64,000 nucleotides of DNA from IMG/VR virus record IMGVR_UViG_3300032334_002567, positions 310,001 through 374,000 of that record; one strand, given 5' to 3'. The DNA is from a virus. The notes below the pieces were generated by a model. The model searched no databases. It was given only the letters and a program-made list of their open reading frames with translations, and was not told the origin of the DNA. Positions 1-64,000 of the stretch are shown here, piece by piece; the first letter of the stretch is position 1; each line of letters starts with the position of its first letter. The position numbers were made by a program, and so were the translations under genes.

Positions 1-1
1 C

Positions 2-226
2 AACAGTGCTTCCGGCCCTAGCTGGAATGAATGGAGCGGTGGAGATCCGGGTTCCTCGGCTTTCCTCGACATTCATGGTTGGTCTGTCGATTCGATCACG
101 GTCGGAAAGACTCTGGTTGATTATGACACTCTGCCTGAGGAAACTAAGAAAAAGATCGACGGTTTTATCGATAGCAGCTTCGATGACATCGAAGCTCAAA
201 TCTGGGCTTCAGTGAGCGATGGGTGA
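2..226 (+). CDS. C-terminal part of an acidic small protein, cut by the window edge
   Basis: This frame stays open from the first bases to a TGA at 224-226 and gives 74 residues rich in Asp, Ser and Trp, ending ASVSDG. The composition resembles the acidic small proteins that follow. The competing frame starting at base 6 gives an Arg/Ser-rich product and has no ribosome-binding site, so I prefer this one. The start lies outside the window. No family is recognised. Confidence 0.6.
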   Translation, partial: NSASGPSWNEWSGGDPGSSAFLDIHGWSVDSITVGKTLVDYDTLPEETKKKIDGFIDSSFDDIEAQIWASVSDG

Positions 227-232
227 AGGGGC

Positions 233-260
233 TTGACAAACTAATTGTACCCTGTAAAAT
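233..260 (+). promoter_or_regulatory. sigma70-like promoter merged with copy 1 of the repeated element
   Basis: TTGACA at 233-238, a 16-bp spacer and TAAAAT at 255-260. The TTGTACCCTG element lies inside the spacer and abuts the -10. It is the only one of the 33 element copies where I see a good -35. The 16-bp spacer matches the other sigma70-like promoters proposed in this window. Confidence 0.5.
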
Positions 261-285
261 GGAAGCAACACCCCCCGGAGATCCA

Positions 286-558
286 ATGATGACAAGCGTT
301 TATGCGAAGATTACTGGTCGTGGCGAGTTTCCAATGGATATGCTGCGGTATGACAGTTGCAGCCCTGCTACTGAGTCCGACAGCTATTTGATTGCTCGCA
401 CCTTTCATGACTTTGATAGGTGGGAGATTTTTGTGAAGTGCCGCCCGCTGGAGAAGAGGCGTTCTCCTTGGACGGTTGGCAGGTGGGAGAGCTTCGGTTG
501 CAAGATCGAAGAAATTGACTATCATCCGCCACTTACCCGCAACACACAGCTTGCCTAA
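286..558 (+). CDS. Small protein of unknown function (90 aa)
   Basis: The start is the first of two adjacent ATGs, six bases after the CCCCGGAG ribosome-binding site. An in-frame upstream start at 223 would translate through the promoter and the repeated element, so it is rejected. The product has mixed charge with several aromatic residues and no signal peptide or membrane segment. It lies just upstream of the tRNA. No family is recognised. Confidence 0.7.
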   Translation: MMTSVYAKITGRGEFPMDMLRYDSCSPATESDSYLIARTFHDFDRWEIFVKCRPLEKRRSPWTVGRWESFGCKIEEIDYHPPLTRNTQLA

Positions 559-564
559 GCTGTT

Positions 565-647
565 GCCGAAGTGGTGAAATTGGCATACACGCCAGACTCA
601 AAATCTGGTGCCCAAAAGGCGTGTGGGTTCGACCCCCACCTTCGGCA
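565..647 (+). tRNA. tRNA-Leu (anticodon CAA)
   Basis: The acceptor stem GCCGAAG pairs with CTTCGGC (640-646), followed by discriminator A647. The anticodon stem CCAGA/TCTGG closes a seven-base loop CTCAAAA with anticodon CAA, which reads TTG. A class II variable arm is present, and the T stem GTGGG/CCCAC has the TTCGACC loop. The 3' CCA is not encoded (ATA follows), so the end must be added by an enzyme; a nucleotidyltransferase of that family lies at 30477-31949. The gene starts seven bases after the preceding stop and is followed by a TTGTACCCTA element. Confidence 0.95.
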
Positions 648-655
648 TATTTAAA

Positions 656-777
656 TTGTACCCTAACAAAACGTTCCGATGGTGCCAACGCATTCGCTAG
701 GTGTTGGGCTTGGGTAAATGGTTGCCTTCTCAACCAGCCAACGGAACACTGATCTTAACCCCAACGGAGATAACCAA
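656..777 (+). promoter_or_regulatory. Long leader headed by a TTGTACCCTA element
   Basis: The element at 656-665 is followed by about 110 bases without a convincing gene before the CCAACGGAG site of the 778 gene, far longer than the usual 35-45 base leader. GGTTG and CAACC around 720-735 can form a short hairpin. An in-frame ATG at 718 could extend the next gene, but the conserved ribosome-binding site points to 778. Confidence 0.4.
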
Positions 778-1035
778 ATGGATAACTATGTTCATTTTGA
801 TGGTGAGTACGCTGATATTCCTGAGCTTACCCAAGGTGCTATCTTGCGGTATGTGCTTCAAAAGATTCCCCCCGGCAGTTTTCTGACGGCGGTTCTTTGC
901 AATGACCTCTATAACGCAACGGGTAGGGCAGATGCAAATAATCTGGTAGCTCTGCCTCTTATCGTGCGATGGTTTGCTAACAAGTGTCCGCATCTTTACG
1001 GTGCAGATAATATGTACAAGTACCTCGGCACCTAA
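778..1035 (+). CDS. Small protein of unknown function (85 aa)
   Basis: ATG seven bases after CAACGGAG. The product begins MDNYVHFDGEYADIPE, is weakly acidic at the N terminus and has a hydrophobic stretch (NNLVALPLIVRWFA) too polar at its edges to be a clear membrane segment. The stop is followed within ten bases by the next TTGTACCCTA element. No family is recognised. Confidence 0.7.
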   Translation: MDNYVHFDGEYADIPELTQGAILRYVLQKIPPGSFLTAVLCNDLYNATGRADANNLVALPLIVRWFANKCPHLYGADNMYKYLGT

Positions 1036-1088
1036 ATAAAAATTGTACCCTATAAAGTTGTCCTTCTAACCCCCAACGGAGCTAACTT

Positions 1089-1400
1089 ATGCGTTATGCT
1101 GATTCCCGCTGTGAGATGATCGAAACTTACCAGCCTGATCACACCTACACCTTTGTCGGCCCGTGCATCGTGACCGGCAAGGAGCAGCGTGTCACGGTCA
1201 AAGCTCCCGACCTTTTCAAGTATCGGACGGGAGCATATGTTCAGGACGCTTTCCCCTACCTTGATGCCGCTGATCGTGAGTTTCTCATGACCGGCATGAG
1301 TGCAGAAGGTTGGCTTTTGACCTTCGGTGACGGTGCGGAAGACGATGAAGATTATGAAGATGATTGGGATGATGATGGAGAGCTTGGGGATCGGGATTGA
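1089..1400 (+). CDS. Small protein with a strongly acidic tail (103 aa)
   Basis: The start follows CCCCCAACGGAGCTAACTT. Residues 1-80 look globular. The last 20 residues are almost entirely Asp and Glu, a feature shared with the products at 6420 and 1917. Acidic tails like this occur in DNA-mimic or protein-binding phage products, but that function is not shown here. The stop is directly followed by an element copy at 1402. Confidence 0.75.
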   Translation: MRYADSRCEMIETYQPDHTYTFVGPCIVTGKEQRVTVKAPDLFKYRTGAYVQDAFPYLDAADREFLMTGMSAEGWLLTFGDGAEDDEDYEDDWDDDGELGDRD

Positions 1401-1440
1401 TTTGTACCCTAACTCTAACTCTACTCCCAAAGGATTATCT

Positions 1441-1902
1441 ATGACAGTTCACGATAAGATGTGCACACCTAGTGGCTTACAGGAATTGGCAAAAGAATGG
1501 TGGGACTGTCTTGTCTCTGATGAGCTAGCTTTGAGCCTAAGTACAGCTTATATAAAAGCAACTGAAGGATTCGAACCTGAAGCGGGCTCGTTCTCTGTTC
1601 CTTGTCTATGCTCCTCCGGCACAGGCCAGATTGTTTGGTTGAAAAACAGAATCAATGATTTGAATCTATTGCCCGTAGGCGAAGCACGAATGCACGACGA
1701 TATCCCAGCTGTTACAACAGCTGTATTGCATGTAGGTTTTTTGTCTGTGTTCGAAACAGAAGAAATGGTTTGCCGATTACGCAACGAGCCTCTACGTCAA
1801 AATTGTGAAAACCCAGCAAGGTCGAAGATGTTTGCGACAGCTCAAAAGCAGGATGTGGCTCCGATAGATCGTACTGCGTCAATCGTTTCTAGATCAAATT
1901 GA
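1441..1902 (+). CDS. Protein of unknown function (153 aa)
   Basis: ATG at 1441 after CCCAAAGGATTATCT; the in-frame upstream ATGs lie inside the previous gene. It contains Cys-Leu-Cys near residue 58 and is predicted soluble. Base composition is visibly lower in G+C than in the neighbours to the right (4.4-12 kb), and genes from here to 3.3 kb use plain AGGA/GGAG sites rather than the full CCCCAACGGAG leader, so this stretch may have a different history. Confidence 0.65.
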   Translation: MTVHDKMCTPSGLQELAKEWWDCLVSDELALSLSTAYIKATEGFEPEAGSFSVPCLCSSGTGQIVWLKNRINDLNLLPVGEARMHDDIPAVTTAVLHVGFLSVFETEEMVCRLRNEPLRQNCENPARSKMFATAQKQDVAPIDRTASIVSRSN

Positions 1903-1916
1903 TTTGGGAGTATCAA

Positions 1917-2096
1917 ATGTCAATGAAAGTTTCTGAACTATCTGATTGGATCAAAACTCTTGAAAAAGATGATGTAGTCTGGATAGATGAGGGTGGACTA
2001 AACCTAGAAACTAAGGATGGAGCCTATCTGGAACTAGGCGGCAAAGTAGAGTTCTACGACGAAGATGATGACCCAAAAGGATTCTGGAGTAAATAA
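1917..2096 (+). CDS. Small acidic protein (59 aa)
   Basis: ATG eight bases after TTGGGAG; a second ATG two codons later is also possible. The sequence reads as helix then beta strands and ends in an acidic EDDDPKGFW stretch. It resembles small phage proteins of about 60 residues with the pattern SELxxWxKxL, but I cannot name a family. It sits in a run of closely spaced genes (1441-2566) with no intervening element copy. Confidence 0.65.
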   Translation: MSMKVSELSDWIKTLEKDDVVWIDEGGLNLETKDGAYLELGGKVEFYDEDDDPKGFWSK

Positions 2097-2098
2097 CA

Positions 2099-2257
2099 AT
2101 GACTAAGCCTTACTTGGTGATCAAAAACAACTGCGCCATTGGTGTTGTTTTTGCTGGGAGTGAAACCGATGCACTCGTTATCGCTTGTGAAGCATATTGC
2201 GATGGCGTGACTGTAGAGTTGAGCCGTCAAAGTGGTCTAAGATCAGTAGGAGTATAA
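2099..2257 (+). CDS. Small protein of unknown function (52 aa)
   Basis: ATG two bases after the previous stop, using GGAG at the end of the upstream gene as ribosome-binding site. It begins MTKPYLVIKNNCAIGVVFAG, a beta-rich pattern, and ends four bases before the next ATG. Tight packing on both sides supports it as a real gene of this small operon. Confidence 0.6.
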   Translation: MTKPYLVIKNNCAIGVVFAGSETDALVIACEAYCDGVTVELSRQSGLRSVGV

Positions 2258-2260
2258 CCT

Positions 2261-2566
2261 ATGGAATGGATTAGTTTTTTCGGGCCACGTCGTCCAATCA
2301 ACGGACAAAAGATTTTCTATTACGGTGAGTGCATCGGTGTTTGGAGCGGAAATTACAGCTTAGACTGGAATGATCCAGTTAGCCCCCATCGGATAATTTG
2401 TGGGGAAAAAAGCAATGATGAAGTCTTAGCCGAATATGGTTTGAACAATCTGACTATGATTGTAGACCGTATGGATGCACCGTGGTGGATGCCTGACGAG
2501 GGACAGGAAAAGCCCAAAAAGCCAGAAACCGACTACCCAAAGGATTATCCAAGTCGAGAGGGCTAA
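2261..2566 (+). CDS. DUF551-like small protein (101 aa), tentative
   Basis: Starts after TAGGAGTATAACCT. The N terminus (EWISFFGPRRPINGQKIFYYGECIG) resembles the W-x-S-x-x-x-x-P-x-x-G-x-x-V pattern of short phage proteins related to DUF551, and a WW pair occurs near residue 75. The C-terminal 25 residues are Pro/Lys/Glu-rich and probably disordered. Family assignment is tentative. Confidence 0.6.
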   Translation: MEWISFFGPRRPINGQKIFYYGECIGVWSGNYSLDWNDPVSPHRIICGEKSNDEVLAEYGLNNLTMIVDRMDAPWWMPDEGQEKPKKPETDYPKDYPSREG

Positions 2567-2654
2567 ATAAAACCATTGTACCCTAAAAGGTCGTTACCCC
2601 ATTTGCACTTGAACGACTAATTCCTAAAATCTAAAATATAAGGGGAGAATAAAA

Positions 2655-2855
2655 ATGCAAAAGTTTATTTTTACAAACGTGAAGATCGAATACTTTGATT
2701 GTGAATGCTGCAAAGGTATGAAACCACCAGCAACCACAGTTTCAGAAGGGCCATTTGAGATAATGGCTCCAATTGGCATCAAACCAGAAAACATCGTAAA
2801 TGAGTTTTTTGGCGAGCCGGGACGAGTCATTGATTTCGAATGTCAAATTACCTAA
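2655..2855 (+). CDS. Small protein of unknown function (66 aa)
   Basis: Strong AGGGGAG site eight bases before ATG. It contains CECC near residue 17, possibly metal-binding but without a second pair. Upstream, the element at 2576 is followed by a 70-base leader in which GTCGTT and AACGAC can pair. A clear terminator follows at 2879, so this gene ends a transcription unit. Confidence 0.7.
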   Translation: MQKFIFTNVKIEYFDCECCKGMKPPATTVSEGPFEIMAPIGIKPENIVNEFFGEPGRVIDFECQIT

Positions 2856-2878
2856 TTCATCATTATTGACATTCAAGC

Positions 2879-2912
2879 AGACCCTTGAGATAAATCTCAG
2901 GGGTCTATTTTT
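2879..2912 (+). terminator. Rho-independent terminator
   Basis: A 12-bp stem (AGACCCTTGAGA with TCTCAGGGGTCT, one G-T pair) closes a TAAA loop and is followed by ATTTTTATTT. It is immediately followed by a TTGTACCCTA element at 2915, so termination and re-initiation are placed back to back. Confidence 0.85.
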
Positions 2913-2935
2913 ATTTGTACCCTAAGGAGAATATC

Positions 2936-3229
2936 ATGTACAAACTATTTATCGATGATGTTCGTGACGCCCCGGATAGCCTCTGGACGGTGTGCAGATC
3001 ATCACATCAGGCTATTGAGCATATCAAGATTTATGGTATGCCAGCCCTTATCAGCTTTGACCATGACTTGGGCGGAGAAGACACCACCATGCTTTTCCTC
3101 CGTAGACTTGTGAACGAGCTTTGGGACGGTAAAACACCACCACCCAATTACAGAGTTCATTCTGCGAATCCTGTTGGCAGCGAAAATATCAAAAGCTTTA
3201 TGGAGAGTTGGAAAAAGTCGATTGAATAA
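2936..3229 (+). CDS. Cyclic-phosphate-processing receiver-domain protein (cREC-like)
   Basis: The 97-residue product begins MYKLFIDDVRDAP and continues with a central SFDHDLGG motif, the pattern of the small receiver-like family named cyclic-phosphate-processing receiver domain (cREC), common in phages. The acidic pair D7-D8 and the DHDLG motif would form the metal-binding site. In that family the proposed substrates are cyclic phosphate RNA ends; the function here is inferred from family only. The start follows CTAAGGAGAATATC, where the element itself abuts the ribosome-binding site. Confidence 0.7.
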   Translation: MYKLFIDDVRDAPDSLWTVCRSSHQAIEHIKIYGMPALISFDHDLGGEDTTMLFLRRLVNELWDGKTPPPNYRVHSANPVGSENIKSFMESWKKSIE

Positions 3230-3246
3230 ACTCTAAGGAGAGAGAA

Positions 3247-3330
3247 ATGTCTAAGTTGACTCTTGGCGATAAGATTCTTTTCACTGCGTGTTTTATTGCT
3301 GGCTGTTTTGTTGTTTATCTAATCAACTAA
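3247..3330 (+). CDS. 27-residue single-pass membrane microprotein
   Basis: AAGGAGAGAGAA precedes the ATG. The product is MSKLTLGD followed by a hydrophobic segment (ILFTACFIAGCFVVYLI) reaching nearly to the stop. It lies eight bases before the next start. Short membrane peptides of this kind recur in this window (11483, 12978, 5616). Confidence 0.6.
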   Translation: MSKLTLGDKILFTACFIAGCFVVYLIN

Positions 3331-3338
3331 GGAATAAA

Positions 3339-3605
3339 ATGACTGAGCTTTTTACCGACATTGCTATTGTTGTTATGTATCTTGGAACTGCTTTGGCGCT
3401 TTGTGCATTTGTTGGAATTGTTCTTCGGGTTGGTGATTTGGGATTTTGGTGCTTTGGGAAACTTGACGAATATCTGCAAGATAGGCATTTTGAGAAGCTC
3501 AGGAAGTCTTGGGAAAAGAATTGTACCCTAAAAGATTGTTCTAAACCCCAACGGAGTTCTTATGTCAATTCATATAACCAACTTTGTTCGACGCCAGACT
3601 GCTGA
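3339..3605 (+). CDS. Small membrane protein whose reading frame runs through an element copy
   Basis: AAGGAATAAA precedes the ATG. Residues 6-30 form one membrane segment, followed by a charged helix (DRHFEKLRKSWEKN). The frame then continues through the TTGTACCCTA element at 3521 and the leader of the next gene, overlapping it by 44 bases. Elsewhere the element follows the stop codon, so the last 27 residues may be a recent extension caused by stop-codon loss. Confidence 0.6.
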   Translation: MTELFTDIAIVVMYLGTALALCAFVGIVLRVGDLGFWCFGKLDEYLQDRHFEKLRKSWEKNCTLKDCSKPQRSSYVNSYNQLCSTPDC

Positions 3606-4119
3606 AAGCCATTTCTCGCATTGGACGATCAGTGACGAGGAACTTATCTTTTGTGTTAGCCAGAACATGGACAGGGCTCATAAGGGATACCGGGATGGAG
3701 TTATTCTTGTCCCGATTAGTCCCGAAGGCTTTTTCAGTGCTGTGGCTGAATTGCAGATCAATGACACTCTGAATGGTTCTTTTTCTTGCCGTCGAGCTGG
3801 CGAGGAACCACGAAAAAGTGTCTTTATGATTGGTGAGAAGGTTCCCGCCCAAACAGTCTGGGTTGTTTTATACGCTCATCACGTTCTTGCTGAAAAGAAT
3901 GAAAACGAGAGCGATGCCGATTATGAAATTGTGAGCATCAACACCAGTCCTAGTGTTGATCAAAAGCCTGCTCCTATGCCGCCGGAAACGCTTATTGCTA
4001 ATCACTTTGAGCTTTCTGGGGGAACTGCAACAAATATGACCGATAGCGAGTTTGTTGCATCGCTGCGTGAAAGTGTGATGTATTGGAAAGATAAAGTTCA
4101 GGTTCAGCCTAACCTCTAA
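3562..4119 (+). CDS. DUF3228-like protein (185 aa)
   Basis: The start follows CCCCAACGGAGTTCTT. The protein has the layout I associate with DUF3228: an FVR start, a GYRDGVILVPI segment near residue 47, a GEEPRKS segment, then VVLYAHHVL and a C-terminal PMPPETLIANHFELSGGT stretch. That family is of unknown function and occurs in proteobacteria and phages. It is soluble and not cysteine-rich. The assignment rests on remembered motifs, so it is moderate. Confidence 0.65.
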   Translation: MSIHITNFVRRQTAESHFSHWTISDEELIFCVSQNMDRAHKGYRDGVILVPISPEGFFSAVAELQINDTLNGSFSCRRAGEEPRKSVFMIGEKVPAQTVWVVLYAHHVLAEKNENESDADYEIVSINTSPSVDQKPAPMPPETLIANHFELSGGTATNMTDSEFVASLRESVMYWKDKVQVQPNL

Positions 4120-4128
4120 AGGAATAAC

Positions 4129-4401
4129 ATGAGAAGCACAACATTGCCTCTTTTTGAAAAGTGGTACGCAACAGCAACACCAGAGCAAATTGAGTTTGTT
4201 GATCAGGTTTATGCTATTTGTGAAGAAAACTACGAAAAGGGTGGAGATAGAATTGTTGAGTGCTATGGGCCAGAGGAAATCATCGAAGATTTCAATACAA
4301 TAGCTGAAGTTCGAGAGCACTGCAATTTGATGGTTGAGCAAGAGCTAAATGCCCGTTGGGGCGAAGATGATGACCCAGAGTTGAGTCGTGGCAAGTGGTG
4401 A
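4129..4401 (+). CDS. Small acidic protein (90 aa)
   Basis: Follows the 3562 gene by nine bases with an AAAGGAATAAC site, so it is probably co-transcribed. It is mostly helical and Glu-rich, with WYATATPEQIEFVDQVYAI near the N terminus. No recognised family. Confidence 0.65.
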   Translation: MRSTTLPLFEKWYATATPEQIEFVDQVYAICEENYEKGGDRIVECYGPEEIIEDFNTIAEVREHCNLMVEQELNARWGEDDDPELSRGKW

Positions 4402-4459
4402 GTTCTAAATAAATTGTACCCTAACAGGTTGTTCCGAATCACCCCTAACGGAGACAATC

Positions 4460-5023
4460 ATGTCTTACGAGAACGCTCCCCAGACGATTATGCTGGCGAC
4501 CAATTGCTGCTGCTGTGGTCGTCCGCTTTGCGATGCCATCTCTGTTGAGCTTGGTATCGGCCCGGAGTGCCGTGGTGGAAACAACGGTACTCTGACCGAG
4601 GAGCAGCGGCGTGAGTGCAACCAGCTTACACATGCTGCTGCCCTTGCGGCTCAGGAAGGAAAGATCGAAAACGTCCGATGGTGTTCGGAAGCTATTCGTG
4701 AGCTTGGCTTGCCAGAGCTTGCGGATAAGGTGGCTCACCGCTTTGTGAATGCAGAGCGGACGGCGAAGATCACCATTCGGATGGAGGACGGTATGCTCCT
4801 CGTCACTACGCCTTACAAGCGTTCGATGAAGGATGAGTTTACCGCCGCTTGGCGTAATGTCCCCGGTCGGCGGTGGGTTAGCCGGAAGCGGTGCAATGCG
4901 GTGCCTGTGAGCAGCAAGCCCCACTTGTGGGCTTTGCTCAAGCGGTTCTTCCCCGGCGAGTTCGGCATGGGCCCGAATGGGGTGTTCAGGGTTCCTGCCG
5001 AAAGCAAGAACGCCGCCGCATAG
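4460..5023 (+). CDS. Cysteine-rich (DUF6011-like) protein (187 aa)
   Basis: After the element at 4414 and CCCCTAACGGAG. Residues 15-40 contain CCCCGRPLCD and a GIGPECR motif, the pattern of DUF6011-like zinc-binding phage proteins (C-x-x-CGRxL...GxGPxC). The C-terminal part (from about residue 100) carries beta strands and the motif VPGRRWVSRKR, also seen in SNF2/HARP-associated domains. A role in DNA or RNA binding is inferred. A strong hairpin follows the stop by five bases. Confidence 0.7.
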   Translation: MSYENAPQTIMLATNCCCCGRPLCDAISVELGIGPECRGGNNGTLTEEQRRECNQLTHAAALAAQEGKIENVRWCSEAIRELGLPELADKVAHRFVNAERTAKITIRMEDGMLLVTTPYKRSMKDEFTAAWRNVPGRRWVSRKRCNAVPVSSKPHLWALLKRFFPGEFGMGPNGVFRVPAESKNAAA

Positions 5024-5027
5024 CATC

Positions 5028-5068
5028 CAAACGGGGCGGGAGTGAAAATAATCCTCCCGCCCCGTTTG
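5028..5068 (+). terminator. 15-bp perfect G+C-rich hairpin
   Basis: CAAACGGGGCGGGAG (5028-5042) pairs without mismatch with 5054-5068, leaving an 11-base loop. There is no proper T run, so it may act as an mRNA-stabilising 3' end or a factor-dependent stop rather than a classical intrinsic terminator. The same type of hairpin follows four other genes here. Confidence 0.65.
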
Positions 5069-5107
5069 TGATAAGTGATAAATCCCTTTACTCTTCTTTT
5101 GTGAATA

Positions 5108-5281
5108 ATGGAAAATATAAATTCTGTAGATACGATCAAAGAAATTGCAAGCCGTTTTTCTTGTATTCCCTTGAATGATATGACTTTTGCCGAAAAGGAC
5201 GTAGCAAATCTTTTGCTTGAAAAAGGATTTCTAACAATCGGTATAGATCATTGCGGTAAAAGAGTTTTTCATACTCTATAA
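5108..5281 (+). CDS. Small protein of unknown function (57 aa)
   Basis: The ATG has only a weak purine stretch upstream, and the region is A+T-rich compared with its neighbours. The product is helical (SVDTIKEIASRF...EKDVANLLLEKGF) and resembles a small winged-helix, but is too short to be sure. The stop lies just before the element at 5287. Confidence 0.5.
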   Translation: MENINSVDTIKEIASRFSCIPLNDMTFAEKDVANLLLEKGFLTIGIDHCGKRVFHTL

Positions 5282-5329
5282 AATAATTGTACCCTAGAAA
5301 GTTGTTCGATCCCACTCAAAGGAGTTGAC

Positions 5330-5455
5330 ATGGATCCCAACTACGACTTCTTTCTGGACTTCACGCAGGACTTGCAGAACGACGCAGAGTATAACGCTTG
5401 GCTCGACGAGCAGGAGCTTTACTCGCAACAGCAGGAAATGCCCGAAGACTTCTAA
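5330..5455 (+). CDS. 41-residue acidic protein
   Basis: AAAGGAGTTGAC precedes the ATG, after a standard element and leader at 5287. The product is Asp/Glu/Gln-rich (MDPNYDFFLDFTQ start) and predicted helical. It is followed by a non-coding stretch that retains a ribosome-binding-site-like CCAACGGAG. Confidence 0.65.
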   Translation: MDPNYDFFLDFTQDLQNDAEYNAWLDEQELYSQQQEMPEDF

Positions 5456-5466
5456 TTTCCTTCTAA

Positions 5467-5567
5467 CCAACGGAGCTTTACCAGTGGTGTAAATACGAGG
5501 TTTTGGCGACAAGAGCCTCATCCAAGTCGCCCTAGGGCAGTCAGGCCACTGTCCTAGATTGTTTTTA
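5467..5567 (+). ncRNA. Candidate structured RNA with pseudoknot-capable stems
   Basis: After a CCAACGGAG site the only frame is GTG-GTG-TAA, so no protein is made. GGCGAC (5505-5510) pairs with GTCGCC (5526-5531), GAGG (5497-5500) could pair into its loop with CCTC (5516-5519) as an H-type pseudoknot, and CTAGGGCAGT (5532-5541) pairs with 5548-5557, followed by ATTGTTTTTA like a terminator. It may be a small RNA, or the remains of a lost gene. Confidence 0.4.
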
Positions 5568-5615
5568 TTGTACCCTAGTAAGTTGTTCAATCCCAACCAT
5601 CAACCGGAGCTAACC

Positions 5616-5771
5616 ATGACCAGCTTTCTTCTGACTGTGAGCAGCTTTCTCGTTTCTGCCGCCCAAACGCCCTATCTGGACGGCTACTTTGCTGGTGCTG
5701 TGGCTATCGCCGTAACGATTGCGGTGAATGCTATTGTCATTGACTGCATCTACCGCTTCGGTACAAAGTAA
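5616..5771 (+). CDS. Small membrane protein (51 aa)
   Basis: CAACCGGAGCTAACC precedes the ATG. Two hydrophobic stretches (residues 3-16 and about 25-46) flank a short polar turn (TPYLDGY), suggesting a hairpin in the inner membrane or a signal sequence plus one anchor. It has its own element and leader at 5568. No family is recognised. Confidence 0.65.
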   Translation: MTSFLLTVSSFLVSAAQTPYLDGYFAGAVAIAVTIAVNAIVIDCIYRFGTK

Positions 5772-5819
5772 TTTGTACCCTATAGAAGTGTTCAATCCTA
5801 ACCCCAACGGAGTTTCACG

Positions 5820-6164
5820 ATGAAGTGCATTAGCAATACTTTGGTGATTACTGCCGATATTTGGGAAGATCCGGGTGACTACCCTAATTCCCTTGCCGGT
5901 GGCCCGCTTCCCAGCCACTCTTACATTGAATCCAGCGGTGAACTGGTGCTGGAAGCTGAGAATAACGAGGAACTCGAAAGTTTCGACGCCCTAAACGATT
6001 GGTTCTCTGACTGGATTCATTGTGGTGCAGAGGCCAGCACTATAGGTGCATACGTTGATGTCCCCAGTTATTGGCATATTGACTGGGAGTTCAAAGTGGA
6101 GGGAAACATTCTCACCGTGACGGTCGGTGATGATTGTGAAGCTAACGAGCCAGATTATGATTAA
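5820..6164 (+). CDS. Acidic protein of unknown function (114 aa)
   Basis: Standard element at 5773 and CCCCAACGGAG leader. Beta-rich with a very acidic composition; the C terminus reads VTVGDDCEANEPDYD. The stop runs directly into the next element at 6165. No motif is recognised. Confidence 0.7.
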   Translation: MKCISNTLVITADIWEDPGDYPNSLAGGPLPSHSYIESSGELVLEAENNEELESFDALNDWFSDWIHCGAEASTIGAYVDVPSYWHIDWEFKVEGNILTVTVGDDCEANEPDYD

Positions 6165-6211
6165 TTGTACCCTAACAGGTTGTTCTGATTTCCTCTAAAA
6201 CGGAGAGACAA

Positions 6212-6370
6212 ATGAACTGTTGGAAAAAGGCGTGGAATTGCTGCCTCAAAAACAAGGGCAGTGCAAAGGGCCGCAAAGAACTCAAGCGGGCCAACCATCG
6301 TGCCAACCGCCGTGTCGGTAAGAAGCTGGATAATGTTCACATTCGTCTGAACGGCTGGGACGTTATCTAA
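6212..6370 (+). CDS. 52-residue highly basic protein
   Basis: AACGGAGAGACAA precedes the ATG. About a third of the residues are Lys or Arg (KGRKELKRANHRANRRVGKKL), unlike its acidic neighbours, so nucleic-acid binding is likely. Cys-Cys at residues 10-11 follows an aromatic N terminus. No family is recognised. Confidence 0.65.
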   Translation: MNCWKKAWNCCLKNKGSAKGRKELKRANHRANRRVGKKLDNVHIRLNGWDVI

Positions 6371-6419
6371 AATTGTACCCTAACAAGTTGTTCGATCCTC
6401 ACCCCAACGGAGAATGACC

Positions 6420-6728
6420 ATGGCAATGTGCGAAGACTTCCCTTGTTGCGGACACGAGCCGGGATGCTGCCCCCGGTTCGATGAGAGCGGTCGGCAGTTG
6501 GATATGGTCTGCACTTGCGGTGCCAGACTGCCGGTTCACAATCGGTACAGTATTTGCGACCGTTGCCTTCGCATGGACGAAGACGGTTGCTATGACGACG
6601 ATTGTGAAACCTACGATGACGATGACTGCGAGGAAGACGACTGTGACGATGCCGATTGCGGTATCGAAGATCAGTTCCTCGACAGTTTCATGGAAGACCG
6701 CCTCAGTGGCGGCTTTTGTGAAGAATGA
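6420..6728 (+). CDS. Cysteine-rich, acidic-tailed protein (102 aa)
   Basis: I chose the ATG at 6420 because the one at 6414 lies only one base after GGAG; the same GGAGAATGA spacing occurs at 7625 and 9466. Residues 4-45 hold several Cys pairs (CCGHEPGCC, CTCGA, CDRC) compatible with one or two zinc sites, followed by an Asp/Cys-rich tail (YDDDDCEEDDCDDADC). Confidence 0.7.
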   Translation: MAMCEDFPCCGHEPGCCPRFDESGRQLDMVCTCGARLPVHNRYSICDRCLRMDEDGCYDDDCETYDDDDCEEDDCDDADCGIEDQFLDSFMEDRLSGGFCEE

Positions 6729-6731
6729 AAC

Positions 6732-6776
6732 ACGGTTGCCGGGGCGGGTTGAGACTAACTCCCCGCCCCGGCCCGT
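6732..6776 (+). terminator. G+C-rich hairpin after the 6420 gene
   Basis: GCCGGGGCGGG (6738-6748) pairs perfectly with 6762-6772, and ACGG with CCGT extends the base across a two-base bulge. It lacks a T run. Near-identical hairpins stand at 9699 and 11947, including the flanking CACGGTTGCC, so this is a repeated unit. Confidence 0.6.
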
Positions 6777-6803
6777 TGGGGCTTTCAAACAAGGAGACAA
6801 GTA

Positions 6804-7019
6804 ATGTCTGTATATTTCAACAAGCAAATGGCTAATCTTATCAACGTCTATGTCAAGTGTCCTACCAGTGGTCGAACGCTGGACGCAGATAGGCACGATG
6901 ACAAAGTATTGTGCAACTGCCCAGAGGCTATGAGCCGGGGCGGTACCCATATTGTTTCAAAGTGTGAACCGTCAACGGTCGAACAGTTCATGGTAGAAAA
7001 CAATTTTACAGAGAACTAA
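6804..7019 (+). CDS. Small protein with spaced cysteines (71 aa)
   Basis: CAAGGAGACAAGTA precedes the ATG. No element copy lies between this gene and the preceding one, so it depends on read-through past the hairpin or on an unseen promoter. Single cysteines (VKCPTSGRT, CNCPEA, SKCEPS) resemble a Zn-ribbon with the spacing C-x18-C-x-C-x14-C. No family name is offered. Confidence 0.6.
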   Translation: MSVYFNKQMANLINVYVKCPTSGRTLDADRHDDKVLCNCPEAMSRGGTHIVSKCEPSTVEQFMVENNFTEN

Positions 7020-7028
7020 AACCCACCT

Positions 7029-7066
7029 TAGGGTACAAATAAAGTAATTAAAATAATTGTACCCTA
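7029..7066. repeat. Facing pair of elements (inverted 7029-7038, forward 7057-7066)
   Basis: TAGGGTACAA and TTGTACCCTA form a perfect 10-bp inverted repeat separated by 18 A+T-rich bases. In DNA this could be a two-site operator or divergent promoter pair; in read-through RNA it would form a hairpin. Confidence 0.7.
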
Positions 7067-7102
7067 GAAAAGTGTTCGATAACCCCCAACGGAGAATCCC
7101 TC

Positions 7103-7333
7103 ATGCCAGTCGAAGTTCACACCAGCGGTTCTGTTTCTTATACCGGTGAAGACGGCGTAGCTCTTTTCCGTCTCATTACTCTTCACTCTGCCCTGCGCCT
7201 TCAGGCCACCACCGGCATGAAAGCGTCAAGGATCAGTGCTGTGGCTTGTGCCAAGCGACTTGGCTATACAGGCCGCACCGCAAAGGCTCTGCTTGCAGAC
7301 ATCGAACGGAAGCACCCTGAGCTGAAGAAGTAA
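7103..7333 (+). CDS. Small basic helical protein (76 aa)
   Basis: CCCCCAACGGAG leader. The C-terminal half (SRISAVACAKRLGYTGRTAKALLADIERK) reads like a helix-turn-helix, so DNA binding is possible; the spacing is only approximate. It lies after the facing element pair at 7029-7066, which would place a regulator next to its possible operator. That link is inference. Confidence 0.65.
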   Translation: MPVEVHTSGSVSYTGEDGVALFRLITLHSALRLQATTGMKASRISAVACAKRLGYTGRTAKALLADIERKHPELKK

Positions 7334-7378
7334 ATTGTACCCTAGTTAATCGTTCGACACCCCCAACAAGAGGATGCA

Positions 7379-7582
7379 ATGAGTAACATCGAAGACAAGA
7401 TGGAAGCAATCGAAAAGTGGCGCAATGACAATTTGTGCTTTCTCGACGGCCAGCCTGCAAAGATTGTGGGTTGGAAAGAAAAGTTTCCAATCGTGAGCCA
7501 AATCGACGGCCCTCTTGCTTTTGAGTGGTCGTGGGCCGCTGTCAACAGGATCATGTCCGGTGATCGACAGTTCAAGAGCTAG
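7379..7582 (+). CDS. Small protein of unknown function (67 aa)
   Basis: AAGAGGATGCA precedes the ATG; here the leader has CCCCCAACAAGAGG instead of CAACGGAG. The product has an N-terminal helix (EDKMEAIEKWR) and a beta-rich rest with KIVGWKEKF. No family is recognised. Confidence 0.65.
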   Translation: MSNIEDKMEAIEKWRNDNLCFLDGQPAKIVGWKEKFPIVSQIDGPLAFEWSWAAVNRIMSGDRQFKS

Positions 7583-7630
7583 ATCATTTGTACCCTATTA
7601 AAGCGTTCAACACCCCAACGGAGAATGATC

Positions 7631-7957
7631 ATGGAATACACCGAAGCCCTCAAAGTTCTTGGCAAGCGTGATTCGAAGAAAGTCGGAAACAACACCTACA
7701 TGATCCGGCTGGGTTCGGACATCGGTATTCGACTTCACAACACCGTTGTGGTGACCATCCATCCCGACAATACCTACACACTCAATAGCGGTGGATGGCA
7801 GACAGTGACAACAAAGGATCGGATCAACCAGTATTCACCGGTTCGTGTGTATCAATCAAAAAGCGTTTGGTATGTCGGTCAAGGCGAGCTGTTTTACGAC
7901 AACATGAAAGTCGGTGTCGTTTGCGGTGAGCCGCTAGCTTTAGGAATTGTACCCTAG
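7631..7957 (+). CDS. Small beta-rich protein whose stop lies inside an element (108 aa)
   Basis: I chose the ATG at 7631 over 7625 for ribosome-binding-site spacing. The sequence (KVGNNTYMIRLGSDIGIRLHN... TYTLNSGGWQTVTTKDRIN) matches a recurrent phage pattern of small beta proteins with the NTY-x-x-R and TVTTKxRIN motifs. The last codons GTA CCC TAG are the element at 7947 itself, so the element supplies the stop codon. Confidence 0.7.
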   Translation: MEYTEALKVLGKRDSKKVGNNTYMIRLGSDIGIRLHNTVVVTIHPDNTYTLNSGGWQTVTTKDRINQYSPVRVYQSKSVWYVGQGELFYDNMKVGVVCGEPLALGIVP

Positions 7958-7996
7958 TAGGTTGTGTAACCACCCCCAACGGAGTTGTGAAAAAAC

Positions 7997-8278
7997 ATGA
8001 TGAACTACAGCGGTTGTAACAGCTGGATCTACATCTACGCCATCGGTGGCAATTGGAACCCCGGCCCCAGCGGTGACGAGTTCGTGGGCTGTGCCTACGA
8101 CGCCTCCACTGCCCTCAGCCTGCTCGACTTGGTCGAGTTGAAGGGTGGCTATGCCGTCAGCCTGCACGGTGACAACCTGCATACGCTCAATGCCGTCAGC
8201 GGCGAGTGTGGTGTGCGGGAAGCCCGTATCATGTTCAAGCTCTGGAAAGAGAAAGAGGCGGTCGTTGTCGCTGGGTAA
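7997..8278 (+). CDS. Small protein of unknown function (93 aa)
   Basis: CAACGGAGTTGTGAAAAAAC precedes two adjacent ATGs, with longer than usual spacing. It is rich in Gly, Trp and Tyr (WIYIYAIGGNWNPGPSG) and soluble. No family is recognised. Confidence 0.65.
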   Translation: MMNYSGCNSWIYIYAIGGNWNPGPSGDEFVGCAYDASTALSLLDLVELKGGYAVSLHGDNLHTLNAVSGECGVREARIMFKLWKEKEAVVVAG

Positions 8279-8331
8279 CAATAAATAAATTGTACCCTAA
8301 AAGAGTGTTCGATCCCAACGGAGAAGCGATC

Positions 8332-8475
8332 ATGGAAATTAAATTCAACTTCAAAACACGTCAGTACGACGTTTGCATCACATTCTTCGACGGCAGAACC
8401 CCCATAAATGTTTGCTCTTTCTACAAAGAGTCGGATGCTCGCGCCTACGTCATGGTTCACAATGTCAAGTGTTAG
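8332..8475 (+). CDS. Small protein of unknown function (47 aa)
   Basis: CCCAACGGAGAAGCGATC leader, identical in its last part to that of the gene at 8737. Beta-alpha pattern (MEIKFNFKTRQYDVCITFFD...). Flanked on both sides by element copies (8290, 8490), a complete one-gene unit of under 200 bases. Confidence 0.65.
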   Translation: MEIKFNFKTRQYDVCITFFDGRTPINVCSFYKESDARAYVMVHNVKC

Positions 8476-8534
8476 ATTCAATAAATAAATTGTACCCTGA
8501 CAGAGTGTTCGATCCACCCCAACGGAGTTTTGAA

Positions 8535-8687
8535 ATGACCGAAAACGAAATCAATGTTCTGGAAGAGGCCGCATCGCACATTCGAAACGATGCTTACAAC
8601 TGCGATAGCAGTCTGGATCGCAAGTATTTCGAAAAGCTTGCCGATAAGATCGAAGACATTATCGCCAAGCATAATCAAAGCAAATAA
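8535..8687 (+). CDS. Small helical protein (50 aa)
   Basis: CCCCAACGGAGTTTTGAA precedes the ATG. Two predicted helices (NEINVLEEAASHIRNDA and SSLDRKYFEKLADKIEDIIAKH), probably a helical hairpin. One-gene unit between element copies 8490 and 8689. Confidence 0.65.
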   Translation: MTENEINVLEEAASHIRNDAYNCDSSLDRKYFEKLADKIEDIIAKHNQSK

Positions 8688-8736
8688 ATTGTACCCTAGA
8701 TGATTGTTCGATTCACACCCCAACGGAGAAGCGATC

Positions 8737-9117
8737 ATGGCAAGCTGGTACACCGTCAGCGAGAGCAAGATTCAGTGGGCTCCCATCGGCACCCGTGTTC
8801 TGAAGACTGGCGAGACTAAGCCGAAGTTTTCCCGGATCGGCGTCCGTATCAATATGGTGGACGGTAGCTGGTGGTTCCACAGCTTCAAGCACGATAGCTG
8901 GACGCAACACTATCCCCGGAAGCAGGCCACCGACAAGCTGGGACGGCCCATTTTCGAGGATGGTCAGCCGCTCCTGCGACCGGAACGCAAGGAAACCTAC
9001 CGCAACTGGATGGCGGTTGTGAGAGAGTTCGGCACTCGACTGCCCGCTCTGGTTGTCGCTCTGGAAAACGGTCACGCCGAAGCTCTGCTAGCCGAAGCAG
9101 AGAAAACGGCAGCGTAA
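8737..9117 (+). CDS. Protein of unknown function (126 aa)
   Basis: Standard element at 8689 and CCCCAACGGAG leader. Basic, Trp-rich middle (DGSWWFHSFKHDSWTQHYPRK), then a helical Ala/Glu-rich end. No membrane segment. A stable nested hairpin follows the stop. Confidence 0.65.
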   Translation: MASWYTVSESKIQWAPIGTRVLKTGETKPKFSRIGVRINMVDGSWWFHSFKHDSWTQHYPRKQATDKLGRPIFEDGQPLLRPERKETYRNWMAVVREFGTRLPALVVALENGHAEALLAEAEKTAA

Positions 9118-9124
9118 AACGTGT

Positions 9125-9181
9125 GCTAGGGGCGGCAAGGCTCTACGGCCAAAAGCCGCGAAACTGCTAGCCGCCCCTAGC
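9125..9181 (+). terminator. Nested G+C-rich hairpin
   Basis: GCTAGGGGCGGC (9125-9136) pairs with 9170-9181, and inside it CGGC (9146-9149) pairs with GCCG (9155-9158) around CAAAA. No T run. The downstream GGGGTAC at 9187 faces the forward element at 9204 as a partial inverted copy. Confidence 0.6.
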
Positions 9182-9253
9182 CCGTTGGGGTACTTATAAA
9201 TAATTGTACCCTAAAAGTGTGTTGCGAACGCCCCTCTTTTTCAAGGATGAAAA

Positions 9254-9424
9254 ATGTACGCTCTGACGATGATCATAGGTTTTCTTGGCTACGGGTTCGG
9301 GTACGAGGGTTGTGAAAAAGGAAAGATATATTTCGGCGTGTATACCCCCAAAGCCGAATATGGTTGGGTCATGACAGAAAAAGACGTTTATCTGGATACC
9401 GTGTACCAGAAAACTTCTAAATAA
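9254..9424 (+). CDS. Small protein of unknown function (56 aa)
   Basis: CAAGGATGAAAA precedes the ATG; the leader here departs from the standard (CCCCTCTTTTTC replaces CCCCAACGG). The first 16 residues are hydrophobic and Gly-rich, possibly a signal anchor, followed by a Tyr-rich polar part. The stop lies one base before the next element. Confidence 0.6.
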   Translation: MYALTMIIGFLGYGFGYEGCEKGKIYFGVYTPKAEYGWVMTEKDVYLDTVYQKTSK

Positions 9425-9471
9425 ATTGTACCCTAGTTGATTGTTCGATCCAACCCCAACGGAGAATGACA

Positions 9472-9690
9472 ATGCCAAATATCAACTGGTTCGACGGTCA
9501 GAATGCGGTTGGCAAGTACGTTATGGAACTCATGTACGACGACGGTAGCGTCAGCTACATGAAAAATGAGAACTACGAGCAGATTTGCCACTACTACCGG
9601 CTTGCTTTGGAAATGTCGGAAGTGGTGGGTGCGACCATCTACAACCCAAAGTGGCAAGTAGTTTGCTCGACAGCACGGGCCGCAGCGTGA
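9472..9690 (+). CDS. Small protein of unknown function (72 aa)
   Basis: The ATG at 9472 was chosen over 9466 for spacing. Pattern: two beta strands with DDGSVSYMKNEN, then a helix, then WQVVCSTARAAA. The ending ARAAA before a CGGTTGCC hairpin recurs in the gene at 11645 (KAAA) and at 8737 (KTAA). Confidence 0.65.
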   Translation: MPNINWFDGQNAVGKYVMELMYDDGSVSYMKNENYEQICHYYRLALEMSEVVGATIYNPKWQVVCSTARAAA

Positions 9691-9698
9691 ACACGGTT

Positions 9699-9734
9699 GC
9701 CTGGGCGGGTTGAGACAAAACTCCCCGCCCTGGC
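9699..9734 (+). terminator. G+C-rich hairpin, second copy of the 6738 type
   Basis: GCCTGGGCGGG (9699-9709) pairs with CCCGCCCTGGC (9724-9734) with one T-T mismatch. It is followed by TTAGGGTAT, a partial inverted element facing the forward one at 9752. Confidence 0.55.
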
Positions 9735-9796
9735 CTGTTAGGGTATTTATATTGTACCCTATAGAAGTGTCAGCCACCCCAAACACAGGAGCCAAT

Positions 9797-9958
9797 ATGA
9801 GCAATAACGAAAAACCGTACTGCTTCGAAGAAGCCCGTTTCAAGCGTGAAATGGAATACGTGGCTCGTAAGCTCAAAGAGGCGTTGGAACTCAAGGAATA
9901 CGCCAAACAACTGGCAAAAGAAAAAGAACAAAAAGAGAAAGAGGAAAGCCGGGACTAA
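9797..9958 (+). CDS. Lys/Glu-rich coiled-coil protein (53 aa)
   Basis: ACAGGAGCCAAT precedes the ATG. From residue 12 onward it is an uninterrupted charged helix (EARFKREMEYVARKLKEALE then repeated KEKEQKEKE). The terminator hairpin overlaps its last codons. Confidence 0.65.
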   Translation: MSNNEKPYCFEEARFKREMEYVARKLKEALELKEYAKQLAKEKEQKEKEESRD

Positions 9959-9978
9959 CACCCCCGGTTCTCTTTTTT
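9947..9978 (+). terminator. Rho-independent terminator
   Basis: CCGGG (9949-9953) with CCCGG (9963-9967), extended by G-T and A-T pairs, nine-base loop, then TCTCTTTTTT. It overlaps the stop codon of the 9797 gene. An inverted element follows at 9988. Confidence 0.65.
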
Positions 9979-9987
9979 AGTCGGCCA

Positions 9988-10033
9988 TAGGGTACAAATA
10001 AAATAAAAAGGGATATACAATAATTGTACCCTA
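9988..10033. repeat. Facing pair of elements ahead of the structured RNA
   Basis: Inverted TAGGGTACAA at 9988-9997 and forward TTGTACCCTA at 10024-10033 with a 26-base A+T-rich centre. The forward copy heads the structured RNA unit at 10041. Confidence 0.65.
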
Positions 10034-10040
10034 TAACAGT

Positions 10041-10155
10041 GTGAATGATTGCGAGGCCGCACCATCGGCACTACTGTCCGGTTGCAAACGGCAGTAACTC
10101 GCGGGAGCGGTATGCCGAAAGGCAGCGAGTGGTGCACCCCATCGCAATCGTTCAC
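10041..10155 (+). ncRNA. Candidate novel structured RNA, about 115 nt
   Basis: No gene fits between the elements at 10024 and 10166. The two ends, 10041-10054 and 10142-10155, pair over 14 bp with one G-T. Inside, GCACCA (10059-10064) pairs with TGGTGC (10130-10135), enclosing two arms. One is TACTG/CAGTA plus CCG/CGG (10072-10096, one bulged T, eight-base loop). The other is CTCGC/GCGAG (10098-10102 with 10125-10129), topped by TGCC-GAAA-GGCA (10113-10124), a GNRA tetraloop. The fold is manual; the family is not one I recognise. Confidence 0.55.
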
Positions 10156-10209
10156 AACAAAACAATTGTACCCTAGAAAAGTGTTCGATTCACCCCAACG
10201 GAGACGATC

Positions 10210-10545
10210 ATGACTTTCGTCAACCTGACCCCGCACACGATCACTGTGGTTCTCGACAATACCAGCGTGCAATTCCCGGCTTCTGGCAACGTGGCCCGTG
10301 TTTCCACCAGTCGAGTCTCTGGCCCCACGCTAACCGTCTACGGCGATTCTGTCGGTATCCAGACTTCCCGTGTCGAGTTCGGGGCAGTCGAGGGGCTTCC
10401 CGATCCCGTGGACGGCACGGTTTACATTGTGAGCGGAATGGTCGCAGCCCGTGTCAACCGGCCCGACGTTTTCGCTCCCGGTGAACTGGTGCGTGATGCA
10501 AACGGCCAGCCCACCGGCTGCAAGGGTCTGACTTGCAGCGGTTGA
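10210..10545 (+). CDS. Conserved phage protein of the NLTPHTI type (111 aa)
   Basis: CCCCAACGGAGACGATC leader. It begins MTFVNLTPHTITVV, a start I know from a widespread family of small phage and plasmid proteins of unknown function, followed by the usual SG-x-x-ARV segment and a YIVSGMVAARV strand. Beta-rich, no membrane segment. The family assignment is from memory of the N-terminal motif. Confidence 0.75.
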   Translation: MTFVNLTPHTITVVLDNTSVQFPASGNVARVSTSRVSGPTLTVYGDSVGIQTSRVEFGAVEGLPDPVDGTVYIVSGMVAARVNRPDVFAPGELVRDANGQPTGCKGLTCSG

Positions 10546-10602
10546 TTATTATAATTGTACCCTATAGAAGTGTTCGATCCCAACCCCAACGGAGACTCAC
10601 GA

Positions 10603-11043
10603 ATGAACGACATTCTTCTCGCCGCCCTGACCAGCTGCTTCAGCAAGATGGCAAAGGCCGCTGGCCCGATTGCCCCCGGCCTGCACCAGGTCGATGAAAC
10701 GATCACGATGCGGGTCAAGGGCGAGGTGCTGAAGTCGGACGACGAAACCTACGTCCCGACGATTGCGATTCCCGTCAAGGCCGTGATGGCTACGTTGCTC
10801 CCCCGGTTGGGTGCGACACGGGAGGCTGCGATGGAAACGCTTATCGCCGCCATGACTGAAGCGGTCAATCTGGACAAGCTGGGCGATGAAACGCTCAAAG
10901 CCCGGATGAAAGACGTTGACGCGGCTTTCGAGCATGTGCAGAACGTGCTCGACGCCCTCCCGCCAAAGACACGGACGGGAAAGACGAACGTGGACGTGAC
11001 CCTTGTGGTCGCTCCCACGCCCGCCGTCGCACTTGTCCCGTGA
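10603..11043 (+). CDS. Protein of unknown function (146 aa)
   Basis: ATG after CAACGGAGACTCACGA. Mostly helical with a beta segment near residues 35-60 (ETITMRVKGEVLKSDDETY). The C terminus is Ala/Pro/Val-rich. It resembles small single-strand or RNA-binding phage proteins only in outline. A G+C-rich hairpin follows. Confidence 0.65.
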   Translation: MNDILLAALTSCFSKMAKAAGPIAPGLHQVDETITMRVKGEVLKSDDETYVPTIAIPVKAVMATLLPRLGATREAAMETLIAAMTEAVNLDKLGDETLKARMKDVDAAFEHVQNVLDALPPKTRTGKTNVDVTLVVAPTPAVALVP

Positions 11044-11047
11044 CGAT

Positions 11048-11096
11048 ACGGCATCGGGGGCGGGAGGAACTAACAACTCCCGCCCCCACTAGCCGT
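11048..11096 (+). terminator. G+C-rich two-part hairpin
   Basis: GGGGGCGGGAG (11056-11066) pairs perfectly with 11077-11087, and ACGGC (11048-11052) with GCCGT (11092-11096). No T run. It ends nine bases before the element at 11105. Confidence 0.6.
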
Positions 11097-11152
11097 TTGT
11101 GCAATTGTACCCTATTGGTTTGTGTGATTCGTCCCTTTACTTTGGAGCAGTT

Positions 11153-11335
11153 ATGGAAGCGAAAATCGAGAACGGCTTTCTGGTTCTGCGAGTCCCGATG
11201 AATGCAACGCCGATTCGTTCGTCTACCGGCAAGACTTTGGTGGTTGCCTCGACCTATGGCAACAAGGCAACCGAAGTGACGGTGGACGGCAAGACGGTCA
11301 CCGTGGGCGTCAACGCCTATATCAAGGCCGCTTGA
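11153..11335 (+). CDS. Small beta-rich protein (60 aa)
   Basis: TTTGGAGCAGTT precedes the ATG. Five short beta strands; contains STGKTLVVAST, which looks like a phosphate-binding loop but is too short and lacks the rest of a P-loop fold. This pattern matches small phage proteins of the type IxxxTGKTLVVAST..GN. A strong terminator follows. Confidence 0.65.
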   Translation: MEAKIENGFLVLRVPMNATPIRSSTGKTLVVASTYGNKATEVTVDGKTVTVGVNAYIKAA

Positions 11336-11355
11336 CCCCAACGGTTCGGATCGAA

Positions 11356-11393
11356 AGCCGGAGGGGACAGCCACCCCCTCCGGTTCTTTTTTT
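11356..11393 (+). terminator. Rho-independent terminator
   Basis: CCGGAGGGG (11358-11366) pairs with CCCCTCCGG (11375-11383), loop of eight, then TTCTTTTTTT. The same stem recurs at 12470. An inverted element follows at 11403. Confidence 0.85.
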
Positions 11394-11402
11394 AGCCCGC
11401 CA

Positions 11403-11439
11403 TAGGGTACAAATAAATATATAAAATAATTGTACCCTA
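11403..11439. repeat. Facing pair of elements
   Basis: Inverted TAGGGTACAA at 11403-11412 and forward TTGTACCCTA at 11430-11439 with a 17-base A+T centre, directly after the terminator at 11356-11393. Confidence 0.7.
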
Positions 11440-11482
11440 GATAAGTGTTCGATCTAACCTTCCCTCTCACTTGGAGTCAACG

Positions 11483-11551
11483 ATGATCGCTCTCGTTCTC
11501 GCGTTTGGCCTTGGTTTCGCCGCCATTTCTGCCGTTTACTGGGTGCTGTAA
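11483..11551 (+). CDS. 22-residue membrane microprotein
   Basis: TTGGAGTCAACG precedes the ATG, after a standard element at 11430. The whole product (MIALVLAFGLGFAAISAVYW plus VL) is one membrane helix. A dedicated promoter-like element for so short a gene suggests it is real rather than chance. Confidence 0.55.
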   Translation: MIALVLAFGLGFAAISAVYWVL

Positions 11552-11577
11552 AGCTCCCAGTCTAACACCTGAGTGAT

Positions 11578-11602
11578 TAGGGTATAAAGTAATTGTACCC
11601 TA
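11578..11602. repeat. Closely spaced facing pair of elements
   Basis: Inverted TAGGGTATAA (one change) at 11578-11587 and forward element at 11593-11602, only five bases apart, so close to a single palindromic operator. Confidence 0.6.
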
Positions 11603-11644
11603 GATAAGTGTTCGATCCGATCCCACCCCAACCGGAGACGCACG

Positions 11645-11938
11645 ATGAAGAACGCTTTCGACCGCACGAACAGCATGAAGAACAAGCTCAAGGCCGATTG
11701 GAACCGGATGGTGGGGGAACTGGTGTCCATCCCCGCCGGTTGCCAGATTCACAGCCTGACGCTCACGCAGACCAACTTCGGTTGGGTCTACGCCCGGAAG
11801 CACGGCCAGCCCGTGCCGGTCGCCCAGTTGCGGAACGCCGCCGTGACGAAGGGTTACTGTATCCTGCACGACGGCCCCAACTTCCGGGTGGCCCTCCCGC
11901 CGAAGCGGAACGGGGAGCCGGTCAAGGCCGCAGCGTGA
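11645..11938 (+). CDS. Protein of unknown function (97 aa)
   Basis: CCCCAACCGGAGACGCACG precedes the ATG. Basic, with an N-terminal helix (DRTNSMKNKLKADWNRMVGE) and a beta-rich rest. An overlapping frame at 11608-11967 is also open but has an Arg/Pro-rich, low-complexity product and no ribosome-binding site. Confidence 0.7.
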   Translation: MKNAFDRTNSMKNKLKADWNRMVGELVSIPAGCQIHSLTLTQTNFGWVYARKHGQPVPVAQLRNAAVTKGYCILHDGPNFRVALPPKRNGEPVKAAA

Positions 11939-11946
11939 ACACGGTT

Positions 11947-11981
11947 GCCGGGGCGGGTCGAGACTAACTCCCCGCCCCGGC
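11947..11981 (+). terminator. G+C-rich hairpin, third copy of the 6738 type
   Basis: GCCGGGGCGGG (11947-11957) pairs perfectly with 11971-11981. GGGGTAC at 11988 faces the forward element at 12006. Confidence 0.6.
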
Positions 11982-12054
11982 CCCGTTGGGGTACTTGTAT
12001 TTATATTGTACCCTATAGAAGTGTTCGATCCCCACCCCCAACCGGAGCCGCCCC

Positions 12055-12444
12055 ATGTTGAATGAAGCGTTCTTTCAGGTGTGCAACGATGCCGTCCCCG
12101 CAAAGTCCAGCTACGTCTCGCTCTACGTCAACGTGCCGTACTACGGTGGGCCGGAGGAAGGTGGATGGTGGGGCAGTGACACCGCACTAGTCGCTCACTA
12201 CAAGTGTGACAGCCAGCCCCATGCCGAAGCTGTGAAGGCCCGTGTCGAGGAGCTGGCCCAGCAGTTGAGCGACGATGCCCGCCGGTCGTTTGGTCAAGCC
12301 TGCAAGGCCCAGTGTGAATGGCTGGACGCACGTGGGTTGGACGCCGACTACCTGCCCGAAGTGGACGGGGAGGAAACCTACTGGGTCGCCGTCGAGGATC
12401 GCCCCGGTGAACACGCCAGCCAAGGGTGCAGGCACTACGAATAA
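12055..12444 (+). CDS. Protein of unknown function (129 aa)
   Basis: CAACCGGAGCCGCCCC precedes the ATG. N-terminal Tyr/Gly-rich part (SYVSLYVNVPYYGGPEEGG), then a helical middle and an acidic C terminus. The last gene of the small-gene array. A shadow frame on the other strand (12128-12466) is Arg/Pro-rich and rejected. Confidence 0.65.
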   Translation: MLNEAFFQVCNDAVPAKSSYVSLYVNVPYYGGPEEGGWWGSDTALVAHYKCDSQPHAEAVKARVEELAQQLSDDARRSFGQACKAQCEWLDARGLDADYLPEVDGEETYWVAVEDRPGEHASQGCRHYE

Positions 12445-12469
12445 AATTGTACCCTATCAAGCACACCGA

Positions 12470-12502
12470 CCGGAGGGGACAGCCAACCCTCCGGCTTTCT
12501 TT
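12470..12502 (+). terminator. Rho-independent terminator
   Basis: CCGGAGGG (12470-12477) pairs with CCCTCCGG (12487-12494), loop of nine, then CTTTCTTTTC. It begins only 14 bases after the element at 12447, so that copy would give a transcript of about 40-50 bases, a terminated short RNA or simply an array end. Confidence 0.7.
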
Positions 12503-12513
12503 TCAGCCCGCCA

Positions 12514-12552
12514 TTGGGTACAAATAAAGTAATACATAATAATTGTACCCTA
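12514..12552. repeat. Facing pair of elements at the array end
   Basis: Inverted TTGGGTACAA (one change) at 12514-12523 and forward TTGTACCCTA at 12543-12552, 19 A+T-rich bases between. Confidence 0.6.
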
Positions 12553-12698
12553 GTAATATACAGGAGGGTATTACAAAGATAATAATACAGAAATAAAAAG
12601 CGAAAACCTTTTAAAAAAATTGTACCCTAGGTACCCTCCCCCCCGCAATTACTGTCTTATTTTTTAAGTCGTCCTGACTTTTTTTCCCGTATTAGCAC

Positions 12699-12767
12699 CG
12701 TTGCAAAATCCCGGTTACAAACGTTGCAAAATCCCGGTTACAAACGTTGCAAAATACCAGTTACAAA
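12699..12767 (+). repeat. Three tandem 23-bp repeats
   Basis: Units at 12699-12721, 12722-12744 and 12745-12767, each starting CGTTGCAAAAT. The first two are identical; the third differs at two positions. There is no spacer between units, so this is not CRISPR. It could be an iteron-like protein-binding array. Confidence 0.85.
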
Positions 12768-12977
12768 ATTTTGGCCCTAGTAATTCTTTATTTTCTCCAT
12801 ATGGGCTTAAGATTTTAATATTGATGACATCTTTAAAAAATCCAGCCAAAAAATTCCATAAAATTCTATTACAAATTTTGGCCCCAACAATTCTTCGTTC
12901 TATGCCGTATAAATAAATTAGGCAAAATGGAGTGCCTCTAAAAAAATGCGGCACGAAATTTTTAACGAAGGAGTGTT

Positions 12978-13073
12978 ATGGATTATTATTCTATAAGTGG
13001 ATTGGCAGTAATTACATCAATTATTTGGTTGTTTTGCTATTGTGTAAAAATAACAATGGACAATAACGAATAG
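12978..13073 (+). CDS. 31-residue membrane microprotein
   Basis: GAAGGAGTGTT precedes the ATG with ideal spacing. After DYYSIS a hydrophobic segment (GLAVITSIIWLFCYCVKI) spans the membrane, ending in DNNE. The first gene of the A+T-rich part. Confidence 0.55.
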   Translation: MDYYSISGLAVITSIIWLFCYCVKITMDNNE

Positions 13074-13079
13074 ACCCCC

Positions 13080-13107
13080 TAGACAAAACCTACTCTTCTG
13101 GTAAGAT
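13080..13107 (+). promoter_or_regulatory. Possible sigma70-like promoter
   Basis: TAGACA at 13080-13085, 16-bp spacer, TAAGAT at 13102-13107. It would drive the genes at 13183 and 13341. The 16-bp spacer matches the other candidate promoters in this window. Confidence 0.35.
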
Positions 13108-13148
13108 GTCCCGTAAGGAGATCACAAAGAAGTTCTCTAGGAGAAAAA

Positions 13149-13169
13149 ATGAAAGTCAAAAGCAGGTAG
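13149..13169 (+). CDS. Possible six-codon leader peptide
   Basis: CTAGGAGAAAAA places a good ribosome-binding site before ATG-AAA-GTC-AAA-AGC-AGG-TAG, 13 bases upstream of the 13183 start. The site may really serve this leader, coupling it to the next gene. Evidence is only the site and spacing. Confidence 0.3.
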   Translation: MKVKSR

Positions 13170-13182
13170 TGTTCTTACTAAA

Positions 13183-13365
13183 ATGATAGCAAAACTTATT
13201 TTAGCTTTTTTGCTGATTATAACCATTCTTGTTGGTTATAGTTCTATTCAAGCTGTTGCAGAACCTACAAAAGTAGAGAAAAAAGTAGAAGACAAATCGA
13301 AATGTTTTTGTAATGGATTAAGTTTGCCCCAAGAGCGTCAGTGTCCAACAATGAACGATTTGTGA
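13183..13365 (+). CDS. Small secreted or membrane-anchored protein (60 aa)
   Basis: N-terminal hydrophobic helix (KLILAFLLIITILVGYSS) with an A-x-A-like site near residue 26, then a Lys/Glu stretch and a short cysteine-containing tail (CFCNG). Probably exported or anchored. No strong ribosome-binding site; possible coupling to the leader peptide just upstream. Confidence 0.5.
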   Translation: MIAKLILAFLLIITILVGYSSIQAVAEPTKVEKKVEDKSKCFCNGLSLPQERQCPTMNDL

Positions 13366-13595
13366 GATTCTTCATGGCATGGAATATCCCAGAAATTAAA
13401 AAATGGGCAAAGAACCATAAAATAGAAGTTAAATTAGACAAAGAGTCTAAAAAATACAGATGGACAATAGATGATAAAGTAAGTGAACTTTTATCTATAG
13501 ATGATTTAGTCCCTCAGGTATTTAACTTTTTAACGGACAACAAGTACGTTCAGCATCAGGAAGAATATAGGAACAAAAAAGACACTAAATTATAA
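13341..13595 (+). CDS. Small protein of unknown function (84 aa)
   Basis: GTG at 13341 overlaps the previous gene by 25 bases; an internal ATG at 13374 (MAWNIPEIKKWA) is an alternative start. Lys-rich, beta-alpha pattern with a WTIDDKVSELLSIDDL segment. No family is recognised. Confidence 0.5.
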   Translation: MSNNERFVRFFMAWNIPEIKKWAKNHKIEVKLDKESKKYRWTIDDKVSELLSIDDLVPQVFNFLTDNKYVQHQEEYRNKKDTKL

Positions 13596-13611
13596 CATAT
13601 ATAAAATTGTT

Positions 13612-14154
13612 ATGTTATTTTTTAGAAGTTTTATTTGTTTTAGGTTAAATGGGAAAATAAATTCAAAAACAGTTAGTGAATTTGAAGAAATACTTTCAAA
13701 TTGTTTAAAAACAAAACAAAATATACTTCCTATAGTAATAAACTCAACAGGAGGTTGTGCTTATTCTTTAGTATCTTTATATGAAAAAATTAAAAAATCA
13801 AAAATAAAAGTAGCAACAATAGTTGAGCACAAAGCATTATCAGCAGCGGCATTTCTTCTGTCTTGTGGCAATCAAGGATACAGATATATGGCCAAAGAAG
13901 CAGTTGTTATGATACATGATGCACATTCAGCGGATTTAAAACCAGACTTAAAAGAAATAGAAAGAATTAATAGCGTATTATACAACATATTAGAAAACAA
14001 CTCTAATAAAAAAAACAACTTTTTTAAGAACATAATGCAAGACAATAAATGTTCAGATCTATATCTAAATGCTGAACAATGTCTCAAATATAAAATTATT
14101 GATTTTATTGGAATTCCTATAATTAAATCAATAATAGAAAAAGAATATTCATAG
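13612..14154 (+). CDS. ClpP/crotonase-fold serine protease-like protein (180 aa)
   Basis: The sequence follows the ClpP pattern: INSTGG near residue 43 (oxyanion strand), KALSAAAFLLSCG with candidate nucleophile Ser77, and VVMIHDAH with candidate His102. The tail (LNAEQCLKYKIIDFIG) corresponds to the usual EA-x-x-x-GLID segment. At 180 residues it is near normal ClpP length. Phage members of this fold often serve as prohead proteases, but no capsid gene is next to it here, so role is inferred. The start is the first ATG, with no clear ribosome-binding site. It converges with the next gene by six bases. Confidence 0.75.
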   Translation: MLFFRSFICFRLNGKINSKTVSEFEEILSNCLKTKQNILPIVINSTGGCAYSLVSLYEKIKKSKIKVATIVEHKALSAAAFLLSCGNQGYRYMAKEAVVMIHDAHSADLKPDLKEIERINSVLYNILENNSNKKNNFFKNIMQDNKCSDLYLNAEQCLKYKIIDFIGIPIIKSIIEKEYS

Positions 14155-14841
14155 TTTTATATGGTTATTCTCTAAGAACATCTTCATTCTATCTAGTTTA
14201 TTCCTCATATGACCTTCGTAATAGTTAAAATGGAATATCTTATCTTCAGAATAGCTGGTTTTTTCGTTAGAATATAATCTAAATCTATCAGTCATGTCCT
14301 TCCAGATAATCTCTGGGTGGGAATAAAAGAACATATTGAACATAGATTGCTCTAACTTAGGCGGATCTAAGTTCTTTTTTAGCTTTTCTTGCATATATTG
14401 GGATAACTTTAGAGCTAAATCTTTACTTAAACTAAAGAATCCAGCATTAATTCCCATATACTTTCTTTTAATTTCTATATCCCACCCCGTAGAACACCAC
14501 TCGTTCAATTTTAAGCGGGTGTAGCTTTCATAGCAGTAAAGATTGCTTTCTTTATTAAAATCCTTTTTAAACCACAACACATCGCTATCTATGTATATGA
14601 ATCGGTCATAGTCTAAATTGAATATAGTTGGGCTGTATTTAAGGTCTCCAATATAATCCCAATCAGGTCTTATTTTTTCTGCTGGGGTTATTTCAGTTTC
14701 GTATTTTTCTTTTTGATCAATAGGAGCTACTATTTTGAAATTTATATCTCCTAAATTAGCTTTTAGTGATTTATGTAGTAGTTTTGAGCATTCGAGTGCT
14801 TCGTGGTCTGGGGTGGATAATGTGTAAAATAAAATTTGCAT
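14149..14841 (-). CDS. GT-A type glycosyltransferase-like protein (230 aa)
   Basis: Pattern of GT8-like enzymes: an N-terminal FYTLSTPDH strand, the metal-binding DxD in YIDSDVLWF (near residue 90), a GINAGFFSLSKD loop and a late HFNYYEGH motif where His is expected to bind metal. No membrane segment. It may modify phage or host surface sugars or DNA. It is divergent from the gene at 14914. Confidence 0.75.
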   Translation of the reverse strand: MQILFYTLSTPDHEALECSKLLHKSLKANLGDINFKIVAPIDQKEKYETEITPAEKIRPDWDYIGDLKYSPTIFNLDYDRFIYIDSDVLWFKKDFNKESNLYCYESYTRLKLNEWCSTGWDIEIKRKYMGINAGFFSLSKDLALKLSQYMQEKLKKNLDPPKLEQSMFNMFFYSHPEIIWKDMTDRFRLYSNEKTSYSEDKIFHFNYYEGHMRNKLDRMKMFLENNHIKL

Positions 14842-14858
14842 AAAAGTATGTACTTGTT

Positions 14859-14886
14859 TTGCAATCTATTATTTTTATGATATACT
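14859..14886 (+). promoter_or_regulatory. sigma70-like promoter
   Basis: TTGCAA (14859-14864), 16-bp spacer, TATACT (14881-14886), 28 bases ahead of the ATG at 14914. Located in the divergent gap between 14841 and 14914. Confidence 0.6.
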
Positions 14887-14887
14887 G

Positions 14888-14911
14888 TTGTTCCTCTTTT
14901 ATAAGGAACAA
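14888..14911 (+). promoter_or_regulatory. Hairpin covering the ribosome-binding site
   Basis: TTGTTCC (14888-14894) pairs with GGAACAA (14905-14911), loop of ten. The 3' arm contains the AAGGA ribosome-binding site of the 14914 gene, so the hairpin could repress translation. Confidence 0.45.
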
Positions 14912-14913
14912 AT

Positions 14914-15102
14914 ATGACTCCCAGAAGAAGTAGAAAACAGGCGTTTCGGGATTATTGCGAAAAGGTGCGTATGTATTTGTCTGAGGAATGCATGGTAAAT
15001 AACGTCGATGCTAAAGTGGATGATGAAGATATAGGGTTTTATTTTCGTGATAAGCACGATGTTCAGACTGCTGCTATGCTTATAAAGGAAGTTTTAGATT
15101 AA
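14914..15102 (+). CDS. Small protein of unknown function (62 aa)
   Basis: ATAAGGAACAAAT precedes the ATG. Basic N terminus (TPRRSRKQAF), then a ferredoxin-like beta-alpha pattern (DEDIGFYFRDKHDVQTAAML). The stop overlaps the next start as TAATG, so the two are translationally coupled. Confidence 0.65.
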   Translation: MTPRRSRKQAFRDYCEKVRMYLSEECMVNNVDAKVDDEDIGFYFRDKHDVQTAAMLIKEVLD

Positions 15103-15974
15103 TGTTGAAATTGGTGAGGCCAGCATATTCTGAGATATGTCTTTTAGTAAAGTCATATAATGAAATAGATTTTGAGGATTGGCTGCGTCACTATACTTCT
15201 TTAAAAGCTGATAAAATAACCATATTTGATAATGAGTCCAGTATAAATGTTCGTAAAATAGTAAAAAAGGTAGATAATAACAGGGTAGCGGTTAGGGAGA
15301 TAAAGGGATTTCCTAATCAGTCTCGTTTATATACAAATTATTGTAAGGAGAGCGATTCTAGGTGGGTTTTCTTTGTAGATGATGATGAGTTCTTGTATTT
15401 GAATAATAAAGCGAATGATATAAACAGCTTGTTGTGTAATTATGAGAAGTATTCTGGGCTTTGTTTTAATTGGTTGTTTATGAGTTATGATAAGCCTATT
15501 GTAGATCGTCCAGTTCCGTCTTGTATAGATTATTGTTTATATTCCAGTGATAGGAAGAATAGTTTAAATAGTCATGTAAAGACCTTTGTGAATCCTAAGA
15601 TGGTGCGTGGTTATGGGGATCCTCATTTGCCAGCTTTTAGGAGTGGCTTTGCAGTAAACTTTGATTATAAGCGGTGTAAACGTCCAGTTTTTGAGAGGTT
15701 TACTGATTCTGTTATATTATTTCATTATTATTTGAAGTCAAAATTAGATTGGGAGGAGAAGCGTAAACGGGGTAGGGCCACAACTTTATCTGTTCGCATC
15801 TCAGCGTACGAGAAAATAGTTAACTTTCGTTTATGTAAGAATTTTGATACTAGGATGATGGAGTATAAGAAGAGATGGGGCCAGTTCACTCCCGATAGTT
15901 TGAATTGGCGAGATTTGTCAATTACGGGTCGTCAGAATATTGATTCGCCTAATCCAATTAGAAAAATGATTTGA
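15102..15974 (+). CDS. Glycosyltransferase family 92/2-like protein (290 aa)
   Basis: It has the layout of GT92 (DUF23)-type enzymes: a YNEIDFEDWLRHYTSL start, ADKITIFDNES and the catalytic-type WVFFVDDDEFLY near residue 90, then an H-bearing ILFHYY segment in the C-terminal third. Coupled to the 14914 gene through TAATG. Cytoplasmic, no membrane segment. Substrate unknown. Confidence 0.75.
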   Translation: MLKLVRPAYSEICLLVKSYNEIDFEDWLRHYTSLKADKITIFDNESSINVRKIVKKVDNNRVAVREIKGFPNQSRLYTNYCKESDSRWVFFVDDDEFLYLNNKANDINSLLCNYEKYSGLCFNWLFMSYDKPIVDRPVPSCIDYCLYSSDRKNSLNSHVKTFVNPKMVRGYGDPHLPAFRSGFAVNFDYKRCKRPVFERFTDSVILFHYYLKSKLDWEEKRKRGRATTLSVRISAYEKIVNFRLCKNFDTRMMEYKKRWGQFTPDSLNWRDLSITGRQNIDSPNPIRKMI

Positions 15975-16022
15975 ATTTAATAAAAGGGCCGATTGTGGAA
16001 TTTAATAAAAGACCCGATAGTG
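15973..16022 (+). repeat. Two tandem 25-bp repeats
   Basis: GAATTTAATAAAAG begins both units (15973-15997 and 15998-16022), with three mismatches over 25 bases. The first unit overlaps the stop codon region of the 15102 gene. Confidence 0.75.
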
Positions 16023-16069
16023 ATATTTTATAGTTAGTTACTTGTTTAGGAAATTATAATACAAGTGGC

Positions 16070-16090
16070 GGCACAATATCTAATTGTGCC
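16070..16090 (+). terminator. Small hairpin before the 16109 gene
   Basis: GGCACAAT (16070-16077) pairs with ATTGTGCC (16083-16090) around ATCTA, followed by TATTTT. It may be a weak terminator for the 15102 gene or an operator; it ends 18 bases before the next ATG. Confidence 0.45.
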
Positions 16091-16108
16091 TATTTTGGAA
16101 TATTGTTT

Positions 16109-17101
16109 ATGAAAAAAATATCGATTCTTTTTTATGGAATTAGTAAACCGATTATAGAGCATGATTATATTGTAAAAGATATATTTATGGACTATAGTGT
16201 TACATGTGACTATATTTTGGCCAACAAAGAAGAAGTAAATAGAAAGTATGATATTTTTGTTTATAATTGTAGGAATCCAAATTGTAAAACTCATTTTGGT
16301 TTTGCTCCATCGTATGAGCAAGTTAAGAATGCGATTCTTAGGTTTGAGCCAAAAGTTGTCATCCAACTATCAGACGAGTGTTGGAGGGAACGCAACGACG
16401 TTCATAACTTGCTAGGTAACTTTTGTGGTCTTTTTTTAAGACAGTATAGGCATCATTGTCATTTAGCTTTATATACAAAAAACACAGTGCAAATTCCACT
16501 AGGATATTTAAACGGGTTTTATGATAGGTCTGTTGAAGTAAAAAAAATTAAAGATAGAAAGTACACATGGTCTTGGGTGGGATATTTGAAATCTGATCGG
16601 CGGGAGATGATTAATATTTTTTGGAAGATGTGGAACAACATTACTATTTGCAATTCAAATGTCCCTGCAAATGAGGTTTTTGATATTTTTTCTAATTCTA
16701 TTTTTGTTCCATGTGGTAGAGGCAATTTTACTTTAGACTGCTTTAGAAATTACGAAGCAACAATTGCTGGGGCCATTCCTGTGGTTGTTGGGTCTCAAGA
16801 AGAAATTAATTGTGCATATAAATATGAAGAAGCTCCGCCATGGATATATGCAAATAATTGGGCTGAGGCGGTTGTTAAATGTCAAAAAATTCAATTTGAC
16901 TTTAACAGGCTACAAGAAATGCAAGAAGCAAACATTGCATGGTGGAATCGCACAATAGACTCGATACGTAATAAAATATCAGATGCTCTTAGGGATGAAA
17001 AAAGTGATTATTCTTCTTTGTTAGTAAAAAATCTTCAAGAAAAAATATTAGAACAAGAATCTATTATTCAAAAGCCAATTTCTATAGTACGATATAGTTA
17101 G
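16109..17101 (+). CDS. Exostosin-like (GT47) glycosyltransferase (330 aa)
   Basis: I use the ATG at 16109; an upstream TTG lies two codons earlier. The C-terminal half carries the exostosin-type donor-binding pattern: IFVPCGRGNFTLDCFRNYEA followed by TIAGAIPVVVG near residue 225, with a W-rich region before it. A VIQLSDECW segment resembles the middle of bacterial exostosin-like proteins. The fourth consecutive gene of the sugar-modification group, suggesting glycosylation of virion or DNA, or alteration of the host surface. Confidence 0.75.
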   Translation: MKKISILFYGISKPIIEHDYIVKDIFMDYSVTCDYILANKEEVNRKYDIFVYNCRNPNCKTHFGFAPSYEQVKNAILRFEPKVVIQLSDECWRERNDVHNLLGNFCGLFLRQYRHHCHLALYTKNTVQIPLGYLNGFYDRSVEVKKIKDRKYTWSWVGYLKSDRREMINIFWKMWNNITICNSNVPANEVFDIFSNSIFVPCGRGNFTLDCFRNYEATIAGAIPVVVGSQEEINCAYKYEEAPPWIYANNWAEAVVKCQKIQFDFNRLQEMQEANIAWWNRTIDSIRNKISDALRDEKSDYSSLLVKNLQEKILEQESIIQKPISIVRYS

Positions 17102-17136
17102 TTAAAAAAGCGTATTATTTTGCTAAATATGTTTAT

Positions 17137-17916
17137 ATGAGATTCTCTAATTTTCTAATTTTATCAGAATACGCCCAAGGCATGTCAGACTTGGCGACAA
17201 GATACTTACAGGGCCAAATAAAGCCTGAAGATTTTGAGGCACTTACCAGAAGCAATTATGTCCAAAGAAATATGGATCTTTGGCGAAGCAATACTCAAGG
17301 CGGTTTTAGCCCAAGATTCCAACAATGGAAAGAGTGGTACAATAACATCAAACAACAATTAATTTCTAGTATGGAAAAAATTGGTTGGATTAATGATGAA
17401 AACCCCGGCTGGTTTCAGTTTAGTTTGCCAAAACAAAATCGGGATAAAATTGACGGCAAAACTTTTAAACTCTATTATTCTGTTGATGTGAAAGATTGTG
17501 CTAATTTTGTTCAAAATCTTCCAAGTTTAGCCAATAACTTAAGTCAAGTTAATACTCAAAACCAACTTTCCTTTAAGATCCCAAGCACTTATTCAACGTT
17601 CATGACCGAAAGAGATTCTCTTGTTGTTCATTTTTATGATAAACAAGCAAATCAAGAAATTAATCAAGCTGTTATTTCTTTCTTTCAAAATGCTGGGGTT
17701 ACTCCACAAGATAGAAGAAAAATTTACCAGACAACTGATCACGGTGTTGATCTTGACGGCAAGTCTGATACTCAATTAGTAGTTCAAAAATTTATGCAAT
17801 TTATAGACCACAACAAACAGTATTTGTTAGACTTACAAAAAAGAGATCCTTCTAAATTTACAAAAGATTTAGACCAATTGTGGCAGCATATATCGCAAAA
17901 AGGATATCATAGGTAA
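17137..17916 (+). CDS. Protein with T4-type capsid-targeting-like tag, possibly HopA1-like (259 aa)
   Basis: The N terminus MRFSNFLILSEYAQG fits the tag shared by several proteins here (Phe, aromatics, then LSE as possible prohead protease site). The central part, LSFKIPSTYSTF and TERDSLVVHFYD, resembles the conserved strand pair of the HopA1 effector family (FK-x-P ... R-x-DS-x-V-x-Y/F). That family includes type III effectors and lyase-like domains. The match is from remembered motifs only, so tentative. The combination suggests a protein packaged in the head and injected. Confidence 0.55.
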   Translation: MRFSNFLILSEYAQGMSDLATRYLQGQIKPEDFEALTRSNYVQRNMDLWRSNTQGGFSPRFQQWKEWYNNIKQQLISSMEKIGWINDENPGWFQFSLPKQNRDKIDGKTFKLYYSVDVKDCANFVQNLPSLANNLSQVNTQNQLSFKIPSTYSTFMTERDSLVVHFYDKQANQEINQAVISFFQNAGVTPQDRRKIYQTTDHGVDLDGKSDTQLVVQKFMQFIDHNKQYLLDLQKRDPSKFTKDLDQLWQHISQKGYHR

Positions 17917-17943
17917 ACTTAATTTACATGAATAACTACCTTT

Positions 17944-18336
17944 CTATTTGGTATTCCCTATTGTTATATGGTATTCGCTTCTTTGAATTCCTCCATAAAA
18001 TCTATCGTCACGATATTGGGGCAGACCTAGTTCCTGCCTTATATAGCCTATTTCACTGCTATAAGCATTTATCCAGAAATACATACCATCTGTTTGTATG
18101 ATGGGTTCATATTGGTATGTTATGATTCTGCCTTCGTGCTTCCTCCAAAACTCCATTTTTGTTGGAGTTTCTTTGTTCTTTCTTACAATTGTTATATGTG
18201 CAAGAGCTTTTTGGGGCTTTGCATAATAGTATCTTGGGATAAGACTTCTATAGTAGTCGCTTATACTTTGGTCTATGTTTGCAACTACTTGTATATTTTC
18301 ATCATATGCAACGATTGCCTTAGCTGTATACAACAT
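17944..18336 (-). CDS. 2H phosphoesterase-like protein (130 aa)
   Basis: Two H-x-T motifs, AHITI (H47, T49) and YHITI (H123, T125), spaced 76 residues apart in a 130-residue protein: the signature of 2H phosphoesterases, which act on cyclic or 2',3' phosphodiesters. Phage members include tRNA-repair-linked enzymes and anti-CBASS nucleases such as Acb1. I cannot tell which applies. It converges with the 17137 gene with 27 bases between. Confidence 0.7.
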   Translation of the reverse strand: MLYTAKAIVAYDENIQVVANIDQSISDYYRSLIPRYYYAKPQKALAHITIVRKNKETPTKMEFWRKHEGRIITYQYEPIIQTDGMYFWINAYSSEIGYIRQELGLPQYRDDRFYGGIQRSEYHITIGNTK

Positions 18337-18363
18337 TTCTATCTTTCAAATACGTATATACAA

Positions 18364-18379
18364 TAGCACAATAGTGCTA
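18364..18379 (+). promoter_or_regulatory. Short palindrome between divergent genes
   Basis: TAGCAC-AATA-GTGCTA (18364-18379), four bases before the AAGGAGG ribosome-binding site of the 18395 gene. It may be an operator or a small RNA hairpin. A TATACAAT upstream at about 18357 may be a -10. Confidence 0.35.
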
Positions 18380-18394
18380 ACAAGGAGGTTTATT

Positions 18395-18934
18395 GTGGGA
18401 GCTACAACAACAGAAGGAACTGGTCCGGGTTCTGTGGACAAAATTCTACCAACTATAAAGAATGGTAAAATCTATTTGTCTAATATTATAAACATAAAAA
18501 GTCTTCTTGAAGGAGTTCTCGTTCTTGAGGAATTTGAACCAAGTTTTTCACAATTGTCGGCACCTGTGGAAAATTATGTGGAAAAAGTTCAAAAAGAACA
18601 AGTGGAAAAGAAAATTCAAATTTCGCAAAGCTTTAAGCACAACATTAATGTCCACCATTCAGTTACTATAAAACCAGAAGCTGTTTTACCTTTGTCTTTA
18701 GATAAGAAGGAATCTTATAAGGTAGTTATATCCAAACAAACTAGATCAAAGAACAAAAATATGTTGAGCCATTCTAATAAAAAGCAAACCAAACAAAGAA
18801 GAAAAGTAATTTTAGAGCCTAGAAATAAAATTCAGAAAAAACAAAGAAAAAAAATAATTAGTTCTGAGGTTTTGTTAATTGGAAATAATCAGAAGGTAAT
18901 TATTTCAAAAAACAGTAGTATTTTTGATAAATAA
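18395..18934 (+). CDS. Lys-rich protein sharing its N terminus with the next gene (179 aa)
   Basis: GTG start after CAAGGAGGTTTATT, one of the strongest ribosome-binding sites here. The first 35 residues (GATTTEGTGPGSVDKILPTI...) are related to those of the 18973 product, then the two diverge: this one continues as a Lys-rich, probably disordered and basic C-terminal half (KKQTKQRRKVILEP). A shared N-terminal anchor with different cargo is likely. Probably a virion component, by the company it keeps. Confidence 0.65.
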   Translation: MGATTTEGTGPGSVDKILPTIKNGKIYLSNIINIKSLLEGVLVLEEFEPSFSQLSAPVENYVEKVQKEQVEKKIQISQSFKHNINVHHSVTIKPEAVLPLSLDKKESYKVVISKQTRSKNKNMLSHSNKKQTKQRRKVILEPRNKIQKKQRKKIISSEVLLIGNNQKVIISKNSSIFDK

Positions 18935-18972
18935 TTATGTAGGAGTTAGTCTTTAACCAAGGAGGTGTACAC

Positions 18973-19521
18973 ATGGCTGCAACTACAACAATGGGAACCG
19001 GTGTTGGTTCTGTGGATAATGTCTATAATAAATTAAAAAATGGTGTTGTTAATTCATCAAATGTTGTTAACAATTCTTTAAAGTCTGTTGACGTTTTACG
19101 TAAGCCACTTTTGGTAACAGCTGATACTTTAACTGTCACGGAAGATTATGCAGGTAGAGTTGTTTGTTTAGATAGGGCTGCTGGCGTTACTGTTACTTTA
19201 CCAGCCGCAACTGGAACTGGAAATGTTTACAAGTTTGTTGTTTCAACAACAGTAACAAGCAACAATGACGTAATCAAAGTTGCCAATGCTGTTGATTCAA
19301 TGGCAGGTCGTGCATTAGCTTGTGCTGATAGCGGCAACACTGTCAATGGTTGGGAAGTTGTATCCGGTGATGATACTATCACACTAAACGGTGGAACTAA
19401 AGGTGGATATGTTGGCGACACAATTGAAATTATTGATATCAAAGCCAATCTCTTTTTAGTTAATGCTTACCTAAATCAGACAGCCTCAGAAGCCACTCCA
19501 TTCAGTGCAACTGTTTCTTGA
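18973..19521 (+). CDS. Likely abundant structural protein (182 aa)
   Basis: CAAGGAGGTGTACAC is a near-ideal ribosome-binding site, and a strong terminator follows, as expected for a highly expressed gene. After the ATTTMGTGVGSVD start (shared with 18395) comes a beta-rich, Thr/Val/Gly-rich domain with TLPAATGTGNVYKFVVST, the pattern of phage decoration and fibre-head proteins that read AG-x-T-x-TLPAATG. Capsid decoration or fibre role is inferred. Confidence 0.65.
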   Translation: MAATTTMGTGVGSVDNVYNKLKNGVVNSSNVVNNSLKSVDVLRKPLLVTADTLTVTEDYAGRVVCLDRAAGVTVTLPAATGTGNVYKFVVSTTVTSNNDVIKVANAVDSMAGRALACADSGNTVNGWEVVSGDDTITLNGGTKGGYVGDTIEIIDIKANLFLVNAYLNQTASEATPFSATVS

Positions 19522-19546
19522 TTTTAAATAATATTTATTAAATGGT

Positions 19547-19584
19547 AGTGAGGGTAGGGTGAAAGCCTTACCCTCACTTTTTTT
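19547..19584 (+). terminator. Strong rho-independent terminator
   Basis: AGTGAGGGTAGGG (19547-19559) pairs with CCTTACCCTCACT (19566-19578), 13 bp with one G-T, loop TGAAAG, then TTTTTT. The most convincing terminator in the window. Confidence 0.95.
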
Positions 19585-19610
19585 GTATTGATACCTCATA
19601 AATAAAGATT

Positions 19611-19970
19611 ATGAGCAATAATTCTTTTAAATCGTGGTTGAAACTATCGGAAGATGGTGGAGGTGCCGGTGGTGGTGGAGGTGCCGGTGGTGGTGGAGGT
19701 GCCGGTGGTGGTGCCGGTGGTGGTGGAACTAGTGGTGGTGGAACTAGTGGTGGTGGAACTAGTGGTGGTGGAACTAGTGGTGGTGGAACTAGTGGTAGTG
19801 GAACTAGTGGTGGTGGAACTAGTGGTGGTGGAACTAGTGGTGGGCAAAATCCTCCCATGGGCAGTGGAACTGGCAAAGATAATATCGCCAAAGTTCCTAC
19901 ACGTTGGGGATGTTGTGGAATTTGGCCATATTGGAAAAAGAAAAGAAGAAAAAAGAAAAAAAGTGGATAA
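19611..19970 (+). CDS. Gly-rich repeat protein with basic tail (119 aa)
   Basis: Begins MSNNSFKSWLKLSEDGG, matching the head-tag pattern (SFKSW...LSE), followed by Gly/Ala repeats and eight GGGTS-type repeats encoded by a 15-bp DNA repeat. The C terminus has WGCCGIWPYW and an extreme Lys/Arg end (KKKRRKKKKSG). The stop overlaps the GTG start of MscL. There is no known relative that I can name. The DNA repeat makes length variation likely. Confidence 0.6.
   Translation: MSNNSFKSWLKLSEDGGGAGGGGGAGGGGGAGGGAGGGGTSGGGTSGGGTSGGGTSGGGTSGSGTSGGGTSGGGTSGGQNPPMGSGTGKDNIAKVPTRWGCCGIWPYWKKKRRKKKKSG
19719..19838 (+). repeat. Eight 15-bp tandem repeats inside the Gly-rich gene
   Basis: GGTGGTGGAACTAGT repeated eight times in frame (one unit has GGTAGTGG), preceded by related GGTGGAGGTGCC units from about 19659. 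The repeat leaves all three forward frames open, which creates a false Val-rich extension of the MscL frame. Confidence 0.95.
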
Positions 19971-20439
19971 TAAAGAGCTACTGCCTTCCATTCCTGATGA
20001 TCAAAAAAAGAAGGTATTCTCGTTAATAGAGGAATTTAAGAATTTTGCTTTTAAGGGCAACGTTGTTGATCTAGCTGTGGGTATGGTTATTGGGAGTTCT
20101 TTTAGTAATATAGTAAACAGTTTAGTCAACAACCTAATTACTCCGATAATAGGTATAGTTTTACCGGGTGATGTTGGACTTAAAGATTGGCAAATAGTTG
20201 TTGGCGAAAAACGAATACCTTTTGGTGCATTCTTTAATGATGTATTTGGATTCTTACTCACTGCGACTATTTTGTTCTTATTCTTGAAGAAGTTTTTAGT
20301 TTGGTTGTTGAAGTCTAGAAGAGAGGTGGACTTGAACAAACCTCCTCTAACTAAAGACCAAGAACTATTGCGTCAAAACAACGAAGTACTTAACCAAATA
20401 AAAGACATTTTATTGAGAAGTCAAAGTACCGGACTATAG
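19963..20439 (+). CDS. mscL: Large-conductance mechanosensitive channel MscL
   Basis: The start is GTG at 19963, overlapping the stop of the previous gene; upstream in-frame codons are only the Val-Glu reading of its DNA repeat. The 158-residue product has the diagnostic N-terminal helix FKNFAFKGNVVDLAVGMVIG, the first pore helix with SSFSNIVNSLVNNLITPIIG, a periplasmic loop, the second helix (FGFLLTATILFLFLKKFLVWLL) and a C-terminal charged helix. Bacterial MscL is a homopentameric emergency valve in the inner membrane. A phage copy could protect the infected cell from osmotic shock or help lysis or ejection. Confidence 0.9.
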   Translation: MDNKELLPSIPDDQKKKVFSLIEEFKNFAFKGNVVDLAVGMVIGSSFSNIVNSLVNNLITPIIGIVLPGDVGLKDWQIVVGEKRIPFGAFFNDVFGFLLTATILFLFLKKFLVWLLKSRREVDLNKPPLTKDQELLRQNNEVLNQIKDILLRSQSTGL

Positions 20440-21320
20440 ACTGCGGCGTGTTTGACAGCATAGTTAATTACATCTTTTTTAATTTGTCTGATTCTTTCTT
20501 TGGATACATCAAAGATTTTGCCAACATCTTGTAGAGTCATGCCCTCTTCTTGGTCTATTCCAAAGTAATACTTCAAAATAGTAATTTTGGCATCGGCATT
20601 TTTCATATTGCTCCTAATAATTTCAAATACTCTTTCAACAACTTCCCTGTTATGTTTATTTTTTAATTCCACAACAGCAAAATCTTCTTTTTGTTGTTGT
20701 AAGGTTTCTGGTTCTTCTATTCCTGTGAATCGTTCTTCTAGCTTCCTATAGTTTGAGTAATCTCTATGGAGGTTTCTCTTAAGAACATTTACATAATAGG
20801 TGGAAAATTTAAAGTTGAGTCTATAATCGAAGTATTCGATAGACTTTAACATATGCATGTATGCGTTTGAAAAGAATTCGTCTCTTTGTGGTCCATCTTG
20901 TTCAGCAAATTTACTTACTTGCTTGACGATTAATCTCATATTGGATTTAAGTAGAATGTTTCTTACTTCTTGTAGTTTGTTAATGGTATCCTCTATTTCT
21001 AAGAGGCTTTTCTCTCTAAGTCTTTCCAACTTCACGGGGGGAGATTGCTTAGGAGATTTGTTGTCTTTTGGTTTCTCAAATCCTGTGGTTAGTTTTTTAA
21101 GTCTATATTTCAAGTAATTGTATTTGCGAAAAAGGTGGTATTCTTGTTCTTTCTTCAACAGGGGAGAACAGTTTAGAATGTTGTTATGATCGACTTTGTC
21201 ATAGCAAAGATTAACATCTGCCAATAATGGCTTTCTGTTGTTGCCCTCAAAAGATTTCTCGAAGAAAAATCTATCAGGAATGCATGAAATAATCTTTTCA
21301 AGTCTTTCATTCTTGGTCAT
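20421..21320 (-). CDS. Sigma-70 family RNA polymerase sigma factor (299 aa)
   Basis: The start at 21320 has GGAG six bases upstream; an ATG four codons earlier has no usable spacing. Region 2 is visible (SNMRLIVKQVSKFAE... SIEYFDYRLNFKFSTYYV) near residues 125-185, and region 4.2 as GMTLQDVGKIFDVSKERIRQIKKD near residues 265-285. It likely redirects host polymerase to a phage promoter class. It converges with mscL with 19 bases overlap and has its own sigma70-like promoter. No region 1.1. Confidence 0.85.
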   Translation of the reverse strand: MTKNERLEKIISCIPDRFFFEKSFEGNNRKPLLADVNLCYDKVDHNNILNCSPLLKKEQEYHLFRKYNYLKYRLKKLTTGFEKPKDNKSPKQSPPVKLERLREKSLLEIEDTINKLQEVRNILLKSNMRLIVKQVSKFAEQDGPQRDEFFSNAYMHMLKSIEYFDYRLNFKFSTYYVNVLKRNLHRDYSNYRKLEERFTGIEEPETLQQQKEDFAVVELKNKHNREVVERVFEIIRSNMKNADAKITILKYYFGIDQEEGMTLQDVGKIFDVSKERIRQIKKDVINYAVKHAAVYSPVL

Positions 21321-21358
21321 GCTTATCTCCATCCTTGGTTTAAAGAAAGGGGATTTTG

Positions 21359-21386
21359 ATTATAGCATGGAATTTTTGCTTGACAA
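21359..21386 (-). promoter_or_regulatory. sigma70-like promoter for the sigma factor gene
   Basis: On the minus strand, TTGTCA, a 16-bp spacer, TATAAT (21359-21364 is the -10). The expected start point lies about 30 bases upstream of the ATG at 21320. Confidence 0.65.
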
Positions 21387-21408
21387 GTTTGAGTTTCTTT
21401 AAATTAGA

Positions 21409-22182
21409 CTAAATTATAATTTTGCTTTTGCCATTTAGATACTTGCCATATAATTTTTGTGCTTCAAGGAATACTAATTTTTCTTGATGTGGCAGCCATT
21501 CAACCATTTTGTTTTCCATGATAATATCGTCTAACCTATAATGAAAATTTTCACACAACTCAAAAATGTAATCTTTTTTTCCCATGTAAAAGTTATCTAT
21601 GCCAAGGCAGTTAGTATTTGAGGTGAAAAGTATGTTCTGATTTTTGTAGCTTTTAGTAAAGTTTAGTAGATTATTGGCTTGAAATTGTTCTTCTTTTACG
21701 TCATTGTTTTGATAAACATTAAATATATCAAATCTTGTATTGACAACAGCTTTGTATCTTATTTTTGATTTTTGAGCTTTGTTGACTGCATGAAATATTC
21801 CGTACCACATTTTCTTCCAAGCAATCACTGGGCACCTACTTGCATAGTAGCGTTTAACAGGAGCAGGAAGAAAATTTGTGAGTTTTTCTCCTAAGTTTCC
21901 ATGGATTTCTCCATTTATTTGTATTTCACTATCATCTTCTATTGTTAGATCTTTTATATTTTTTAAATTTCTATCAAAGTAAGACATGATTAGTTCTTCT
22001 TTGATTTCATAAGTTGGAGATTGCAAGATTCTCCAACTTGATTCTGCTTCGTTTTTATTCCAAGTATGGATGAATATATCTAAATCAAAATTTTGTGATA
22101 GTTCGAATATAAAATCACTAAATTCTGTGTTTTTGGTCACTTCTCTTTCGTGTCCACGTATTAGAATAGCGATTTTTTCCAT
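21409..22182 (-). CDS. Glycosyltransferase-like protein (257 aa)
   Basis: Starts MEKIAILIRGHEREV, then LDIFIHTWNK near residue 34 and VNTRFDIF near residue 145, the layout of a family of sugar transferase-like proteins found in marine phages and capsule loci. The RFD motif may play the DxD role. No membrane segment. It lies three bases upstream of the DDAH-like gene's end on the same strand, so the two are one operon. Confidence 0.6.
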   Translation of the reverse strand: MEKIAILIRGHEREVTKNTEFSDFIFELSQNFDLDIFIHTWNKNEAESSWRILQSPTYEIKEELIMSYFDRNLKNIKDLTIEDDSEIQINGEIHGNLGEKLTNFLPAPVKRYYASRCPVIAWKKMWYGIFHAVNKAQKSKIRYKAVVNTRFDIFNVYQNNDVKEEQFQANNLLNFTKSYKNQNILFTSNTNCLGIDNFYMGKKDYIFELCENFHYRLDDIIMENKMVEWLPHQEKLVFLEAQKLYGKYLNGKSKIII

Positions 22183-22185
22183 AGT

Positions 22186-22980
22186 TTAGATTACCATAGT
22201 AAGGCATTTACAAGCTCCACCGGCCTTTATAAATTCACTCATATTTGTTTCGTGAACTTTGTAGCCTCTGCTCTCTAGCAATTCCTTGGTACTACTGCAT
22301 CCTGCCGGTATAACAATATTGTTTTCAATAAGAACTGCATTACAGGCAAACTTTAATGCATCTTCTTGTGCGACTTCTAGCAATTCAAACTTACTTCTTA
22401 AGAAAGAAATTTTGTCATCATCAAAAGCCTTTGGATATATCAAAATTTGCTTGTTATTTAAAGGACAGAAGCATGTATCTAAATGATAAAAATAAGGATC
22501 TACAAGATTGAGCCTTATACACTTAACGTGGTAGTCTAACAAAGATTGCCAAATTTCATGGTCATATGCTTCTTCGTCACTTCTGAAGCCGTAACCCATA
22601 AAGATGTACCGATCTTTTATCAGACAATCTCCAGCTCCTTCAAACCTTAAATTTTCAGGAAGCTCAAAAGTTTTACAATTATTGCTCAAGAACCAATTTT
22701 TGTAAAGTTGCTTTTCTGGGATTCTTTCTTTATATTTAAAATTTGAAAGTAAAATGTTGTTTTCAATTAATATTCCTGCATTGGCTGTAAAGACTATGTC
22801 TGGAAGCTTGTCGGCAGGGGGCATTCTAAGGACATTAACGTTCAAAGATTCTAGGATTGAAATTAAGTTTTGCCATTGTTGATTGGCTAGTTCTTGGTTT
22901 ACCTTTTTTTCTAGGCTCATCCAAGGGTTAATTTCATAGTCAATTTGATAAAAAGATGGATCACAAGTAAGTATATTCAT
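22186..22980 (-). CDS. DDAH/amidinotransferase superfamily enzyme (264 aa)
   Basis: The order of motifs fits the guanidino-group-modifying superfamily (DDAH, arginine deiminase): DIVFTANAG at residues 61-69, FEGAGD at 113-118, YHLDTC with His166, and the C-terminal GGACKCLT with candidate nucleophile Cys259. Length matches DDAH. The likely reaction is hydrolysis or transfer of the amidino group of arginine or a methylated arginine; substrate unknown. Unusual in a phage; a role in host arginine metabolism, or in countering arginine-derived signals, is inference. Confidence 0.8.
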   Translation of the reverse strand: MNILTCDPSFYQIDYEINPWMSLEKKVNQELANQQWQNLISILESLNVNVLRMPPADKLPDIVFTANAGILIENNILLSNFKYKERIPEKQLYKNWFLSNNCKTFELPENLRFEGAGDCLIKDRYIFMGYGFRSDEEAYDHEIWQSLLDYHVKCIRLNLVDPYFYHLDTCFCPLNNKQILIYPKAFDDDKISFLRSKFELLEVAQEDALKFACNAVLIENNIVIPAGCSSTKELLESRGYKVHETNMSEFIKAGGACKCLTMVI

Positions 22981-22994
22981 TGATAATATTATAG

Positions 22995-23264
22995 TTATGA
23001 ATTAGGTAATTTTATTACTTTCACAACAAGATCTCCACTACCTTTTATAATACGATGCCACTCATTCGCTTTTATCTTGATTTCTTGGTTTATAGGGATG
23101 GGCAGTTCATTTTCTCTCTGAAAAAGCCAATCATTTGTACCTATGGGAAATACAATTCTATCTTCTAGGTCTTTATGCCACTTTAGTTCACTAGAATCTA
23201 AATCCTTGGAAAAAGTTCTAATAAAAATATTTTCTAATTTTTTTTCTGAAAATGGAAGTTCCAT
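22995..23264 (-). CDS. Cupin-like small phage protein (89 aa)
   Basis: Start at 23264 with AAGGATATGTATT upstream; longer in-frame starts lack a site and would overlap the divergent gene. The pattern KWHKDLEDRIV...WLFQRENELPIPI...EWHRIIKGSGDLVVKV is one I know from cyanophage and T4-like hypothetical proteins: a small cupin-like fold with a conserved W-H and FQ-x-ENELP motif. Function is unknown. Confidence 0.7.
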   Translation of the reverse strand: MELPFSEKKLENIFIRTFSKDLDSSELKWHKDLEDRIVFPIGTNDWLFQRENELPIPINQEIKIKANEWHRIIKGSGDLVVKVIKLPNS

Positions 23265-23277
23265 AATACATATCCTT

Positions 23278-23883
23278 ATGAGTTTTAAAGAGTATATATC
23301 CAGCAAAAAAGTACAACCTATGGAATTATTAGAATCCATAGAAATTAGTGATAATTTGAAGTATCACTTAGAGAATAATATTTCCTTATGTGAAAATGTA
23401 TTCAGAGTTTATAGTGAAGCATATTTTAGTTTGATAAGAGAGGTCAGAGAACTTTATAATAAGGATATGATAGCTATTAACGATGAAGATGCAGAGTTGC
23501 TAGAAACTGACTTGGGTGAATTTATAGAATTAAATGGAGAGGTCATTTATTTTGATGCACCAATGTTAGAAGAGAGTGAAATAAATGAAGCTGAGGTGGC
23601 GGGTAAAAAAGTAAAACTTAATAAACCAACTAGAACTCCTGGTGGGCCAAAGAAATTCAAAGTACACGTAAAAACTTCTAGTGGTAGGATTAAAACTGTG
23701 CGGTTTGGAGACTCAAAAGCTTCAGGACTAACAATTAAAAACTCAAATCCCGCAAGAGCAAGAAGCTTTAGAGCAAGACATAAATGTAGTGAAAAGAAAG
23801 ATAGAACGACACCGGGCTATTGGTCTTGCAATGTGGGCAGGTATGCCAAGGCTCTTGGATTATCTTCGTCTAGACCTTGGTAA
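23278..23883 (+). CDS. Tagged phage protein with RARHKC...PGYWSC C-terminal motif (201 aa)
   Basis: Starts MSFKEYISSKK, matching the head-tag pattern, with LLE at about residues 17-19 as possible cleavage site. The C-terminal 80 residues follow a pattern I know from many T4-like and cyanophage proteins: KFKVHVKTSSGRIKTVRFGD, then KNSNPARARSFRARHKC and PGYWSC. Function of that domain is unknown; it is usually linked to virion proteins. It is divergent from the 22995 gene. Confidence 0.7.
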   Translation: MSFKEYISSKKVQPMELLESIEISDNLKYHLENNISLCENVFRVYSEAYFSLIREVRELYNKDMIAINDEDAELLETDLGEFIELNGEVIYFDAPMLEESEINEAEVAGKKVKLNKPTRTPGGPKKFKVHVKTSSGRIKTVRFGDSKASGLTIKNSNPARARSFRARHKCSEKKDRTTPGYWSCNVGRYAKALGLSSSRPW

Positions 23884-23885
23884 TT

Positions 23886-24830
23886 TTATTGCCAAGTAGG
23901 CATTAATATCTGCTTCTTTATCTTTTCTTTGTCAGTTACTTTTTGTTTAGTTTCTTTGTCGTTTATCGGTATTTCTTGAACAAATAAACTTCCAAAAAGT
24001 AAGTCTCCTAACATGCTATTATCAGGTAATGCCTTATAATAAGGTTGCTGTCCTCCGCCTTTGTGGTTGAGAGCAAATGCTTTTAAAAACTGTGCTATTG
24101 ATACGTTTTCTTTATCTTTTAAAGCGTCGTATGTAGTCTTGAATCTTAAAGCAAAAACGCCTCTAGTAGATAGCATTTCAGCACTAGAAGAACTAATAAT
24201 TAATGCTTCTTCATACGCCCCACTATCCTCTCCGTAGTCTATAGATTCATCTTTTCTAATATCAAATATGCCTATGAAAGGAAAGATAATTCTATTGTTT
24301 TTACTTGGTAGCTCTGGGAGGAATGCGATCCCTTTCTCAATCTCTAGATTTCTTAACAATTCCCCATTCTCTTTAAATCCTTCTTGTATTCCACCTTGGG
24401 CATGACAAGTATCAATTAGCACTATCAACCTTTTAACTTTTTTGGATTTAGCTATCGATTCTAGTGCTTTGCTGAATTTAAAACTACCGCCTCTTGCTTG
24501 CATACCAAAATTATTTCTACTACCGCCTCCATGACCATTTAAATATAATAAAAGTGTAGATCTATCTGTTATTTTTTTTGATGTTTCTGTAATTGTTGAG
24601 TATATTTGCTGGGAAGAAACATTATGATGCCGTTCCGATTTAAAACCAAGTTTCTTATCTTTAAATACAGATTCCATTAAGTCTAAATTCTTTGTTCTTC
24701 CCCCTTCATCTGACATGGTGAAGAGCAGAGCTATGTTATTTTCAAGAGGATCGTACGCCATACCGGTTTCAACCTCTTGTCCATAACAAGTAGATGTAAA
24801 AAGTAACAACAGTATTAAAATATTTTTCAT
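23886..24830 (-). CDS. Secreted caspase-like (C14) protease (314 aa)
   Basis: A clear signal peptide (KNILILLLLFTSTCYGQ) is followed by a caspase-fold domain: LLYLNGHGGG with catalytic His100 and LIVLIDTCHAQGG with catalytic Cys142, preceded by the usual strand and helix order. Later SSSSAEMLSTRGVF fits the region after the large subunit. The start overlaps the previous stop as ATGA, so it is coupled to the 24827 gene. Such proteases are known in bacteria but hardly in phages. The target could be an envelope protein. The dyad is intact, so it is probably active. Confidence 0.85.
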   Translation of the reverse strand: MKNILILLLLFTSTCYGQEVETGMAYDPLENNIALLFTMSDEGGRTKNLDLMESVFKDKKLGFKSERHHNVSSQQIYSTITETSKKITDRSTLLLYLNGHGGGSRNNFGMQARGGSFKFSKALESIAKSKKVKRLIVLIDTCHAQGGIQEGFKENGELLRNLEIEKGIAFLPELPSKNNRIIFPFIGIFDIRKDESIDYGEDSGAYEEALIISSSSAEMLSTRGVFALRFKTTYDALKDKENVSIAQFLKAFALNHKGGGQQPYYKALPDNSMLGDLLFGSLFVQEIPINDKETKQKVTDKEKIKKQILMPTWQ

Positions 24831-25873
24831 ATTATTGGTGTTTGGAAGGATGGCCCCGAATATAAAGAGCCATTGTAGCCGGGAATTTGTTTTATTTTTT
24901 CTTCATATTTGTCTAGATGATTCATCGACTGTTTTTTATCTATCAATTCTTTTATATAGTTAAGATTATGTGTAACTATTTGAGGAAAATTAGTAGGTGA
25001 TTGCAGGTTCTCAAGCGGTATGTTTCTGCTTCTAATTATCCTAAAACTTCTTGGTCTGAATTTATTAACTGCGTTTAACTCTTCATGCAGAGTGTATAAA
25101 TCCACTAAAATATGCATATCTTCTGATATTGGATTTCTTTTAAATGTTATTTTTTCAACAACTGCGAGGTCTCTTCCGTTTATCACAAATTTTCCAATTA
25201 TATTTTGTTCGGGGAAAATTTTTCTAATTTTTAAGAGTTGTTTTCTTAGCTCTTGTTTCTCAAATCTAGCTTCTTCTATATCTTGCTTGTGATATTCTTT
25301 TCTTTGTTCGATGTATTCTTTTAAGTGGTCATTTTTTGCTAGTTTAAGTAATCTTTCAATAAAAGGTTTCCTTAAATACACTCTGGTGTTTGATATATGA
25401 CTTTTTTCTGGCTCATTCTGTACGATTTCCATATCGGTTAGTTTTGATATGAAAGTGTGGTATACTAGTAGCATATCTTTCTCATAAGGGGAAAAAGATA
25501 TGCCATCTACACGTTTGGTGTCAATCAATTTCTTAATACCAAACATAATTTTTTCATATATCGCATTAGATTGAGAGTTACTTCTTGTTGCACTGTAGGT
25601 GTTATCTTTTAAGAAGTCGATTTGATATATATTTTCTAAAATACTATTAGGATCTTCTATCCCACTATCCATCATTGCATCCTCAAGACCTCCAGCTATT
25701 GTGCTACCTTTTTGCATCTTTACAACATATTTTGATTTTGAAACATCATCTATGAATTCATATTCATATCCTTCTTTGTTTCCAAAATATGTAGGAATTA
25801 ACTCGATGTGACTAGTATCTGCGTTTACTAAATCTCTTATTTCAAAAATATAGAAAAATTCTTTAAAATTCAT
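24827..25873 (-). CDS. Tagged protein of unknown function (348 aa)
   Basis: I use ATG at 25873; the frame also has a TTG two codons earlier. The N terminus MNFKEFFYIFEIRD matches the head-tag pattern with IFE as possible cleavage site. The middle is mostly helical with many charged residues (RKEYHKQDIEEARFEKQELRK). It is translationally coupled to the caspase-like gene, which suggests they work together. A cyanophage-like structural ejection protein is possible. No domain recognised. Confidence 0.65.
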   Translation of the reverse strand: MNFKEFFYIFEIRDLVNADTSHIELIPTYFGNKEGYEYEFIDDVSKSKYVVKMQKGSTIAGGLEDAMMDSGIEDPNSILENIYQIDFLKDNTYSATRSNSQSNAIYEKIMFGIKKLIDTKRVDGISFSPYEKDMLLVYHTFISKLTDMEIVQNEPEKSHISNTRVYLRKPFIERLLKLAKNDHLKEYIEQRKEYHKQDIEEARFEKQELRKQLLKIRKIFPEQNIIGKFVINGRDLAVVEKITFKRNPISEDMHILVDLYTLHEELNAVNKFRPRSFRIIRSRNIPLENLQSPTNFPQIVTHNLNYIKELIDKKQSMNHLDKYEEKIKQIPGYNGSLYSGPSFQTPII

Positions 25874-25925
25874 ATACAAGCTTAAGCAAAGGTAATATGC
25901 TTATATAGAAATGTTTAAACTTATT

Positions 25926-26546
25926 TTAAATTAACATATCAGATATTTCTTTGTTTGTTAATACGTTGACAATCTTAATCAGTTGGTCTAAATTAAGGTC
26001 TGTTTTTAGATCAATTGAGTCGCAATAAGCTCTATGGATAGCATTTGCAGAAAATTGTTCTGGGGAATTAAGGACTACTGAAGATAAAGCTGGGAAGGCA
26101 CAATCTAATCCTTCTTCCTCTTCATCAGCTGTTTGCAATTTTGTGTGAAGATTATAGGCTGATTCTTTTGAAGTGTCTTTACCGCTTAAGTAAGACAAAG
26201 CCCAATTTTTAAACTCTTCATTTTTAACAAGGCTGTATGCACACAATATGGCCAGCGTTATTCTCTTCTCTGGTACTGGAAAATTTATATCGTGCTTTTT
26301 TATTGTTTTGACTTTAGAGCATTTACTTCTTAAACCGCCATCCAATACATCTGACAGCGTTTCAACGCTCCATAATATTTTGTCGAAAGCCGTTTCTTCA
26401 TAAAATGGATATAGATAAACAGCCTTTTCGGGAGAGTCATATATGGTAAAATAATAATTGGAATTTAACTCTTCATTTGTAACCTCTTCTCCCCATAGAA
26501 TGTCTCTTTCTGTCTTATTATCATTTTTTGTAATTAAAAAATACAT
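25926..26546 (-). CDS. Acidic protein of unknown function (206 aa)
   Basis: GGTGGAAATAA precedes the ATG. The first 60 residues (YFLITKNDNKTERDILWGEE) show beta strands; a helical region with VPEKRITLAILCAYSLV follows. The pattern resembles DUF7666-like phage proteins in outline only. It starts directly after the stop of the 26547 microprotein gene. Confidence 0.6.
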   Translation of the reverse strand: MYFLITKNDNKTERDILWGEEVTNEELNSNYYFTIYDSPEKAVYLYPFYEETAFDKILWSVETLSDVLDGGLRSKCSKVKTIKKHDINFPVPEKRITLAILCAYSLVKNEEFKNWALSYLSGKDTSKESAYNLHTKLQTADEEEEGLDCAFPALSSVVLNSPEQFSANAIHRAYCDSIDLKTDLNLDQLIKIVNVLTNKEISDMLI

Positions 26547-26681
26547 TTATTTCCACCATTTATTAAGCATATAGTTTAGTGCTGCGTATAGGCTTGGGCC
26601 TATAAACAATAGGTCCATAAGGTCAAAATGAAAATGAGTACAGGGACACAGCCCAACTAAATGCAGGATATAGTTTATCAT
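26547..26681 (-). CDS. 44-residue hydrophobic protein, possibly leaderless
   Basis: ATG at 26681 lies six bases after the -10 of the promoter at 26688-26715, so the mRNA would begin at or near the start codon. The product (MINYILHLVGLCPCTHFHFD then LMDLLFIGPSLYAALNYM) has one or two membrane segments and an HFHFD motif. Its stop touches the ATG of the 25926 gene. Confidence 0.5.
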   Translation of the reverse strand: MINYILHLVGLCPCTHFHFDLMDLLFIGPSLYAALNYMLNKWWK

Positions 26682-26687
26682 AGTTTT

Positions 26688-26715
26688 ATTTTACCAAAAA
26701 ACATGATTATGTCAA
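26688..26715 (-). promoter_or_regulatory. sigma70-like promoter
   Basis: On the minus strand, TTGACA, 16-bp spacer, TAAAAT (26688-26693 is the -10). A consensus -35 in the divergent gap between 26681 and 26761. Confidence 0.65.
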
Positions 26716-26760
26716 CAAAAAAAATGAAAAAAACGATATGTAGGATCACTAGATATTGTT

Positions 26761-27492
26761 ATGCGCTTGGCAATAATCACGCTTATGTTAACCTTTAATG
26801 TAGCTTGTGGTGGAACTATCGATCCTTCTACTCCTGATTCAAAATATGTGGAGTATGCCAAAGACTTCGAATGTATACTAAAAATATGTGGAAAAGATGA
26901 AAAAGATAGAAGTTACTGTGCTTCAGCAGTTGCTGTTGCCCCGCATTGGATCATGACCGCTGCTCATGTTGTGAAAGATGTGAAGTCAAGCTTTGTTGTA
27001 GTCAACCACAAAGTTTTTGAAGTAAAGAAAATAGTTTGCCATGATCAGTATGAAGAAAAAAACTATGGAACTTGTGATTTAGCTTTAGGCTATATTGAAG
27101 AAGATCTGGGGCTTAAGTTCTATCCAGAGATATATAAAAATCAGGATGAAGTAGGAAAGATTTGTTCTATTTCTGGTTACGGCATTACAGGTACCTTTAA
27201 TACGGGTGCAAAAAATAGTGACAACCAAAGACGAGCTGGATCTAATAAAGTCGAATCAATTGACAGAAAACTTCTAGTTTGCACTCCATCAAAAGAAAAT
27301 AGAACTTCTTTAGAATTTCTTATCGCACATGGCGATAGTGGAGGAGGCTTATTTATAGATGGAAAACTAGCGGGCATTAATTCTTGTGTAATGGCAACAG
27401 ACAAAAAGCCAGATTCAACTTATGGCGATGAGAGTGGTCACACAAGACTAAGTCTTTATAAGGATTGGATTAAAGAAGTCATGCAAAAATAA
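26761..27492 (+). CDS. Secreted trypsin-like serine protease, probable lipoprotein (243 aa)
   Basis: A signal sequence (MRLAIITLMLTFNVAC) ends in a lipobox-like cysteine at residue 16. The chymotrypsin-fold triad is complete: His69 in MTAAHVV, Asp106 in CDLAL, Ser193 in GDSGGG. Several extra cysteines could form disulfides in the periplasm. The product would sit in the envelope of the infected cell. Phage-encoded S1 proteases are rare; it lies about 2 kb from the caspase-like protease, so the two may act on the same envelope targets or on competing phages. Confidence 0.85.
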   Translation: MRLAIITLMLTFNVACGGTIDPSTPDSKYVEYAKDFECILKICGKDEKDRSYCASAVAVAPHWIMTAAHVVKDVKSSFVVVNHKVFEVKKIVCHDQYEEKNYGTCDLALGYIEEDLGLKFYPEIYKNQDEVGKICSISGYGITGTFNTGAKNSDNQRRAGSNKVESIDRKLLVCTPSKENRTSLEFLIAHGDSGGGLFIDGKLAGINSCVMATDKKPDSTYGDESGHTRLSLYKDWIKEVMQK

Positions 27493-27493
27493 A

Positions 27494-27937
27494 TTATACT
27501 TCCCAAGGAAATATAATCCATCCACTCTCGTAGTCTCTATCAATTTTTCTTGCTTTGTAATCTGAACAAAATCTCTGCCTAATATTGTGGAAAAGGCTGC
27601 AAGTTTTGATATCGGAAAAGTCTTTCTTTAAAGAATAAAAAACTTTTTCTAAAGTTTTTCCGCTATCACAAATGTCATCAACAACAAGCAATCTTGCATC
27701 CTTAGGTAGATCAACTATTTCTAGGGGATAAAATTCTTCTTTGCCATCTCTTAGTTGACAACTTATCACGCTTAAGGGCAAGTGCATTTTGTGACTCAAA
27801 GATACTGCTGGGACTAGTCCACCCCTTTTTATCCCAACAATAAATTGAGGCATCCACCTAGAATCATATATTTGTTTTATAATTAGTAAAATATCTTTGT
27901 CAAATTCTTCCCAAGAATAACGTATTTCTTTATTCAT
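27494..27937 (-). CDS. Phosphoribosyltransferase-like protein (147 aa)
   Basis: ATG at 27937 was chosen; an upstream TTG is four codons away. The product carries IVGIKRGGLVPAVSLS near residue 36 and the PRPP-binding loop LLVVDDICDSGKTL near residue 87, typical of type I purine phosphoribosyltransferases (hypoxanthine/xanthine/guanine). It probably salvages purines for phage DNA synthesis. It overlaps the end of the 27934 gene by four bases, in a four-gene operon. Confidence 0.8.
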   Translation of the reverse strand: MNKEIRYSWEEFDKDILLIIKQIYDSRWMPQFIVGIKRGGLVPAVSLSHKMHLPLSVISCQLRDGKEEFYPLEIVDLPKDARLLVVDDICDSGKTLEKVFYSLKKDFSDIKTCSLFHNIRQRFCSDYKARKIDRDYESGWIIFPWEV

Positions 27938-28284
27938 TTTATTTCCCAAGAAGCGTTTGGTCTCCTCAAGTTTTCTTTCTTTAAAGATTTACTGCAAGCT
28001 TCGGTAACGCTTGCTACTGATTTTTTTGCTTGCGACAAAGTATCTGCACTCCCCATATAGAATAGTTCTTTTGCAGAATGCAAATTTTCACAAGAATAAG
28101 GCAAGTCTATTTCTTCTTTTACCAGACCTTCCTTATTGTAGGTTTGATCTATGATTTTTGGGACATGATAACACGTAAAACACATTCTTGGGTAAAGATT
28201 GCCATCAACATAGGGCTTTGTTTTGTGGACCGTGGTGTGTATGTCCATTTTTTGATTACACAAAGAGCAGACGTCTTTTTTCAT
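27934..28284 (-). CDS. Zinc-finger-like protein (116 aa)
   Basis: Two cysteine pairs, CSLCNQK near residue 6 and CFTCYH near residue 35, form a likely zinc site. The C-terminal half is helical (LSQAKKSVASVTEACSKSL). The start overlaps the patatin gene's stop as ATGA and its end overlaps the phosphoribosyltransferase start, so it is translationally coupled both ways. Confidence 0.7.
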   Translation of the reverse strand: MKKDVCSLCNQKMDIHTTVHKTKPYVDGNLYPRMCFTCYHVPKIIDQTYNKEGLVKEEIDLPYSCENLHSAKELFYMGSADTLSQAKKSVASVTEACSKSLKKENLRRPNASWEIK

Positions 28285-29105
28285 GGACCTTTAAGGAAAA
28301 GCCTTATTCCCTTTTTATCATGAATATAGTAATTGTTCCTACCATATTCTACCCCAACTTTGCAGCGATTGAAATACACACTGTCAAAAGCCAGATTATT
28401 TGGTTCAACAAGGTGTATGTTGACATTTTTAAATTTTGGATCATCTTCCTCCCTAATGCAGGAAAAAATATCTCTAATCATAATTTCATATAGACTGATA
28501 TCCAGTGCTCTAAATGCCATGTTTAGAGCTTTAAGAAAACCTTTTGGCTTTTCCCAAGGCTCTAAAAAAGCTGGTCTGCCCATTATCACATATATTTCGT
28601 CGCAACCAGCTTCTATACATTGTTCTAAAGGGGCCAATTGCCTACTCCCCGCATCTACCCAACCATTGCGATCTTGTACCAATCCAGTAATTGCCACGCT
28701 GCCTAGAATTGCTTCTTTAAATTCTTCTTTTGTACAATGTTTGTTTGAAACGTATTGAAGTTCACCTGTTTCTATGTTCATCCTACAAACGACGCTTTCA
28801 CATAAAGGTTCATTTTCTAATGATTTTTTTACAATTTTTTCCATTGGCTTCTGATTGAATATCCCAGTAGAAAAAAGAAAATTAATATTAGGTTGAAAAA
28901 CATCGAAAATATTTGAAATGTTTTTCCACATATTCGCCAAACCTTCTGGTCCTAAATACGCATAAGAAGCCGCACATATAGAACCAGAGGAAATCCCTAT
29001 AGTAAAATCTGCATTGATTCCCTTTTTAGATAGGTCTGCTGCAATGCCAGCTTGTACAGAACCTCTAGCTCCCTCCCCGGTAAAACAAAAACCTATTTTA
29101 GTCAT
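28281..29105 (-). CDS. Patatin-like phospholipase (274 aa)
   Basis: It has the three diagnostic parts: an oxyanion-hole motif GEGARG (residues 10-15), the nucleophile elbow GISSG with Ser39, and the dyad Asp in DAG (residues 151-153). Length is that of single-domain patatin-like acyl hydrolases, which cleave phospholipids. It lacks a signal peptide, so it would act from the cytoplasm on the inner membrane. A role in lysis or in membrane remodelling is inferred. Central gene of a four-gene minus-strand operon (29976 to 27494). Confidence 0.85.
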   Translation of the reverse strand: MTKIGFCFTGEGARGSVQAGIAADLSKKGINADFTIGISSGSICAASYAYLGPEGLANMWKNISNIFDVFQPNINFLFSTGIFNQKPMEKIVKKSLENEPLCESVVCRMNIETGELQYVSNKHCTKEEFKEAILGSVAITGLVQDRNGWVDAGSRQLAPLEQCIEAGCDEIYVIMGRPAFLEPWEKPKGFLKALNMAFRALDISLYEIMIRDIFSCIREEDDPKFKNVNIHLVEPNNLAFDSVYFNRCKVGVEYGRNNYYIHDKKGIRLFLKGP

Positions 29106-29976
29106 TTATATTCTTTCTTTGATTAATATATTCTTTAGCTAGATTTGAAATATAGAAAACATTTTCTGACTGATGTGAATTAGCAAGTAATTCAAACGGA
29201 TTGCCAAAAGACATAAACATTGGTGGAGTATATGAAAACATAGACTTATAAAAATTTTTACCTACACCATTTTTATAGCTTATAAAGTTGCCAGTACCTT
29301 CTGAATTAGCTGGCACAGTTAAATACTGGCCGTGTATAACCATATTACTTCTGTTTTGAAACAGAGATATACACAGAGCTACTTTAGAAGTTTCACTCCA
29401 AACCTCTTTGTTGTCAAGCATCTGTTGGAGTGCTAGTTTTTCCATATTTTCTATCATCATCGAAATAAAGCCGATATGAATATTTGAAAAACCATAGCAA
29501 CCGCTAACAGAATGCCAATTTTCTTTTAATTCTTCTTCTTTTATATTGAAAATTTCAAGAAATTCATCTCCAATATTTTCTTTTACAAAATCTAAAGTAA
29601 ACAAAGGATCTACCGAGTAAACACATTCAGGGAAGTTTGTCAAAAACACAGCTTCGCTTGGCTGTCTGTAAAGAACTGTGTCGTTCTCTAAAACAAAAAA
29701 AGATTCTTTTATAATATCATTGAATAGAGAAGAGTATAAAGAATAAAATTTGTTGAATCCTTTTACTTCTTTTGCTTCATCTATATTTTCAAAAGTGTTT
29801 ATGTTTTTAAGCTTTTTAATACCTGTGTTGTAAAGCTCTAATGATTGTGAGTCTTTTTTATTTGTTAGAGCCACTATCAATTTATCAGTGCATCCTTGGT
29901 TTTCAAAGCTTTGCACCATTAAGTCTAATTGCCATTGGTAGTAAGGCTCATTGTCTAAATATAAGAAGTATTGCAT
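29098..29976 (-). CDS. Glycosyltransferase-like protein (292 aa)
   Basis: Fits a GT-A-like layout with YFLYLDNEPYYQWQLDLMVQ at the start, a metal-binding-like FVLENDTVLY near residue 100, and a later HIGFISMMIENM segment. The family resembles eukaryotic-type hydroxyproline arabinosyltransferase-like proteins in general form; specificity is unknown. It overlaps the patatin gene start by eight bases, heading the operon. Confidence 0.6.
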   Translation of the reverse strand: MQYFLYLDNEPYYQWQLDLMVQSFENQGCTDKLIVALTNKKDSQSLELYNTGIKKLKNINTFENIDEAKEVKGFNKFYSLYSSLFNDIIKESFFVLENDTVLYRQPSEAVFLTNFPECVYSVDPLFTLDFVKENIGDEFLEIFNIKEEELKENWHSVSGCYGFSNIHIGFISMMIENMEKLALQQMLDNKEVWSETSKVALCISLFQNRSNMVIHGQYLTVPANSEGTGNFISYKNGVGKNFYKSMFSYTPPMFMSFGNPFELLANSHQSENVFYISNLAKEYINQRKNIND

Positions 29977-29994
29977 GAACTATAATAGTAAAAA

Positions 29995-30381
29995 CTATTT
30001 AACTCTAAATTTGCTACATTTATTATTATCGTTGTCATCCGTTTGTGGGAAAAAATATGATTCATATATTCTATAAACTTCACTATAGGCTACCCCCCAA
30101 GAAGCATCATGAGACATTTTTTCAAAATCTTCCCAAGAAAGCTTATCGTGCAAGTGGTTCCAAGCTCTTGCATGTGCCCACTCATGAAGCACGGTATCCA
30201 TAGCAGCAGATTCTGTCATTTCTTTGTTTATCCTGATAAAGAACTTTTTTGAAGCCAGACTACAGTCGCCATCTAAATTATTCATAGGAACCCTTTTCAC
30301 GCTCACAGGATATGCCAAAGGACAGTTTTTTTTAAGTATAGACACTAATTTCCTATAATGCTTAAAGTTTTTTTGTTTCAT
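29995..30381 (-). CDS. HExxH zinc metallopeptidase-like protein (128 aa)
   Basis: ATG at 30381 has GGAGG three bases upstream; a longer frame lacks a site. The motif VLHEWAHAR (His66, Glu67, His70) is an HExxH zinc site, with Glu101 in SEVYRIYE as possible third ligand. Small single-domain proteins of this type are common in large phages. Substrate unknown. Confidence 0.75.
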   Translation of the reverse strand: MKQKNFKHYRKLVSILKKNCPLAYPVSVKRVPMNNLDGDCSLASKKFFIRINKEMTESAAMDTVLHEWAHARAWNHLHDKLSWEDFEKMSHDASWGVAYSEVYRIYESYFFPQTDDNDNNKCSKFRVK

Positions 30382-30476
30382 TGTCCTCCGATAATTTATC
30401 AAGAAGTAACACCTTAGTATATACCCTAAGGGAGGAAACAAACGAAATTTAAGAAATCATGTAAATTGGTAAGAAT

Positions 30477-31949
30477 TTATTTCTTTAGTGAATCTATCCA
30501 TTTTTTTGTTGATAGATTTTGCTTAACATAGTCGAATTCTTTACCTTGCGGCGATCTGCCTAAAAGATCAGTATATGCTGGATTTATTGCTCTTTTTCCT
30601 TTTTCATCCGTTATATAAGGGGCTAAATCGCTTTCATCGTGGTCAATAAAACTATTAAATTCATCTTTATCTAGGTTGACCATCTTCATCCAATCCTTGA
30701 TTTTGGACTTTGTTAATCCACTATGAGCCTTTTTTATACTATAAAATTGATTTGAATCAAAATTGTTATTTTTACCCCAATTATAAAGTTTGACAAGATA
30801 TGCAATATCGTTAGCTTCTTGGCTAGTCCAACCATTCGATGTAAGAAGTTCTTTTACTTGATCTGGGGAATTATTCCTTAGAACCCAAGCGACACTCAAC
30901 CATCTGTCCCCTACAAAGTTTTCTGGCATTTCTTCTTCTGTTGAGAATTCCACACCAGGAAAAATTTGACTAAATATATCAAGTGAATGGGCCGTCTTCA
31001 TTAGTTTTCTAGGATCTACATCAGGATGCTCTAAAGTACTGATAAAATCTTTTTTCACTAATTCTTTTGGAAGACTGGCGATGCTCTTTGAATGGCTTTT
31101 TATTATCTTTGCATAATCCTTTGGCAGAGATTCTGGGTTGCCGTATCTTGCATTTGTTTTTAGAAGTCTTAGTGCAATTGCTGGGTCTTCTTTGAGTCTA
31201 TCTTCTAGTTTTTCTCCTACTACCTTTATTTGGCTGTTCTTTAGATGGGTAGCTCCACCATATGGATCTATTAGTTCACTATTATCGCCATCTGCGTTTG
31301 ATAATGGTATGTATAGAGAGTTTATAGTTAAGTCTCTATTTGACGAATCTTCTTCTATAGATGAAGCAGACTCAGCCTTATCAGGTTGTATTCTTCTGCT
31401 TTTTAGACTCTTTGACAAAGTTGCTATTTCAAACTCTTCACCATTTATTTCTACCGTTATCTCTAATTCTTTTCCCTGTTTATCCCACCTAGAAACATAG
31501 AAAGATTTCTTATTTGTAGATGTTGGTAGCTTTGCATATCTTTTTTCTTCAGGAAGATTTTTTGGTTTAACTTCTGAGAAACCTTCTTCGGATTGGTCTA
31601 ATATCATTCTTACTTCACTTATTGTAGCGTCTGTTACCAAGTCATAATTTCTTGGTGTCTTGCCTTTTAAGTGATCACGCACGGCACCACCGGTTAAATA
31701 CAAAGATTTTTTCTTTAACTGTGGCTCTATTTCGCCTTTTGATTTGTCGATAGTGGTATAGCCCAGTCCAACTTGGTTCGAGCCATTAAAAGCTTTTACA
31801 AGATATCTCAAATTAGCATGAGAGTTTTTATTGATGGCAAAAGGAGTAAACTCTTTGTCTCCTAGTTTCTTCTGAAGTTTAACCTTAGATGTAACTGATT
31901 CTGGCTCTTTGGCTTGCTCCCTGAACTGATAATACTTTGAGAATTTCAT
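30477..31949 (-). CDS. CCA-adding/poly(A) polymerase-type nucleotidyltransferase with head tag (490 aa)
   Basis: ATG at 31949 follows TTGGGGTAAAA. Class II head domain: LYLTGGAVRDHLKG (GGAVRD at residues 87-92), RNYDLVTDAT (101-109) and NRDLTINSLY; then a helical neck and body. The first Asp of the usual DxD is Asn101 here, so metal binding may be altered. The start MKFSKYYQFREQ matches the head-tag pattern of other proteins here. The tRNA-Leu at 565 lacks CCA, giving a possible substrate. Either a packaged tRNA-repair enzyme or an inactive relative. Confidence 0.75.
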   Translation of the reverse strand: MKFSKYYQFREQAKEPESVTSKVKLQKKLGDKEFTPFAINKNSHANLRYLVKAFNGSNQVGLGYTTIDKSKGEIEPQLKKKSLYLTGGAVRDHLKGKTPRNYDLVTDATISEVRMILDQSEEGFSEVKPKNLPEEKRYAKLPTSTNKKSFYVSRWDKQGKELEITVEINGEEFEIATLSKSLKSRRIQPDKAESASSIEEDSSNRDLTINSLYIPLSNADGDNSELIDPYGGATHLKNSQIKVVGEKLEDRLKEDPAIALRLLKTNARYGNPESLPKDYAKIIKSHSKSIASLPKELVKKDFISTLEHPDVDPRKLMKTAHSLDIFSQIFPGVEFSTEEEMPENFVGDRWLSVAWVLRNNSPDQVKELLTSNGWTSQEANDIAYLVKLYNWGKNNNFDSNQFYSIKKAHSGLTKSKIKDWMKMVNLDKDEFNSFIDHDESDLAPYITDEKGKRAINPAYTDLLGRSPQGKEFDYVKQNLSTKKWIDSLKK

Positions 31950-32003
31950 TTTTACCCCAATCATTATTTTAATAAAGTTATTTATGCCTTATTATAGTAT
32001 TTT

Positions 32004-32309
32004 TCACAAAGGAGGTGATTGTAGACCCAAAGCATAAAGTATATACGCTGCGATAGTCATCAGACCTATTTTCCAAATAGTATCAAAAATATTAGACCAT
32101 TTAAGATCATGACTGCCAATCCTAACGTTTATCATTTCTATCTTTATTTCAATATCTTTTATCTTTCCTTGAAATTCTTCTAACTCCTCTTCTATAACCT
32201 CCTTGTTTTCCAACAATATTTTTATTCTTTCGTCCATCCTAGAAGTTAAATCTGAGACTAATTTAAGGTTGTCCAATAACTGTGAAATGTTGGGTGTTTG
32301 TCGATTCAT
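32004..32309 (-). CDS. Coiled-coil membrane protein (101 aa)
   Basis: Residues 10-70 form a charged coiled coil (RMDERIKILLENKEVIEEELEE), followed by one C-terminal membrane segment (IGLMTIAAYILYALGL). The N-terminal part faces the cytoplasm by the layout. It resembles small phage spanin or holin-associated proteins in shape only. Confidence 0.65.
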   Translation of the reverse strand: MNRQTPNISQLLDNLKLVSDLTSRMDERIKILLENKEVIEEELEEFQGKIKDIEIKIEMINVRIGSHDLKWSNIFDTIWKIGLMTIAAYILYALGLQSPPL

Positions 32310-32350
32310 TTTTTTCCATTTCTAAGTCCCTACATTCTATATATTAACAT

Positions 32351-32887
32351 ATGACAAAACCAGAAGTAGTAAAAGTTGAAGAAATAACAGAAAGTCCTAT
32401 AGAACCAATATACGAAGGACCCAGAGAAGTTGACTTAGAAATAAGCACAGAAGATATAGAGGGAATGGTGCCTCAAATGAACGTTTCTGTGCCGGATCAG
32501 CCTAAAAATGAATCTATGCTAATAACGGATGACCAATACCTAGGACTTTTAGATGAAATTTTAAGCTCAATTAGAGAAGATAGAAAACAAGTAAGTGATT
32601 ATATTGATAATTTTGCAGATATGGTTATGAATGATGGAGATGCTACTACTTCTACAAAAGAAGCACTTGTGAACTTAGTTAAAGTAAAAACCGACCTACA
32701 AGATAAAATGTTAAAAACAGCGGATTTAATGACAAGATTAAAGATGAAGAATACGTACGCATACTCAGGGCCACATTTAAATGCTATGCAACAAAATAAT
32801 TTCAATATAGGTGCGGATGCTGACTTTGGCAGGAAAGAACTTATCAAGGCAATTAATCAAGCTAAGAAAAAGAAAAAGGAACAATAA
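32351..32887 (+). CDS. Probable virion-related protein of unknown function (178 aa)
   Basis: The first gene of a plus-strand run ending at 35914. Acidic, disordered N terminus (KPEVVKVEEITESPIEPI), a helical middle and a Lys-rich C terminus (KAINQAKKKKKEQ). The stop overlaps the next start by one base (TAATG). In T4-like and cyanophages, small acidic-basic proteins of this kind occur near packaging genes (gp16-like small subunit), a possibility I cannot test. Confidence 0.6.
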   Translation: MTKPEVVKVEEITESPIEPIYEGPREVDLEISTEDIEGMVPQMNVSVPDQPKNESMLITDDQYLGLLDEILSSIREDRKQVSDYIDNFADMVMNDGDATTSTKEALVNLVKVKTDLQDKMLKTADLMTRLKMKNTYAYSGPHLNAMQQNNFNIGADADFGRKELIKAINQAKKKKKEQ

Positions 32888-34206
32888 TGTCTAAAATAGC
32901 AATTGATGAATGGTACAAAGAAGCCAGTGGTGATATAGCTGCAAATCAATCTTCTATGGGTACACCAGATGGCTCACCTATGGATGCTCCTAATGCCCAA
33001 CAAGCTCAACAACCAAGTGTAGGAGTACCACAAGACCAGCAAAATGCAAAACAAGGCACAGAGCAGAATCCAGATCAAGGATCACAACAGCCACAGATGC
33101 CAGATGTCTCACAGGATCCAGTAGCTCCTGATATGCCTGAGGAGAAACAGGATCAAAACTTTGAAGATTGGAAAAACAATTATTTCAGAGAATCAATCAA
33201 AGGCGATGTAAGTAAACTTATAGAAATGATTCAACAAGTCAGAGACACCGAACTAGACTCTTACCCCAGAAAATTTGTTGAAGACAATTTGCAAATTTGC
33301 TTTTTAAGACAACATGCCAACATTGAAAAAGCTAGCAAAGAAATAAGAAAACTAATTAGAGATAATCTCGATAGAAATAATCCAAGTGTTTCTTTAGTTA
33401 ATCACATCGATAGCACCTTGCAAACAATGCCAGAACTGAATAGTGTTTTTATAAAGCTTAAAGGACTTTTAGGTATGAAGGGCGATCTTCATAGAAAGTT
33501 TGTATCAGCTATTATAGGTGGTGTACAGGTTGGAACAGGTGGAAACAATGAAGATGTAATTTATAATGAAAGAGATTATTCTATAAGGCTTTCTACGAGA
33601 TATAACGATAAGTGGGGCAGAGTAGATATTGGAAAATGGAGTCTTAAAGAAGATGACACAGAAAGATACCTTACAGAACCTGAGCAAAGAAGATTAGAAG
33701 AAGGATCCCCAGAAGAAAAAGACGTCCTCAGAAGAAGAGTCGTTGTGGAGAGTATTTCTGACATCTTCAAGAAAAGAGGATTCGTTATAAATATTGTAGG
33801 AGAAGATGGCACCATTTATACTTTAGGCTGGGATATATCAGGTAGCCTAAAGAATGCCTATACTAGCGGCAAAATAATCGTAAAAACAATTCAAAGTGAA
33901 AACTCTGAGGCCATGATAGATGATGATGGAAAGATAACTCCTTATGTTGATGTAAAAATAAAATATACTAAAGAGACTGGGGAGGTTGACGAAGATGGAA
34001 AGCCAGTTCAAGAAGAACATGACTTCATGGAAAGAATAGATGGAATGCTTTTCTTGACAGCACAGTTTCAAATACTAAAAGAAGCTGCGTCTTCATTTAG
34101 TGGAATGGTTCTAAAAGAAATTCCATATAATGGAAACCCAAGTGACTTAAGAATAATACAAAGATGTGTTCCCTCGGCCCCAGAAATATTAATGCGTCAG
34201 TGCTAA
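32887..34206 (+). CDS. Structural or scaffold-like protein with disordered Gln/Pro-rich start (439 aa)
   Basis: Begins MSKIAIDEWYKEASGD (a weak version of the head tag), then residues 15-95 are Gln/Pro/Asp-rich and disordered. From residue 95 it is mostly helical (SKLIEMIQQVRDTELDS...) with a beta-rich part near 235-380. No recognised family. Coupled to the 32351 gene and followed by the 34215 gene eight bases later. Confidence 0.6.
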   Translation: MSKIAIDEWYKEASGDIAANQSSMGTPDGSPMDAPNAQQAQQPSVGVPQDQQNAKQGTEQNPDQGSQQPQMPDVSQDPVAPDMPEEKQDQNFEDWKNNYFRESIKGDVSKLIEMIQQVRDTELDSYPRKFVEDNLQICFLRQHANIEKASKEIRKLIRDNLDRNNPSVSLVNHIDSTLQTMPELNSVFIKLKGLLGMKGDLHRKFVSAIIGGVQVGTGGNNEDVIYNERDYSIRLSTRYNDKWGRVDIGKWSLKEDDTERYLTEPEQRRLEEGSPEEKDVLRRRVVVESISDIFKKRGFVINIVGEDGTIYTLGWDISGSLKNAYTSGKIIVKTIQSENSEAMIDDDGKITPYVDVKIKYTKETGEVDEDGKPVQEEHDFMERIDGMLFLTAQFQILKEAASSFSGMVLKEIPYNGNPSDLRIIQRCVPSAPEILMRQC

Positions 34207-34214
34207 GGAGAAAA

Positions 34215-34688
34215 ATGCAGAACTTTTTTGAATTTGTCGATAGAAAACAACGAGAGTCAAGAAAACACCTACAGCTTGTCGAAAAGGCTTTAAAAAAAGC
34301 TGGGATGAATGTAATCAATTTTATAGATCAAGATGATTCTTATGTGTTTGTTAAAAACAAACATCCTGATGCCCCTTTTGCTGGAGTTAGAATCTATGAA
34401 ATAGGAGACTCATTGGCCTACAGAGTACAAAAAGAGCCTGAGACTGAACCTTATGGTAAGGCCTATTTAATAGACCTAGAGGAAATGTTCAATGACTTTA
34501 TGGGGGAAGGAATGAAAGAAGAAAAAGCTGGCGAAAAAGTCGTTGATAGCTTAGTTTTAGAAATAAACAAGTTCTTTGAGAAAAGTGCGAAAGCCCAAAC
34601 AGAAGTAGAGAACACACCAGTTGGACTTCCTGCAATTCTAAAGACGGGTGGAACTGATTACTCTGGCTTGGTTACAAGTAAAATGTAA
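34215..34688 (+). CDS. Protein of unknown function (157 aa)
   Basis: TAAGGAGAAAA precedes the ATG; an in-frame start at 34164 would overlap the previous gene. Begins MQNFFEFVDRKQRESRKHL, resembling the head-tag pattern. A helical domain is followed by a beta part (DDSYVFVKNKHPDAPFAGVRIYE) and a helical end. The stop overlaps nothing; the next start is one base on. Confidence 0.6.
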   Translation: MQNFFEFVDRKQRESRKHLQLVEKALKKAGMNVINFIDQDDSYVFVKNKHPDAPFAGVRIYEIGDSLAYRVQKEPETEPYGKAYLIDLEEMFNDFMGEGMKEEKAGEKVVDSLVLEINKFFEKSAKAQTEVENTPVGLPAILKTGGTDYSGLVTSKM

Positions 34689-34689
34689 A

Positions 34690-35385
34690 ATGGATGACGC
34701 CATAATAATCAGCGATATCCACCTAGGCAGCGAAGTTAGTCAGTCAAAAAAGCTGATTAAATTTTTTGAAGAAATTGAAAGTGGATCTCGTCTTGTAAAA
34801 TCCTTGATCATTAATGGAGATCTTTTTGACAGCTGGGATTTTCGAAAGCTTAAGAAGAGCCATTGGAAAGTTTTATCACATATAAGAAAACTTTCTAAAA
34901 TTTTGCATATAGTCTACGTTAATGGGAATCACGATGGACCTGCAGAAATTATATCTCATCTTTTAGGAGTTGAGTTTTTAGAAGAATATATTTTTGAAAG
35001 CGGTGGTAAAAAAATACTAGTTCTGCATGGTGATAAATTTGACAAATTTATAGCCGATTATCCGATACTAACCAGATTGGCAGACAATATTTATAGGCTT
35101 ATACAAAAAATAGATAAAAGTTTTTATCTTGCAAAAATGGCAAAAAAGAACAGTAAAACATTTCTCAGGTGCTCAGAATTAATTAAAGAAAAAGCAAAAA
35201 AATACGGAGAGCAAAAAAAAGTTAATATGGTTTGTTGTTCACACACACACTTGGGCATGGAAGATAATGAGGGAAAGGTAGGATATTACAACTCAGGCTG
35301 TTGGACAGAAGAACCTTGTACCTTTCTGACCATTAAAGATGGGATTATAAAGCTCAACAGTTTTGTTCAAAAAGAGCATATATAA
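34690..35385 (+). CDS. Metallophosphoesterase (UDP-diacylglucosamine hydrolase LpxH-like) (231 aa)
   Basis: The calcineurin-fold motifs occur in order: ISDIHLG (residues 7-13), NGDLFDSW near 47, GNHD near 82, LHGD near 118 and CSHTH near 193. Two metals would bind Asp8, His10, Asp49, Asn83, His119, His194 and His196. Length and motif spacing are close to LpxH-type UDP-diacylglucosamine hydrolases, but a phage enzyme of this fold may act on other phosphodiesters. It begins one base after the previous stop. Confidence 0.8.
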   Translation: MDDAIIISDIHLGSEVSQSKKLIKFFEEIESGSRLVKSLIINGDLFDSWDFRKLKKSHWKVLSHIRKLSKILHIVYVNGNHDGPAEIISHLLGVEFLEEYIFESGGKKILVLHGDKFDKFIADYPILTRLADNIYRLIQKIDKSFYLAKMAKKNSKTFLRCSELIKEKAKKYGEQKKVNMVCCSHTHLGMEDNEGKVGYYNSGCWTEEPCTFLTIKDGIIKLNSFVQKEHI

Positions 35386-35417
35386 TATAGACGATTAACC
35401 GTTTAACAAGGAGGTTT

Positions 35418-35597
35418 ATGGAAAATAAAGACATAAGTTTGTTGGCTCTTTTGTTAGCCATTTTTATACCACCCGTAGGTGTTCTTATAAAAGAAGGACT
35501 AGGAGTACAGTTTCTAATTAACTTAATTTTAACCTTTTTAGGATATATACCTGGCATAGTCCATGCCTTGTACATAATACTAAGAGAAAAACAATGA
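35418..35597 (+). CDS. Pmp3/YqaE-family small membrane protein (59 aa)
   Basis: ACAAGGAGGTTT precedes the ATG. Two membrane helices with the family pattern LLALLLAIFIPPVGVLIKEG then INLILTFLGYIPGIVHALYI. YqaE/Pmp3 proteins affect membrane potential and stress tolerance in bacteria and yeast. The stop overlaps the next start as ATGA. A phage copy is unusual. Confidence 0.8.
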   Translation: MENKDISLLALLLAIFIPPVGVLIKEGLGVQFLINLILTFLGYIPGIVHALYIILREKQ

Positions 35598-35914
35598 AAT
35601 TAAAATCTTTTGAAAGTTGGCTTACAGCAAGAGGTGTTGAGCCTCTTGCTGTACAAGCTAAAAAAATTAGCGAAGCCTCTAATGACGGTAATGAGATGCT
35701 AAAAAACAATCTCAATGACATTATAGAATACGCTACTAAACTTTCTAGCGTTGTTGAGTCCACATCAGAATTAGACGAGTGGATGGAGAATAAAATAACA
35801 GTTGCTAGAACTTATTTATCTGACGTTACTCATGCTTACCTAAACGATCTAAAGAACCAAAGTCCTTGTGGTGGGATGTTAGGTCAAGCTAGCGAATTCG
35901 GTCCAACCCCGTGA
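35594..35914 (+). CDS. Small helical protein, possibly head-tagged (106 aa)
   Basis: Begins MKLKSFESWLTARGVEPL, matching the SFxSWL version of the tag seen at 19611. The remainder is helical with a Cys-Gly pair near the C terminus (SPCGGMLGQASEFGPTP). The start overlaps the Pmp3-like gene's stop. Confidence 0.6.
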   Translation: MKLKSFESWLTARGVEPLAVQAKKISEASNDGNEMLKNNLNDIIEYATKLSSVVESTSELDEWMENKITVARTYLSDVTHAYLNDLKNQSPCGGMLGQASEFGPTP

Positions 35915-35924
35915 AAAATATAGC

Positions 35925-36680
35925 CTATGCAGGGGCAAAACTTGAAGCAGCTTCTGGTGTCGATGGATTCTTGCCCATGATTTTCATTACTTCTTTCTTC
36001 TTCATAACTTGATCGTACTTATCTGGAAATACTTTTGCAATAGTAGCTTGAATTTGGGCTTTTGCTTTGCTGCTTACTCTTGGGCTTAGATAGGCTCCGA
36101 CCAAGCTGTGAAACAACTTTTCTCTCTCTAGTGCTTTTTCATCCTGTTGCTGGGTCTGCTTGGCTTGAGCTTTAACAGCTTTGGGAGCCTGAACTTTAGA
36201 GACTTGTTTTTGGGGCTGTTCTTCATCCTCTCCAGAATTTAAACCAAATATATTTTGCCAAGGTTTATTTTGCTTTCCACCGGGACTATAAACTCCGGTG
36301 ATATCAAAGGGACTTTCACCAGCCGCCTGAACACCTCTTATTGCCGCTGTTAAAGGTGATGCACCAATTTGCAGGGCTCCTGTACCTATTTGCTTTCCTG
36401 CATTCTGGCCTAGCTGCCATCCTCTCCTGATTTTTTCTCTGCCCTTCTTTTTTCCTCCACCTATAATTTCAAGAGCACCAGCACCCATTTGTCCTAAACC
36501 ATAAGCACTTCTAGCCGTTCCTCCTAGAATGTTGCCTCCACCCCTTGCAATTTGTGTTCCTAAATTTGAGGCTGCACCTGCAAGACCTGTGAGGATGCCT
36601 TCTTTTACAAGCCTATCATGCTCGGCTTGAATCCATTGCTCAAAAATTTCTTGTTCTAATACGTATTCTTTAAATTCCAT
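35925..36680 (-). CDS. Head-tagged Gly-rich protein (251 aa)
   Basis: Begins MEFKEYVLEQEIFEQW, with VLE or LEQE as possible cleavage site, then a Gly/Ala-rich amphipathic part (GILTGLAGAASNLGTQIARG...) like membrane-active or ejection proteins, a Gln/Ala/Lys linker, and a helical C-terminal domain. AAGG precedes the ATG. Together with its tag this looks like an injected internal protein, by inference. Confidence 0.65.
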   Translation of the reverse strand: MEFKEYVLEQEIFEQWIQAEHDRLVKEGILTGLAGAASNLGTQIARGGGNILGGTARSAYGLGQMGAGALEIIGGGKKKGREKIRRGWQLGQNAGKQIGTGALQIGASPLTAAIRGVQAAGESPFDITGVYSPGGKQNKPWQNIFGLNSGEDEEQPQKQVSKVQAPKAVKAQAKQTQQQDEKALEREKLFHSLVGAYLSPRVSSKAKAQIQATIAKVFPDKYDQVMKKKEVMKIMGKNPSTPEAASSFAPA

Positions 36681-36683
36681 GCC

Positions 36684-36839
36684 TTATCTATTGGGCATAA
36701 TAGCTTTTTTAAATTTAAAAACAAACAACGCAATATTATATTGAAGCTTTTGAAAAACGCTCATGTTGTTATGAATATCAACAAATTCCCTGATCATCAT
36801 AGGGTTGTTCTTAAGCCCTTCCCACAATTCATTTTCCAT
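36684..36839 (-). CDS. 51-residue small protein
   Basis: TAGGAGAATGTAA gives a good ribosome-binding site. The product (MENELWEGLKNNPMMIREFV...) is helical with a Lys/Phe-rich end. It ends three bases before the start of the 35925 gene, so the two are co-transcribed. Confidence 0.6.
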   Translation of the reverse strand: MENELWEGLKNNPMMIREFVDIHNNMSVFQKLQYNIALFVFKFKKAIMPNR

Positions 36840-36855
36840 TTACATTCTCCTATTT

Positions 36856-37350
36856 TTAAATGCCTTTGACTTTTTTGTAAAGAGAAGCAGCCATTTCTGA
36901 TAATTTATTCTTTCGTTCTTCCGAGTAAGGAGACTTGGGCTTTTCAGAGGGTGCTGCTTCGTTGTATTTCCTCACATACTTATTGTATTCTTCTGCGATG
37001 TGGGGCTTTTGCTCAGGATAGTCCCAAGGCAAAGGCCTTGCACAACTATGACATACATATGGACCGTTATAGCCCTTATTAGGAAATGGGCCTTTTGGTC
37101 GGTGAGGAGAGTTACTGAATATCCAATTTAGGTCAATTAAAGAACTACAAAAAGTGCAATTAGCTAAGTCGTTGATGTGAGGCCCATGATTAAGGGGCGA
37201 AATATACTCATACAACAAGTTTCTAAATACAGGTTGATCTGCGTGGACGCCTCGAAATCGCCATTCGCACTTTGGGCACTCCCAAATTTGGAATAAGTTA
37301 TAGTCTTTTGCGTTAATTACCTTCTCACACCTAGGACAAGAGATGTGCAT
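36856..37350 (-). CDS. Zinc-ribbon protein (164 aa)
   Basis: N-terminal zinc ribbon CPRCEKV...WECPKCEWRF (residues 5-32), then CTFCSSL near 65 and CHSCARPLPWDYP near 98, so two probable zinc sites. The C-terminal helix is Lys-rich. Resembles small phage proteins in which zinc ribbons bind nucleic acid. The operon 37350 to 35925 has its own promoter at 37397. Confidence 0.7.
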   Translation of the reverse strand: MHISCPRCEKVINAKDYNLFQIWECPKCEWRFRGVHADQPVFRNLLYEYISPLNHGPHINDLANCTFCSSLIDLNWIFSNSPHRPKGPFPNKGYNGPYVCHSCARPLPWDYPEQKPHIAEEYNKYVRKYNEAAPSEKPKSPYSEERKNKLSEMAASLYKKVKGI

Positions 37351-37396
37351 TTTATATTTCTCCGGCTTTAAATTCTCTCCAAATGACTCTAATTCT

Positions 37397-37424
37397 AGTA
37401 TAGCACAACATATTGACTTGTAAA
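37397..37424 (-). promoter_or_regulatory. sigma70-like promoter
   Basis: On the minus strand, TTTACA, a 16-bp spacer and TATACT (37397-37402 is the -10). It is in the divergent gap before 37471 and would serve the 37350 gene and onward. Confidence 0.55.
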
Positions 37425-37470
37425 GTCATTCAAAAGCTAATTTAGAATTTGCCAAGCCTAAATAAAAGAT

Positions 37471-38010
37471 ATGCAAACCCCATTTTTAGACGCTTTTTTA
37501 CCCTCAAAAACAGTTAGGCCCATGTCAATGGTGGTCATGCGTGGGAGCTTAATAACCTTTAACTACACATTTCACAAACCTAACCACGACTCTTTCCCTT
37601 TAGTTTTAGTGACCGATACCGAGTATCCATCAGAGGATAAACCAGCTAGGCCTAATGCAGCACCACAAAGAAGAGGAACCTACTTAAGAGGAATAAATTT
37701 ACACTATTTAACATTTCCCGTTATTAAGAACTTGATATATCCAAATAACAAGCAATCTGTATGTGATAACCCTAATTTTACGTATCAATATATCAAAAAC
37801 AATGGATATATAACATCAGCCTTTCGACAATACAAAAGAAACGGCATAGCGAACATTAAAAAACTCGACTGCCAGTTTGTTGTTAATGCAATGGGAATAT
37901 CTAGGTCATTTGATCCAAATGAACTAGAAGCCATACGCAGGTCTGTGAGGGAGCAAATAAACCGCATGGTCAATCCAAGAGCAGCATCAACCGATGAAAT
38001 GCCAATTTAA
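37471..38010 (+). CDS. Tail-associated protein of unknown function (179 aa)
   Basis: Only 13 bases before the tape measure gene and on the same strand. Beta-rich with a TFNYTFHKPNHDSFPLVLVTD stretch near residue 30, and a helical Arg-rich end (LEAIRRSVREQINRM). Position suggests a tail chaperone or tail-completion role, but no family is recognised. Confidence 0.55.
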   Translation: MQTPFLDAFLPSKTVRPMSMVVMRGSLITFNYTFHKPNHDSFPLVLVTDTEYPSEDKPARPNAAPQRRGTYLRGINLHYLTFPVIKNLIYPNNKQSVCDNPNFTYQYIKNNGYITSAFRQYKRNGIANIKKLDCQFVVNAMGISRSFDPNELEAIRRSVREQINRMVNPRAASTDEMPI

Positions 38011-38023
38011 ATAAAAATTAAAA

Positions 38024-41000
38024 ATGCCAGAATTATACGACAACCTAGGAAGAAAAATAGATGCTGCCAAAATGAGCATTGGCGAGCTAAAGGGTTTAGT
38101 CGGCACATTGATGAAGTCTAAAGTTGGACCAGCAAAACCTATTGGTGGTCAAGAAGAAGAAGCTAAAACACAAGACTCAAATCTAGAACTTATTAAATTA
38201 TTTGAAGACTATGTAAAAGGATTTAACGAAGAAGTAGATGAACAAAAGAGTTTACTTCAAAATATAGTAGATGCATTAAAAAATATTAATTCTAAAAAAG
38301 AAGAAAAAGCTAATCAACCAAAAGACAACAAAGAAGAAAAAGATGAGATAAAAGAAACATTTCCAGAAAAATTAAGAAAAGCTCTTACTGGAAAAAACAA
38401 GCCTAGCAAAGAAGAGCATACAACTGCTAAGGCTACAAATTCTTTAGCAAATCTATTCGGGAAAAAAGGTTCTGGCTATACCCATGATATACACTGTGAG
38501 GCATGGCTAAGACAAATATATCAGGTTTTAGCTAAAGATAGAGAAGGCGTAGCAACGCCAGAAGCCGCTGCTAGGCAGGTTGAAGAAGATGTAACAAGAG
38601 TCACAGCAAGAGAACCTGCAGAAACAGCTGCAAGGGAAGCTTCTGAGGCAGCTACTACTGGAGGGGGCGAGACTATAAGAGCGAGAGATTGGCTAGATGC
38701 CGAAGAGTACTACCAAGAGTTAAACGGATTAGAAAATGATTACTATCAACACACAGTAGATTCAATATTTGGACTATGGAACAAAGAAAAAGATTTATAC
38801 GAAAGAATAACAGGCTTAGAAAAAGAAAAAAATGCAATTCACCGTGCTTATTTGAAGGAAGGCATCAGCAAAGAGGAAAAAGAAAGACTAGCTTTAGCTT
38901 ACAGGCAAATGGGCATAGAAATAAGCAATCAAAAAATCATAAAAAGAAATTTAAAAGAACAAGAGAACGCTTGGAAAGAGATTGGAAAACAAATAGAGAC
39001 AGCAGAAAAATATTTATTAGGTTTCAAAGGAGGCGGGGCGTTTGAGGTACTAACAAAAGGAATAATAAAAGAAGAAAGAGAATTTACACAAAATATTAGA
39101 CAAGCGGCATATGAAACTGCTGGAGTCACTTCTGAGTCTAAGGCCCTGCAAAAAACATACGAAGAGATAGGCAAAACTTCTAAACTAACCGGAATGAATA
39201 GGAGTGAAACTCAAAAAGCTTATACAAAAGCATTAAGGTCAGGTGTCAAAGATCAAAAGAAAGCACTTAGTCTATCAGTATCACAACTAAACACAGAAAA
39301 ACAAATAGGTGCCACAGCAGATTCTTTAGGTGAATTCTTCATAGAAATGGGCACCCAACTTCAGTTCAACAATGATCAAATGTCAGAGGTTGGAAGAGGC
39401 ATAAGAGAAGCTGGTCGAAACACTGGTTTGGTAGGAGATAAATTAGCTGGCGTTGTCAGGGGCAGTGCAGAATTTGTAAAAATGATGAAAAATGCTGGTA
39501 CTGCGTCTGCATCTGCCGTGAGTAATATTGTTGGTTTACAAGCAGAGTTTACAAAGACAGGCGTAGAAGGAGGAAAGCTTCTTAAAGGACTAAGCAGTAC
39601 ATCTGGATTCTTAGGTAGTGATGCACAAACATTGGCTTTGATTGCTAATGCTGCTAACAGAGTTGGTCTTACTCAAGAAATGATTAATGGAACAATACTA
39701 AAAAGTTCAGCTAGCATTAAAAAGTTTAACAGAGGCTTGACTCAAACTGTCAATGACATGGGATTGGGTGGTAGAAACGCCGAAGAAATGCGAGCAAACT
39801 TTGACAAATTGTCAGATGAAGGCAGAAGAGATATCAATTTAAGACTCAACGCAGCTTTTGGGATGGAAGCCGGTGAGTTAATGTTAGCAATAGAAGGAAT
39901 CGAAAATCAATCTAAATCACTTTCTGATCGTTTGGGAGAACTTAATAAAAAGAAATCTCAAAACTTAACATTAGAAGAAAAAGCTACATTGCTTGAAGAA
40001 GAAAGAAGCTTGAAACTTGGTGCAGCAACAAAAGCTCTGACTGCAATATCTGAGGCCGCTAAGGGCACAAAAGACATGAACGAGGCCTTAGCAAAATTTA
40101 GCAGTAGAAGATCCGAATTTGAAGGCGACATGAAGGCACTCGGACAATCCTGGACAACCGAGACAGATGTTGCTAGGGGAGCTATAAAAAGTGCTTTAGA
40201 AAATGTAAATGCTGGCTTGAAAAAAGCAGGAAAGAAAGAACTAAAAATAGACTCGTCGGAAATAGAAAAAGCAATAAAAGACCCAGCAGCATTCAGAGAA
40301 CTAACGTCTCAAATAACTAAGGGAGAGCAAGAATTAGCTACTGCACAAAAAGCACAATTAGACCCATTGAGTGCAATAGAACAAAAGTTAACTGAAATAA
40401 ACGACTCTGTGAGAAACTTGAGCCAAAGTTTGATATCGGGTATTTTTAATAGTTTTCTAGGAAAAATGCTTGTGGGGATAACAGCTTTAGGAGCTTTAAT
40501 TGTAGGTGCCATAGGTGGATTGAATTCAATAATCATGCCTATTTGGAACTTAATGACTCTTTTAGGAAGATCTTTATCCGGTATGGGACAAAGAACATCA
40601 CAGGATAGAATGGGAAGTCTTGGGAAGGTATGGGATCGCTTAACTGGGCGTGATACAACCCCAACCCCAGAAAGATTAACAGAAGCAGAAGTAACAGCTA
40701 CCGGTAAAGATAAAACTATAACTAAAACTGGTTGCTGCGAGGATCTTGTAAGTATAAACAAAGCAATGTTGGATGTTTTAAATGCCATTAAAGATTGTGT
40801 TTGTGGCAAACAACCAGAAGCTTCTACTCAAGCAAGTCAAACAAAACAGGAGTTAAGAGAAGCGGAACTAACACCCAAATCAGTAGTATCACCAGATCAA
40901 GTTGCAGCTGGTAAAGCAGGAGAAGTTGCCAAAAAAGAAGTAGGAACAGACTTAGCTTCTAAATCAGTAGTTTCACAGCCACCACAAACTACTCCAGAAA

Positions 41001-44000
41001 AAATAGAAGAAGCTGTTAAAAAAGAAAGTAGGAAACCAAAGTTATCTCCTGAGGAGATTGCCACAAGAAAAGCAGCTGGACAGGCAGCTAAAGAGAGATC
41101 ACAAACAGCCGGTATAAGTCCTTCAGTAGCAAAGTCCATAAAGAGACAAGAAGTCAAAAATATAAAAATGGATGCTTCATTAAACAAAATGCAAAGAAGG
41201 AATATAATTCAAGAATTGCAGAACGGAAAAAAAACAAAGACAATGATCCTAAGAGAGCAGGAAGCTGCTAAAGGACCAAAGCCCTTAGAAGTACCCCAGC
41301 CACCAGATACAGGAAATTTTGATTTAAATAAATTAATTGCAAGTGGTCAAGATATGGCAAAGAGTGCTGCTGCTGTTGCCCTACTTGGTTTAGGAGTTGT
41401 TGCTCTAGGTGCAGCAATAGTGTTCTTGTCCAAGAAAATATTGAGTGGGTTCAACTTAGACACTTCAACAATACTACAAACAGCTGGTGCTATAGCTGCA
41501 CTTGCGGTAGCAGGTGGTGCGATTGCTGCTGCTGGTATTGTGGCATATGAGGCACTAAATAAGAAAGAAAATAAAGAATTTGTAGATACTGCTCCAAAAA
41601 GTAAAACCGAAATGCTAAAGCAAATAGCAGCAATGATGCTATTGGGGCCAGCTCTTGTACTATTAGGTGCAGCTATAGTCAAGATGTCCCAAATGGTTAT
41701 AGACGCTTTTGGACTTGATTTAAATACGGTTGCAATGGTTGCCGGAACAGTAGCTGCAATTGTAGCTGCTGCTGGAGCCTTGACTCTAGGTGCTTCAGAG
41801 GCTCTTGAAGGTTTTGAGAAACTAGAGGGCAATAAGCTTATAAAAAATCCTGGTAAACTTGTTAGTGCGATGGCTAAGGGAGCATTAGCTCTATTGATCG
41901 TTGGTCCGGGACTAGTTGCACTTTCTGCCGCAATAATCAAGATGTGTCAAGGTATATTAAGCTATGCAGAAATAGATCTAAACACAATCAAAACTGTAAC
42001 TGGACAAGTAGCCGCACTTCTCGCTGGCACTGGTGCAATAGCATTAGGTATAACAGCGGCTGCTGGAGGATTAATACTATTAGGTAAATTCGCAGACTTT
42101 GCCAAGAGCTATGCTAAAGACATGATAATAGGAGCGGCAGCACTAATACTTATTGGTCCTGCAGTTGTAGCCCTTGCAGCAGGTCTAAATTATATAATTA
42201 ATCAAATTTTATCTGCAACAGGTGTGGACGCAGCAAAAGCAGCAAAAACAGCGTGGAATGTAGCTGGTTTGATTGCGGCCACAGCTGTAATTGCTCTTGC
42301 GGTTATGGGTGCGATGGCGGGCTTAACAGCTTTAGGTGCACTTGCTACTGCCATGACAGGACCACAAATTGGATTCATGCTTTATGGTGCTGCTGCATTA
42401 TTATTGTTAGCTCCATTAGTTACCGGACTAGCTGCGGCTGTTTTATATTTAACCAAGTCTTTCATGGGTGGGTTTGACGCAAAACAAGCAACCAAAGTGG
42501 CATACGATCTATCTGCAGTTTTAATGTCTGCCTCTGTTATAGCCATAGCTGTAATGGCGGCCATGGCTGGACTGGGTGGTTTAGGAGTTCTTGCAGCTGG
42601 TTTACCTGCTTACATACCTGCTATGTTGGGTGGTGCAGCAGCTCTAATGCTGCTTACCCCGGTAATGACAGCTTTGGCAACTTCAGTAATAGGAATGACA
42701 GAATCCATAATGGATGGAATTGATGCTAAACACGCAGCTAAAGTTGCATATGATTTGGGGTCAATAATAATGTCTGCTGGCTCAATTGCTCTTGGGATCA
42801 TGGGAGCCATGGCAGCTCTAACAGGATTAGGATTATTGGCAGGTGCTTATATTGGATTTATAGGACCAATGATTGGCGGTGCTCTGGCATTGAGTGTAAT
42901 GACACCGGCTGTTGTAACCCTTGCTGGCTCCATTATATCGATGTCTGAATCTTTAATGAAAAATATGGTTAGCCCAGATGCTGCAAAGAAAACAGTTGAA
43001 AGCTTAAATTCTATTCTTGATAGTGCTGGCAATATAGCTGTGTCAATTATAGCCAACGCAGCTTCTCTGGCTCTTTTGGGAACAATGTTTGGTGTTTCTT
43101 TAGTAGCTATACCATTTATGAAGCTAGGCACTATGGCTTTGTCTAATCTAACACCTAGTATAGCAAATTTTGTAAACACTATTGTTAATATGGCAAAACA
43201 ATTTTCTACTTTAGTGTCTCCAAAAGAAGCTGTAAGCCTCTCTAAAGACGTCGCCGCTATAATGGGAGCGGTTGGAGATATAAGTGAACAAATATTCAAA
43301 ATTAAAGATAAAATGCTTTCTGTGCCTGTTTATGGAAGCGTTTGGAATGCAATAAGAGGTGTAAAAGTAGCCGATTATATGAATAGTGGGGTCAAAGCTC
43401 TGAAAGAATTAGCTGCTCCTGTTCAAGATTATGTTGCTGCCATAAAAGATTTTGCACTTAATGTTGGAAGAACAGTTAATCCAAGAAATGCTGCTGAAAT
43501 GGCGAGAGGCGTTGCCGCAATACTTTGTGCTGTTAGCAATGTAACTTCTAATATGATGACTGCTAAAGACGGTATACTTTCTATTCCTAAAAATGGAGGA
43601 ATTTTTGCGACTTTAACACGCACAAGAATTTCAGATTACCTTAATGCTGGCGTTGGTTCTTTGCAAGAAATGGCCGCACCAATTAAACGATATGTAGCAG
43701 CAGTGAAAAAATTTGCAAGTGAAATTGGATTTGATCCTAGACAAGCTGCTGAGATGGCTAGCGGTGTGGCAGCGATACTTTGTGCTGTTGGTAAGGTTAC
43801 TTCTAACATAATGACTGCTAAAGATGGAATAATGAGCATACCAGACAACGGTGGAATATTTGCTTGGATGCTAGGTGCTCAGTTATCCCAAAGAATGAAC
43901 AAAGGCGTCGAAGCACTTAAAGTACTTGGAAAACCAATACAAAGATTCGTTAAAGCAATAAAAGATTTTTCAAGCAAACTTGGAAACAAGCTGCCTCCTA

Positions 44001-47000
44001 GTCAAGCAGCCGGTATGGCAAAAGGAATAGCAGACATACTTTCTGGAGCCTCTGAAGTTACCAAACAAATAATGGAAACCAAAGATAAAATAATTGGAAT
44101 AAAGTCTGCACGAGGATGGGGATTCTTTAGAAAAGATTATGTCGTATTAATGGAAACAGGCAGAAAAGCCTTAGTTGAACTTTCCAAGCCAATTATAAAT
44201 TATATAGAATCTATTAGGGATTTTGCTTCACAAGTGGGTGCTAGATTAGATCCTAGACTAGCAGCGTCTATGGCCAGAGGAGTAGCTGATGTATTGACAG
44301 CTTCTGGCGACGTTACAGAAGGAATAATGAAGACCAAAGATAAATTGGTTACCATTAAATCAAGCGAAGGATTCTGGTTATGGAGCACTAGCATAGCAGA
44401 CTCCATGAAAGCAGGAGTTGTAGCTTTAAATACATTAAAACAGCCATTAATGTCGTACTTAGATACTATTGTTACTTTCTCAAATGAGCTCAAAGACAAG
44501 ATCAACCCGACTGATGCTAAGAAGGCGGTAAAGTCAATAACAAGTGTTTCAGAAGTAATAGACATGATCAGCAAAGTCATGAATGATCTAGGTTCAAAAA
44601 TTGCACCAATGACACAAGGAGGATGGTTTACCAGTTCTCCTGTAGAACAGATTAAAGAAGCAAAAACAAAAATGGATGCGTTTTTCCCTGTGCTTTCTAG
44701 CTTCATTACATCGATTGTTTCGCATGTAGATTCTTCTTTGGGTGAGTCCAAGAGTCTAAAGGGAACTGTTAAGTCCATGGGTCAAATATCAGAGCTTTTA
44801 AACAATATTAAGCCTGTAGTGGACACCATGATGTCTTCAATTGTTCCAATGACTCAAGGTGGGTTCTTTAAAGGTTCAGCAGTTGATAGCATCAAGGGTG
44901 CAATACCACAGTTAAATCAGTTTTTTGAATCAATATCAAGCTTTATATTAAACGGGTTAGTTAATCCAATTAAGAAGTCTGCGGAGAGCATTGATGACTT
45001 AAAGGAAACAGGCAAAAGAATTGTAGTTATTGCAGATGTTCTTAAAGGAACAAAAACTTCTATTGACTCTTTGTCGTCTATGATGACTTTGATGCAAGAT
45101 GGAATATTTACAAATTCACCAATAAAAACAATATCCAATAATATAACTGGTTTTTCTGATTATTTTAATGCTATATCAAATTTTGTAAGTAGTGGATTAA
45201 TCGAACCAATAACAAAAATGGGAGAAGTAAGTGGACTTAGCAAAGCAAAAGGAATTCTAATAACTGTCGGCAATTTCCTATGTGCCACCAAATTAACTAT
45301 AGAAAGCTTAGCTGGGGTTATTGGTTTGTTGGATTCAAAGTCAGTTTTTTCCTCTTCTCCAATTGACAATATAATTAATAATAAAGATAAATTTAGAAAA
45401 CACTTTTTAGCGATAGCCGACCTTGTAAAGAATGGAATTGCAGAGCCTGTTGCTCTAATGGGCGGAGATGGAACTTCTTTAGGTAAAGCAGCAAAAGTTA
45501 TAACAGCTATGGCCTCAATAGCTTGTAGGATTGTACCATTAATAAAGAATTTAGCTACTGCTGTTTCAATGGCTACAGATAAGACAGAGTTTTTTAGTGT
45601 AGCACCCATGCAAAAAATAATTGATGCTAAAGGTCAATTTGCAGTATGGTTCCAGCAAATAGCAGCTTTTGTTAGAGACGGCATTGTTCTGCCTGTCAAT
45701 AATGAGATGGAGGGGGTCAATATAGGTTCAGCTGCTAAGAATATATCCTCCATGACCAGCATAGCTGGTTCTGTTATGCCCCTTATAAAGAATCTAGCCA
45801 ATGTTATGGGCATGATGAGTGAAGATGCAGCAAAATCTTTAGACACAGAATTTCCTATAGACAAAATTATATCCTATAAAGATAGCTTCGCCATATTTTT
45901 CAGACAAACAGCAGGATTCATTAGAGATGGAGTTATTGCTCCAATTGTAGAAGAAATAAAAGATACACAGGAAATAACAAAAGCAAGTAGGATATTAAAT
46001 CAATTAAGCTCTAATATTGTTACCATACCAAAAGTTATAAAAGGAGTTTCTGAGGGTTTAATTCCGCTGGTAGAAGTGAGGTCAGGTCTAGCTCCTATGG
46101 AAGTTATAGCTGACTCTGCAAAAGATTTTGAAAAATGGTTTACAAAAGTAGCAGTCTTTATTAGAGATGGAGTAGTAACTCCAATCGTGAGAGAGTTTGA
46201 GGGAACACAAGATATTATTTTAGCCACAAGAATACTAAACAATATATCTTCAATGATCTCAGCTTTACCTAAGGTTATAACAAGTCTATCCAGTGTTTTT
46301 GTTGGACTAAACGCAAAAAGTTGCCTATCAGAATCTCCAATAGGTATGCTTGCAACTAATGCTGAGACTTTCAAAGCTTGGTTCAGAAGCGTCACTAGTT
46401 TAATACAAGAAGGTATAATTAAGCCATCTCTTGAAATAATGCCAGATAATTCTTTGCTTAAAGAAGTAAAGGTAAAATTAGCACTCAACGAGATAGCAAT
46501 CAGAGCGGTAACCCCTTGGTTGAATTCTTTGAGTTCTAGCATCCAAGGATTATCTGGTGGTATTTTCTGGAGAATATTTACTGGAATTAAGGTTTCTAAG
46601 TTTAGTAAAAACTTCATGTATATGGCCAGCCTAATAAATGATGGCCTCATAAAACCAATAAAGAAGAATCTTGCTTCTTCTGCGGAATTAGAAGAAGTTA
46701 CAAGTCAACTTGATGGTTTAGTTGATGTGGTAGACAGAGTTACATTTATACTAGGAATATTAGGAACAGCCTTTAACAATATAAGCCCAGTTAAAATAGA
46801 TGTGGGCAAGATGTTCAGTGTAACTGGGAGCATACGTGCTTTTAAAGAAGCCATAAACGAAGAGGCTAAAGATAAATTAGCATTATCCAGACAAATGCAA
46901 GGAGAGCTACAAGAAGTATTCATGGCTCCAGAAAAAATGATGAGGCAAGTTAGTGAAAAAGCTGTTGGGGGGACTTTTGAAGCCAAAGCTGTAGAGCCAA

Positions 47001-50000
47001 TTATATTCGGAGACGCAGAAGACATACAAGATTCTATAGGTGATGCCAAATTAACAGCTCTCGCAAAACTTAGTGAGAAGCTCGGAAGATCACAATTATC
47101 TGGTGTTGAATATGAGGTAAAAGTAAGTAAAGATTTTGTAGAAGCAACAGCTAAATGGTCAAAAGAGAATGAAGATGCAGCTCTAGGTTTAAAGAAATCT
47201 ATGGATGCACTTAAGGCAGGAGAAGGTGGAGCAGGAAGATCAAATTTACCAATAGTGCCAGCACCGGCTGCAAGAATTGAACCTGCACAAGCGGCTACTA
47301 AGGCAGTTGAAATGGAGAAAGATGAAAAATTCCAGAGAGACATGAAGATTTTTGGAAAAGGCAAAGCCACAGAGAAGTACTATCGTAGAAAATCGCTTGA
47401 AGAGGCTGTTACAAAGAATAACCCCACAGTTCAGCAAGACAGAAAACAAGAAACGGCACAATCAGCAGCTAATGCTGGAGTCAAAGCATATGGCGAGAAA
47501 AGCAAGCCGCTGACTGTTGAGTATAAAGTAGATATACTATTCATGCATGATAGTGCTAACATAAGAGAATCTTTAGAAGAGGCTGCTACAGAAGCTAAAG
47601 CCATGATAGCAGAAAGACTAGGAGTAAAAGAAGTACTAGGATCACAAGTTAAAATAGAATACTCTATAGACAAGAAAACAGAACAAGCAATAGCAACGGC
47701 CACATATACACCCGACAATAAGTTCTCTGAATTTCTTACAGAACAAAACAGAAGAGTAGCTGGTGTTCCTGCTTCGACAAATATAATACCTACCAATTCT
47801 GGGAGGACTAAAAATTCTGGTATTGGGGACGCCGTTATAGAAAAGGGTATGCTAGAAGCTTCTGCGAGAGAAGCAATTATAGGAAAGACAGAAATAGCCA
47901 TAGAAGTTGCAGAAAGAAAGGCAGAAGACAAAGCTAGAAAAGCCTTAGGTGCAATGATGGCCAAATCAGGAATTAAAGATTTTATTGGCATTGAAGTAGA
48001 TTCAGAAATAGAAGGTAATATTGTCAAGGCTACAGCACGTTGGTCTGAAGAAGCTCAAAAAGAGGCAAAGGGACTAAGAGAAAGCTTTGAAACTTTAGGT
48101 GCAAGCAAGGGAGGGTTAGGAAGAGCAGGTATGCTGCAGGCACAGGAACCAGCTCAAGCAGCAACACAAGCATCAACACAAGCAGCAACACAAGCAACAA
48201 AGACATCGACGGCTGCATTCGATCAATTCGATATTATAGAACAGCGACAAATAGAAGCAGAAAATCGTCTTCTAGACGCTGCTGCAAAGCAAGGGGTGAG
48301 TGGACCTTTACTTAGTGGTATAACTTCGGGTAAAAGTATAGCTGTAAGCACTGGTATTACCGGAGTTCAGGATGCAACAAAGGCAATAAAAGCTCAACAA
48401 GCTCAACAAGCTACAAAAAAAGAACCAGCTCAAGCAGCAACTATAGCTACAAAAAATAGTCCCGTTGTTCAACAGGCACAAAAAATGGAGCCAGCACAAG
48501 CCGCAGTAGACGCTGGCGTTAGATCAGCTAGCGAGAAAAGCAAGCCACTGACTGTTGAGTATAAAGTAGATATACTATTCATGCATGATAGTGCTAATAT
48601 AAGAGAGTCTTTAGAAGAAGCCGCCACAGAGGCTAAAGCTATGATCGCAGAAAGACTAGGAGTAAAAGAAGTACTAGGATCACAAGTTAAAATAGAATAC
48701 TCTATAGACAAGGAAACAGAACAGGCAATAGCAAAAGCCACGTATACACCCGACAATAAGTTCTCTGAATTTCTTACAGAACGAAACAGAAGAGCAGCTG
48801 GTGTTCCTACTTCGCCAAATACAGTGCCAGCCAAGTCTGGGGCGGCTAAGACATACACTTTTGGAGACGCAGGTATCGAGAAAGGTATGCTAGAGGCTTC
48901 TGCTAGAGAAGCAATTATAGGAAAAACAGAAATAGCCATAGAAGTTGCAGAAAGAAAGGCAGAGATAAAAGCCAGAGAAGCCTTGGGTGTAATGATGGCT
49001 AAATCAGGAATTAAAGATTTCATTGGAATAGAAGTAGATTCAGAAATAGAAGGTAACATTGTCAAGGCTACAGCACGTTGGTCTGAAGAAGCTCAAAAAG
49101 AGGCAAAGGGACTAAGAGAAAGCTTTGAAACTTTAGGGGCTAGCAAGGGAGGTCTAGGTAGAGGTGGTATGCAGATACAAATGCAAGAACCAGCACAAAC
49201 AGCAACAGCTGCTACGCAGTCAAATCCTGTTGTTCAGCAAGCTACAAAACCAGAACCAGCACAAGCAGCAACTAAGGCAGTTGAAATGGAAAAGGATGAA
49301 AAATTCCAGAGAGACATGAGAGTTTTTGGAAGAGGAAAAGCAACAGATAAATACTATCGTAGAAAATCGCTTGAAGAGGCTGTTGCAAAGAGCAATCCTA
49401 CAGTCCAGCAAGCTACAAGAACAGAACCAGCACAAGCAGCAACCGCTTCTACAAATTCAAATCCTGTTGTTCAGCAAGCTACAAGAACAGAACCAGCACA
49501 AGCAGCAACTCAAATAGCACAGCCTATGGCTCAACCGCAAAGTTTACCAGCACAAGAAAGATTTTTAATTACCAAAGATGTAAAAACTAATAAAGATTCT
49601 ATTGAAGTGGTTCTAAGAAAAGAACTAAAACTTTTAGATGATGAAGAATTAGAAGAAGAAATATTAACAACTAAAGTATTTGAAATATTAAAGAAAAAAG
49701 GTATAAGTCCATCAGGAGTAAACCTTGATACCAGTTTAAAACAAGGAATTTTAGAAGTTAAAGCCACAACAAGCCCAGAAGATCTTAGTTTTTCTGAAGG
49801 CCTTAGCAAGGAATTTTCAAGGATTAATGCTGGCGGTGGTGGCGTGGGAAGATCAGCAATCCAACCAACAATAGCACAAGAACAAATGCAAGCTGCAAAT
49901 CAGGTTGTTGCAGAGGCTACAGCAAGAATGACAAATAAGTCAGAGTCCTCATTTAATGCTGCTGAAAAGATGGCTATTTTAGATCTTAAGGGAACTTTAT

Positions 50001-51238
50001 TAGAAAGAAACATACCACAATCTAGTGTTGATATAGAAACTGCAATAGAAGGTAAATTTGTAAAAGCAGTGGCAAAGTTAAAACAAAATGAAATAGAACC
50101 GGCACAAGCAGCCACACAAGTAGCACAAGTTCAATCTGGCAATAAACGGGGAAGTTTCTTAGAGGCCTCAGGACAGGCTCTGACTATAGGTAGGACAGAA
50201 GAAGACTGGGATTTAGCCGAAGATAAGGCTACTGATGCTGCGATGGGTGCACTTAAACAAATGATGATCAAGTCTGGATTTGGGGAAAGAGAAATTAGTG
50301 GCATAGAGGTTGAATCACAAGTAGATGAAAAAACAGGAATAGTAAAAGCAGTAGCAAGGTGGTCTGATGAAGTTCAAAAAAGTGCACAAGCCCAAGGAGC
50401 ATCTTACGAGGCACTAGGAGCAGGTAAGGGAGGGCTAGGCAGAGGTGGCATCCAAGTACAGGAACCAGCACAGGCAGCAACTACTGCTACCCTTGCCGAT
50501 ATATCTGGTTATTTTTCTTCTACAGGCACAAAACCAGAACCAGCACAGGCTGTAACTCAAATTGCTACAGAAGCTAGAATAAAAGGCAGGACAGAGGCCG
50601 CAATCGGTGCTGCTGAGAAGGTGGCTATTTTAGATCTCAAGGGTATTCTCTTAGAAAGAAACATGCCACAATCTAGTGTTGATATAGACACTAAAGTAGA
50701 AGCAACGCTTGTAAGAGCAATAGCAAAATTCAAACAAAATGATGTAGAACCAGCACAGGCAGCAACTCAAAAAGCAGCTAATGCAGCAGTCCCAAGTGCA
50801 AATGGTAACATAGAAAGTGTAGTGCCTAACACAGATGTAGACACTTCTAAAGCTCTGCCATCGACAGCAACACCAGTGCCTGTCAGCACAATATCTCCAA
50901 GTGCATCTATTGCTAGTATAGAGCAAAAAATGCTACAAGACAAAGCGGCAGCTTCACCAGCAAAAGCAGAAATAACATCTCCAGAACTAGGAAATATAGT
51001 TTCAGAAAATGAAGAACAAACAATTATATTGTCAGAAATGAGAGATTTGTTTGAGAAGTTCTTGGCTGCGATTAAGCCAAGATCAGATATAAATTCTTCT
51101 GGCGGCGGTGAGCCAGGAAATACATCTTCTATTCCAATAGCTGGTAAGCCTGCTAACTATTATAGAAGAGTCACAGGTAATGTATCACAGACTCCAGGCA
51201 AGGGAGTTGTCAATTTAGGAGCAAAGGCACTAAGTTAA
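38024..51238 (+). CDS. Giant tape measure protein (4404 aa)
   Basis: One uninterrupted frame of 13.2 kb. Residues 1-200 are charged and disordered with coiled coils; residues about 806-850 and about 1106-1720 hold many hydrophobic Ala/Gly/Leu segments as expected for the membrane-crossing part of tape measures. From about 1727 to 2860 there are repeats of roughly 85 then 82 residues (for example NPRNAAEMARGVAAIL, DPRQAAEMASGVAAIL). The last 1300 residues consist of small alpha-beta domains joined by EPAQAAT linkers. By the usual ~0.15 nm per residue, a tail of roughly 650 nm would be implied if the whole protein acts as ruler. Confidence 0.9.
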   Translation: MPELYDNLGRKIDAAKMSIGELKGLVGTLMKSKVGPAKPIGGQEEEAKTQDSNLELIKLFEDYVKGFNEEVDEQKSLLQNIVDALKNINSKKEEKANQPKDNKEEKDEIKETFPEKLRKALTGKNKPSKEEHTTAKATNSLANLFGKKGSGYTHDIHCEAWLRQIYQVLAKDREGVATPEAAARQVEEDVTRVTAREPAETAAREASEAATTGGGETIRARDWLDAEEYYQELNGLENDYYQHTVDSIFGLWNKEKDLYERITGLEKEKNAIHRAYLKEGISKEEKERLALAYRQMGIEISNQKIIKRNLKEQENAWKEIGKQIETAEKYLLGFKGGGAFEVLTKGIIKEEREFTQNIRQAAYETAGVTSESKALQKTYEEIGKTSKLTGMNRSETQKAYTKALRSGVKDQKKALSLSVSQLNTEKQIGATADSLGEFFIEMGTQLQFNNDQMSEVGRGIREAGRNTGLVGDKLAGVVRGSAEFVKMMKNAGTASASAVSNIVGLQAEFTKTGVEGGKLLKGLSSTSGFLGSDAQTLALIANAANRVGLTQEMINGTILKSSASIKKFNRGLTQTVNDMGLGGRNAEEMRANFDKLSDEGRRDINLRLNAAFGMEAGELMLAIEGIENQSKSLSDRLGELNKKKSQNLTLEEKATLLEEERSLKLGAATKALTAISEAAKGTKDMNEALAKFSSRRSEFEGDMKALGQSWTTETDVARGAIKSALENVNAGLKKAGKKELKIDSSEIEKAIKDPAAFRELTSQITKGEQELATAQKAQLDPLSAIEQKLTEINDSVRNLSQSLISGIFNSFLGKMLVGITALGALIVGAIGGLNSIIMPIWNLMTLLGRSLSGMGQRTSQDRMGSLGKVWDRLTGRDTTPTPERLTEAEVTATGKDKTITKTGCCEDLVSINKAMLDVLNAIKDCVCGKQPEASTQASQTKQELREAELTPKSVVSPDQVAAGKAGEVAKKEVGTDLASKSVVSQPPQTTPEKIEEAVKKESRKPKLSPEEIATRKAAGQAAKERSQTAGISPSVAKSIKRQEVKNIKMDASLNKMQRRNIIQELQNGKKTKTMILREQEAAKGPKPLEVPQPPDTGNFDLNKLIASGQDMAKSAAAVALLGLGVVALGAAIVFLSKKILSGFNLDTSTILQTAGAIAALAVAGGAIAAAGIVAYEALNKKENKEFVDTAPKSKTEMLKQIAAMMLLGPALVLLGAAIVKMSQMVIDAFGLDLNTVAMVAGTVAAIVAAAGALTLGASEALEGFEKLEGNKLIKNPGKLVSAMAKGALALLIVGPGLVALSAAIIKMCQGILSYAEIDLNTIKTVTGQVAALLAGTGAIALGITAAAGGLILLGKFADFAKSYAKDMIIGAAALILIGPAVVALAAGLNYIINQILSATGVDAAKAAKTAWNVAGLIAATAVIALAVMGAMAGLTALGALATAMTGPQIGFMLYGAAALLLLAPLVTGLAAAVLYLTKSFMGGFDAKQATKVAYDLSAVLMSASVIAIAVMAAMAGLGGLGVLAAGLPAYIPAMLGGAAALMLLTPVMTALATSVIGMTESIMDGIDAKHAAKVAYDLGSIIMSAGSIALGIMGAMAALTGLGLLAGAYIGFIGPMIGGALALSVMTPAVVTLAGSIISMSESLMKNMVSPDAAKKTVESLNSILDSAGNIAVSIIANAASLALLGTMFGVSLVAIPFMKLGTMALSNLTPSIANFVNTIVNMAKQFSTLVSPKEAVSLSKDVAAIMGAVGDISEQIFKIKDKMLSVPVYGSVWNAIRGVKVADYMNSGVKALKELAAPVQDYVAAIKDFALNVGRTVNPRNAAEMARGVAAILCAVSNVTSNMMTAKDGILSIPKNGGIFATLTRTRISDYLNAGVGSLQEMAAPIKRYVAAVKKFASEIGFDPRQAAEMASGVAAILCAVGKVTSNIMTAKDGIMSIPDNGGIFAWMLGAQLSQRMNKGVEALKVLGKPIQRFVKAIKDFSSKLGNKLPPSQAAGMAKGIADILSGASEVTKQIMETKDKIIGIKSARGWGFFRKDYVVLMETGRKALVELSKPIINYIESIRDFASQVGARLDPRLAASMARGVADVLTASGDVTEGIMKTKDKLVTIKSSEGFWLWSTSIADSMKAGVVALNTLKQPLMSYLDTIVTFSNELKDKINPTDAKKAVKSITSVSEVIDMISKVMNDLGSKIAPMTQGGWFTSSPVEQIKEAKTKMDAFFPVLSSFITSIVSHVDSSLGESKSLKGTVKSMGQISELLNNIKPVVDTMMSSIVPMTQGGFFKGSAVDSIKGAIPQLNQFFESISSFILNGLVNPIKKSAESIDDLKETGKRIVVIADVLKGTKTSIDSLSSMMTLMQDGIFTNSPIKTISNNITGFSDYFNAISNFVSSGLIEPITKMGEVSGLSKAKGILITVGNFLCATKLTIESLAGVIGLLDSKSVFSSSPIDNIINNKDKFRKHFLAIADLVKNGIAEPVALMGGDGTSLGKAAKVITAMASIACRIVPLIKNLATAVSMATDKTEFFSVAPMQKIIDAKGQFAVWFQQIAAFVRDGIVLPVNNEMEGVNIGSAAKNISSMTSIAGSVMPLIKNLANVMGMMSEDAAKSLDTEFPIDKIISYKDSFAIFFRQTAGFIRDGVIAPIVEEIKDTQEITKASRILNQLSSNIVTIPKVIKGVSEGLIPLVEVRSGLAPMEVIADSAKDFEKWFTKVAVFIRDGVVTPIVREFEGTQDIILATRILNNISSMISALPKVITSLSSVFVGLNAKSCLSESPIGMLATNAETFKAWFRSVTSLIQEGIIKPSLEIMPDNSLLKEVKVKLALNEIAIRAVTPWLNSLSSSIQGLSGGIFWRIFTGIKVSKFSKNFMYMASLINDGLIKPIKKNLASSAELEEVTSQLDGLVDVVDRVTFILGILGTAFNNISPVKIDVGKMFSVTGSIRAFKEAINEEAKDKLALSRQMQGELQEVFMAPEKMMRQVSEKAVGGTFEAKAVEPIIFGDAEDIQDSIGDAKLTALAKLSEKLGRSQLSGVEYEVKVSKDFVEATAKWSKENEDAALGLKKSMDALKAGEGGAGRSNLPIVPAPAARIEPAQAATKAVEMEKDEKFQRDMKIFGKGKATEKYYRRKSLEEAVTKNNPTVQQDRKQETAQSAANAGVKAYGEKSKPLTVEYKVDILFMHDSANIRESLEEAATEAKAMIAERLGVKEVLGSQVKIEYSIDKKTEQAIATATYTPDNKFSEFLTEQNRRVAGVPASTNIIPTNSGRTKNSGIGDAVIEKGMLEASAREAIIGKTEIAIEVAERKAEDKARKALGAMMAKSGIKDFIGIEVDSEIEGNIVKATARWSEEAQKEAKGLRESFETLGASKGGLGRAGMLQAQEPAQAATQASTQAATQATKTSTAAFDQFDIIEQRQIEAENRLLDAAAKQGVSGPLLSGITSGKSIAVSTGITGVQDATKAIKAQQAQQATKKEPAQAATIATKNSPVVQQAQKMEPAQAAVDAGVRSASEKSKPLTVEYKVDILFMHDSANIRESLEEAATEAKAMIAERLGVKEVLGSQVKIEYSIDKETEQAIAKATYTPDNKFSEFLTERNRRAAGVPTSPNTVPAKSGAAKTYTFGDAGIEKGMLEASAREAIIGKTEIAIEVAERKAEIKAREALGVMMAKSGIKDFIGIEVDSEIEGNIVKATARWSEEAQKEAKGLRESFETLGASKGGLGRGGMQIQMQEPAQTATAATQSNPVVQQATKPEPAQAATKAVEMEKDEKFQRDMRVFGRGKATDKYYRRKSLEEAVAKSNPTVQQATRTEPAQAATASTNSNPVVQQATRTEPAQAATQIAQPMAQPQSLPAQERFLITKDVKTNKDSIEVVLRKELKLLDDEELEEEILTTKVFEILKKKGISPSGVNLDTSLKQGILEVKATTSPEDLSFSEGLSKEFSRINAGGGGVGRSAIQPTIAQEQMQAANQVVAEATARMTNKSESSFNAAEKMAILDLKGTLLERNIPQSSVDIETAIEGKFVKAVAKLKQNEIEPAQAATQVAQVQSGNKRGSFLEASGQALTIGRTEEDWDLAEDKATDAAMGALKQMMIKSGFGEREISGIEVESQVDEKTGIVKAVARWSDEVQKSAQAQGASYEALGAGKGGLGRGGIQVQEPAQAATTATLADISGYFSSTGTKPEPAQAVTQIATEARIKGRTEAAIGAAEKVAILDLKGILLERNMPQSSVDIDTKVEATLVRAIAKFKQNDVEPAQAATQKAANAAVPSANGNIESVVPNTDVDTSKALPSTATPVPVSTISPSASIASIEQKMLQDKAAASPAKAEITSPELGNIVSENEEQTIILSEMRDLFEKFLAAIKPRSDINSSGGGEPGNTSSIPIAGKPANYYRRVTGNVSQTPGKGVVNLGAKALS
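47501..49169 (+). repeat. Duplicated segments in the tape measure gene, 1038-bp period
   Basis: Segments 47501-48131 and 48539-49169 are closely similar with a constant 1038-bp offset (346 codons), so no indels separate them. The SKPLTVEYKVDILFMHDSA block opens both. A diverged third copy of the SGIKDFIGIEVDSEIEG part lies near 50170-50450, and the KDEKFQRDMKIFGKG block at 47310 recurs at 49297. Confidence 0.9.
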
Positions 51239-51255
51239 AATAGATAGGAGAAATA

Positions 51256-51867
51256 ATGGCAAAAGCTACAATTAACGGAGGTCAATACTCTGGAACATTA
51301 AATAGGATACCGGACTGCTACATTGCAGTGGGAGGAAGCCCCGGTATTCTACCTGACGGTACTAGGGTAGAAGGTGGGCTAAAATACATAGATATGTATA
51401 TTTTACCGGATGTATCTGATTCTAAGTCCGCAAATTATGCCCCAGAAAATGGAATAGGAAGATCTAATCCTTTTACAATATTTTCTTATTCAGAACTTAG
51501 AACAATATCTTGGACTTGTCACTTCATAGTTCAGACTTTAAAAGGACCAAATTCAGCAGACAATATTCTAGACAATATAAGAACTCTACAATCTGCGGTT
51601 TATCCTAGAGACAGCTTTGGATCTCCTCCTCCTTTGTGCAAGCTTAAATGTGGCGACTTATTAGCGTCAAATGACACTGAAATTTGTGCTGTGCTCAGGT
51701 CTTACTCGGTAAAGTACGACACATCAGTTCCTTGGTTTAGTTCTGATTCGGGCACCCTACCTAACAGACTAGTTCCTTATAAAATAGATGTAGACTTACA
51801 ATTTGATGTGGTCTACAACCAAACTTCACTACCAACTTCTAGTATAATTTTGACAACAGGTTATTAA
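51256..51867 (+). CDS. Tail tube cap/baseplate protein (gpU or gp48/54-like) (203 aa)
   Basis: Ribosome-binding site TAGGAGAAATA. Directly after the tape measure, where contractile tails place the tube-cap protein. The sequence has the pattern of these proteins: a beta-rich N terminus, a CHFIVQTLKG segment, PPPLCKLKCGDL near residue 120 and VKYDTSVPW followed by YKIDVDLQFDVV near 155-190. Assignment rests on order and pattern. Confidence 0.65.
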   Translation: MAKATINGGQYSGTLNRIPDCYIAVGGSPGILPDGTRVEGGLKYIDMYILPDVSDSKSANYAPENGIGRSNPFTIFSYSELRTISWTCHFIVQTLKGPNSADNILDNIRTLQSAVYPRDSFGSPPPLCKLKCGDLLASNDTEICAVLRSYSVKYDTSVPWFSSDSGTLPNRLVPYKIDVDLQFDVVYNQTSLPTSSIILTTGY

Positions 51868-51868
51868 A

Positions 51869-52204
51869 ATGGCAAATTACATAGAAAAAACAAATATAGA
51901 TCCAAAAAGATTTGTTACACCAAGTAGTAGGTATGCTGGTTCTGCCATAGTGTACTACACAGAAAACAAATTATTAACGTTTGAAACTTATAAAAAAAGT
52001 AAAAAAACTATTGATAATACTAGTAAAAACAACAAATATTATGTTATCACTCCTGGCACTGAGTATAGACCTGACTTGGTTGCAGCTGAGGCTTATGGCA
52101 GCACTGATTTTTGGTGGAAAATCATGGAAGCCAATAACATAAAAGATGTTTTTAATTTCAAAGCTGGTTTAAACATCATTATACCAAATGTTATATTAAG
52201 GTAA
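51869..52204 (+). CDS. LysM-like baseplate protein (gp53/gpX-like) (111 aa)
   Basis: Follows one base after the tube-cap gene. The second half matches the LysM-containing gp53/gpX pattern: YYVITPGTEYRPDLVAAEAYGS then DFWWKIMEANNIKDV and LNIIIPN. In T4, gp53 is a wedge component; in P2-like phages gpX binds the hub. Order supports the call. Confidence 0.8.
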   Translation: MANYIEKTNIDPKRFVTPSSRYAGSAIVYYTENKLLTFETYKKSKKTIDNTSKNNKYYVITPGTEYRPDLVAAEAYGSTDFWWKIMEANNIKDVFNFKAGLNIIIPNVILR

Positions 52205-52206
52205 TT

Positions 52207-53718
52207 ATGGCCATAGAATTAGAATGTTTATCAACTTATGGTTGTGCAAATGAAGAAGGAGAAGTATCAGTAAAGGGAGCTCCCTATGAAGCAGTTTATA
52301 CCCCGTATTGTGCTTTATGGGTTGCTGGAAAAGAGATTGTACTTCAAACTGGGAATGAATCTGCTCCTGGTACAAACCATCATACATTAATAAAGTCTTT
52401 TGAGTATGGATGTCAATCTGGCACTGGCGGGTGCGGGGTTAAGTTTGAAATAATTGATGAAGGCGGTGTTTTATATCAGCAATTAGTTCAAGGTTTAAAT
52501 AAGGATATAAGTTTCACGCTAAGTGCTGTGACGGGAGTTAATAGTTGTGAAGTTGAATTTGGATGGATAGTTGTTGGTTGTAATGGTGAGTGGAGAAAAA
52601 TTACAAACAAGGAGCTCGGAAGTCCTCTGTTTTTTTTACCTAAAAATGTAGAAACTACATTTGAGGGCGGATTAATTAAGTTTACATTTGAAGCAACAGA
52701 TATATTTACTAGATCTTCAGACACTAGATTAGACAAAAATATAGGAACAGAAGATGATAAAGTTCATCTTAAAGAAGCCCTTCAAAGGCTATTTAGAAAC
52801 AAAGACCCACAGTTTGAACAAGTAATATTTGAAAATCAATATGGCGACTCAGGAGATGGTGATTTTGAATTTGAAGAAGATCCCGATGGACCGAGAGGGG
52901 TATGGACTACAGACCAAGAGAGTCAAATAGAATGTGCAAGAAAGTGGCTTAACAAGGTTAGAACTGTAGAAAAAAATGGATGTTTAGCAATGTATGATCC
53001 TAAAAGAAAAGCAGCTGTAATAAAGGAAAGGCCAGAAGACAAAGGAGACTGCTGTGACAACAACAATCTAGGAACTTATATAGTTAACGGAGGAAATAGT
53101 TCTCCTGTAATTAGTTTTAACCCGAACTTTAAATGGAATTTAGGATCCAATGCTTCAAGTGGTGGTACTTCTGGTGCCGGTTCTTCAGCAAGGCAGGATG
53201 TAAAAGCTGTAGAAGAAGAAGGAATTCAGAATACTGGTACTGAGACTTCTCCTACTAATGAACAATGTAAGTATCAATGGCAAGATCCAGGAGAACACAC
53301 TGAGAGAACAGAAAAAACTTTTCAGGCAAATATGGAAGCCGCAAAACCTTTTGAGGTTTTACCTGCTATTGAAGCAGAATTAAGAATAATAGGTGATCCC
53401 ACTCTTAACAACCCTGTTTTTCTAACAGGAAAATGGATTTCTATTGTAGTTATAGATCCTTATTATATTGCTGGGGGTGAGTCGGACAACACCTCTTGTG
53501 AATGGATAAGCAAACCAAATTGCAACCCTATTTTAAGCAACAAAAAATGGATGATTTTAGGAGCAAACCATCAAATTCAATCTGGTTCTTATGTAACTAC
53601 ATTAAAAGTATCTTTAAACACTCCAAATATTAATATATCTGCGAGTGAAACTTTAGGCGGAGATGGATGTGGCACAGAGCAGGCTCAAGAAGCAACTGGC
53701 GGGGAACCTTTGGAGTAA
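52207..53718 (+). CDS. Baseplate hub protein (gp27/gpD-like) (503 aa)
   Basis: Two bases after the previous stop. The protein is beta-rich, with two halves of the tube-like fold expected for hub subunits (for example SCEVEFGWIVVGCNGE near 115 and NKKWMILGANHQIQ near 450). Rich in Gly, Cys and Asn; positioned exactly between the LysM-like and spike genes, which fits gp27/gpD. No lysozyme domain. Confidence 0.7.
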   Translation: MAIELECLSTYGCANEEGEVSVKGAPYEAVYTPYCALWVAGKEIVLQTGNESAPGTNHHTLIKSFEYGCQSGTGGCGVKFEIIDEGGVLYQQLVQGLNKDISFTLSAVTGVNSCEVEFGWIVVGCNGEWRKITNKELGSPLFFLPKNVETTFEGGLIKFTFEATDIFTRSSDTRLDKNIGTEDDKVHLKEALQRLFRNKDPQFEQVIFENQYGDSGDGDFEFEEDPDGPRGVWTTDQESQIECARKWLNKVRTVEKNGCLAMYDPKRKAAVIKERPEDKGDCCDNNNLGTYIVNGGNSSPVISFNPNFKWNLGSNASSGGTSGAGSSARQDVKAVEEEGIQNTGTETSPTNEQCKYQWQDPGEHTERTEKTFQANMEAAKPFEVLPAIEAELRIIGDPTLNNPVFLTGKWISIVVIDPYYIAGGESDNTSCEWISKPNCNPILSNKKWMILGANHQIQSGSYVTTLKVSLNTPNINISASETLGGDGCGTEQAQEATGGEPLE

Positions 53719-53730
53719 TAAAGAGGATTT

Positions 53731-55863
53731 ATGGGATTTGTACATGAAAATGAATTAGAAATACTAAAAAGAAGAATTGCAACTATAGAAAATAGGTTCG
53801 GAAATATAAGCTACGAACTAAAAGGCGTAGTGAAGTCAGAACTCACAGCAGGAATGACAGTAATACAAGCCTCGCAAATGCAATATGGGCTTTATACCGC
53901 TATGTGCATAGACACAATAGATATATGGAAACAAAATAGAATAAGATGGTTTTCACCTTTGTTTCATAATCCCAAACAAGATTACAAAGAATTTCCTTGG
54001 GCTTTACCTGTCTCTTCTATGGGTGGATTTGATGATTGTGGATTAACTTGGGTGCCACCGGCAGGATCAACGGTTTGTGTACTATTTGAAAATGGAAATA
54101 GGGAATGCCCATTTTATATAGGCACAACGTGGCACAGAGACAGAGGACCAGATGGTAATCACAAATTCGGAGTAGGAATACCAGAGTATCAAAGAGTTTC
54201 AGAAGGACATAGAAGAGGGTACATGGTTGGTCCAAACGATGGTTCACAGGTTTTTCCACCATGGAATACAGAAAATTATAACGGATACGATCTATCCTCT
54301 GTTGTTGATTTTGCAAGTAATCCAGAAGCTCAGAAGATCATAACTTATCCCAACATTTATGGCTTTAAAACTCCAGAAAAACATATGATCAAAATGGTTG
54401 ATGGAGATCCAAAATGCAATAGAAAGTGGAAAAGATTTGAAATCATGTCTAGTTGTGGAAACTGGATAATGTTGAAGGACGATCATCTTCACTATGCAGG
54501 CCAGTGGGCCAATCCTCAATGTGGTGGAGTTCGTCAAGGAGAAACAAGCTGTGTGGAAGGGGCATCTAATAGTGGTGCAGCAAACACAACAAACACAGAA
54601 GGTGCCAATCCGGCAAATACAAAAGACATAACTCCAAAATTTGGAAAGAAAAAAGAAGAGACAAGTTGTGATGGAAATCAAAGCAACTCAAAAATAATAG
54701 GGGGACATCCAAATACAGGACACCCACAAACAAAATATATAGAAACACAAGTAGGACACAACCCATTCTTTAAACATAGTCAAGAATGCAGGCCATACAG
54801 AGGACCGGGAACTCCTCAAAATCCAGCTGTAGATTTACCTCAGTCTGGAATACAGATTATGTCCATATCTGGTCACACTTTTGTTATGGACGATTCTGTT
54901 GAAGAACCTTCTGGTAACCCAGAGTGGGAAAGGTCAATGCAAGAGTTTGATTTTGGTTGTAATAATCACTATGTAGGAAGAACATATTGGCAATCTGCAA
55001 CCGGTCACAGAATAGAGATGAGTGACGTTGAAAGCCCACAAGGAGATGAAGGAGCAAATTTAAGGGGCGAAGACAATTATATTAAAATGACCACTGCTAA
55101 CGGCAATAAAATTGAAATGAATGATCACACCATTCAACAAAAAGATTGTCCTGGTTGTCCACCTAACATTGCAGGAGAAAGAAGAGGAATTCACCTTCAA
55201 TCAACTAGCAATCACACAATTGATATGGTGGATTATACAAACGAGCAGTGCGGGCCGTGCAGAAGAGAGGGCGGAGTACCAATCAGTGAAGCTAAAAGAG
55301 CCTATGTAAGAATAAGAACCGGTTATGGTTTAGAAATGACTTACAATGATGATTTTAGTCAAAAAGAGACACAACAACAGTATATTCAAATTTTCTGTCC
55401 ACAAAAAGATAACAAAGAAAGAGGCCCACATATACATCGTTACCAAGAAGCACCAAGTGGGCCTGGACTAATATTTCTCAGAGCAGGAGGAAACTATGTT
55501 GTTTCTACATATGATAATCAAATATCTATCATAGGAGACCCAGACCTAAATCCTTCAGATAAAATTGAGATTATTAGTAGAATTAAATTAGTTTATTGTA
55601 AAGACGTTTACGTTAACGTCACTGATAAGCTGCATCTGTTCTTAGCAAAAGATAAAATACTATTATTGGCCGGTGAAGATAATGATGCTCCGCCAGGAGG
55701 TTGTTGTGGTGCAGAGCAACCAAACGTTGGGCCTGTTTTAGTTTATGACCCATGTTCTGGATGTATAAGATTGAGCGATAGAATATTCGGCAGTACGAGT
55801 TCGAATGCTCCTGCTGCTTCTATTTTTATGCTGACCCCGTTTGCAAAGTGTCCAGGCTGTTAA
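53731..55863 (+). CDS. Tail spike/cell-puncturing protein (gp5/gpV-like) (710 aa)
   Basis: GAGGATTT precedes the ATG. The N-terminal part (MTVIQASQMQYGLYTAMCID... PPAGSTVCVLFENGN) fits the OB-fold of gp5/VgrG/gpV spikes. Later parts are rich in His, Asn and beta strands (SGHTFVMDDSVEE, TGHRIEMSDVES, SNHTIDMVDYTN), the signature of repeated beta-helix units of the needle. No lysozyme domain is seen, so it resembles P2 gpV more than T4 gp5. Confidence 0.75.
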   Translation: MGFVHENELEILKRRIATIENRFGNISYELKGVVKSELTAGMTVIQASQMQYGLYTAMCIDTIDIWKQNRIRWFSPLFHNPKQDYKEFPWALPVSSMGGFDDCGLTWVPPAGSTVCVLFENGNRECPFYIGTTWHRDRGPDGNHKFGVGIPEYQRVSEGHRRGYMVGPNDGSQVFPPWNTENYNGYDLSSVVDFASNPEAQKIITYPNIYGFKTPEKHMIKMVDGDPKCNRKWKRFEIMSSCGNWIMLKDDHLHYAGQWANPQCGGVRQGETSCVEGASNSGAANTTNTEGANPANTKDITPKFGKKKEETSCDGNQSNSKIIGGHPNTGHPQTKYIETQVGHNPFFKHSQECRPYRGPGTPQNPAVDLPQSGIQIMSISGHTFVMDDSVEEPSGNPEWERSMQEFDFGCNNHYVGRTYWQSATGHRIEMSDVESPQGDEGANLRGEDNYIKMTTANGNKIEMNDHTIQQKDCPGCPPNIAGERRGIHLQSTSNHTIDMVDYTNEQCGPCRREGGVPISEAKRAYVRIRTGYGLEMTYNDDFSQKETQQQYIQIFCPQKDNKERGPHIHRYQEAPSGPGLIFLRAGGNYVVSTYDNQISIIGDPDLNPSDKIEIISRIKLVYCKDVYVNVTDKLHLFLAKDKILLLAGEDNDAPPGGCCGAEQPNVGPVLVYDPCSGCIRLSDRIFGSTSSNAPAASIFMLTPFAKCPGC

Positions 55864-55876
55864 TTTTGGAGTTATA

Positions 55877-56305
55877 ATGAAAAAATTTTTAGGAGCACCA
55901 TACCCTATAGAAAAAAATCCGAATGGTTTTCTATATTCACAAAGTGGAATAAATCAAATAAAAGCAGATATGCTTATATTACTTTTGACTAATCCTGGCG
56001 AGCGTGTAATGAATCCTGCGTATGGGACTCCTTTAAAAAAGTTAATATTTGAGCCAAATGACGAAATTTTAAAACAAAAAGCCAGAAATATAATTTTTAA
56101 CTCAATTAGTAGATGGGAACCTAGAGTAGTAATAAATCAGGTTGAGGTTTTAACTAATATTGAAAATTCTTCTCTAAATAGCAATGACGACCTAACAGAA
56201 AAAAGTCACATTCTATTTGTTAGAATTATTTTTATAGATCCTCAAAACATACAACAAGTACAAGAACTGACCTTAGAAGTCCCATTAGCTGGAACAGGAG
56301 CTTGA
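55877..56305 (+). CDS. Baseplate wedge gp25-like protein (gpW) (142 aa)
   Basis: ATG at 55877 has TTTGGAG upstream; an earlier start lies inside the spike gene. The central motif LTNPGERVMNPAYGTPLKKLIF is the gp25/gpW signature. Homologues form the inner baseplate wedge in phages, R-type pyocins and type VI secretion (TssE). Confidence 0.9.
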   Translation: MKKFLGAPYPIEKNPNGFLYSQSGINQIKADMLILLLTNPGERVMNPAYGTPLKKLIFEPNDEILKQKARNIIFNSISRWEPRVVINQVEVLTNIENSSLNSNDDLTEKSHILFVRIIFIDPQNIQQVQELTLEVPLAGTGA

Positions 56306-56306
56306 T

Positions 56307-57863
56307 ATGCCAATAAACAATTGTCCATTTGATGTTACGCCTTATTCACAATCAAATAATATTGTTACACCAAATATATTTAATTTAAATTATACTAATC
56401 AAGACTACTGGTCTATGAAGACTAGGCTTATAGACTTTATAAGACAAAAATTTGATAAAGAGTTCTCAGACTTTGTTGAGTCTTCTTTAGCAATAATGTT
56501 AATAGAGAATTGGGCTTTTATTGCAGATACTTTAAGTTTTAAGATGGATCAAATTGCAAATGAAGTTTTTATAGACACAGTTACAGAATTAGAAAATGCC
56601 TTCAGACTAGCAAAATTGGTAGGGTTTCAACCACAGCCTCCTATAGCAGCTAGTTCATTGTGGACAGCTAGACTCAACAACCCTTTACTTTCTGACGTAG
56701 TTGTTCCGGCTCCTTTTGCAATAGAAACTACAGCAGGTGCAACTGGAATAGACTTAGAATTGTTCCCTGCCGATGCAAATAATAATCCTATTTTTAATCA
56801 AGATATAACAATACCTGCTGGAGGTGTGGTTAATGCGAGCATAGTTGGTCTAGAAGGAAAAACAAGAAAAATAAGCTCGGTAGGGGATGGATCTGTTGGA
56901 CAAACTATAACATTGAATAGAAACCCAGTAATATTTAATTCAGTTAGTGTAGAAGTTGATGGAGTTAAATGGACACAAGTAGAGTACTTTACAGACTCTC
57001 AGCCTAGAAGAGAGTATAGAGTAGAATATGACTCTACCTACACAGCTTATGTTATATTTGGCAACAATAGAGCTGGTCTGATTCCTTCTAAAGGAAGCAA
57101 AATATTAGTAACTTATAGAAATGGCGGAGGCAACATAGGCAATATAGTAAGTGGAACAATAACTAAACAAACCGTTATAAATGTATCAGGAATAGCTTAT
57201 CCAGTATCTGTTTCTTTTTCAAATTATACTAAGGGTCAGTATGGATATGATGGAGATACAATAATAGATATTAAAAATAAACTTCCAGCTTGGACAAGAG
57301 CCCAACAAAGAGCAGTAACGGGATTAGATTACAAAACTTTGGTAGATCTTTTTGCAACACCATATCAAGGCCAAATAGGCAAATCAACAGCAGTACTAAG
57401 AAACTATGGATGTTCAGGAAATATAATTGATATCTATGTATTAGCTTTAGATGGCACAGATAAATTAGCAGAAGCTAGTGATGAGTTAAAAGTTGAGCTT
57501 ACAAACTATTTGAACGAAGTAAAAATGCTAACAGATTATGTGTGTATTAAAAATGGATCAATAGTTATTGTAGATGCATCGATAGACGTAGTTCTAGATA
57601 GATTTTATAGAAAATTTGAAGATGAATTTAGAATAAAAATAGAAAGAAGAATAAATAATTTCTTTTCTTTACAAAAATGGGATTATAACAAAAATCTTAA
57701 AGATAGTGAAATTGTAAAAAGCTTATCTGATCTAAGAGAAATTAATAGAATAGATGTTAACTTTGTTACAAACGATGCAAATAACGGTGGTACAAATGTC
57801 ACAACTAAGTTTTATGAAATTATACGACCAGATCTAATTGAAATATCTTTTACATACGAGTGA
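56307..57863 (+). CDS. Baseplate wedge J-like protein (gp6/gpJ) (518 aa)
   Basis: One base after the gp25-like stop. N-terminal helical part (LIENWAFIADTLSFKMDQIA) and the beta-rich core typical of baseplate J proteins, with a late VSTYTAYVIFGNNRAGLIPSK-type stretch near 245 and RAQQRAVTGLDYKTLVD near 330. It closes the ring around the hub in contractile tails. Confidence 0.85.
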   Translation: MPINNCPFDVTPYSQSNNIVTPNIFNLNYTNQDYWSMKTRLIDFIRQKFDKEFSDFVESSLAIMLIENWAFIADTLSFKMDQIANEVFIDTVTELENAFRLAKLVGFQPQPPIAASSLWTARLNNPLLSDVVVPAPFAIETTAGATGIDLELFPADANNNPIFNQDITIPAGGVVNASIVGLEGKTRKISSVGDGSVGQTITLNRNPVIFNSVSVEVDGVKWTQVEYFTDSQPRREYRVEYDSTYTAYVIFGNNRAGLIPSKGSKILVTYRNGGGNIGNIVSGTITKQTVINVSGIAYPVSVSFSNYTKGQYGYDGDTIIDIKNKLPAWTRAQQRAVTGLDYKTLVDLFATPYQGQIGKSTAVLRNYGCSGNIIDIYVLALDGTDKLAEASDELKVELTNYLNEVKMLTDYVCIKNGSIVIVDASIDVVLDRFYRKFEDEFRIKIERRINNFFSLQKWDYNKNLKDSEIVKSLSDLREINRIDVNFVTNDANNGGTNVTTKFYEIIRPDLIEISFTYE

Positions 57864-57870
57864 GGAAAAC

Positions 57871-60800
57871 TTGGCTGTTCTTACAATTAATGATAATCCT
57901 TCTATAAGTGATACAATAGTATTCGATCTAAACACAACTTTATCAAGTGAGTGTATTAGTGATCCGTATAAAGTTAATAGTATAGTCATATACTTTGTTT
58001 CCAGAGACTTTGCTAGTGGAAATACTCAATCTTATGAAAAAGAAGTATATGATACCAATAAATTAAGAGCGGCGGAAGAAGCAGAAGCCTTGGCTTGTAA
58101 TGATCCTACAGAAGATAATATTTTAAAAGCTAAGAAGTATAGAAATGAAGCGGAAGACAGCAAAAGCCTAAATTCTTTCTTTTTTAAAGAGGCTGTTCCA
58201 GTAAAAATAATTGGTACCGAGGGGTATCCAGCTTGGCTAAGCACCGATTTAGATGAAAATAACCATTTAAAAATACAACCTTTAGACAAAGTGGGTATAG
58301 GAAAATTTCAATATACATGGGAGCCAGAGGGAGCAAGAGAAGGAGATTACTTTATATGCTGGACTTGGACCCCTAATATAGCCGGGGATAGCTTTTCTTC
58401 TCATCAAAAATTTAGTTTGATGGGTGACACACAGACAACGACAAGTATACCCACGCATTTTACTGATCCTAAAAAGTATATTACTTTGCTTGACAAATAT
58501 ACTCCAGAGATGTTTAAAAATATTATAACTGATGGTGATAGAACTGCCGATGTTATTGATAAGTTTAATAAATCTATAGCAATGGGTTTTGATGTTCTGG
58601 AGAATTTGACAAATCAAATTGTGGATCTTCAAGATGCAAATTCATTGCATGAATTTTTAATTCCTTATCTATCAAACCTTTTTGGCTTAAAATTAAGTAC
58701 AGATGATCCCACACGTTGGCGTGGACAAATAAAAAGAGCCATTCCTTTGTACAAATCCAAAGGAACAAAAAGAGCACTACATGAAGCACTTGAACATAGT
58801 GGTACCACCCTTCATAGCGTTAAACAGCTTTGGCAGGTAATCTCTTCTTATACTTGGCAAGAATCTTTTGTTTACGATGGAACTAATAATACATTTATAT
58901 TAGAAAAAAATATTCAAGGAATAGACACAGACAATTTTGAAATTTATTGGAGAGCGGATTCAGGTGATTTATGGGAAGAATACGATTCAAACTATGTAAA
59001 TTTTAGCTATGAAGATGGCAAAACTATTATGACTTGGATTGGAGATCAAATAGCTGGAGAAGAAAAGAAAGTTTTAGAAGCTGGAGATGAGGTAAGAGTT
59101 TTATATTTGTATAGAGACATACCAAGTAGCTCACAGACTATAGAGAGTTACATAAGAACATTGCCTCTAATGGATACCAGAGATGGAGAACAACTTTCTG
59201 AATTTCCTCCAAAAAACTGGAACGTTCGGTTAATCTCAGAAGATGATCCAATGTTTAATATGGTTATACCAGATAGAAATCCATTTCACGACCCATTAAT
59301 TTATGGAAAGATAAGAACTGAATTTCCATATAGTGAAAACATCTATAACATGGAAGAATACAACGGAAGCATTAGAGACTCAAGAAATCCTTGTGATATT
59401 GATAAAAGATTCATAGACCCCTGTACGGCTTGTATAAGCAGCAACTACAATTTAGACTTAGAAGTTGAAGAGATATGTGATGATAAAATCTTAGAAGTAA
59501 AAGAAGTTATAAAAAACAATACGCCTTTTCATGCTGTTCTGTACAGTTGTAATTTTACTGGTGGTTTGAATGAATTCGTAGAACCTCCAGTAGAAAGCTT
59601 AGAAGTTCTAGCCACATATTCAGGCGGAGACTTTGTTCTTTCTGGCACCGCCGATCCTTATTTTCACAGAATAATGCTAAATGTAGAAACACAAGGAATA
59701 AAAAGAAATGAGCTGGCAAACAAAGACATTGTTTTTTCTGGAACTGGTTTGGCCTATAACGAAAAAATAGTAATGTTTTGTCCTTCTACGGTTTTATCAG
59801 ACTCTGGTTTATCAAGTGATGGCTCTTGTTATGTCGATGTCAAATCTCCTTCGCCTATAAGTGGACAGTACAACATAGTAGGAGCAAAAACAAATACAGT
59901 TGAACTAGCTAGTGCTGCAGAACCTTTGGATAGTTGTGATTCGGTCTTTGACTCATCAGAACTTAACTCTTGTGCTTTTACATTTGACATTAATGGTGAG
60001 ATGAACCTAATTAATGGCACTAATTGCAATATAGAACAAGATAATTTATATAAATTAAGTGATGAAAATGTAAACTTTTATGATCTTGGAGTCAAATCAC
60101 AGAAGGAACCTGCTTCTTGGAAGGTTTTAATAGAAGAATACTCAGCCACTCCTTATCTTATAAAAGATATATTGCCTAGCGGAGAATTAGTTCTAGAAAA
60201 TGACGGATCTTTACCCGCATCAAATGCATCAAATGTAATATACTCTATATTAAATAATGAAGATGAAGAAATAGTTCCATCAGAAACAGGAATGCTAAAT
60301 CTGGAAAAAAGAGGTTTGGTTACAGTGCTAAACTTGAAAATATCTGGCCTATTTTTAAATAAAGAATATTACCAAAAAGTTAGTGGCAATGAATATTTGG
60401 TAGGGGCAAAGATAATAGGAGAGGGCGGAGATCCAGATCAATATTATATAGAAGGATATAACCTTGGAGACATGAATGGAGTAGAAATAAAAATAATAGA
60501 AAAAATAATCAAATCTAAGGTGGGTTATCTTAGCTATAATGGTCTAAAGCTTAAGGTTGATGGAAATTTAGAGATGGATCTGAGTATACAAAATGGTGCA
60601 AGTCAAATTGGTGGTGATCTTTCAAATCCAAGTAATTTTTGGTTAGATAATAATAATTTTAAAGAGAATTTTATTATACTTCTTGATGAAGTGGCTTATT
60701 GGATATCTGAAATAGAGTATAATTCTGGTGGTAATTATACTATAATTACATTATCCGGTCCCAGTACATACTGGAAGACCTTACCTTTTGGTGGAACTAG

Positions 60801-61056
60801 TGTGAACATAGAAATATATCAATATGAGAAACTAGGTAGAACCATAATTGGACAAAATTTTGATCTTCCTGAACATGAATTCCAAACTATAGATAGGAGT
60901 GGAAGAGAAGTAATATACGGGATTGACACAAATCAAGACACAGTTGTAAGCCTATCTGAACCTGTAAAGCCCGAGGGTTTTAATGATTCTATAGGTCAAA
61001 AAGAAGAAATATCACTGAAAATTGAAAGAAAGAAAAAGGAGAATAAAGATGAATGA
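57871..61056 (+). CDS. Very long tail protein I-like baseplate protein (1061 aa)
   Basis: I use TTG at 57871, after GAGGAAAAC; the earlier TTG at 57838 lies inside the previous gene. Residues about 200-330 match the tail protein I pattern: LHEFLIPYLSNLFGLKLS... IPLYKSKGTKRALHEALEHSG. The usual P2 gpI is under 200 residues, so this one carries a long N-terminal beta domain and a 700-residue C-terminal beta-rich extension that may mount fibres, as in T4 gp7/gp10. Confidence 0.75.
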   Translation: MAVLTINDNPSISDTIVFDLNTTLSSECISDPYKVNSIVIYFVSRDFASGNTQSYEKEVYDTNKLRAAEEAEALACNDPTEDNILKAKKYRNEAEDSKSLNSFFFKEAVPVKIIGTEGYPAWLSTDLDENNHLKIQPLDKVGIGKFQYTWEPEGAREGDYFICWTWTPNIAGDSFSSHQKFSLMGDTQTTTSIPTHFTDPKKYITLLDKYTPEMFKNIITDGDRTADVIDKFNKSIAMGFDVLENLTNQIVDLQDANSLHEFLIPYLSNLFGLKLSTDDPTRWRGQIKRAIPLYKSKGTKRALHEALEHSGTTLHSVKQLWQVISSYTWQESFVYDGTNNTFILEKNIQGIDTDNFEIYWRADSGDLWEEYDSNYVNFSYEDGKTIMTWIGDQIAGEEKKVLEAGDEVRVLYLYRDIPSSSQTIESYIRTLPLMDTRDGEQLSEFPPKNWNVRLISEDDPMFNMVIPDRNPFHDPLIYGKIRTEFPYSENIYNMEEYNGSIRDSRNPCDIDKRFIDPCTACISSNYNLDLEVEEICDDKILEVKEVIKNNTPFHAVLYSCNFTGGLNEFVEPPVESLEVLATYSGGDFVLSGTADPYFHRIMLNVETQGIKRNELANKDIVFSGTGLAYNEKIVMFCPSTVLSDSGLSSDGSCYVDVKSPSPISGQYNIVGAKTNTVELASAAEPLDSCDSVFDSSELNSCAFTFDINGEMNLINGTNCNIEQDNLYKLSDENVNFYDLGVKSQKEPASWKVLIEEYSATPYLIKDILPSGELVLENDGSLPASNASNVIYSILNNEDEEIVPSETGMLNLEKRGLVTVLNLKISGLFLNKEYYQKVSGNEYLVGAKIIGEGGDPDQYYIEGYNLGDMNGVEIKIIEKIIKSKVGYLSYNGLKLKVDGNLEMDLSIQNGASQIGGDLSNPSNFWLDNNNFKENFIILLDEVAYWISEIEYNSGGNYTIITLSGPSTYWKTLPFGGTSVNIEIYQYEKLGRTIIGQNFDLPEHEFQTIDRSGREVIYGIDTNQDTVVSLSEPVKPEGFNDSIGQKEEISLKIERKKKENKDE

Positions 61057-61519
61057 GGAAGTAAAAGTTTTTGGACATGTTTATGGTCAAATAGAACACA
61101 AAGATGGAACAAAAGTTCCTTTTGACTTCCCAAATACAATATTGTCAAAAGGAAGACAAGCTTTAGCCTCATCCTTAGCAAAGAACTTTACAGGAGACTT
61201 TGAATTCTATATTTCTAGAATGTTATTCGGTGACGGAGGTACTACTGAAGATGGGATAAAGAAGTATGTTAATACAAGCAGAGATGGTTTGTTTGGAACT
61301 TTAGTAGCATCAAAGCCAGTAATGTCTTCTGTCGATAGCAATATGCCATATCAGGCAATATTTACGTCTGTACTTAGGTTTGACGAAGCCAATGGATTAA
61401 TAAATGAAATGGCGCTACAGATGTCTAACGGCAACCTCTATAGTATGGTTACATTTCCGGATTTAAACAAAAGCGATGAAATGCAGATCACTTTTAATTG
61501 GAGACTCAGTTTTGTTTGA
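61049..61519 (+). CDS. Tail fibre-attachment-like structural protein (156 aa)
   Basis: ATG overlaps the previous stop (ATGAATGA) with AAGGAGAATAA upstream. The product is beta-rich, with FYISRMLFGDGGTTEDGIKKYV near residue 50 and a final MQITFNWRLSF; this layout recurs in cyanophage and jumbo-phage proteins next to tail protein I. Probably part of the baseplate periphery. Confidence 0.65.
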   Translation: MNEEVKVFGHVYGQIEHKDGTKVPFDFPNTILSKGRQALASSLAKNFTGDFEFYISRMLFGDGGTTEDGIKKYVNTSRDGLFGTLVASKPVMSSVDSNMPYQAIFTSVLRFDEANGLINEMALQMSNGNLYSMVTFPDLNKSDEMQITFNWRLSFV

Positions 61520-61530
61520 TTTGGGGGACA

Positions 61531-61644
61531 ATGAAAAATTTTTGGCTAGATAAGTATGAAGAAAAAATAAAAAAACAAGAAGAAGCAGAAAAAGAAAACC
61601 AAAATAAAGATACAGAAGAAACAGAGTGGATACTAGACGTATAA
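61531..61644 (+). CDS. 37-residue Glu/Lys-rich protein
   Basis: TTGGGGGACA precedes the ATG. The product is one charged helix (MKNFWLDKYEEKIKKQEEAE...) ending TEWILDV, and the next gene starts ten bases on. Possibly a small chaperone or linker for the fibre. Confidence 0.6.
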   Translation: MKNFWLDKYEEKIKKQEEAEKENQNKDTEETEWILDV

Positions 61645-61653
61645 GGAGATGTT

Positions 61654-62934
61654 ATGCCTGACTTAAATAAAATGCCGGTGCCAAAATATTCTGCTGATCA
61701 GCCCTACCATTGGGAGTATGATAATCTACCTCTACAGGCATTAGAAGATCGAGATATCGCAATAAACAATGCCGTAGATCAGCAAACTCAAATATTAGTA
61801 GATGCCGCAGGCACACAAGGAAATATTGCAAATAGGCTAGATCAGTCTATCAATGATGACGGCAATTTAAAGTCTTCCGCTGTTGATGAGACGATACACA
61901 ATGTAGCCAAACATTCAGATGGAACAATTACTGTAGATACAGAAGAACTAAATTTTTATGTTGACACATTAGGCTATTCAACAGTTGTCAACCCAGTTCC
62001 CTTTGTCAGAATGTTAGAGGCAGAAAGAAATAAACTTGCCTTGATTGCTGAAGAGGCTACGAATTTAAAGGTAGAGATTTGCACAGAGGATAGAGGGTTA
62101 GAATCAGCTTGTACATCTGAAAATAAAGTAAATCTTTTTGATGATGGAACTTTAAAGTTAAGGCCCTCAGACAGCATACACTGGGAGTTTGAGTCTCCAA
62201 ACATAATAAGACCAGTTTTGAGTGCTTCTTTAGAATTTGCTCATAGACATTATTATGATATTACACCAATATCACAATCGGAAGAACCAACAGAAACTGA
62301 ACTTTATTATAAAGTTTTTGATGTGACTTCTACCAACACGGCTTACACACCAGGAAGTTTAAGAGTTTATTTAAACGGAGTTAGATTGAGTGGTGAATCA
62401 GAAGTTTACTATCCTCCTGCAACTGATCAATCTAATTTAAATTTTTCTAAAAATCCCGAAATTTATCCCTCAAGTGTAGATACTGTACCCTCTCAACCTT
62501 TAAATTTGTCAGGATCACCAGCAAACGGATCTATAGTTCTTTCGTGGAATGCACCAGCTTCTAATGGTGGCAGCTCAATAACAAATTACGTTTATCAGTA
62601 TAGTACAAACAACGGTGTATCATGGTCTATAGCTGCGAGCACCAGTTCGACATCTACTACTTATACAGTAGGAGGCTTAACTAATGGAAAAGGGTATGTT
62701 TTTAGAATAGCTGCTGTAAACATAGTGGGTCGTGGCCCTTATACAACCCCAACTTCTGGGGTTTGGAGTGCAGGTAAGTGGTTGACTAACAAGTACACGG
62801 AAGATCCAAGAGGTGGAACTTTCACTCTTCTACATGCAATAACAGAATCAGATGTAATTAAAATAGATTTCGATGTTTGCGTGTCTAGTCTGCCTTGCCA
62901 AGCCGATCACATGGGCAGCCTTTCTGTAGAATAA
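61654..62934 (+). CDS. Tail fibre-like protein with a fibronectin III domain (426 aa)
   Basis: AAGGAGATGTT precedes the ATG. The N terminus (YHWEYDNLPLQALEDRDIAINNAVD) is a pattern seen in cyanophage fibre/baseplate proteins. Residues about 280-370 form a fibronectin type III domain (QPLNLSGSPANGSIVLSWNA ... TYTVGGLTNGKGYVFRIAAVN). Such domains mediate carbohydrate or surface contacts. Likely host recognition. Confidence 0.8.
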   Translation: MPDLNKMPVPKYSADQPYHWEYDNLPLQALEDRDIAINNAVDQQTQILVDAAGTQGNIANRLDQSINDDGNLKSSAVDETIHNVAKHSDGTITVDTEELNFYVDTLGYSTVVNPVPFVRMLEAERNKLALIAEEATNLKVEICTEDRGLESACTSENKVNLFDDGTLKLRPSDSIHWEFESPNIIRPVLSASLEFAHRHYYDITPISQSEEPTETELYYKVFDVTSTNTAYTPGSLRVYLNGVRLSGESEVYYPPATDQSNLNFSKNPEIYPSSVDTVPSQPLNLSGSPANGSIVLSWNAPASNGGSSITNYVYQYSTNNGVSWSIAASTSSTSTTYTVGGLTNGKGYVFRIAAVNIVGRGPYTTPTSGVWSAGKWLTNKYTEDPRGGTFTLLHAITESDVIKIDFDVCVSSLPCQADHMGSLSVE

Positions 62935-62935
62935 T

Positions 62936-63472
62936 ATGAAACTATACGTAAAAAAGAAGCTAGATTATGGATTCATAATCTTGTGTCATGACAACAATAT
63001 TGGGCTACTAAAATCTACCGCAAATTCTATAAAAAGAAGGTATGAAGGGGTGCCATACATATGCATAACAGAAAAAGATGCTAAAACAATTGATATTAAA
63101 TCAATGAAAGATGTGTGCCCCACCTTTAAAGGAAAAAGTACTTTTAGCTCTTTGATAAACTCTGGAATGAAGAATACCAAAGCAGAATGGAATTTTATAG
63201 TCTTTGCAGGCACGACTGTACGAAGCAGAATGGACGAAAAATTTTTTCTATTTATCAATAGCAAAAAAGATGTTTTATTTCCTATTGCAGACAATAAAAC
63301 CGACTTTGTCAGCGGAACTTTGAATGGACTTTTATTGAATAAAGAAACTTTTAAAGAAATAGGAGATATAGAAGAAAATGGAAGCTTAGATTATGTAAAA
63401 ACTATGTGGGCCTGTGAGGCGATACAAAAAGGGTGTAATTTCAAGGCTATAGCAAATACAAAAATTTGTTAA
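62936..63472 (+). CDS. Glycosyltransferase-like protein (178 aa)
   Basis: GT-A-like layout: LDYGFIILCHDNNIGLLKST at the start and WNFIVFAGTTVRSRMDEKFF near 90 in place of the DxD region, then a GTLNGLLLNKETF stretch. It starts two bases after the fibre gene, suggesting it decorates the fibre or its target. Confidence 0.6.
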   Translation: MKLYVKKKLDYGFIILCHDNNIGLLKSTANSIKRRYEGVPYICITEKDAKTIDIKSMKDVCPTFKGKSTFSSLINSGMKNTKAEWNFIVFAGTTVRSRMDEKFFLFINSKKDVLFPIADNKTDFVSGTLNGLLLNKETFKEIGDIEENGSLDYVKTMWACEAIQKGCNFKAIANTKIC

Positions 63473-63981
63473 ATGATTTCATAACAAAAATGCCATCTGT
63501 TGTTGTAAGAGTGCTTTCCATTGTCAACTTCTTGTAAATGATCGTAAATTTCATCCCAAGATCCAAAAAAATTAGAATGATCCATATATCCGTAGAACCA
63601 TGCAGGGACCTTTTCTTTTCCTTGAGGGCAAATTATAAATGTAGGTTTTTTTGAATCATTACTTCTAATAACCTCTTCTGTTGTGCCGGTTGTGGGAACT
63701 TTATATGGCATATAAGCTATAAGAAGATCGCATCTATCAACCATGCATAGGTCTTTTCTTACAAAGCATCTAGCTATACTTGCCATCCGTTCGTAATCTT
63801 TATTCTGTCTGGCGGTGGCTAACTCTTCTGTCCACTGGTTTTTGGGATCAGCATGTGGATCAAAAACAGAAAGACCGAACTTTTCAAATAAGTTTTTTTT
63901 CGGTTCATCTCTCCAATTTGGTCCAGAGTCAAACTCTATAGCTCCAGATAAATATACATTCTTTCCTTTTAAATAATTCAT
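63469..63981 (-). CDS. Nucleoside 2-deoxyribosyltransferase-like protein (170 aa)
   Basis: Starts MNYLKGKNVYLSGAIEF, with DPHADPKNQW near 41, the family's VDRCDLLIAYMP segment near 100 and TTGTTEEVI, matching the nucleoside 2-deoxyribosyltransferase fold (also DUF4406). These enzymes exchange bases between deoxynucleosides; a phage role would be nucleotide salvage or base modification. It converges with the 62936 gene with a four-base overlap. Confidence 0.75.
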   Translation of the reverse strand: MNYLKGKNVYLSGAIEFDSGPNWRDEPKKNLFEKFGLSVFDPHADPKNQWTEELATARQNKDYERMASIARCFVRKDLCMVDRCDLLIAYMPYKVPTTGTTEEVIRSNDSKKPTFIICPQGKEKVPAWFYGYMDHSNFFGSWDEIYDHLQEVDNGKHSYNNRWHFCYEII

Positions 63982-64000
63982 TTTTACTCCTGACTTTTTG

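Follow-up and report, generated by a model that had tools for sequence, protein, structure and literature searches.

A putative phage-specific promoter recurs as a connector between the small genes of an array shared by related huge phages

The 64,000-nt window analysed here spans positions 310001-374000 of a virus record 381,443 bp long (G000). Its right part carries a T4-like tail module, which encodes baseplate proteins resembling gp25 and gp6 together with a tape-measure-like protein of 4404 aa that contains internal duplications (e.g. VEYKVDILFMHDSANIRESLEEAATEAKAMIAERLG twice). The first 12.6 kb of the window belong to an array of small, mostly uncharacterised genes lying in one orientation, many of them headed by the same short element. 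The features to which we refer are, in window coordinates:

1-12629, + strand: single-orientation small-gene array, the 3' quarter of 50 kb, in units of element, leader, putative ribosome site and gene
245-254, + strand: first copy of the element in the window, TTGTACCCTG
564-648, + strand: tRNA-Leu (CAA) within the array
656-665, + strand: copy with a long leader insert before the gene at 781
1043-1052, + strand: copy of a typical unit, with its gene at 1089
7029-7066, both strands: inverted copy (7029-7038, -) and forward copy (7057-7066, +), with an AT-rich spacer between them
8290-8334, + strand: complete unit head, consisting of AT-rich block, TTGTACCCTA, GTGTTCGATC, CCCAACGGAG and ATG
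9988-10033, both strands: inverted copy (9988-9997, -) and forward copy (10024-10033, +), with a terminator-like hairpin ahead
10034-10160, + strand: strongly structured non-coding stretch that occupies a slot flanked by two copies (fold z-score -6.2)
11367-11439, + strand: composite joint, combining a GC-rich hairpin terminator and its T run with an inverted copy (11403-11412) and a forward copy (11430-11439)
12006-12015, + strand: copy after a terminator-like hairpin (~11940-11995), with its gene at 12055
12447-12629, + strand: geneless array end, with forward copies at 12447, 12543 and 12620, an inverted near copy at 12514 and a hairpin
20424-21332, - strand: sigma70-family protein of 303 aa with regions 2 and 4, a candidate recogniser
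38024-51238: the 4404-aa tape-measure-like protein

The core of the element, TTGTACCCT[A/G], occurs 33 times on the + strand between 245 and 12629, as the first-pass annotation had counted: 31 copies are exactly TTGTACCCTA and two, at 245 and 8490, are TTGTACCCTG. A one-mismatch search of the whole window returned 39 matches where 4.1 were expected, a number reached in none of 100 shuffles; past 12629 the remaining 51 kb hold only one more. The reverse strand of the window carries three exact copies (7029, 9988, 11403) and two near ones (11578, 12514), and each of these inverted copies is followed by a forward copy. Extending the search to the full contig, as the annotation had suggested, gave 71 forward and 4 reverse exact copies, nearly all at 272,015-322,629, and the control pattern, read backwards, had no copy in the 381 kb. 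The array is about 50 kb long (contig 272.0-322.6 kb) and ends sharply at window position 12629; its confinement to the first 12.6 kb, as originally described, is correct within the window, but 38 kb of it lie upstream. A 145.9-kb contig with the same array belongs to the same virus and is not an independent case.

The element had been said to head almost every small gene. In the array part of the window about 29 of about 38 genes do have their own copy, but no gene follows the copies at 12447, 12543 and 12620, and the one at 10024 precedes the structured non-coding stretch; a few copies overlap the end of the preceding gene. Copies without genes also close the array of the related phage G002 (292986-293013), and in both phages these look like empty slots. 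The last part of the array has a G+C content of 50-57%, which falls to about 33% just beyond (window 12630-14000); the arrays of the relatives G001 and G002 are likewise G+C-richer than their own flanks. A five-member family of paralogous repeat proteins lies within the array at contig 274.2-276.9 and 304.7-305.4 kb.

Alignment of the 71 copies reveals an AT-rich block at -7 to -1, the core (block 1), then weakly conserved purines and TGT. Two further blocks had been attributed to most copies. This proved too generous: block 2, GTGTTCGATC, matches at 8 or more of 10 positions in 14 of the 33 window copies (2% of random positions), and block 3, CCCCAACGGAG, at 9 or more of 11 in 16 of 33 (10% of random positions). 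Block 2 stands at a constant +5 from block 1 in good copies, and block 3 next to the start codon. The distance from block 3 to block 1 varies while its adjacency to the ATG is constant, the behaviour of a Shine-Dalgarno sequence. Over the 38 kb of array that lie upstream of the window, blocks 2 and 3 are mostly missing and block 1 is retained, which makes block 1 the essential part. In our reading, block 1 and its AT flank form the recognition site, the leader begins with block 2, and ribosomes bind at block 3. The host sigma70 pattern TTGACA - 17 - TATAAT is absent: logos and a positional test showed no -10 behind the copies and no -35 ahead of them above random, bearing out the earlier statements that a shared -35 is lacking and that the first block is unlike sigma70. 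TTGTAC as a sigma70 -35 and TACCCT as a sigma70 -10 were also considered, and dropped when no partner motif was found for either.

A search with a 710-aa structural-module protein identified 72 loci in viral contigs. Two related phages, with about 70% identity in the structural-module protein, have the same core in a syntenic array, and two further virus types have the core variants TTGTACTCT and TTGTACCTACAG. G002 (340 kb, 70% identity) carries 59 copies of [G/T]TGTACCCT[A/G/T] at 265-293 kb, with a contiguous 26-bp consensus, TAGGTCYAKTGTACCCTAGTGGGTGT. The whole-genome one-mismatch count showed no excess in G001 (532 kb, 67%); in the region ahead of its tail module the most over-represented 9-mer is TGTACCCTA, with 14 forward copies and no reverse copy against 0.12 expected, and 17 copies take the form TTTAGAGRTTTGTACCCTA. 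The TTGTAC variants of G006, TTTTACGCACTTGTACTCT, and of G005 (near-identical to G007), AATTGTACCTACAGG, lie behind terminators, at hairpin-plus-T-run sites. Repeats of G003 and G004 were left out because they look like coding or both-strand repeats; that of G004, TTGCACGGATGTACTTA, is clustered in both orientations, unlike those of the other genomes.

The same RuvB-like gene (61-66% identity) opens the arrays of G000, G001 and G002, from which we take the array locus to be homologous in the three. Only 7 of the 104 ORFs of the G000 array have a counterpart in G002, and 4 of 104 in G001. The core is conserved across related huge phages, with genome-specific flanks, and conservation is higher for the connector than for the genes behind it. 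Phage records contained no DNA match for the array. Twelve single matches to the pattern in bacterial genomes, scattered over unrelated contigs, are taken as chance, and so indicate no host. Our partial coverage of the literature on huge-phage promoters and intergenic repeats yielded no description of the element.

The position of the copies points to a site of transcription initiation. A start codon with a ribosome site is found within 60 nt of 85% of the G000 copies, compared with 27% for random positions; the same test gave 76% against 32% in G002 and 65% against 26% in G001. A terminator is followed by an element within 80 nt in 10 of 11 cases in G002 (random 0.17), 7 of 9 in G001 (0.06) and 9 of 18 in G000 (0.11), although most G000 copies have no recognised terminator ahead of them. 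The gap between hairpin and element in G002 is only about 25 nt, which leaves no space for another promoter. The G002 copies found behind terminators are mainly of T-type (9 of 13, against 1 of 45 of G-type).

Two copies are also followed by stretches that look untranslated. Window 10034-10160, 127 nt between two copies with a predicted fold of -60.7 kcal/mol, contains no convincing gene and matches no Rfam family; it looks like a non-coding RNA occupying its own slot. A second structured stretch (z -4.2), at contig ~198.8 kb, is right behind a copy far from the main array; it sits just downstream of a conserved sigma gene. Such slots suggest that the element also serves untranslated RNA. In both stretches the first stem opens 15-16 bases past the initial T of the core, as expected if the RNA starts there.

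An element acting in RNA, a processing site or translation leader that cuts one-gene messages from a long transcript, would account for the many copies inside gene runs without terminators and for the 32 G-type copies of G002 that start at the stop codon of the preceding gene; the separate hairpin connector of G001, described below, could be such a site. Yet no consensus structure was found in 21 leaders, Rfam matched no family other than a tRNA, conservation is strongest upstream of the leader, and the invariant CCC shows no compensatory changes in G002. Copies directly behind terminators, moreover, require transcription to start anew, which processing does not explain. We consider an RNA-level role unlikely.

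The inverted copies bear on another reading, that the element is the operator of a phage repressor or activator acting on promoters that we did not recognise. An inverted core stands upstream of the forward core at a set distance in 11 of the 17 G001 copies (31-33 nt) and in three G002 copies (23 nt); like the pairs in the window, these could be divergent promoters or a paired site. Most copies, however, are single and asymmetric and adjoin no other promoter motif, so that an operator appears quite improbable. Of the three possibilities first offered for the element (promoter, repressor operator, RNA-processing site), the evidence thus favours the promoter and leaves the other two unsupported.

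What would recognise such a promoter? The annotation had named a phage sigma factor or a phage polymerase. The layout of the element, an AT-rich block, an 8-base core, CTA-NN and a purine start, is like that of T7-family promoters, the consensus of G002 runs uninterrupted for 26 bp, and in G002 and G001 the CTA is followed by two variable bases and GG(G). Some G000 copies read CCCTATAGAAGTG, which we take to be close to the SP6 promoter. A single-subunit polymerase of the T7/SP6/N4 type is nonetheless unlikely, since no PF00940 match exceeded the cut-off in G000, G001, G002 or relatives in a search that does detect the T7 and N4 enzymes; G000 being a metagenomic contig of uncertain completeness, such a gene may sit outside it. 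The only weak PF00940 match in G000, in the 4404-aa tape-measure-like protein, was rejected, as a motif scan found no catalytic motifs and the protein had no such Pfam match. A search for the beta-prime subunit (PF04997) likewise gave no match above cut-off in G000, G001 and G002. With T7-like and multisubunit phage polymerases searched for and not found, we prefer a sigma factor acting on the host polymerase.

G000 has at least three sigma70-family proteins. One of 302 aa (contig 197.5-198.4 kb, outside the window), placed by PHROGs among phage sigma factors, has full-length counterparts in G002 (55%) and G001 (49%) that share its region-4 helix, TKERVRQLKEKGL, and is a better candidate recogniser than the 303-aa protein at 20424-21332. 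Its recognition of the element is our inference from co-occurrence, and sigma genes are also present in relatives that showed no such array.

Taken together, the single orientation of the element relative to the genes, its site behind terminators, its contiguous non-sigma70 motif, its conservation and the presence of sigma genes lead us to regard it, with a probability of roughly 0.7, as a phage-specific non-sigma70 promoter, probably for host RNA polymerase carrying a phage sigma, that serves as the connector in the array; the arguments are those of position. Host polymerase with the phage sigma would recognise the core and RNA would begin a few bases downstream, about 11-16 bases after the core's first T; the transcribed leader would open with block 2, and block 3 (CCAACGGAG) would be the ribosome-binding site. 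Since every small gene would have its own copy, a gene dropped into the array could be expressed at once.

The related phages bear on how genes may enter and leave. Between G002 and its close strain G020, which are mostly 90-96% identical, the arrays differ by eight replacements or indels. Ten of the 16 ends of these lie within 30 nt of an element, where 12% would be expected and none of 2000 random sets was as extreme, though the element itself helps to set where alignments end. Several right-hand ends coincide exactly with TAG, the stop codon at which the G002-type element starts. As the elements sit at gene borders, the exchange unit is the whole genes between connectors; this does not prove that the connector causes exchange, for ends at gene borders fall near elements anyway. 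The repeated connector may nevertheless offer a place for homologous recombination, such that genes turn over fast and connectors stay, and in G002-type phages it also provides the stop codon of the preceding gene.

Exchange that ends at an element, together with one-gene units in one orientation, is also what would be seen if the element were the boundary of a site-specific recombination cassette, comparable to integron attC or Xer sites. Integron arrays do share with this one the one-gene units, single orientation and repeated joint. Here, however, there are no attC-like paired arms and no integrase: a tyrosine recombinase was found in none of G000, G001, G002, G005, G006 and G020, with the control positive in all 14 genomes. 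The joint, moreover, is on the 5' side, apparently as promoter and ribosome site. Homologous recombination gives the same result, and a cassette boundary seems to us hardly credible.

As a promoter, the element can be set beside known phage types. T4 late promoters are short motifs without a -35, used by host polymerase with the phage sigma gp55. The present element resembles them in its short -35-less motif and in the phage sigma proposed for it; it differs in not being TATAAATA, of which the array has one forward copy against 33 elements, and in that the array is not the structural module. TATAAATA was examined in the structural module as well, and set aside at three forward and two reverse copies in 51 kb. 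Late promoters of T7 and SP6 are similarly contiguous over about 20 bases and numerous, each serving one gene or a small group, but the matching polymerase gene was not found here.

The closest likeness is to the PeSLs (promoter-early stem-loop) of T4-type phages, which passages of PMC4503421 describe as a terminator plus early promoter between small genes, dense where genes shuffle, and as proposed mediators of that shuffling (Arbiol 2010, doi 10.1093/gbe/evq006; Comeau 2014, doi 10.1093/gbe/evu129; both via PMC4503421). T4 early promoters strongly match host sigma70 elements (PMC2988021). Our element resembles PeSL cassettes in its working, with a stem-loop terminator joined to it in the proportions given above, and differs in promoter type: the sigma70 early promoter (-35/-10) that defines a PeSL is absent. 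It differs further in having one near-invariant 10-base core in about 70 copies in a single genome, with genome-specific flanks, and in carrying the preceding gene's stop codon in one lineage. Among the huge phages of Al-Shayeb et al. 2020 (PMC7162821) the nearest named record is LR756511 (595 kb), at 44% identity in the structural-module protein; the 47 kb of it that were examined showed no conspicuous element of this kind.

These comparisons allow a broader reading, which we put forward tentatively and at somewhat below even odds: that a clade of huge phages maintains a gene-swapping array on its own promoter type, in which one short phage-sigma promoter, varying in detail from virus to virus, supplies transcription start, leader and recombination joint (and, in one lineage, a stop codon), enabling any incoming ORF to be expressed. 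If true, this would explain how dozens of small accessory genes can be both retained by huge phages and rapidly replaced, expression signals remaining constant as the genes change. The motif would also help to locate accessory arrays in huge-phage genomes that lack annotation and whose gene content says little by itself.

Two other connectors were seen among the relatives. In G001, at 213.5-229.8 kb, a second type, TTTCCGAACCT...AGGTCTTCC, is present in 16 copies; the stem sequence of its hairpin varies between copies, with pairing kept in many. A second connector in G005, AATTGTATTTTTGAAACGGAACTTCCGTATCACT, heads single genes 21 times, some copies ending in CACTATAG.

What the first reader, a model, noticed from the sequence alone, without database searches (positions are those of the whole stretch)
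17137..36680. Shared N-terminal tag on unrelated proteins, resembling T4 capsid-targeting sequences
Seen in sequence: MRFSNFLILSE (17137), SFKSWLKLSE (19611), MSFKEYISSKK (23278), MNFKEFFYIFE (24827), MKFSKYYQFRE (30477), MQNFFEFVDRK (34215), MKLKSFESWL (35594), MEFKEYVLEQE (35925). Established knowledge: T4 internal proteins carry a short N-terminal capsid-targeting sequence (MKTYQEFIAEA in IPIII) that is cut after L/I-x-E by the prohead protease. Inference: this phage packages a whole set of proteins, including a nucleotidyltransferase, a possible HopA1-like effector and membrane-active proteins, and injects them with its DNA.
Basis: partly seen in the sequence, partly recalled or inferred. 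Interest (0 to 1): 0.9.

Follow-up and report, generated by a model that had tools for sequence, protein, structure and literature searches.

The report
T4-like virion-packaging tag on many proteins
A huge bacteriophage and its relatives put the same short address label, very like the one phage T4 uses to load proteins into its head, on dozens of unrelated proteins, which suggests that they carry a large protein toolkit inside the virus particle and deliver it with their DNA.

Summary
All eight N-termini are present as described. A profile of the tag, trained only on a 511-kb relative, finds it at 30 of 370 N-termini in this genome against 3 of 984 internal methionines (p=1e-14). The core is F-x-x-[FWY]-[LIVM], usually followed by [LIVM]-x-E. 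72 tagged proteins from three phages fall into 62 homology clusters once the first 20 residues are removed, so shared ancestry does not explain the tag. It is an add-on: a tagged kinase carries 12 residues in front of a domain at which other phages' homologues start. Orthologues keep the pattern while its letters diverge. The conserved positions match those needed for targeting (Y4, F7) and processing (I8, E10) in T4's capsid-targeting sequence (PMC9026906). Two tag-rich relatives encode T4-like portal, S77-type prohead protease and capsid protein; this record lacks all three and is probably a fragment. Small tagged proteins often end in poly-lysine; larger ones include tRNA nucleotidyltransferases, a kinase and a PARP-like enzyme. 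Best reading: a strongly expanded T4-type packaging system. Presence in virions, cleavage and injection are inferred, not shown. The HopA1-like effector was not found.

The parts
17137..17916 (+). Tagged gene, 259 aa, no family match. Tag MRFSNFLILSE (17137-17169), candidate cleavage LSE|Y after residue 11. TAAATA shortly upstream.
19611..19970 (+). Tagged gene, 119 aa: MSNNSFKSWLKLSE, candidate cleavage LSE|D after residue 14, then Gly/Thr/Ser-rich repeats and a basic tail (KKKRRKKKKSG). Overlaps other frames in the repeat; coding status less certain.
23278..23883 (+). Tagged gene, 201 aa, MSFKEYISSKKVQPMELLE|S. Homologue in a Flavobacterium phage starts at residue 15. Weak DUF5754 match. Start codon ambiguous.
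24827..25873 (-). Tagged gene, 348 aa, MNFKEFFYIFE|I. One of three tagged paralogues in the genome (others at record positions 32725+ and 244481-). Function unknown.
30477..31949 (-). Tagged tRNA nucleotidyltransferase (CCA-adding enzyme family, PolyA_pol), 490 aa, MKFSKYYQFRE. Orthologues keep the tag pattern; Atu_ph07 and Rhizobium phage homologues lack the N-terminal extension.
34215..34688 (+). Tagged gene, 157 aa, MQNFFEFVDRK. Pattern kept in related contigs down to about 38-40% identity. Lies next to two conserved untagged genes (32351, 32887).
35594..35914 (+). Tagged gene, 106 aa, MKLKSFESWL...KKISE|A (candidate cleavage after residue 27).
35925..36680 (-). Tagged gene, 251 aa, MEFKEYVLEQE. 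Gly/Ala-rich middle. The related 360-aa protein in L063 also begins with a tag (MNFTEWLEK).

Best explanation
The tag is a capsid-targeting sequence of the T4 type, used on a much larger scale. SHOWN by sequence: a 9-14-residue N-terminal module with core F-x-x-[FWY]-[LIVM], often followed by [LIVM]-x-E, sits in front of dozens of unrelated proteins in this phage and in two relatives. It is kept as a pattern in orthologues and is absent from the same enzymes in other phages. INFERRED: while the head is being built, the two aromatic residues bind the prohead core (scaffold) and carry the attached protein inside. The S77-type prohead protease then cuts after [LIVM]-x-E and frees the cargo, and the cargo leaves with the DNA at the next infection. 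Small tagged proteins with Gly/Pro-rich linkers and poly-Lys tails would bind or condense DNA in the head, like the basic T4 internal proteins. The larger enzymes (tRNA nucleotidyltransferases, a polynucleotide-kinase-like protein, a PARP-like and an RNA-ligase-like protein) would act on the new host at once, for example in RNA repair or counter-defence.
For: Enrichment at true N-termini with a profile trained on another genome. Replication in three genomes and absence in four control phages. 72 proteins in 62 clusters after removing 20 residues. Exact add-on to a P-loop kinase whose Vibrio and Aeromonas phage homologues start at the domain. Diverged but pattern-conserved tags in orthologues: FSKYYQFRE, FSDYLNIKE, FSNYIQLRE, FSKYIKLRE, FLEFMGLKE. 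Glu-site enrichment independent of the tag pattern; Glu at offset +8 from the first aromatic in 16/35 against a background of 6.7% (this one is partly circular, because the profile weighs that position). T4 CTS genetics: residues 4 and 7 for targeting, 8 and 10 for processing (PMC9026906). T4-superfamily terminase here. S77-like protease, portal and gp23-like capsid in LR756511 and the 511-kb relative, with tagged genes close behind the LR756511 capsid gene. The same profile ranks T4 gp61.1 first and IPI third of 261 T4 ORFs. Tagged proteins are more basic, pI 8.5 vs 6.3, p=5.5e-5, and end more often in Lys/Arg-rich tails. Codon use in the tag is mixed, so selection is on amino acids.
Against: No virion proteomics exists for this lineage. 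This record has no protease, portal or capsid gene. The distance from the aromatic pair to the Glu varies and is often one or two residues longer than in T4; about a quarter of tagged proteins here and nearly half in the 511-kb relative have no [LIVM]xE nearby. The profile misses IPII and IPIII, whose first aromatic is Tyr. The Glu-site enrichment is weak in the 511-kb relative (p=0.028) and absent in the LR756511 sample. The charge difference is not significant in the 511-kb relative.
Confidence: 0.8

Rival explanations
1. The tag is an address label for some other place in the infected cell (a phage-made compartment, the membrane or the replication complex), not for the prohead.
For: The tag is a short amphipathic-looking segment, and no virion data exist. 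This record lacks a protease gene.
Against: The conserved positions coincide with the mapped T4 targeting residues, and protease-like sites follow the tag. Nuclear import in nucleus-forming phages does not use terminal signals (PMC13282480). The terminase is of the T4 superfamily. Chimallin and tubulin genes were not searched for.
Confidence: 0.1
2. The tagged proteins go into the virion but are not cut or injected; the tag is a permanent anchor that binds them to the scaffold or inner capsid.
For: Not all tags have a nearby [LIVM]xE, and the Glu enrichment is weak in two of three genomes.
Against: Glu-site enrichment here, p=1.2e-7. Protease genes are present in relatives. Enzyme cargo such as nucleotidyltransferases makes little sense as a structural part.
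Confidence: 0.15
3. The tag marks translation or mRNA control (a shared start-of-gene element), not protein targeting.
For: Tagged genes have fewer Shine-Dalgarno-like sites (11/35 vs 144/261) and slightly more TAAATA upstream in this genome.
Against: Codons within the tag are mixed (TTT/TTC, CTA/TTA, GAA/GAG), so the DNA is not conserved. The upstream differences do not replicate in the 511-kb relative. Orthologues keep amino acid classes, not letters.
Confidence: 0.04
4. The tagged genes are one expanded family sharing an ancestral N-terminus.
For: There are a few tagged paralogues: three of the 24827 type and two nucleotidyltransferases.
Against: 62 separate clusters among 72 proteins once the first 20 residues are removed; cargo belongs to unrelated Pfam families.
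Confidence: 0.01

Closest known systems
T4 and T-even internal proteins (IPI, IPII, IPIII) with the capsid-targeting sequence MKTYQEFIAE
   Same: Short N-terminal module with aromatic-x-x-aromatic-aliphatic core and a following x-x-E site, on proteins that share nothing else; often basic cargo; T4-type head genes in the lineage. PMC12373910 and PMC9026906 describe the T-even set.
   Different: PMC12373910 cites at least ten internal proteins across T-even phages, and T4 has three. Here one genome has about 30 or more. First aromatic is Phe or Trp rather than Tyr, second is often Trp; Glu is often one or two residues further on. Cargo includes enzymes.
T4 Alt (packaged ADP-ribosyltransferase)
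   Same: An enzyme for host takeover carried in the head. One tagged protein of the 511-kb relative has a weak PARP-like match.
   Different: Alt's own N-terminus (MELITELFDED) does not fit this pattern; no homology shown.
T4 gp61.1
   Same: MKTFKEFIKEDM, small, Gly-rich middle, Lys-rich end; scores highest of all T4 ORFs with a profile from the 511-kb relative.
   Different: Annotated as hypothetical; its presence in virions was not established here.
Ejection proteins of phiKZ-like phages such as SPN3US
   Same: Many proteins carried in the head and processed by a related protease (PMC5694885).
   Different: Their propeptides are mostly much longer (several over 100 residues), not a short shared tag.
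Agrobacterium phage Atu_ph07 tandem paralogues (M[KR]WxQL[TN]E)
   Same: A short repeated N-terminal motif ending in x-x-E on a jumbo phage's proteins, in a gene cluster where 29 products were found in virions by MS.
   Different: Different motif, one apparent paralogous family; individual proteins could not be checked against the MS table.

Membership tests
T4-type capsid-targeting sequence | N-terminal 10-19 residues shared by otherwise unrelated proteins | tested here: met
   72 tagged proteins in 62 clusters; enrichment
T4-type capsid-targeting sequence | Aromatic residues three apart followed by an aliphatic residue (T4 Y4, F7, I8) | tested here: met
   Offsets 0, 3 and 4 almost always aromatic, aromatic, LIVM (in part by construction of the profile); orthologue alignments
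T4-type capsid-targeting sequence | Cleavage motif [LI]-x-E at or just after the end of the tag | tested here: met
   15/28 vs 35/342 in this genome (p=1.2e-7); weaker in the 511-kb relative (p=0.028); not seen in the LR756511 sample
T4-type capsid-targeting sequence | Phage encodes an S77-type prohead protease with T4-type head genes | tested here: inconclusive
   Present in both large tag-rich relatives; not found in this record, which also lacks portal and capsid genes and is probably incomplete
T4-type capsid-targeting sequence | Tag is portable, fused in front of complete domains | tested here: met
   Kinase 12-residue addition; nucleotidyltransferases with tag versus Atu_ph07 and Rhizobium phage without
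T4-type capsid-targeting sequence | Tagged protein enters the prohead and is processed | not testable with these tools
   Needs virion proteomics or a packaging assay
T-even internal proteins | Injected into the host with the DNA | not testable with these tools
   Inference only
T-even internal proteins | Basic proteins | tested here: met
   Median pI without the first 12 residues 8.5 vs 6.3 here (p=5.5e-5), LR756511 p=0.01, 511-kb relative not significant
   No such Pfam or PHROG match among the tagged window proteins

The most novel reading that the evidence does not exclude
Huge T4-superfamily phages use one portable N-terminal signal as a general import code, so that their virion is a delivery vehicle for dozens of pre-made enzymes. 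The set would include an RNA and tRNA repair kit (kinase, ligase-like protein, HAD phosphatase-like protein, CCA-adding enzymes) and NAD/ADP-ribose enzymes, acting before any phage gene is expressed. The signal could then be read from sequence alone to list the injected proteome of uncultured phages.
Probability: 0.4. Interest if true: 0.85.

Novelty: new variant of a known kind. Interest (0 to 1): 0.72.

Why it matters
In T4-like phages only a handful of packaged proteins are known per genome, and three of them have been shown to disable host restriction enzymes (PMC12373910). If one short signal marks about thirty or more proteins in a huge phage, packaged and probably injected proteins of uncultured phages can be predicted from sequence. 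Most have no known family and are direct candidates for counter-defence and takeover factors. It would also show that T4-style cargo loading extends to phages of 500-600 kb, whose large heads could carry much protein besides DNA.

Tried and rejected
Single common ancestor of the tagged genes: rejected. A DNA or translation element: codons vary. Shared late promoter: TAAATA upstream is modestly enriched here (6/35 vs 8/261, p=0.003) but not in the 511-kb relative (p=0.18), so not used. PrkA kinase at record position 115004 (MSFSEYIELLKEKP): judged a false positive, because as I recall bacterial PrkA has a similar native sequence and an ATG lies upstream; its PrkA matches should be ignored. SprT-like protein at 29998-30381 (MKQKNFKHYRKL): pattern not kept in orthologues, rejected. 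A 587-aa protein at record position 28923 hit the capsid query only over a short internal stretch (residues 144-247) and is not taken as the capsid protein. AlphaFold models of the 24827 family (pLDDT 47) and the nucleotidyltransferase (tag region under 30) were too poor for fold search.
Full report
WHAT WAS CLAIMED.

CONTEXT. The window is 310001-374000 of a 381,443-base virus record. Its large terminase belongs to the T4 superfamily and is 49% identical to that of LR756511, a 595-kb uncultured phage. A baseplate protein leads to a 511-kb relative, handled as G001. The window itself carries baseplate genes.

All eight N-termini are present. A loose pattern is found at 35 of 343 first-ATG N-termini but only 23 of 1432 internal methionines (p=2.7e-12). 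A stricter pattern gives 28/370 versus 9/963 here, 19/183 versus 5/568 in G001 and 8/102 versus 6/333 in LR756511, with no enrichment in four other T4-superfamily phages. The cleanest test uses a profile trained only on 27 G001 tags. At 8 bits or more it finds 30/370 N-termini here and 3/984 internal methionines (p=1.2e-14), so about one of the 30 is expected to be false. A whole-record DNA pattern for the Trp form gives 71 matches against 33 in the reversed control here, and 69 against 17 in G001. The tags are spread over the record, not confined to the window.

IT IS A MODULE. After removing 20 residues, 72 tagged proteins of the three phages fall into 62 clusters. The P-loop kinase at record position 227417 begins MNSFISWLENRDRK followed directly by the nucleotide-binding domain; the Vibrio phage Javier and Aeromonas phage PAc homologues start at that domain, 12 residues later. 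The nucleotidyltransferase of the window and its relatives carry the tag and a linker of about 70 residues that the Atu_ph07 and Rhizobium phage enzymes lack. The protein at 23278 aligns from residue 15 with a Flavobacterium phage protein that starts there, but its own start codon is ambiguous. Orthologues keep the pattern, not the letters: FSKYYQFRE, FSDYLNIKE, FSNYIQLRE, FSKYIKLRE and FLEFMGLKE for the nucleotidyltransferase; FFEFVDRK, FLEFVDRK, FLEFIDRK, FKEFIDKK and FHSFVDRK for the 34215 family. Codons within the tag are mixed, so selection acts on the peptide.

IT LOOKS LIKE A T4 CAPSID-TARGETING SEQUENCE. In T4 IPIII (MKTYQEFIAE) residues 4 and 7 are needed for targeting and 8 and 10 for processing (PMC9026906). 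The conserved positions here are the same set: aromatic, aromatic three further on, then aliphatic. With a pattern that ignores Glu, [LIVM]-x-E lies within residues 8-16 of 15/28 tagged and 35/342 untagged proteins (p=1.2e-7); the effect is weaker in G001 (p=0.028) and absent in the small LR756511 sample. Examples: IAE|S, LLE|D, LTE|E, LSE|V, IIE|A, ILE|A. Seven of the eight window tags have such a site within 27 residues; the eighth has FRE where its orthologues have IKE, LRE or LKE. Scanning T4 with the G001 profile ranks gp61.1 first and IPI third of 261 ORFs, but misses IPII and IPIII, which start with Tyr; a regular expression that allows Tyr finds both.

HEAD MODULE. LR756511 and G001 encode a T4-type portal, an S77-like prohead protease and a gp23-like capsid protein, and tagged genes lie close behind the LR756511 capsid gene. 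In this record none of the three was found by any method. Because the relatives are 130-214 kb longer and all three essential genes are missing together, the record is most likely incomplete.

CARGO. Tagged proteins here are more basic than the rest (median pI 8.5 vs 6.3, p=5.5e-5), and small ones often have a low-complexity middle and a Lys/Arg-rich end: 6/35 vs 8/335 here, 3/30 vs 1/156 in G001, 2/7 vs 2/94 in LR756511. T4 gp61.1 has the same layout. T4 internal proteins are basic and bind DNA (PMC9026906). Among 69 tagged proteins of the three phages, single members match PARP, NADAR, NUDIX, polynucleotide kinase, RNA ligase, HAD of RNA-repair proteins, TnsA-like and HNH nucleases and a phospholipase A2-like domain, and three match tRNA nucleotidyltransferase. 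Several of these are weak, and most tagged proteins match nothing. The PrkA matches come from a false positive. No HopA1-like match was found.

MECHANISM. The best-supported reading is prohead import through binding of the aromatic residues to the scaffold core, release by the S77-type protease, and ejection with the DNA. The module, its conservation and the sites are shown; import, cutting and ejection are inferred from T4. Rivals are another cellular address, or packaging without cleavage. Nuclear import in nucleus-forming phages does not use terminal signals (PMC13282480).

NOVELTY. T-even phages are known to have at least ten internal proteins that share only the leader, and three inhibit type IV restriction enzymes (PMC12373910). 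The searches made here found no report of such a tag on dozens of proteins in huge phages; that is an absence in one library, not proof. I class it as a new variant of a known kind.

Noticed in passing
window 5268-12949: About 17 copies of a shared upstream cassette (TTGTACCCTA ... GTGTTCGAT ... CCCCAACGGAGA, then often ATG) in front of small ORFs; looks like a repeated promoter plus ribosome-binding leader of a gene region unlike the rest.
   Followed up: partly
window 23886-24830 (-): Caspase-like peptidase C14 (Pfam E 6.7e-9) with an apparent signal peptide, directly next to a tagged gene.
   Followed up: partly
window 26761-27492, 28281-29105 (-), 22186-22980 (-): Trypsin-like protease with an apparent signal sequence, patatin-like phospholipase, and a dimethylarginine dimethylaminohydrolase/arginine deiminase-like protein, all untagged.
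   Followed up: partly
window 19996-20439: MscL mechanosensitive channel (Pfam E 7.4e-30), an unusual gene for a phage; its open frame overlaps the Gly-rich tagged ORF upstream.
   Followed up: partly
window 38024-51238: One ORF of 4404 aa with no Pfam match; Atu_ph07 has a 13.3-kb 'structural protein' gene of similar size.
   Followed up: no
window 17944-18336 (-): 130-aa protein with two H-x-T motifs spaced as in 2H phosphoesterases; no Pfam match at 0.001.
   Followed up: no
L033 39484-49507 (Atu_ph07): Tandem array of paralogues, most about 250 aa, starting M[KR]WxQL[TN]E; lies in a cluster (CDS 31-76) with 29 virion proteins found by MS. A possible second kind of packaging tag.
   Followed up: partly
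T4 NC_000866 18966-19130 (-), L067: gp61.1 (hypothetical) has a strong tag-like N-terminus and a Lys-rich end and may be an overlooked internal protein.
   Followed up: partly
record position 226185 (L009:1185-2417:+): A second, also tagged, tRNA nucleotidyltransferase in the same genome.
   Followed up: partly

Follow-up and report, generated by a model that had tools for sequence, protein, structure and literature searches.

A small protease with the caspase fold is encoded in a 381-kb phage record and in at least 20 further large sequences of bacterial viruses; judging from its sequence, it is probably exported, outward through the host inner membrane. The window analyzed here comprises 64,000 nucleotides and corresponds to positions 310001-374000 of a 381,443-base IMG/VR virus record. 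The gene is a single ORF on the minus strand of the window (23886-24830, 314 codons) and encodes a protein of 314 amino acids, which was recognized as caspase-like from its match to the Peptidase_C14 profile (PF00656, 36.2 bits against a curated cut-off of 21.4, E 6.7e-9), its predicted fold, and its relatives in IMG/VR. The same profile is matched by 19 of the 22 family members at E≤0.01. The His and Cys dyad of the caspase fold, which the initial annotation had read from the motifs NGHGGG and DTCHAQ, is intact. His100 (codon 24531-24533, minus strand) lies in a motif that reads N[GS]HGGG across the family, Cys142 (codon 24405-24407, minus strand) lies in DTCHA, and neither residue varies in the 22 sequences. 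The protein thus combines the features of the PF00656 superfamily, namely the profile, the predicted fold, and a His-then-Cys dyad at the ends of strands 3 and 4. We consider it very likely that the protein is a clan CD, C14-like, exported single-domain caspase-fold cysteine endopeptidase of large tailed phages.

Comparison with the structures of C14 peptidases had been suggested as a check, and an AlphaFold2 model built on the 22-sequence family alignment (pLDDT 75, pTM 0.76) predicts the complete caspase fold. The model consists of a six-stranded sheet (residues 33-38, 64-68, 92-102, 132-141, 206-216, and 261-268) with helices on both sides, in which His100 is located at the end of strand 92-102 and Cys142 follows strand 132-141. 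Aligned over 182 residues, procaspase-3 matches the model with a VIA Z score of 17.6 and an rmsd of 2.7, and caspases or procaspases make up all of the best 50 PDB matches. The C-terminus and the linker after Cys142 (residues 144-169) are modeled with low confidence, the latter coinciding with the position of the inter-subunit linker of caspases. Besides the dyad residues, the blocks N...LFT, E.GR, HGGG, and DTCHA.G.I are invariant in the 22 sequences.

HMMER alignments to two reconstructed ancestral caspases pair Glu42 (codon 24705-24707, minus strand) with the Arg by which caspases bind a P1 Asp, and both Glu42 and Asp140, the Asp of the DxC motif, are invariant in the family. Specificity for a basic P1 residue is known for metacaspases and the paracaspase. 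Because the S1 pocket would hold the acidic Glu42 and Asp140 where caspases have Arg, these residues suggest a preference for Lys or Arg at P1. With regard to subfamily, the protein has the DxC of the metacaspases and orthocaspases (C14B) and, as predicted from alignment, may have an acidic S1 pocket. Membership in the animal caspases (C14A), which carry QACxG and the S1 Arg, was rejected. Peptidase C13 (legumain/GPI8) was rejected as well: the GPI-anchor transamidase is the best phmmer match in the PDB, across the His-Cys core of the window protein, and a weak C13 match is found in 12 of the 22 family members, but the window protein scores 13.2 bits against a cut-off of 22.8.

Using single-protein and alignment searches, relatives were found on 26 IMG/VR contigs, and the last scan added none. 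These contigs, which reach 459, 323, 251, and 226 kb, include a second copy of the window virus (L002), and together with the window they yield 22 distinct full-length sequences, the relatives being 45-59% identical to the window protein. The family is under strong purifying selection, with dN/dS of 0.02-0.2 for the pairs where it was computable. Outside of IMG/VR, no homologue was found by tblastn of 50,697 GenBank phages or among the PLSDB plasmids, and a comparison of the window protein with the PHROG families gave nothing convincing. A scan of bacterial genome contigs, which relies on short exact patterns and cannot prove absence, returned one distant Acidobacteria protein (L025, 24% identical) with a signal-like stretch and DTCHS. 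The top matches in BFVD are metacaspases of giant eukaryotic viruses, and the sole tailed-phage match at E<0.001 is an unannotated protein of Myoviridae sp. ctWaE18. No caspase family encoded by phages was described in the papers searched; a survey of jumbo phages makes no mention of caspases (PMC7824862), and phage-related metacaspase operons have been noted in Clostridium botulinum (PMC3501461). The fold and the peptidase family are already known, and so are bacterial C14 proteins in which a signal peptide is possible (PMC3501461) and giant-virus metacaspases. The novelty, judged from the collections and papers searched, lies in a conserved, probably exported caspase family in huge phages.

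The window protein begins with the hydrophobic stretch MKNILILLLLFTSTCYGQ. Its hydrophobic core and the signal-like N-termini of the relatives point to a signal peptide at approximately residues 1-18 (24777-24830, minus strand) with likely cleavage near CYG-QE. By a crude rule that combines hydrophobicity with a (-3,-1) pattern typical of an SPase I-like site, 17 of 20 family members have such an N-terminus, against 11 of 312 ORFs from the rest of these loci, two of the 11 being trypsins. The signal peptide of the initial annotation is thereby supported. In most members an [AGS]-Q-[ED] cleavage-like pattern stands immediately ahead of the conserved domain, extended in many of them to A-x-A-Q-[ED]-KTG, and the L032 member resembles a lipoprotein. 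From these sequence features we infer export through the host Sec system.

A few members, such as that of L033, have no clear cleavage site, which would fit a cytosolic caspase that keeps its N-terminal helix as an anchor and is used in the manner of the caspases of abortive infection or programmed death. We regard this reading as very unlikely, as it is at odds with the cleavage-like pattern of most members and with the lipoprotein-like one. In addition, Pfam finds no sensor or adaptor domain in any family member, no PADLOC family matches the window protein at E≤1, and the EACC1-associated defence caspase model (NF047832, NCBIfam) gives it 23.7 bits, far under the cut-off of 140. Given the PADLOC and NCBIfam results and the export signal, a defence effector is also unlikely. 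The likeness to abortive-infection proteases drawn in the initial annotation is accordingly weak, since those enzymes are cytosolic and wired to sensors or adaptors, whereas the window protein is a single domain that bears a signal and has no PADLOC match.

That the protease is phage-encoded agrees with the T4-type baseplate genes of the record and with the conserved family that the relatives form on IMG/VR contigs. Of the 19 caspase-bearing records searched, 13 contain a T4 gp6-like baseplate wedge gene (in the window at 56307-57863, plus strand, phrog_219 6e-29), so these are contractile tailed phages. The distance between this gene and the caspase gene is 14-39 kb in 12 of the 13, several contigs being short, which limits the possible distance. 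The phrog_219 matches of four baseplate wedge genes (G007, G010, G011, and G014) contain one or two TGA codons, which may reflect read-through past the gene end or recoding.

Immediately upstream of the caspase gene is a gene (24827-25879, minus strand) whose product, read from the ATG at 25873, begins MNFKEFFYIFE, a T4-like head-targeting N-terminus. The stop codon of this gene and the start codon of the caspase overlap in ATGA, so the coupling to a head-tagged protein described previously is real in the window, but it is lineage-specific and not a conserved link. For the head-tagged gene, a relative was found only in the second copy of this virus. Other lineages have a different gene upstream, and a 4-nt overlap with some upstream gene occurs in 5 of 20 loci. 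A conserved head-tagged partner was therefore ruled out; as the coupled partner differs between relatives, all that the coupling shows is co-expression of the caspase with a neighbor. T4-like head-targeting N-termini are nonetheless frequent around the family (73 of 401 ORFs near its members versus 3% in shuffled controls), the caspase itself having none. One is found on the convergent neighbor, a DUF5754/phrog_7595-like protein (F7; 23143-23883, also listed as 23272-23883, plus strand) that is near the caspase in L018 and L033 too. Another is found on a tRNA nucleotidyltransferase (CCA-adding/PolyA_pol head; window 30477-31964, L009 9797-11110, L013 5509-6924, L033 22-1512), which is possibly packaged in the capsid, to judge from this N-terminus. 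The window also encodes a ClpP-like serine protease (13612-14154, PF00574 5.7e-19) that might act as a prohead-type protease for head-tagged proteins; a search of the record for an S77 prohead protease gave no match, and neither did the controls.

Several hydrolases and a channel accompany the caspase. These are a secreted trypsin-like protease (F15; 26761-27492, plus strand, PF00089 3.4e-17), a patatin-like phospholipase (28281-29105, minus strand, PF01734 1e-8), and MscL, whose domain occupies the C-terminal half of its ORF (19654-20439, plus strand, PF01741 5e-29). The trypsin is syntenic in L018 and L033 and its family is over the cut-off in 6 of 19 records, the patatin family occurs in 9 of 20 caspase loci, and MscL is present in 9 of 19 records and adjoins the caspase in L009/L011. 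The window, L018, and L033 have in common a block of patatin, phosphoribosyltransferase, secreted trypsin, head-tagged DUF5754-like protein, caspase, and arginine dihydrolase, the last being an arginine dihydrolase/dimethylargininase-like enzyme (window 22186-22980, L018 9865-10656, L033 8870-9658; NF052232 8e-76, under the model cut-off). In other lineages the caspase lies beside an FkbM methyltransferase (L019-L021) or, in seven loci, a conserved protein of 210 residues that carries an HExxH motif. Among the scanned neighbors, none that adjoins the caspase was recognized as a holin, endolysin, or spanin. A glycine/threonine-rich tandem repeat (window 19611-20439, L002 12392-13172) is flanked by a head-tag-like start (MSNNSFKSWLKLSED) in one frame and by MscL in a different frame, and its length differs between these two copies of the virus.

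Promoter searches of the window found no T4 late promoter TATAAATA upstream of genes, and the Bacteroidota-type promoter TANNTTTGC, examined for a hint of the host, was not above chance, a longer form being weakly above it. In the first part of the window (1-13000), the motif AATTGTACCCTAn(5-7)TGTTCGATC..CCCCAACGGAG occurs at least 22 times at scattered positions, often just before small ORFs, in what looks like an array of early promoters with leader and SD sequences. Most of this region has a GC content of 42-57% as compared to about 32-41% elsewhere in the window. For the caspase itself, we infer late expression.

Our working model is that the host Sec system and signal peptidase I would carry the caspase to the periplasm or surface, where Cys142, activated by His100, would cut proteins after Lys or Arg. 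Acting late in infection, in many of these phages alongside the secreted trypsin, patatin, and MscL, it would weaken envelope proteins or strip them away, which would ease the release of very large virions. We prefer such late envelope proteolysis, tentatively and at somewhat less than even probability, over the other roles considered. In its favor are the linkage to structural and head-tagged genes and the trypsin, patatin, and MscL nearby or in the same record. Against it, many records lack MscL and trypsin, although these records are fragments, and neither a late-promoter motif nor adjoining lysis genes of the three kinds above were seen. Glycosyl- and methyltransferase neighbors, moreover, fit surface remodeling equally with lysis. 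The FkbM methyltransferase and glycosyltransferase-like neighbors of several lineages, which would suit a surface-remodeling module, together with the predicted export signal, could instead point to receptor shaving or superinfection exclusion, in which surface proteins are removed so that competitors cannot adsorb and progeny avoid sticking to debris. These surface-modifying neighbors are lineage-specific, however, and the structural-gene linkage suggests late rather than early expression, so that exclusion would come late; we judge this role rather improbable.

The strong selection on the active site and the many accessory genes of huge phages would also suit counter-defence, whereby the caspase cuts periplasmic or membrane-exposed portions of host defence proteins. 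Most known defence machinery is cytosolic, though, the conserved neighbors are structural, head-tagged, or hydrolytic, and no known anti-defence gene adjoins the caspase in the window lineage, so we rate this as unlikely; an ArdC-like domain does lie nearby in L015-type lineages. This domain belongs to a protein with an ArdC N-terminal region, an M78-like metalloprotease region, and a head-targeting start (F4; L015 8085-9518 and relatives), which is possibly an injected anti-restriction factor. Late envelope proteolysis, receptor shaving, and counter-defence are not firmly separated by the data. Slightly less probable than counter-defence is that the caspase processes exported or virion-surface proteins of the phage itself, for instance by activating the co-encoded secreted trypsin. 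The two enzymes occur in one syntenic block in three diverged genomes, and secreted Arg-specific clan CD enzymes such as clostripain and gingipains do activate other proteins, but with so few records carrying a trypsin over the cut-off (6 of 19), the trypsin is unlikely to be the general substrate. A broader conjecture, to which we give a low probability, is that phage-specific extracytoplasmic caspases with secreted trypsin, patatin, and MscL constitute a proteolytic egress route of huge phages alongside or instead of the usual lysis by holin, endolysin, and spanin.

Bacterial caspases are known mainly as candidate effectors of cell death and of defence against phages. A conserved phage-side caspase family that is probably exported and apparently absent from described phages and PHROGs reverses this picture and points to proteolysis in the periplasm or at the surface as a stage of huge-phage infection that has yet to be explored. 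The protein is also small, expressible, and cysteine-dependent, and its specificity prediction is clear and directly testable.

Among known systems, bacterial metacaspases and orthocaspases (C14, PF00656) have the same fold, His-Cys dyad, and DxC motif, and some bacterial C14 members have an N-terminal helix that is possibly a signal peptide (PMC3501461), as does the Acidobacteria protein L025. The phage family differs from them in its invariant N-terminal block LFT[ML]..E.GR, its lack of an accessory domain, and its 24% identity to the one match found. Animal caspases (C14A) have the whole p20/p10 fold in common with it (Z 16-17.6), but the phage family has DTCHA for QACxG, Glu42 for the S1 Arg, and predicted export. 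The GPI-anchor transamidase and C13 enzymes are similar in the His-Cys core, whereas the whole-fold matches listed are caspases. Clostripain (C11) and the gingipains (C25) are secreted clan CD Arg/Lys proteases. By analogy they would resemble the phage protein in secretion and in predicted basic P1 specificity, yet there is no family match and the phage protein has no visible pro- or C-terminal secretion domains. Giant eukaryotic virus metacaspases are likewise a virus-encoded caspase fold, but the host kingdom differs and, at 10-14% identity, they are not the same family. Finally, the defence caspases (EACC1-associated and Craspase/TPR-CHAT) are cytosolic and sensor-controlled, whereas the phage family, with the same caspase fold, is predicted to be exported, is free-standing, and is carried by phages.

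Follow-up and report, generated by a model that had tools for sequence, protein, structure and literature searches.

The locus and its genes

The window, meaning the whole 64-kb stretch of DNA analysed here, corresponds to positions 310001-374000 of IMGVR_UViG_3300032334_002567, a virus contig of 381,443 bp that appears to be incomplete; genes for the head, the tube and the sheath are seemingly absent from it. The longest open reading frame (ORF) of the window starts with ATG at 38024 and extends to 51238 on the + strand, encoding 4404 aa with no internal stop; the initial annotation had reported a frame of this length, and both its existence and its exact coordinates hold. An identical 4404-aa ORF is present in a second IMG/VR record, 3300037189_025222, and since around 39 kb are shared at 100% identity, the two records probably represent the same virus, a separate lineage being unlikely. 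The ORF and its neighbours are as follows:

37471..38010 (+): conserved upstream gene, 179 aa; weak match to phrog_429
38024..51238 (+): gene of the very probable tape measure protein, 4404 aa; ORF, position 5' of the baseplate genes
51256..51867 (+): conserved 203-aa tail protein directly 3' of the tape measure; weak, sub-threshold CIS_tube match
51869..52204 (+): gp53-like baseplate wedge protein; phrog_7145, E=1.7e-14, Pfam gp53 just under the cut-off
52207..53718 (+): probable baseplate hub protein, 503 aa; by a syntenic relative, with no library match
53731..55863 (+): spike-type protein with a Phage_base_V OB domain; E=3e-8
55841..56305 (+): gp25-like baseplate wedge protein; phrog_261, E=2e-20
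56307..57863 (+): gp6/gpJ-like baseplate wedge protein; phrog_219, E=6e-29
57838..61056 (+): gpI/gp7-like baseplate protein (Tail_P2_I); E=1.6e-7

The 4404-aa gene lies immediately 5' of the genes for gp53-, hub-, spike-, gp25-, gp6- and gpI-like proteins, which is the position of a tape measure, and no second long ORF is found near it. The same order, from tape measure to baseplate genes, is kept in the metagenomic phage LR756511.1 and in the other relatives examined. A GEAGPEA-type motif is common to many tape measures; it was not found in the 4404-aa protein, and GEAGPEAV occurs in its close homologues L178 and L179. By virtue of its position, its size, the conserved family of homologues and the motif in close members of it, the protein very probably sets the length of the tail, in agreement with the tape-measure identity first proposed for it. 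Searches of PHROG and Pfam gave no match at all for the 4404-aa protein, tape-measure profiles included, and no enzyme domain was detected in it; tape measures diverge quickly, so that curated profiles do not define the family (PMC2147016).

Gp29, the tape measure of T4, is also encoded beside gp53-, gp25-, gp6- and hub-type baseplate proteins, but it is short and shares no detected similarity with the window protein (no PHROG match). In Thermus phages P74-26/P23-45, the tape measure reaches around 5000 aa and the tail more than 800 nm; the total length is thus comparable to that of the window protein, but these phages are siphoviruses with a non-contractile tail, unlike the window phage with its contractile-type baseplate genes. 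The giant contractile phage G likewise has a very long tape measure 5' of its baseplate genes, gp183 of 2893 aa (PMC8570332). Gp183 carries LytD-like and M23 peptidase domains, of which none is detected in the window protein, whereas the latter is 1.5 times as long and its middle is an array of repeats. Among phages in the collection searched, pieces of the 4404-aa protein matched either LR756511.1 or nothing, and LR756511.1 is also the sole close match there, no virion of the clade being known from the collections searched. This 595-kb phage encodes a 1640-aa tape measure with a homologous core (27% over around 360 aa, E=9e-19) and baseplate genes syntenic with those of the window (gp6 46% and spike 38% identical); unlike the window protein, its tape measure has none of the A, B or C repeats described below.

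Domain and repeat anatomy of the 4404-aa protein

Conserved modules at the two ends and a conserved core frame a repetitive middle:

38024..38533 (+): conserved N-terminal module, residues 1-170; BLAST to relatives, HMM matches in most
38951..40573 (+): conserved core, residues 310-850; the sole part kept in all relatives including LR756511.1
41351..43003 (+): early A array, strongly hydrophobic, residues 1110-1660; GRAVY +1.09, hydropathy windows
41729..44488 (+): class A array, predicted helical, 11 units of around 82-89 aa, residues 1236-2155; HMM scan
44636..46741 (+): class B array, predicted helical, 9 units of around 80 aa, residues 2205-2906; HMM scan
46814..50890 (+): class C region, residues 2931-4289; HMMs and AlphaFold2 model
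47456..48166 (+): duplicated block of around 715 bp in class C, copy 1; 88% nucleotide identity to copy 2
48494..49207 (+): duplicated block of around 715 bp in class C, copy 2; 81% protein identity over 260 aa
50891..51238 (+): conserved C-terminal module, residues 4290-4404, plus stop; 40-53% identical in relatives

Piecewise self-comparison of the protein returned 135 off-diagonal matches spanning 3,121 residues, while all 15 locally shuffled controls returned none. With the final HMMs, 11 A units of around 85 aa (spacing mostly 82-89) and 9 B units of around 81 aa (spacing mostly 79-82) are counted, and both lines of evidence confirm the two helical repeat classes, of about 85 and 82 residues, that the initial annotation had described. 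Two further features had escaped it. The first is a third repeat class, C, present as seven full or partial units at residues 3011-4250 in a region that makes up around 31% of the protein. The second is a strongly hydrophobic stretch early in the A array (residues ~1110-1660), which contains many membrane-helix-like segments, spaced at half a unit in the early A units.

The three classes are also distinguished by their predicted folds. An AlphaFold2 model of residues 1820-2520, built on seven sequences, shows two helices in each A/B unit, of around 33 and 42 residues with a short loop in between; its confidence is very low (mean pLDDT 45.5), and helix content is therefore the only usable result, according to which the A and B arrays would be all-helical. 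Class C is predicted as mixed alpha/beta, in the form of small beta-alpha-beta-beta domains modelled with moderate confidence (mean pLDDT 55.8, and around 70-80 in the better domain), joined by low-confidence linkers that are rich in Ala, Gln and Pro and predicted to be disordered. When the class C model served as query in a structure search, nothing was matched significantly, and neither the A/B nor the C repeats matched isolated phages.

A family of probable rulers of variable length

Relatives were gathered by searches with gp6 and with the tape-measure core, followed by inspection of the upstream DNA, which yielded around 35-36 tape measures. Their length varies more than 4-fold, from 1058 to at least 4983 aa, the longest being open at its 5' end, and the window protein ranks fourth, behind those of at least 4983, 4741 and 4553 aa; the latter two, L178 (4741 aa) and L180 (4553 aa, in a 532-kb record), are complete. 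The core is present in all members, while an N-terminal module of around 150 aa and a C-terminal one of around 100 aa are found in most. The middle is variable, with 0-16 A units and 0-18 B units across the family. As for class C, its HMM has seven matches in the window protein and otherwise only weak ones, one or two, in L178 and L179, and the corresponding region is missing or much shorter in most relatives. In particular, L085 and L087 (3.1-3.3 kaa) have 20 and 18 A+B units as compared with 20 in the window protein, so that the excess length of the latter is mostly class C and not helical array. Other members, such as L182 (3948 aa) and L181 (4154 aa), reach a similar total length mostly with A/B repeats.

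The relatives vary in length by gain, loss or swap of repeated blocks. L088 has a tape measure of only 1912 aa, in which the N-terminal 870 residues are 48% identical to the window protein and the C-terminus is homologous, whereas the middle is wholly different. In the tree of the core, L088 falls inside the clade with the window, L178 and L179 (support 100/100 for the four), and its grouping with L178/L179 is supported at 98/83; therefore, either the ruler was shortened or replaced in L088 or giant tape measures arose repeatedly. One well-supported clade thus holds tape measures of 1912, 4404, 4741 and at least 4983 aa.

The module that is N-terminal in the window protein, or its YTHDxHxE motif, sits near the C-terminus in L183 (residues 3039-3173), in L099 (residues 831-941) and in the LR756511.1 tape measure (around residue 1486); such a shift between the two ends suggests domain permutation. 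A short hydrophobic repeat, SGLKAVFVDLP..., is common to the middle of L088 and the C-terminal parts of L178 and L179, whose middles otherwise differ, pointing to an exchange of ruler modules. When genome contigs were searched, a single contig from a metagenome-assembled genome was retrieved, L188 (RXKI01000071.1), which is binned with Neisseriaceae and carries the gp6 of the clade (73% identical); the binning is either a hint of the host or a mis-binning, and the tape-measure region of L188 is split into two open frames.

Growth by whole repeat units

Two near-identical members of the family capture a change in unit number. L165 (2690 aa) and L171 (2599 aa) were recovered from different metagenomes. 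Over 2599 residues their identity is 99.8%, and a single unit of 91 residues accounts for the whole difference in length; the extra unit of L165 is 98.5% identical at the nucleotide level to the adjoining one. This shows that L165 carries a recent tandem duplication of a whole unit, although the difference could in part result from repeat collapse in the assembly of L171. In parallel, several unit-sized indels (76-88 residues) separate L085 from L087. The proposal that these proteins grow by duplication of units, made at first from the 4404-aa sequence, is thus supported by comparison between relatives. A further pair, L095 and L096, has tape measures that are 90% identical with a difference of 161 residues in the middle of the protein.

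The family represents a natural series of probable rulers in which the core is conserved, the ends are mostly conserved and the middle is variable. The pair that differs by one 91-aa unit and the clade that spans 1912 to at least 4983 aa amount to a natural experiment, which opens the questions of what residues in a tape measure contribute to length and by what route tail length changes among phages.

A probable contractile tail and its sheath

Wedge proteins of the contractile-tail type are encoded in the window (gp25-, gp6/J- and gpI/gp53-like), and LR756511.1 has genes for a tail sheath stabilizer (phrog_227, E=5.6e-17), for two proteins resembling the tail tube and for a gp26-like hub protein. 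The baseplate genes together with the sheath stabilizer support, at the level of gene content, a contractile tail for the clade. As to the sheath itself, the Pfam families PF04984, PF17482 and PF22671 found nothing usable in the window contig or in the relatives searched, and the sheath of the clade may be very divergent. Three candidates were considered and set aside: a sub-threshold match in G010, located at the baseplate region and judged to be due to chance; a 929-aa ORF of the window contig, which had no matches; and a conserved protein of around 755 aa 3' of the baseplate genes, which is PKD-type and fibre-like.

Tail length

Gp29 of T4 has 590 aa. With a tail of 92.5 nm for T4 and, for phage G, a tail of 450 nm and a tape measure of 2893 aa (PMC8570332), both phages give a scale of around 0.156-0.157 nm per residue when the whole protein is counted. 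For the full 4404 residues, such a scale returns 660-690 nm, which is to be read as an upper limit, while leaving out class C (around 3045 residues remaining) reduces the value to 457-478 nm. If A/B units were instead folded hairpins of around 6 nm, the tail would measure around 310 nm by our own estimate. Among the published contractile tails that we found, the longest is that of Bace-11, around 480 nm (PMC4113786), and that of S-CREM2 measures 418 nm (PMC10665884). S-CREM2 gp124 (2668 aa) would fit the latter length and was considered as a calibrator, but it is beta-rich and resembles a baseplate wedge protein; no S-CREM2 tape measure was recognised in the genome parts examined, nor was phiKZ gp181 located within the phiKZ region examined.

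On balance, the 4404-aa protein is probably the tape measure of a contractile jumbo phage in which the A/B units would form the ruler and class C would lie outside it, and the tail is expected, from the sequence, to measure around 300-480 nm and at most 660-690 nm. The best estimate therefore falls in the known contractile range, though large. In this mechanism, conserved end modules and the core would flank a freely variable middle, where the helical ruler would consist of around 20 two-helix A/B units, and duplications or losses of entire units would alter that number. Several copies of the protein would run along the tail lumen, and the rings of the tube would go on polymerising up to the point where the ruler is fully covered; during injection, the hydrophobic early A units may line a channel across the host membrane. 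Class C would be a row of small alpha/beta domains acquired late, probably contributing mass or another function rather than ruler length. We infer the latter from the predicted fold, the composition and the distribution of class C, and the value of around 460-480 nm is obtained at the phage G scale by leaving out residues 2931-4289, which are predicted as alpha/beta and disordered and are missing or much shorter in most relatives.

The lower end of this range would apply if the A/B units were folded as hairpins, giving a tail of around 300 nm and leaving many residues for the formation of a membrane channel. The two helices and short loop predicted for each unit are consistent with this possibility, as are the strongly hydrophobic early A units with membrane-like segments at half-unit spacing. 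We nevertheless regard it as doubtful, as the confidence of the A/B model is very low, several folded copies would have to fit in a lumen of around 4 nm (PMC9022992), and the tape measures of T4 and phage G scale as extended helices.

It is improbable, instead, that the whole 4404-residue chain acts as the ruler, with a tail of around 660-690 nm that would be the longest contractile one known. Such a reading draws on the scale of T4 and phage G, which applies to the whole protein, the C-terminal enzymatic domains of phage G included (PMC8570332), and on L182 and L181, which are mostly A/B at a similar total length. It is at odds with the predicted non-helical fold and disordered linkers of class C, with the absence of class C from relatives of 3.1-3.3 kaa that have the same arrays, and with the published contractile tails found here, which reach only around 480 nm. 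Were class C to count as ruler, which is likewise improbable, the uncultivated jumbo phages of the clade would build tails of at least 650 nm that change in steps of one unit, up to around 750 nm for the longest tape measure of the family (at least 4983 aa).

The preferred reading of an A/B ruler also bears on the claim, made initially, of an exceptional tail of around 650 nm. This length stands as an upper bound, less likely than 300-480 nm, but not as a tail longer than any contractile one, as around 460-480 nm remain without class C. Nor is a length of 4404 aa by itself proof of a record tail: three family members are longer, and the estimate is comparable to the tails of phage G and Bace-11. 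L182, L181 and L180 are better candidates for exceptional tails, because helical repeats fill most of their protein. Finally, it is highly improbable that the 4404-aa protein is a giant virion component other than the tape measure, with a gene that simply neighbours those of the baseplate: the failure of tape-measure profiles to match and class C domains that are odd for a ruler would fit, but all relatives examined retain its place before gp53/hub/spike/gp25/gp6, the vicinity holds no second long ORF and GEAGPEAV is present in close homologues.

Other features of the window

The 5' part of the window differs in composition from the DNA next to it. In positions 1-13500, GC content is 0.39-0.57 as compared with 0.32-0.37 in the neighbouring DNA, and long ORFs are few, be it under the standard code or when TAG or TGA is recoded; in the first 14 kb, alternative readings of the stop codons gave no convincing long frames. 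A single tRNA-Leu lies at 564-648, and a similar GC-rich stretch is present in the relative G003, at around 247-300 kb.
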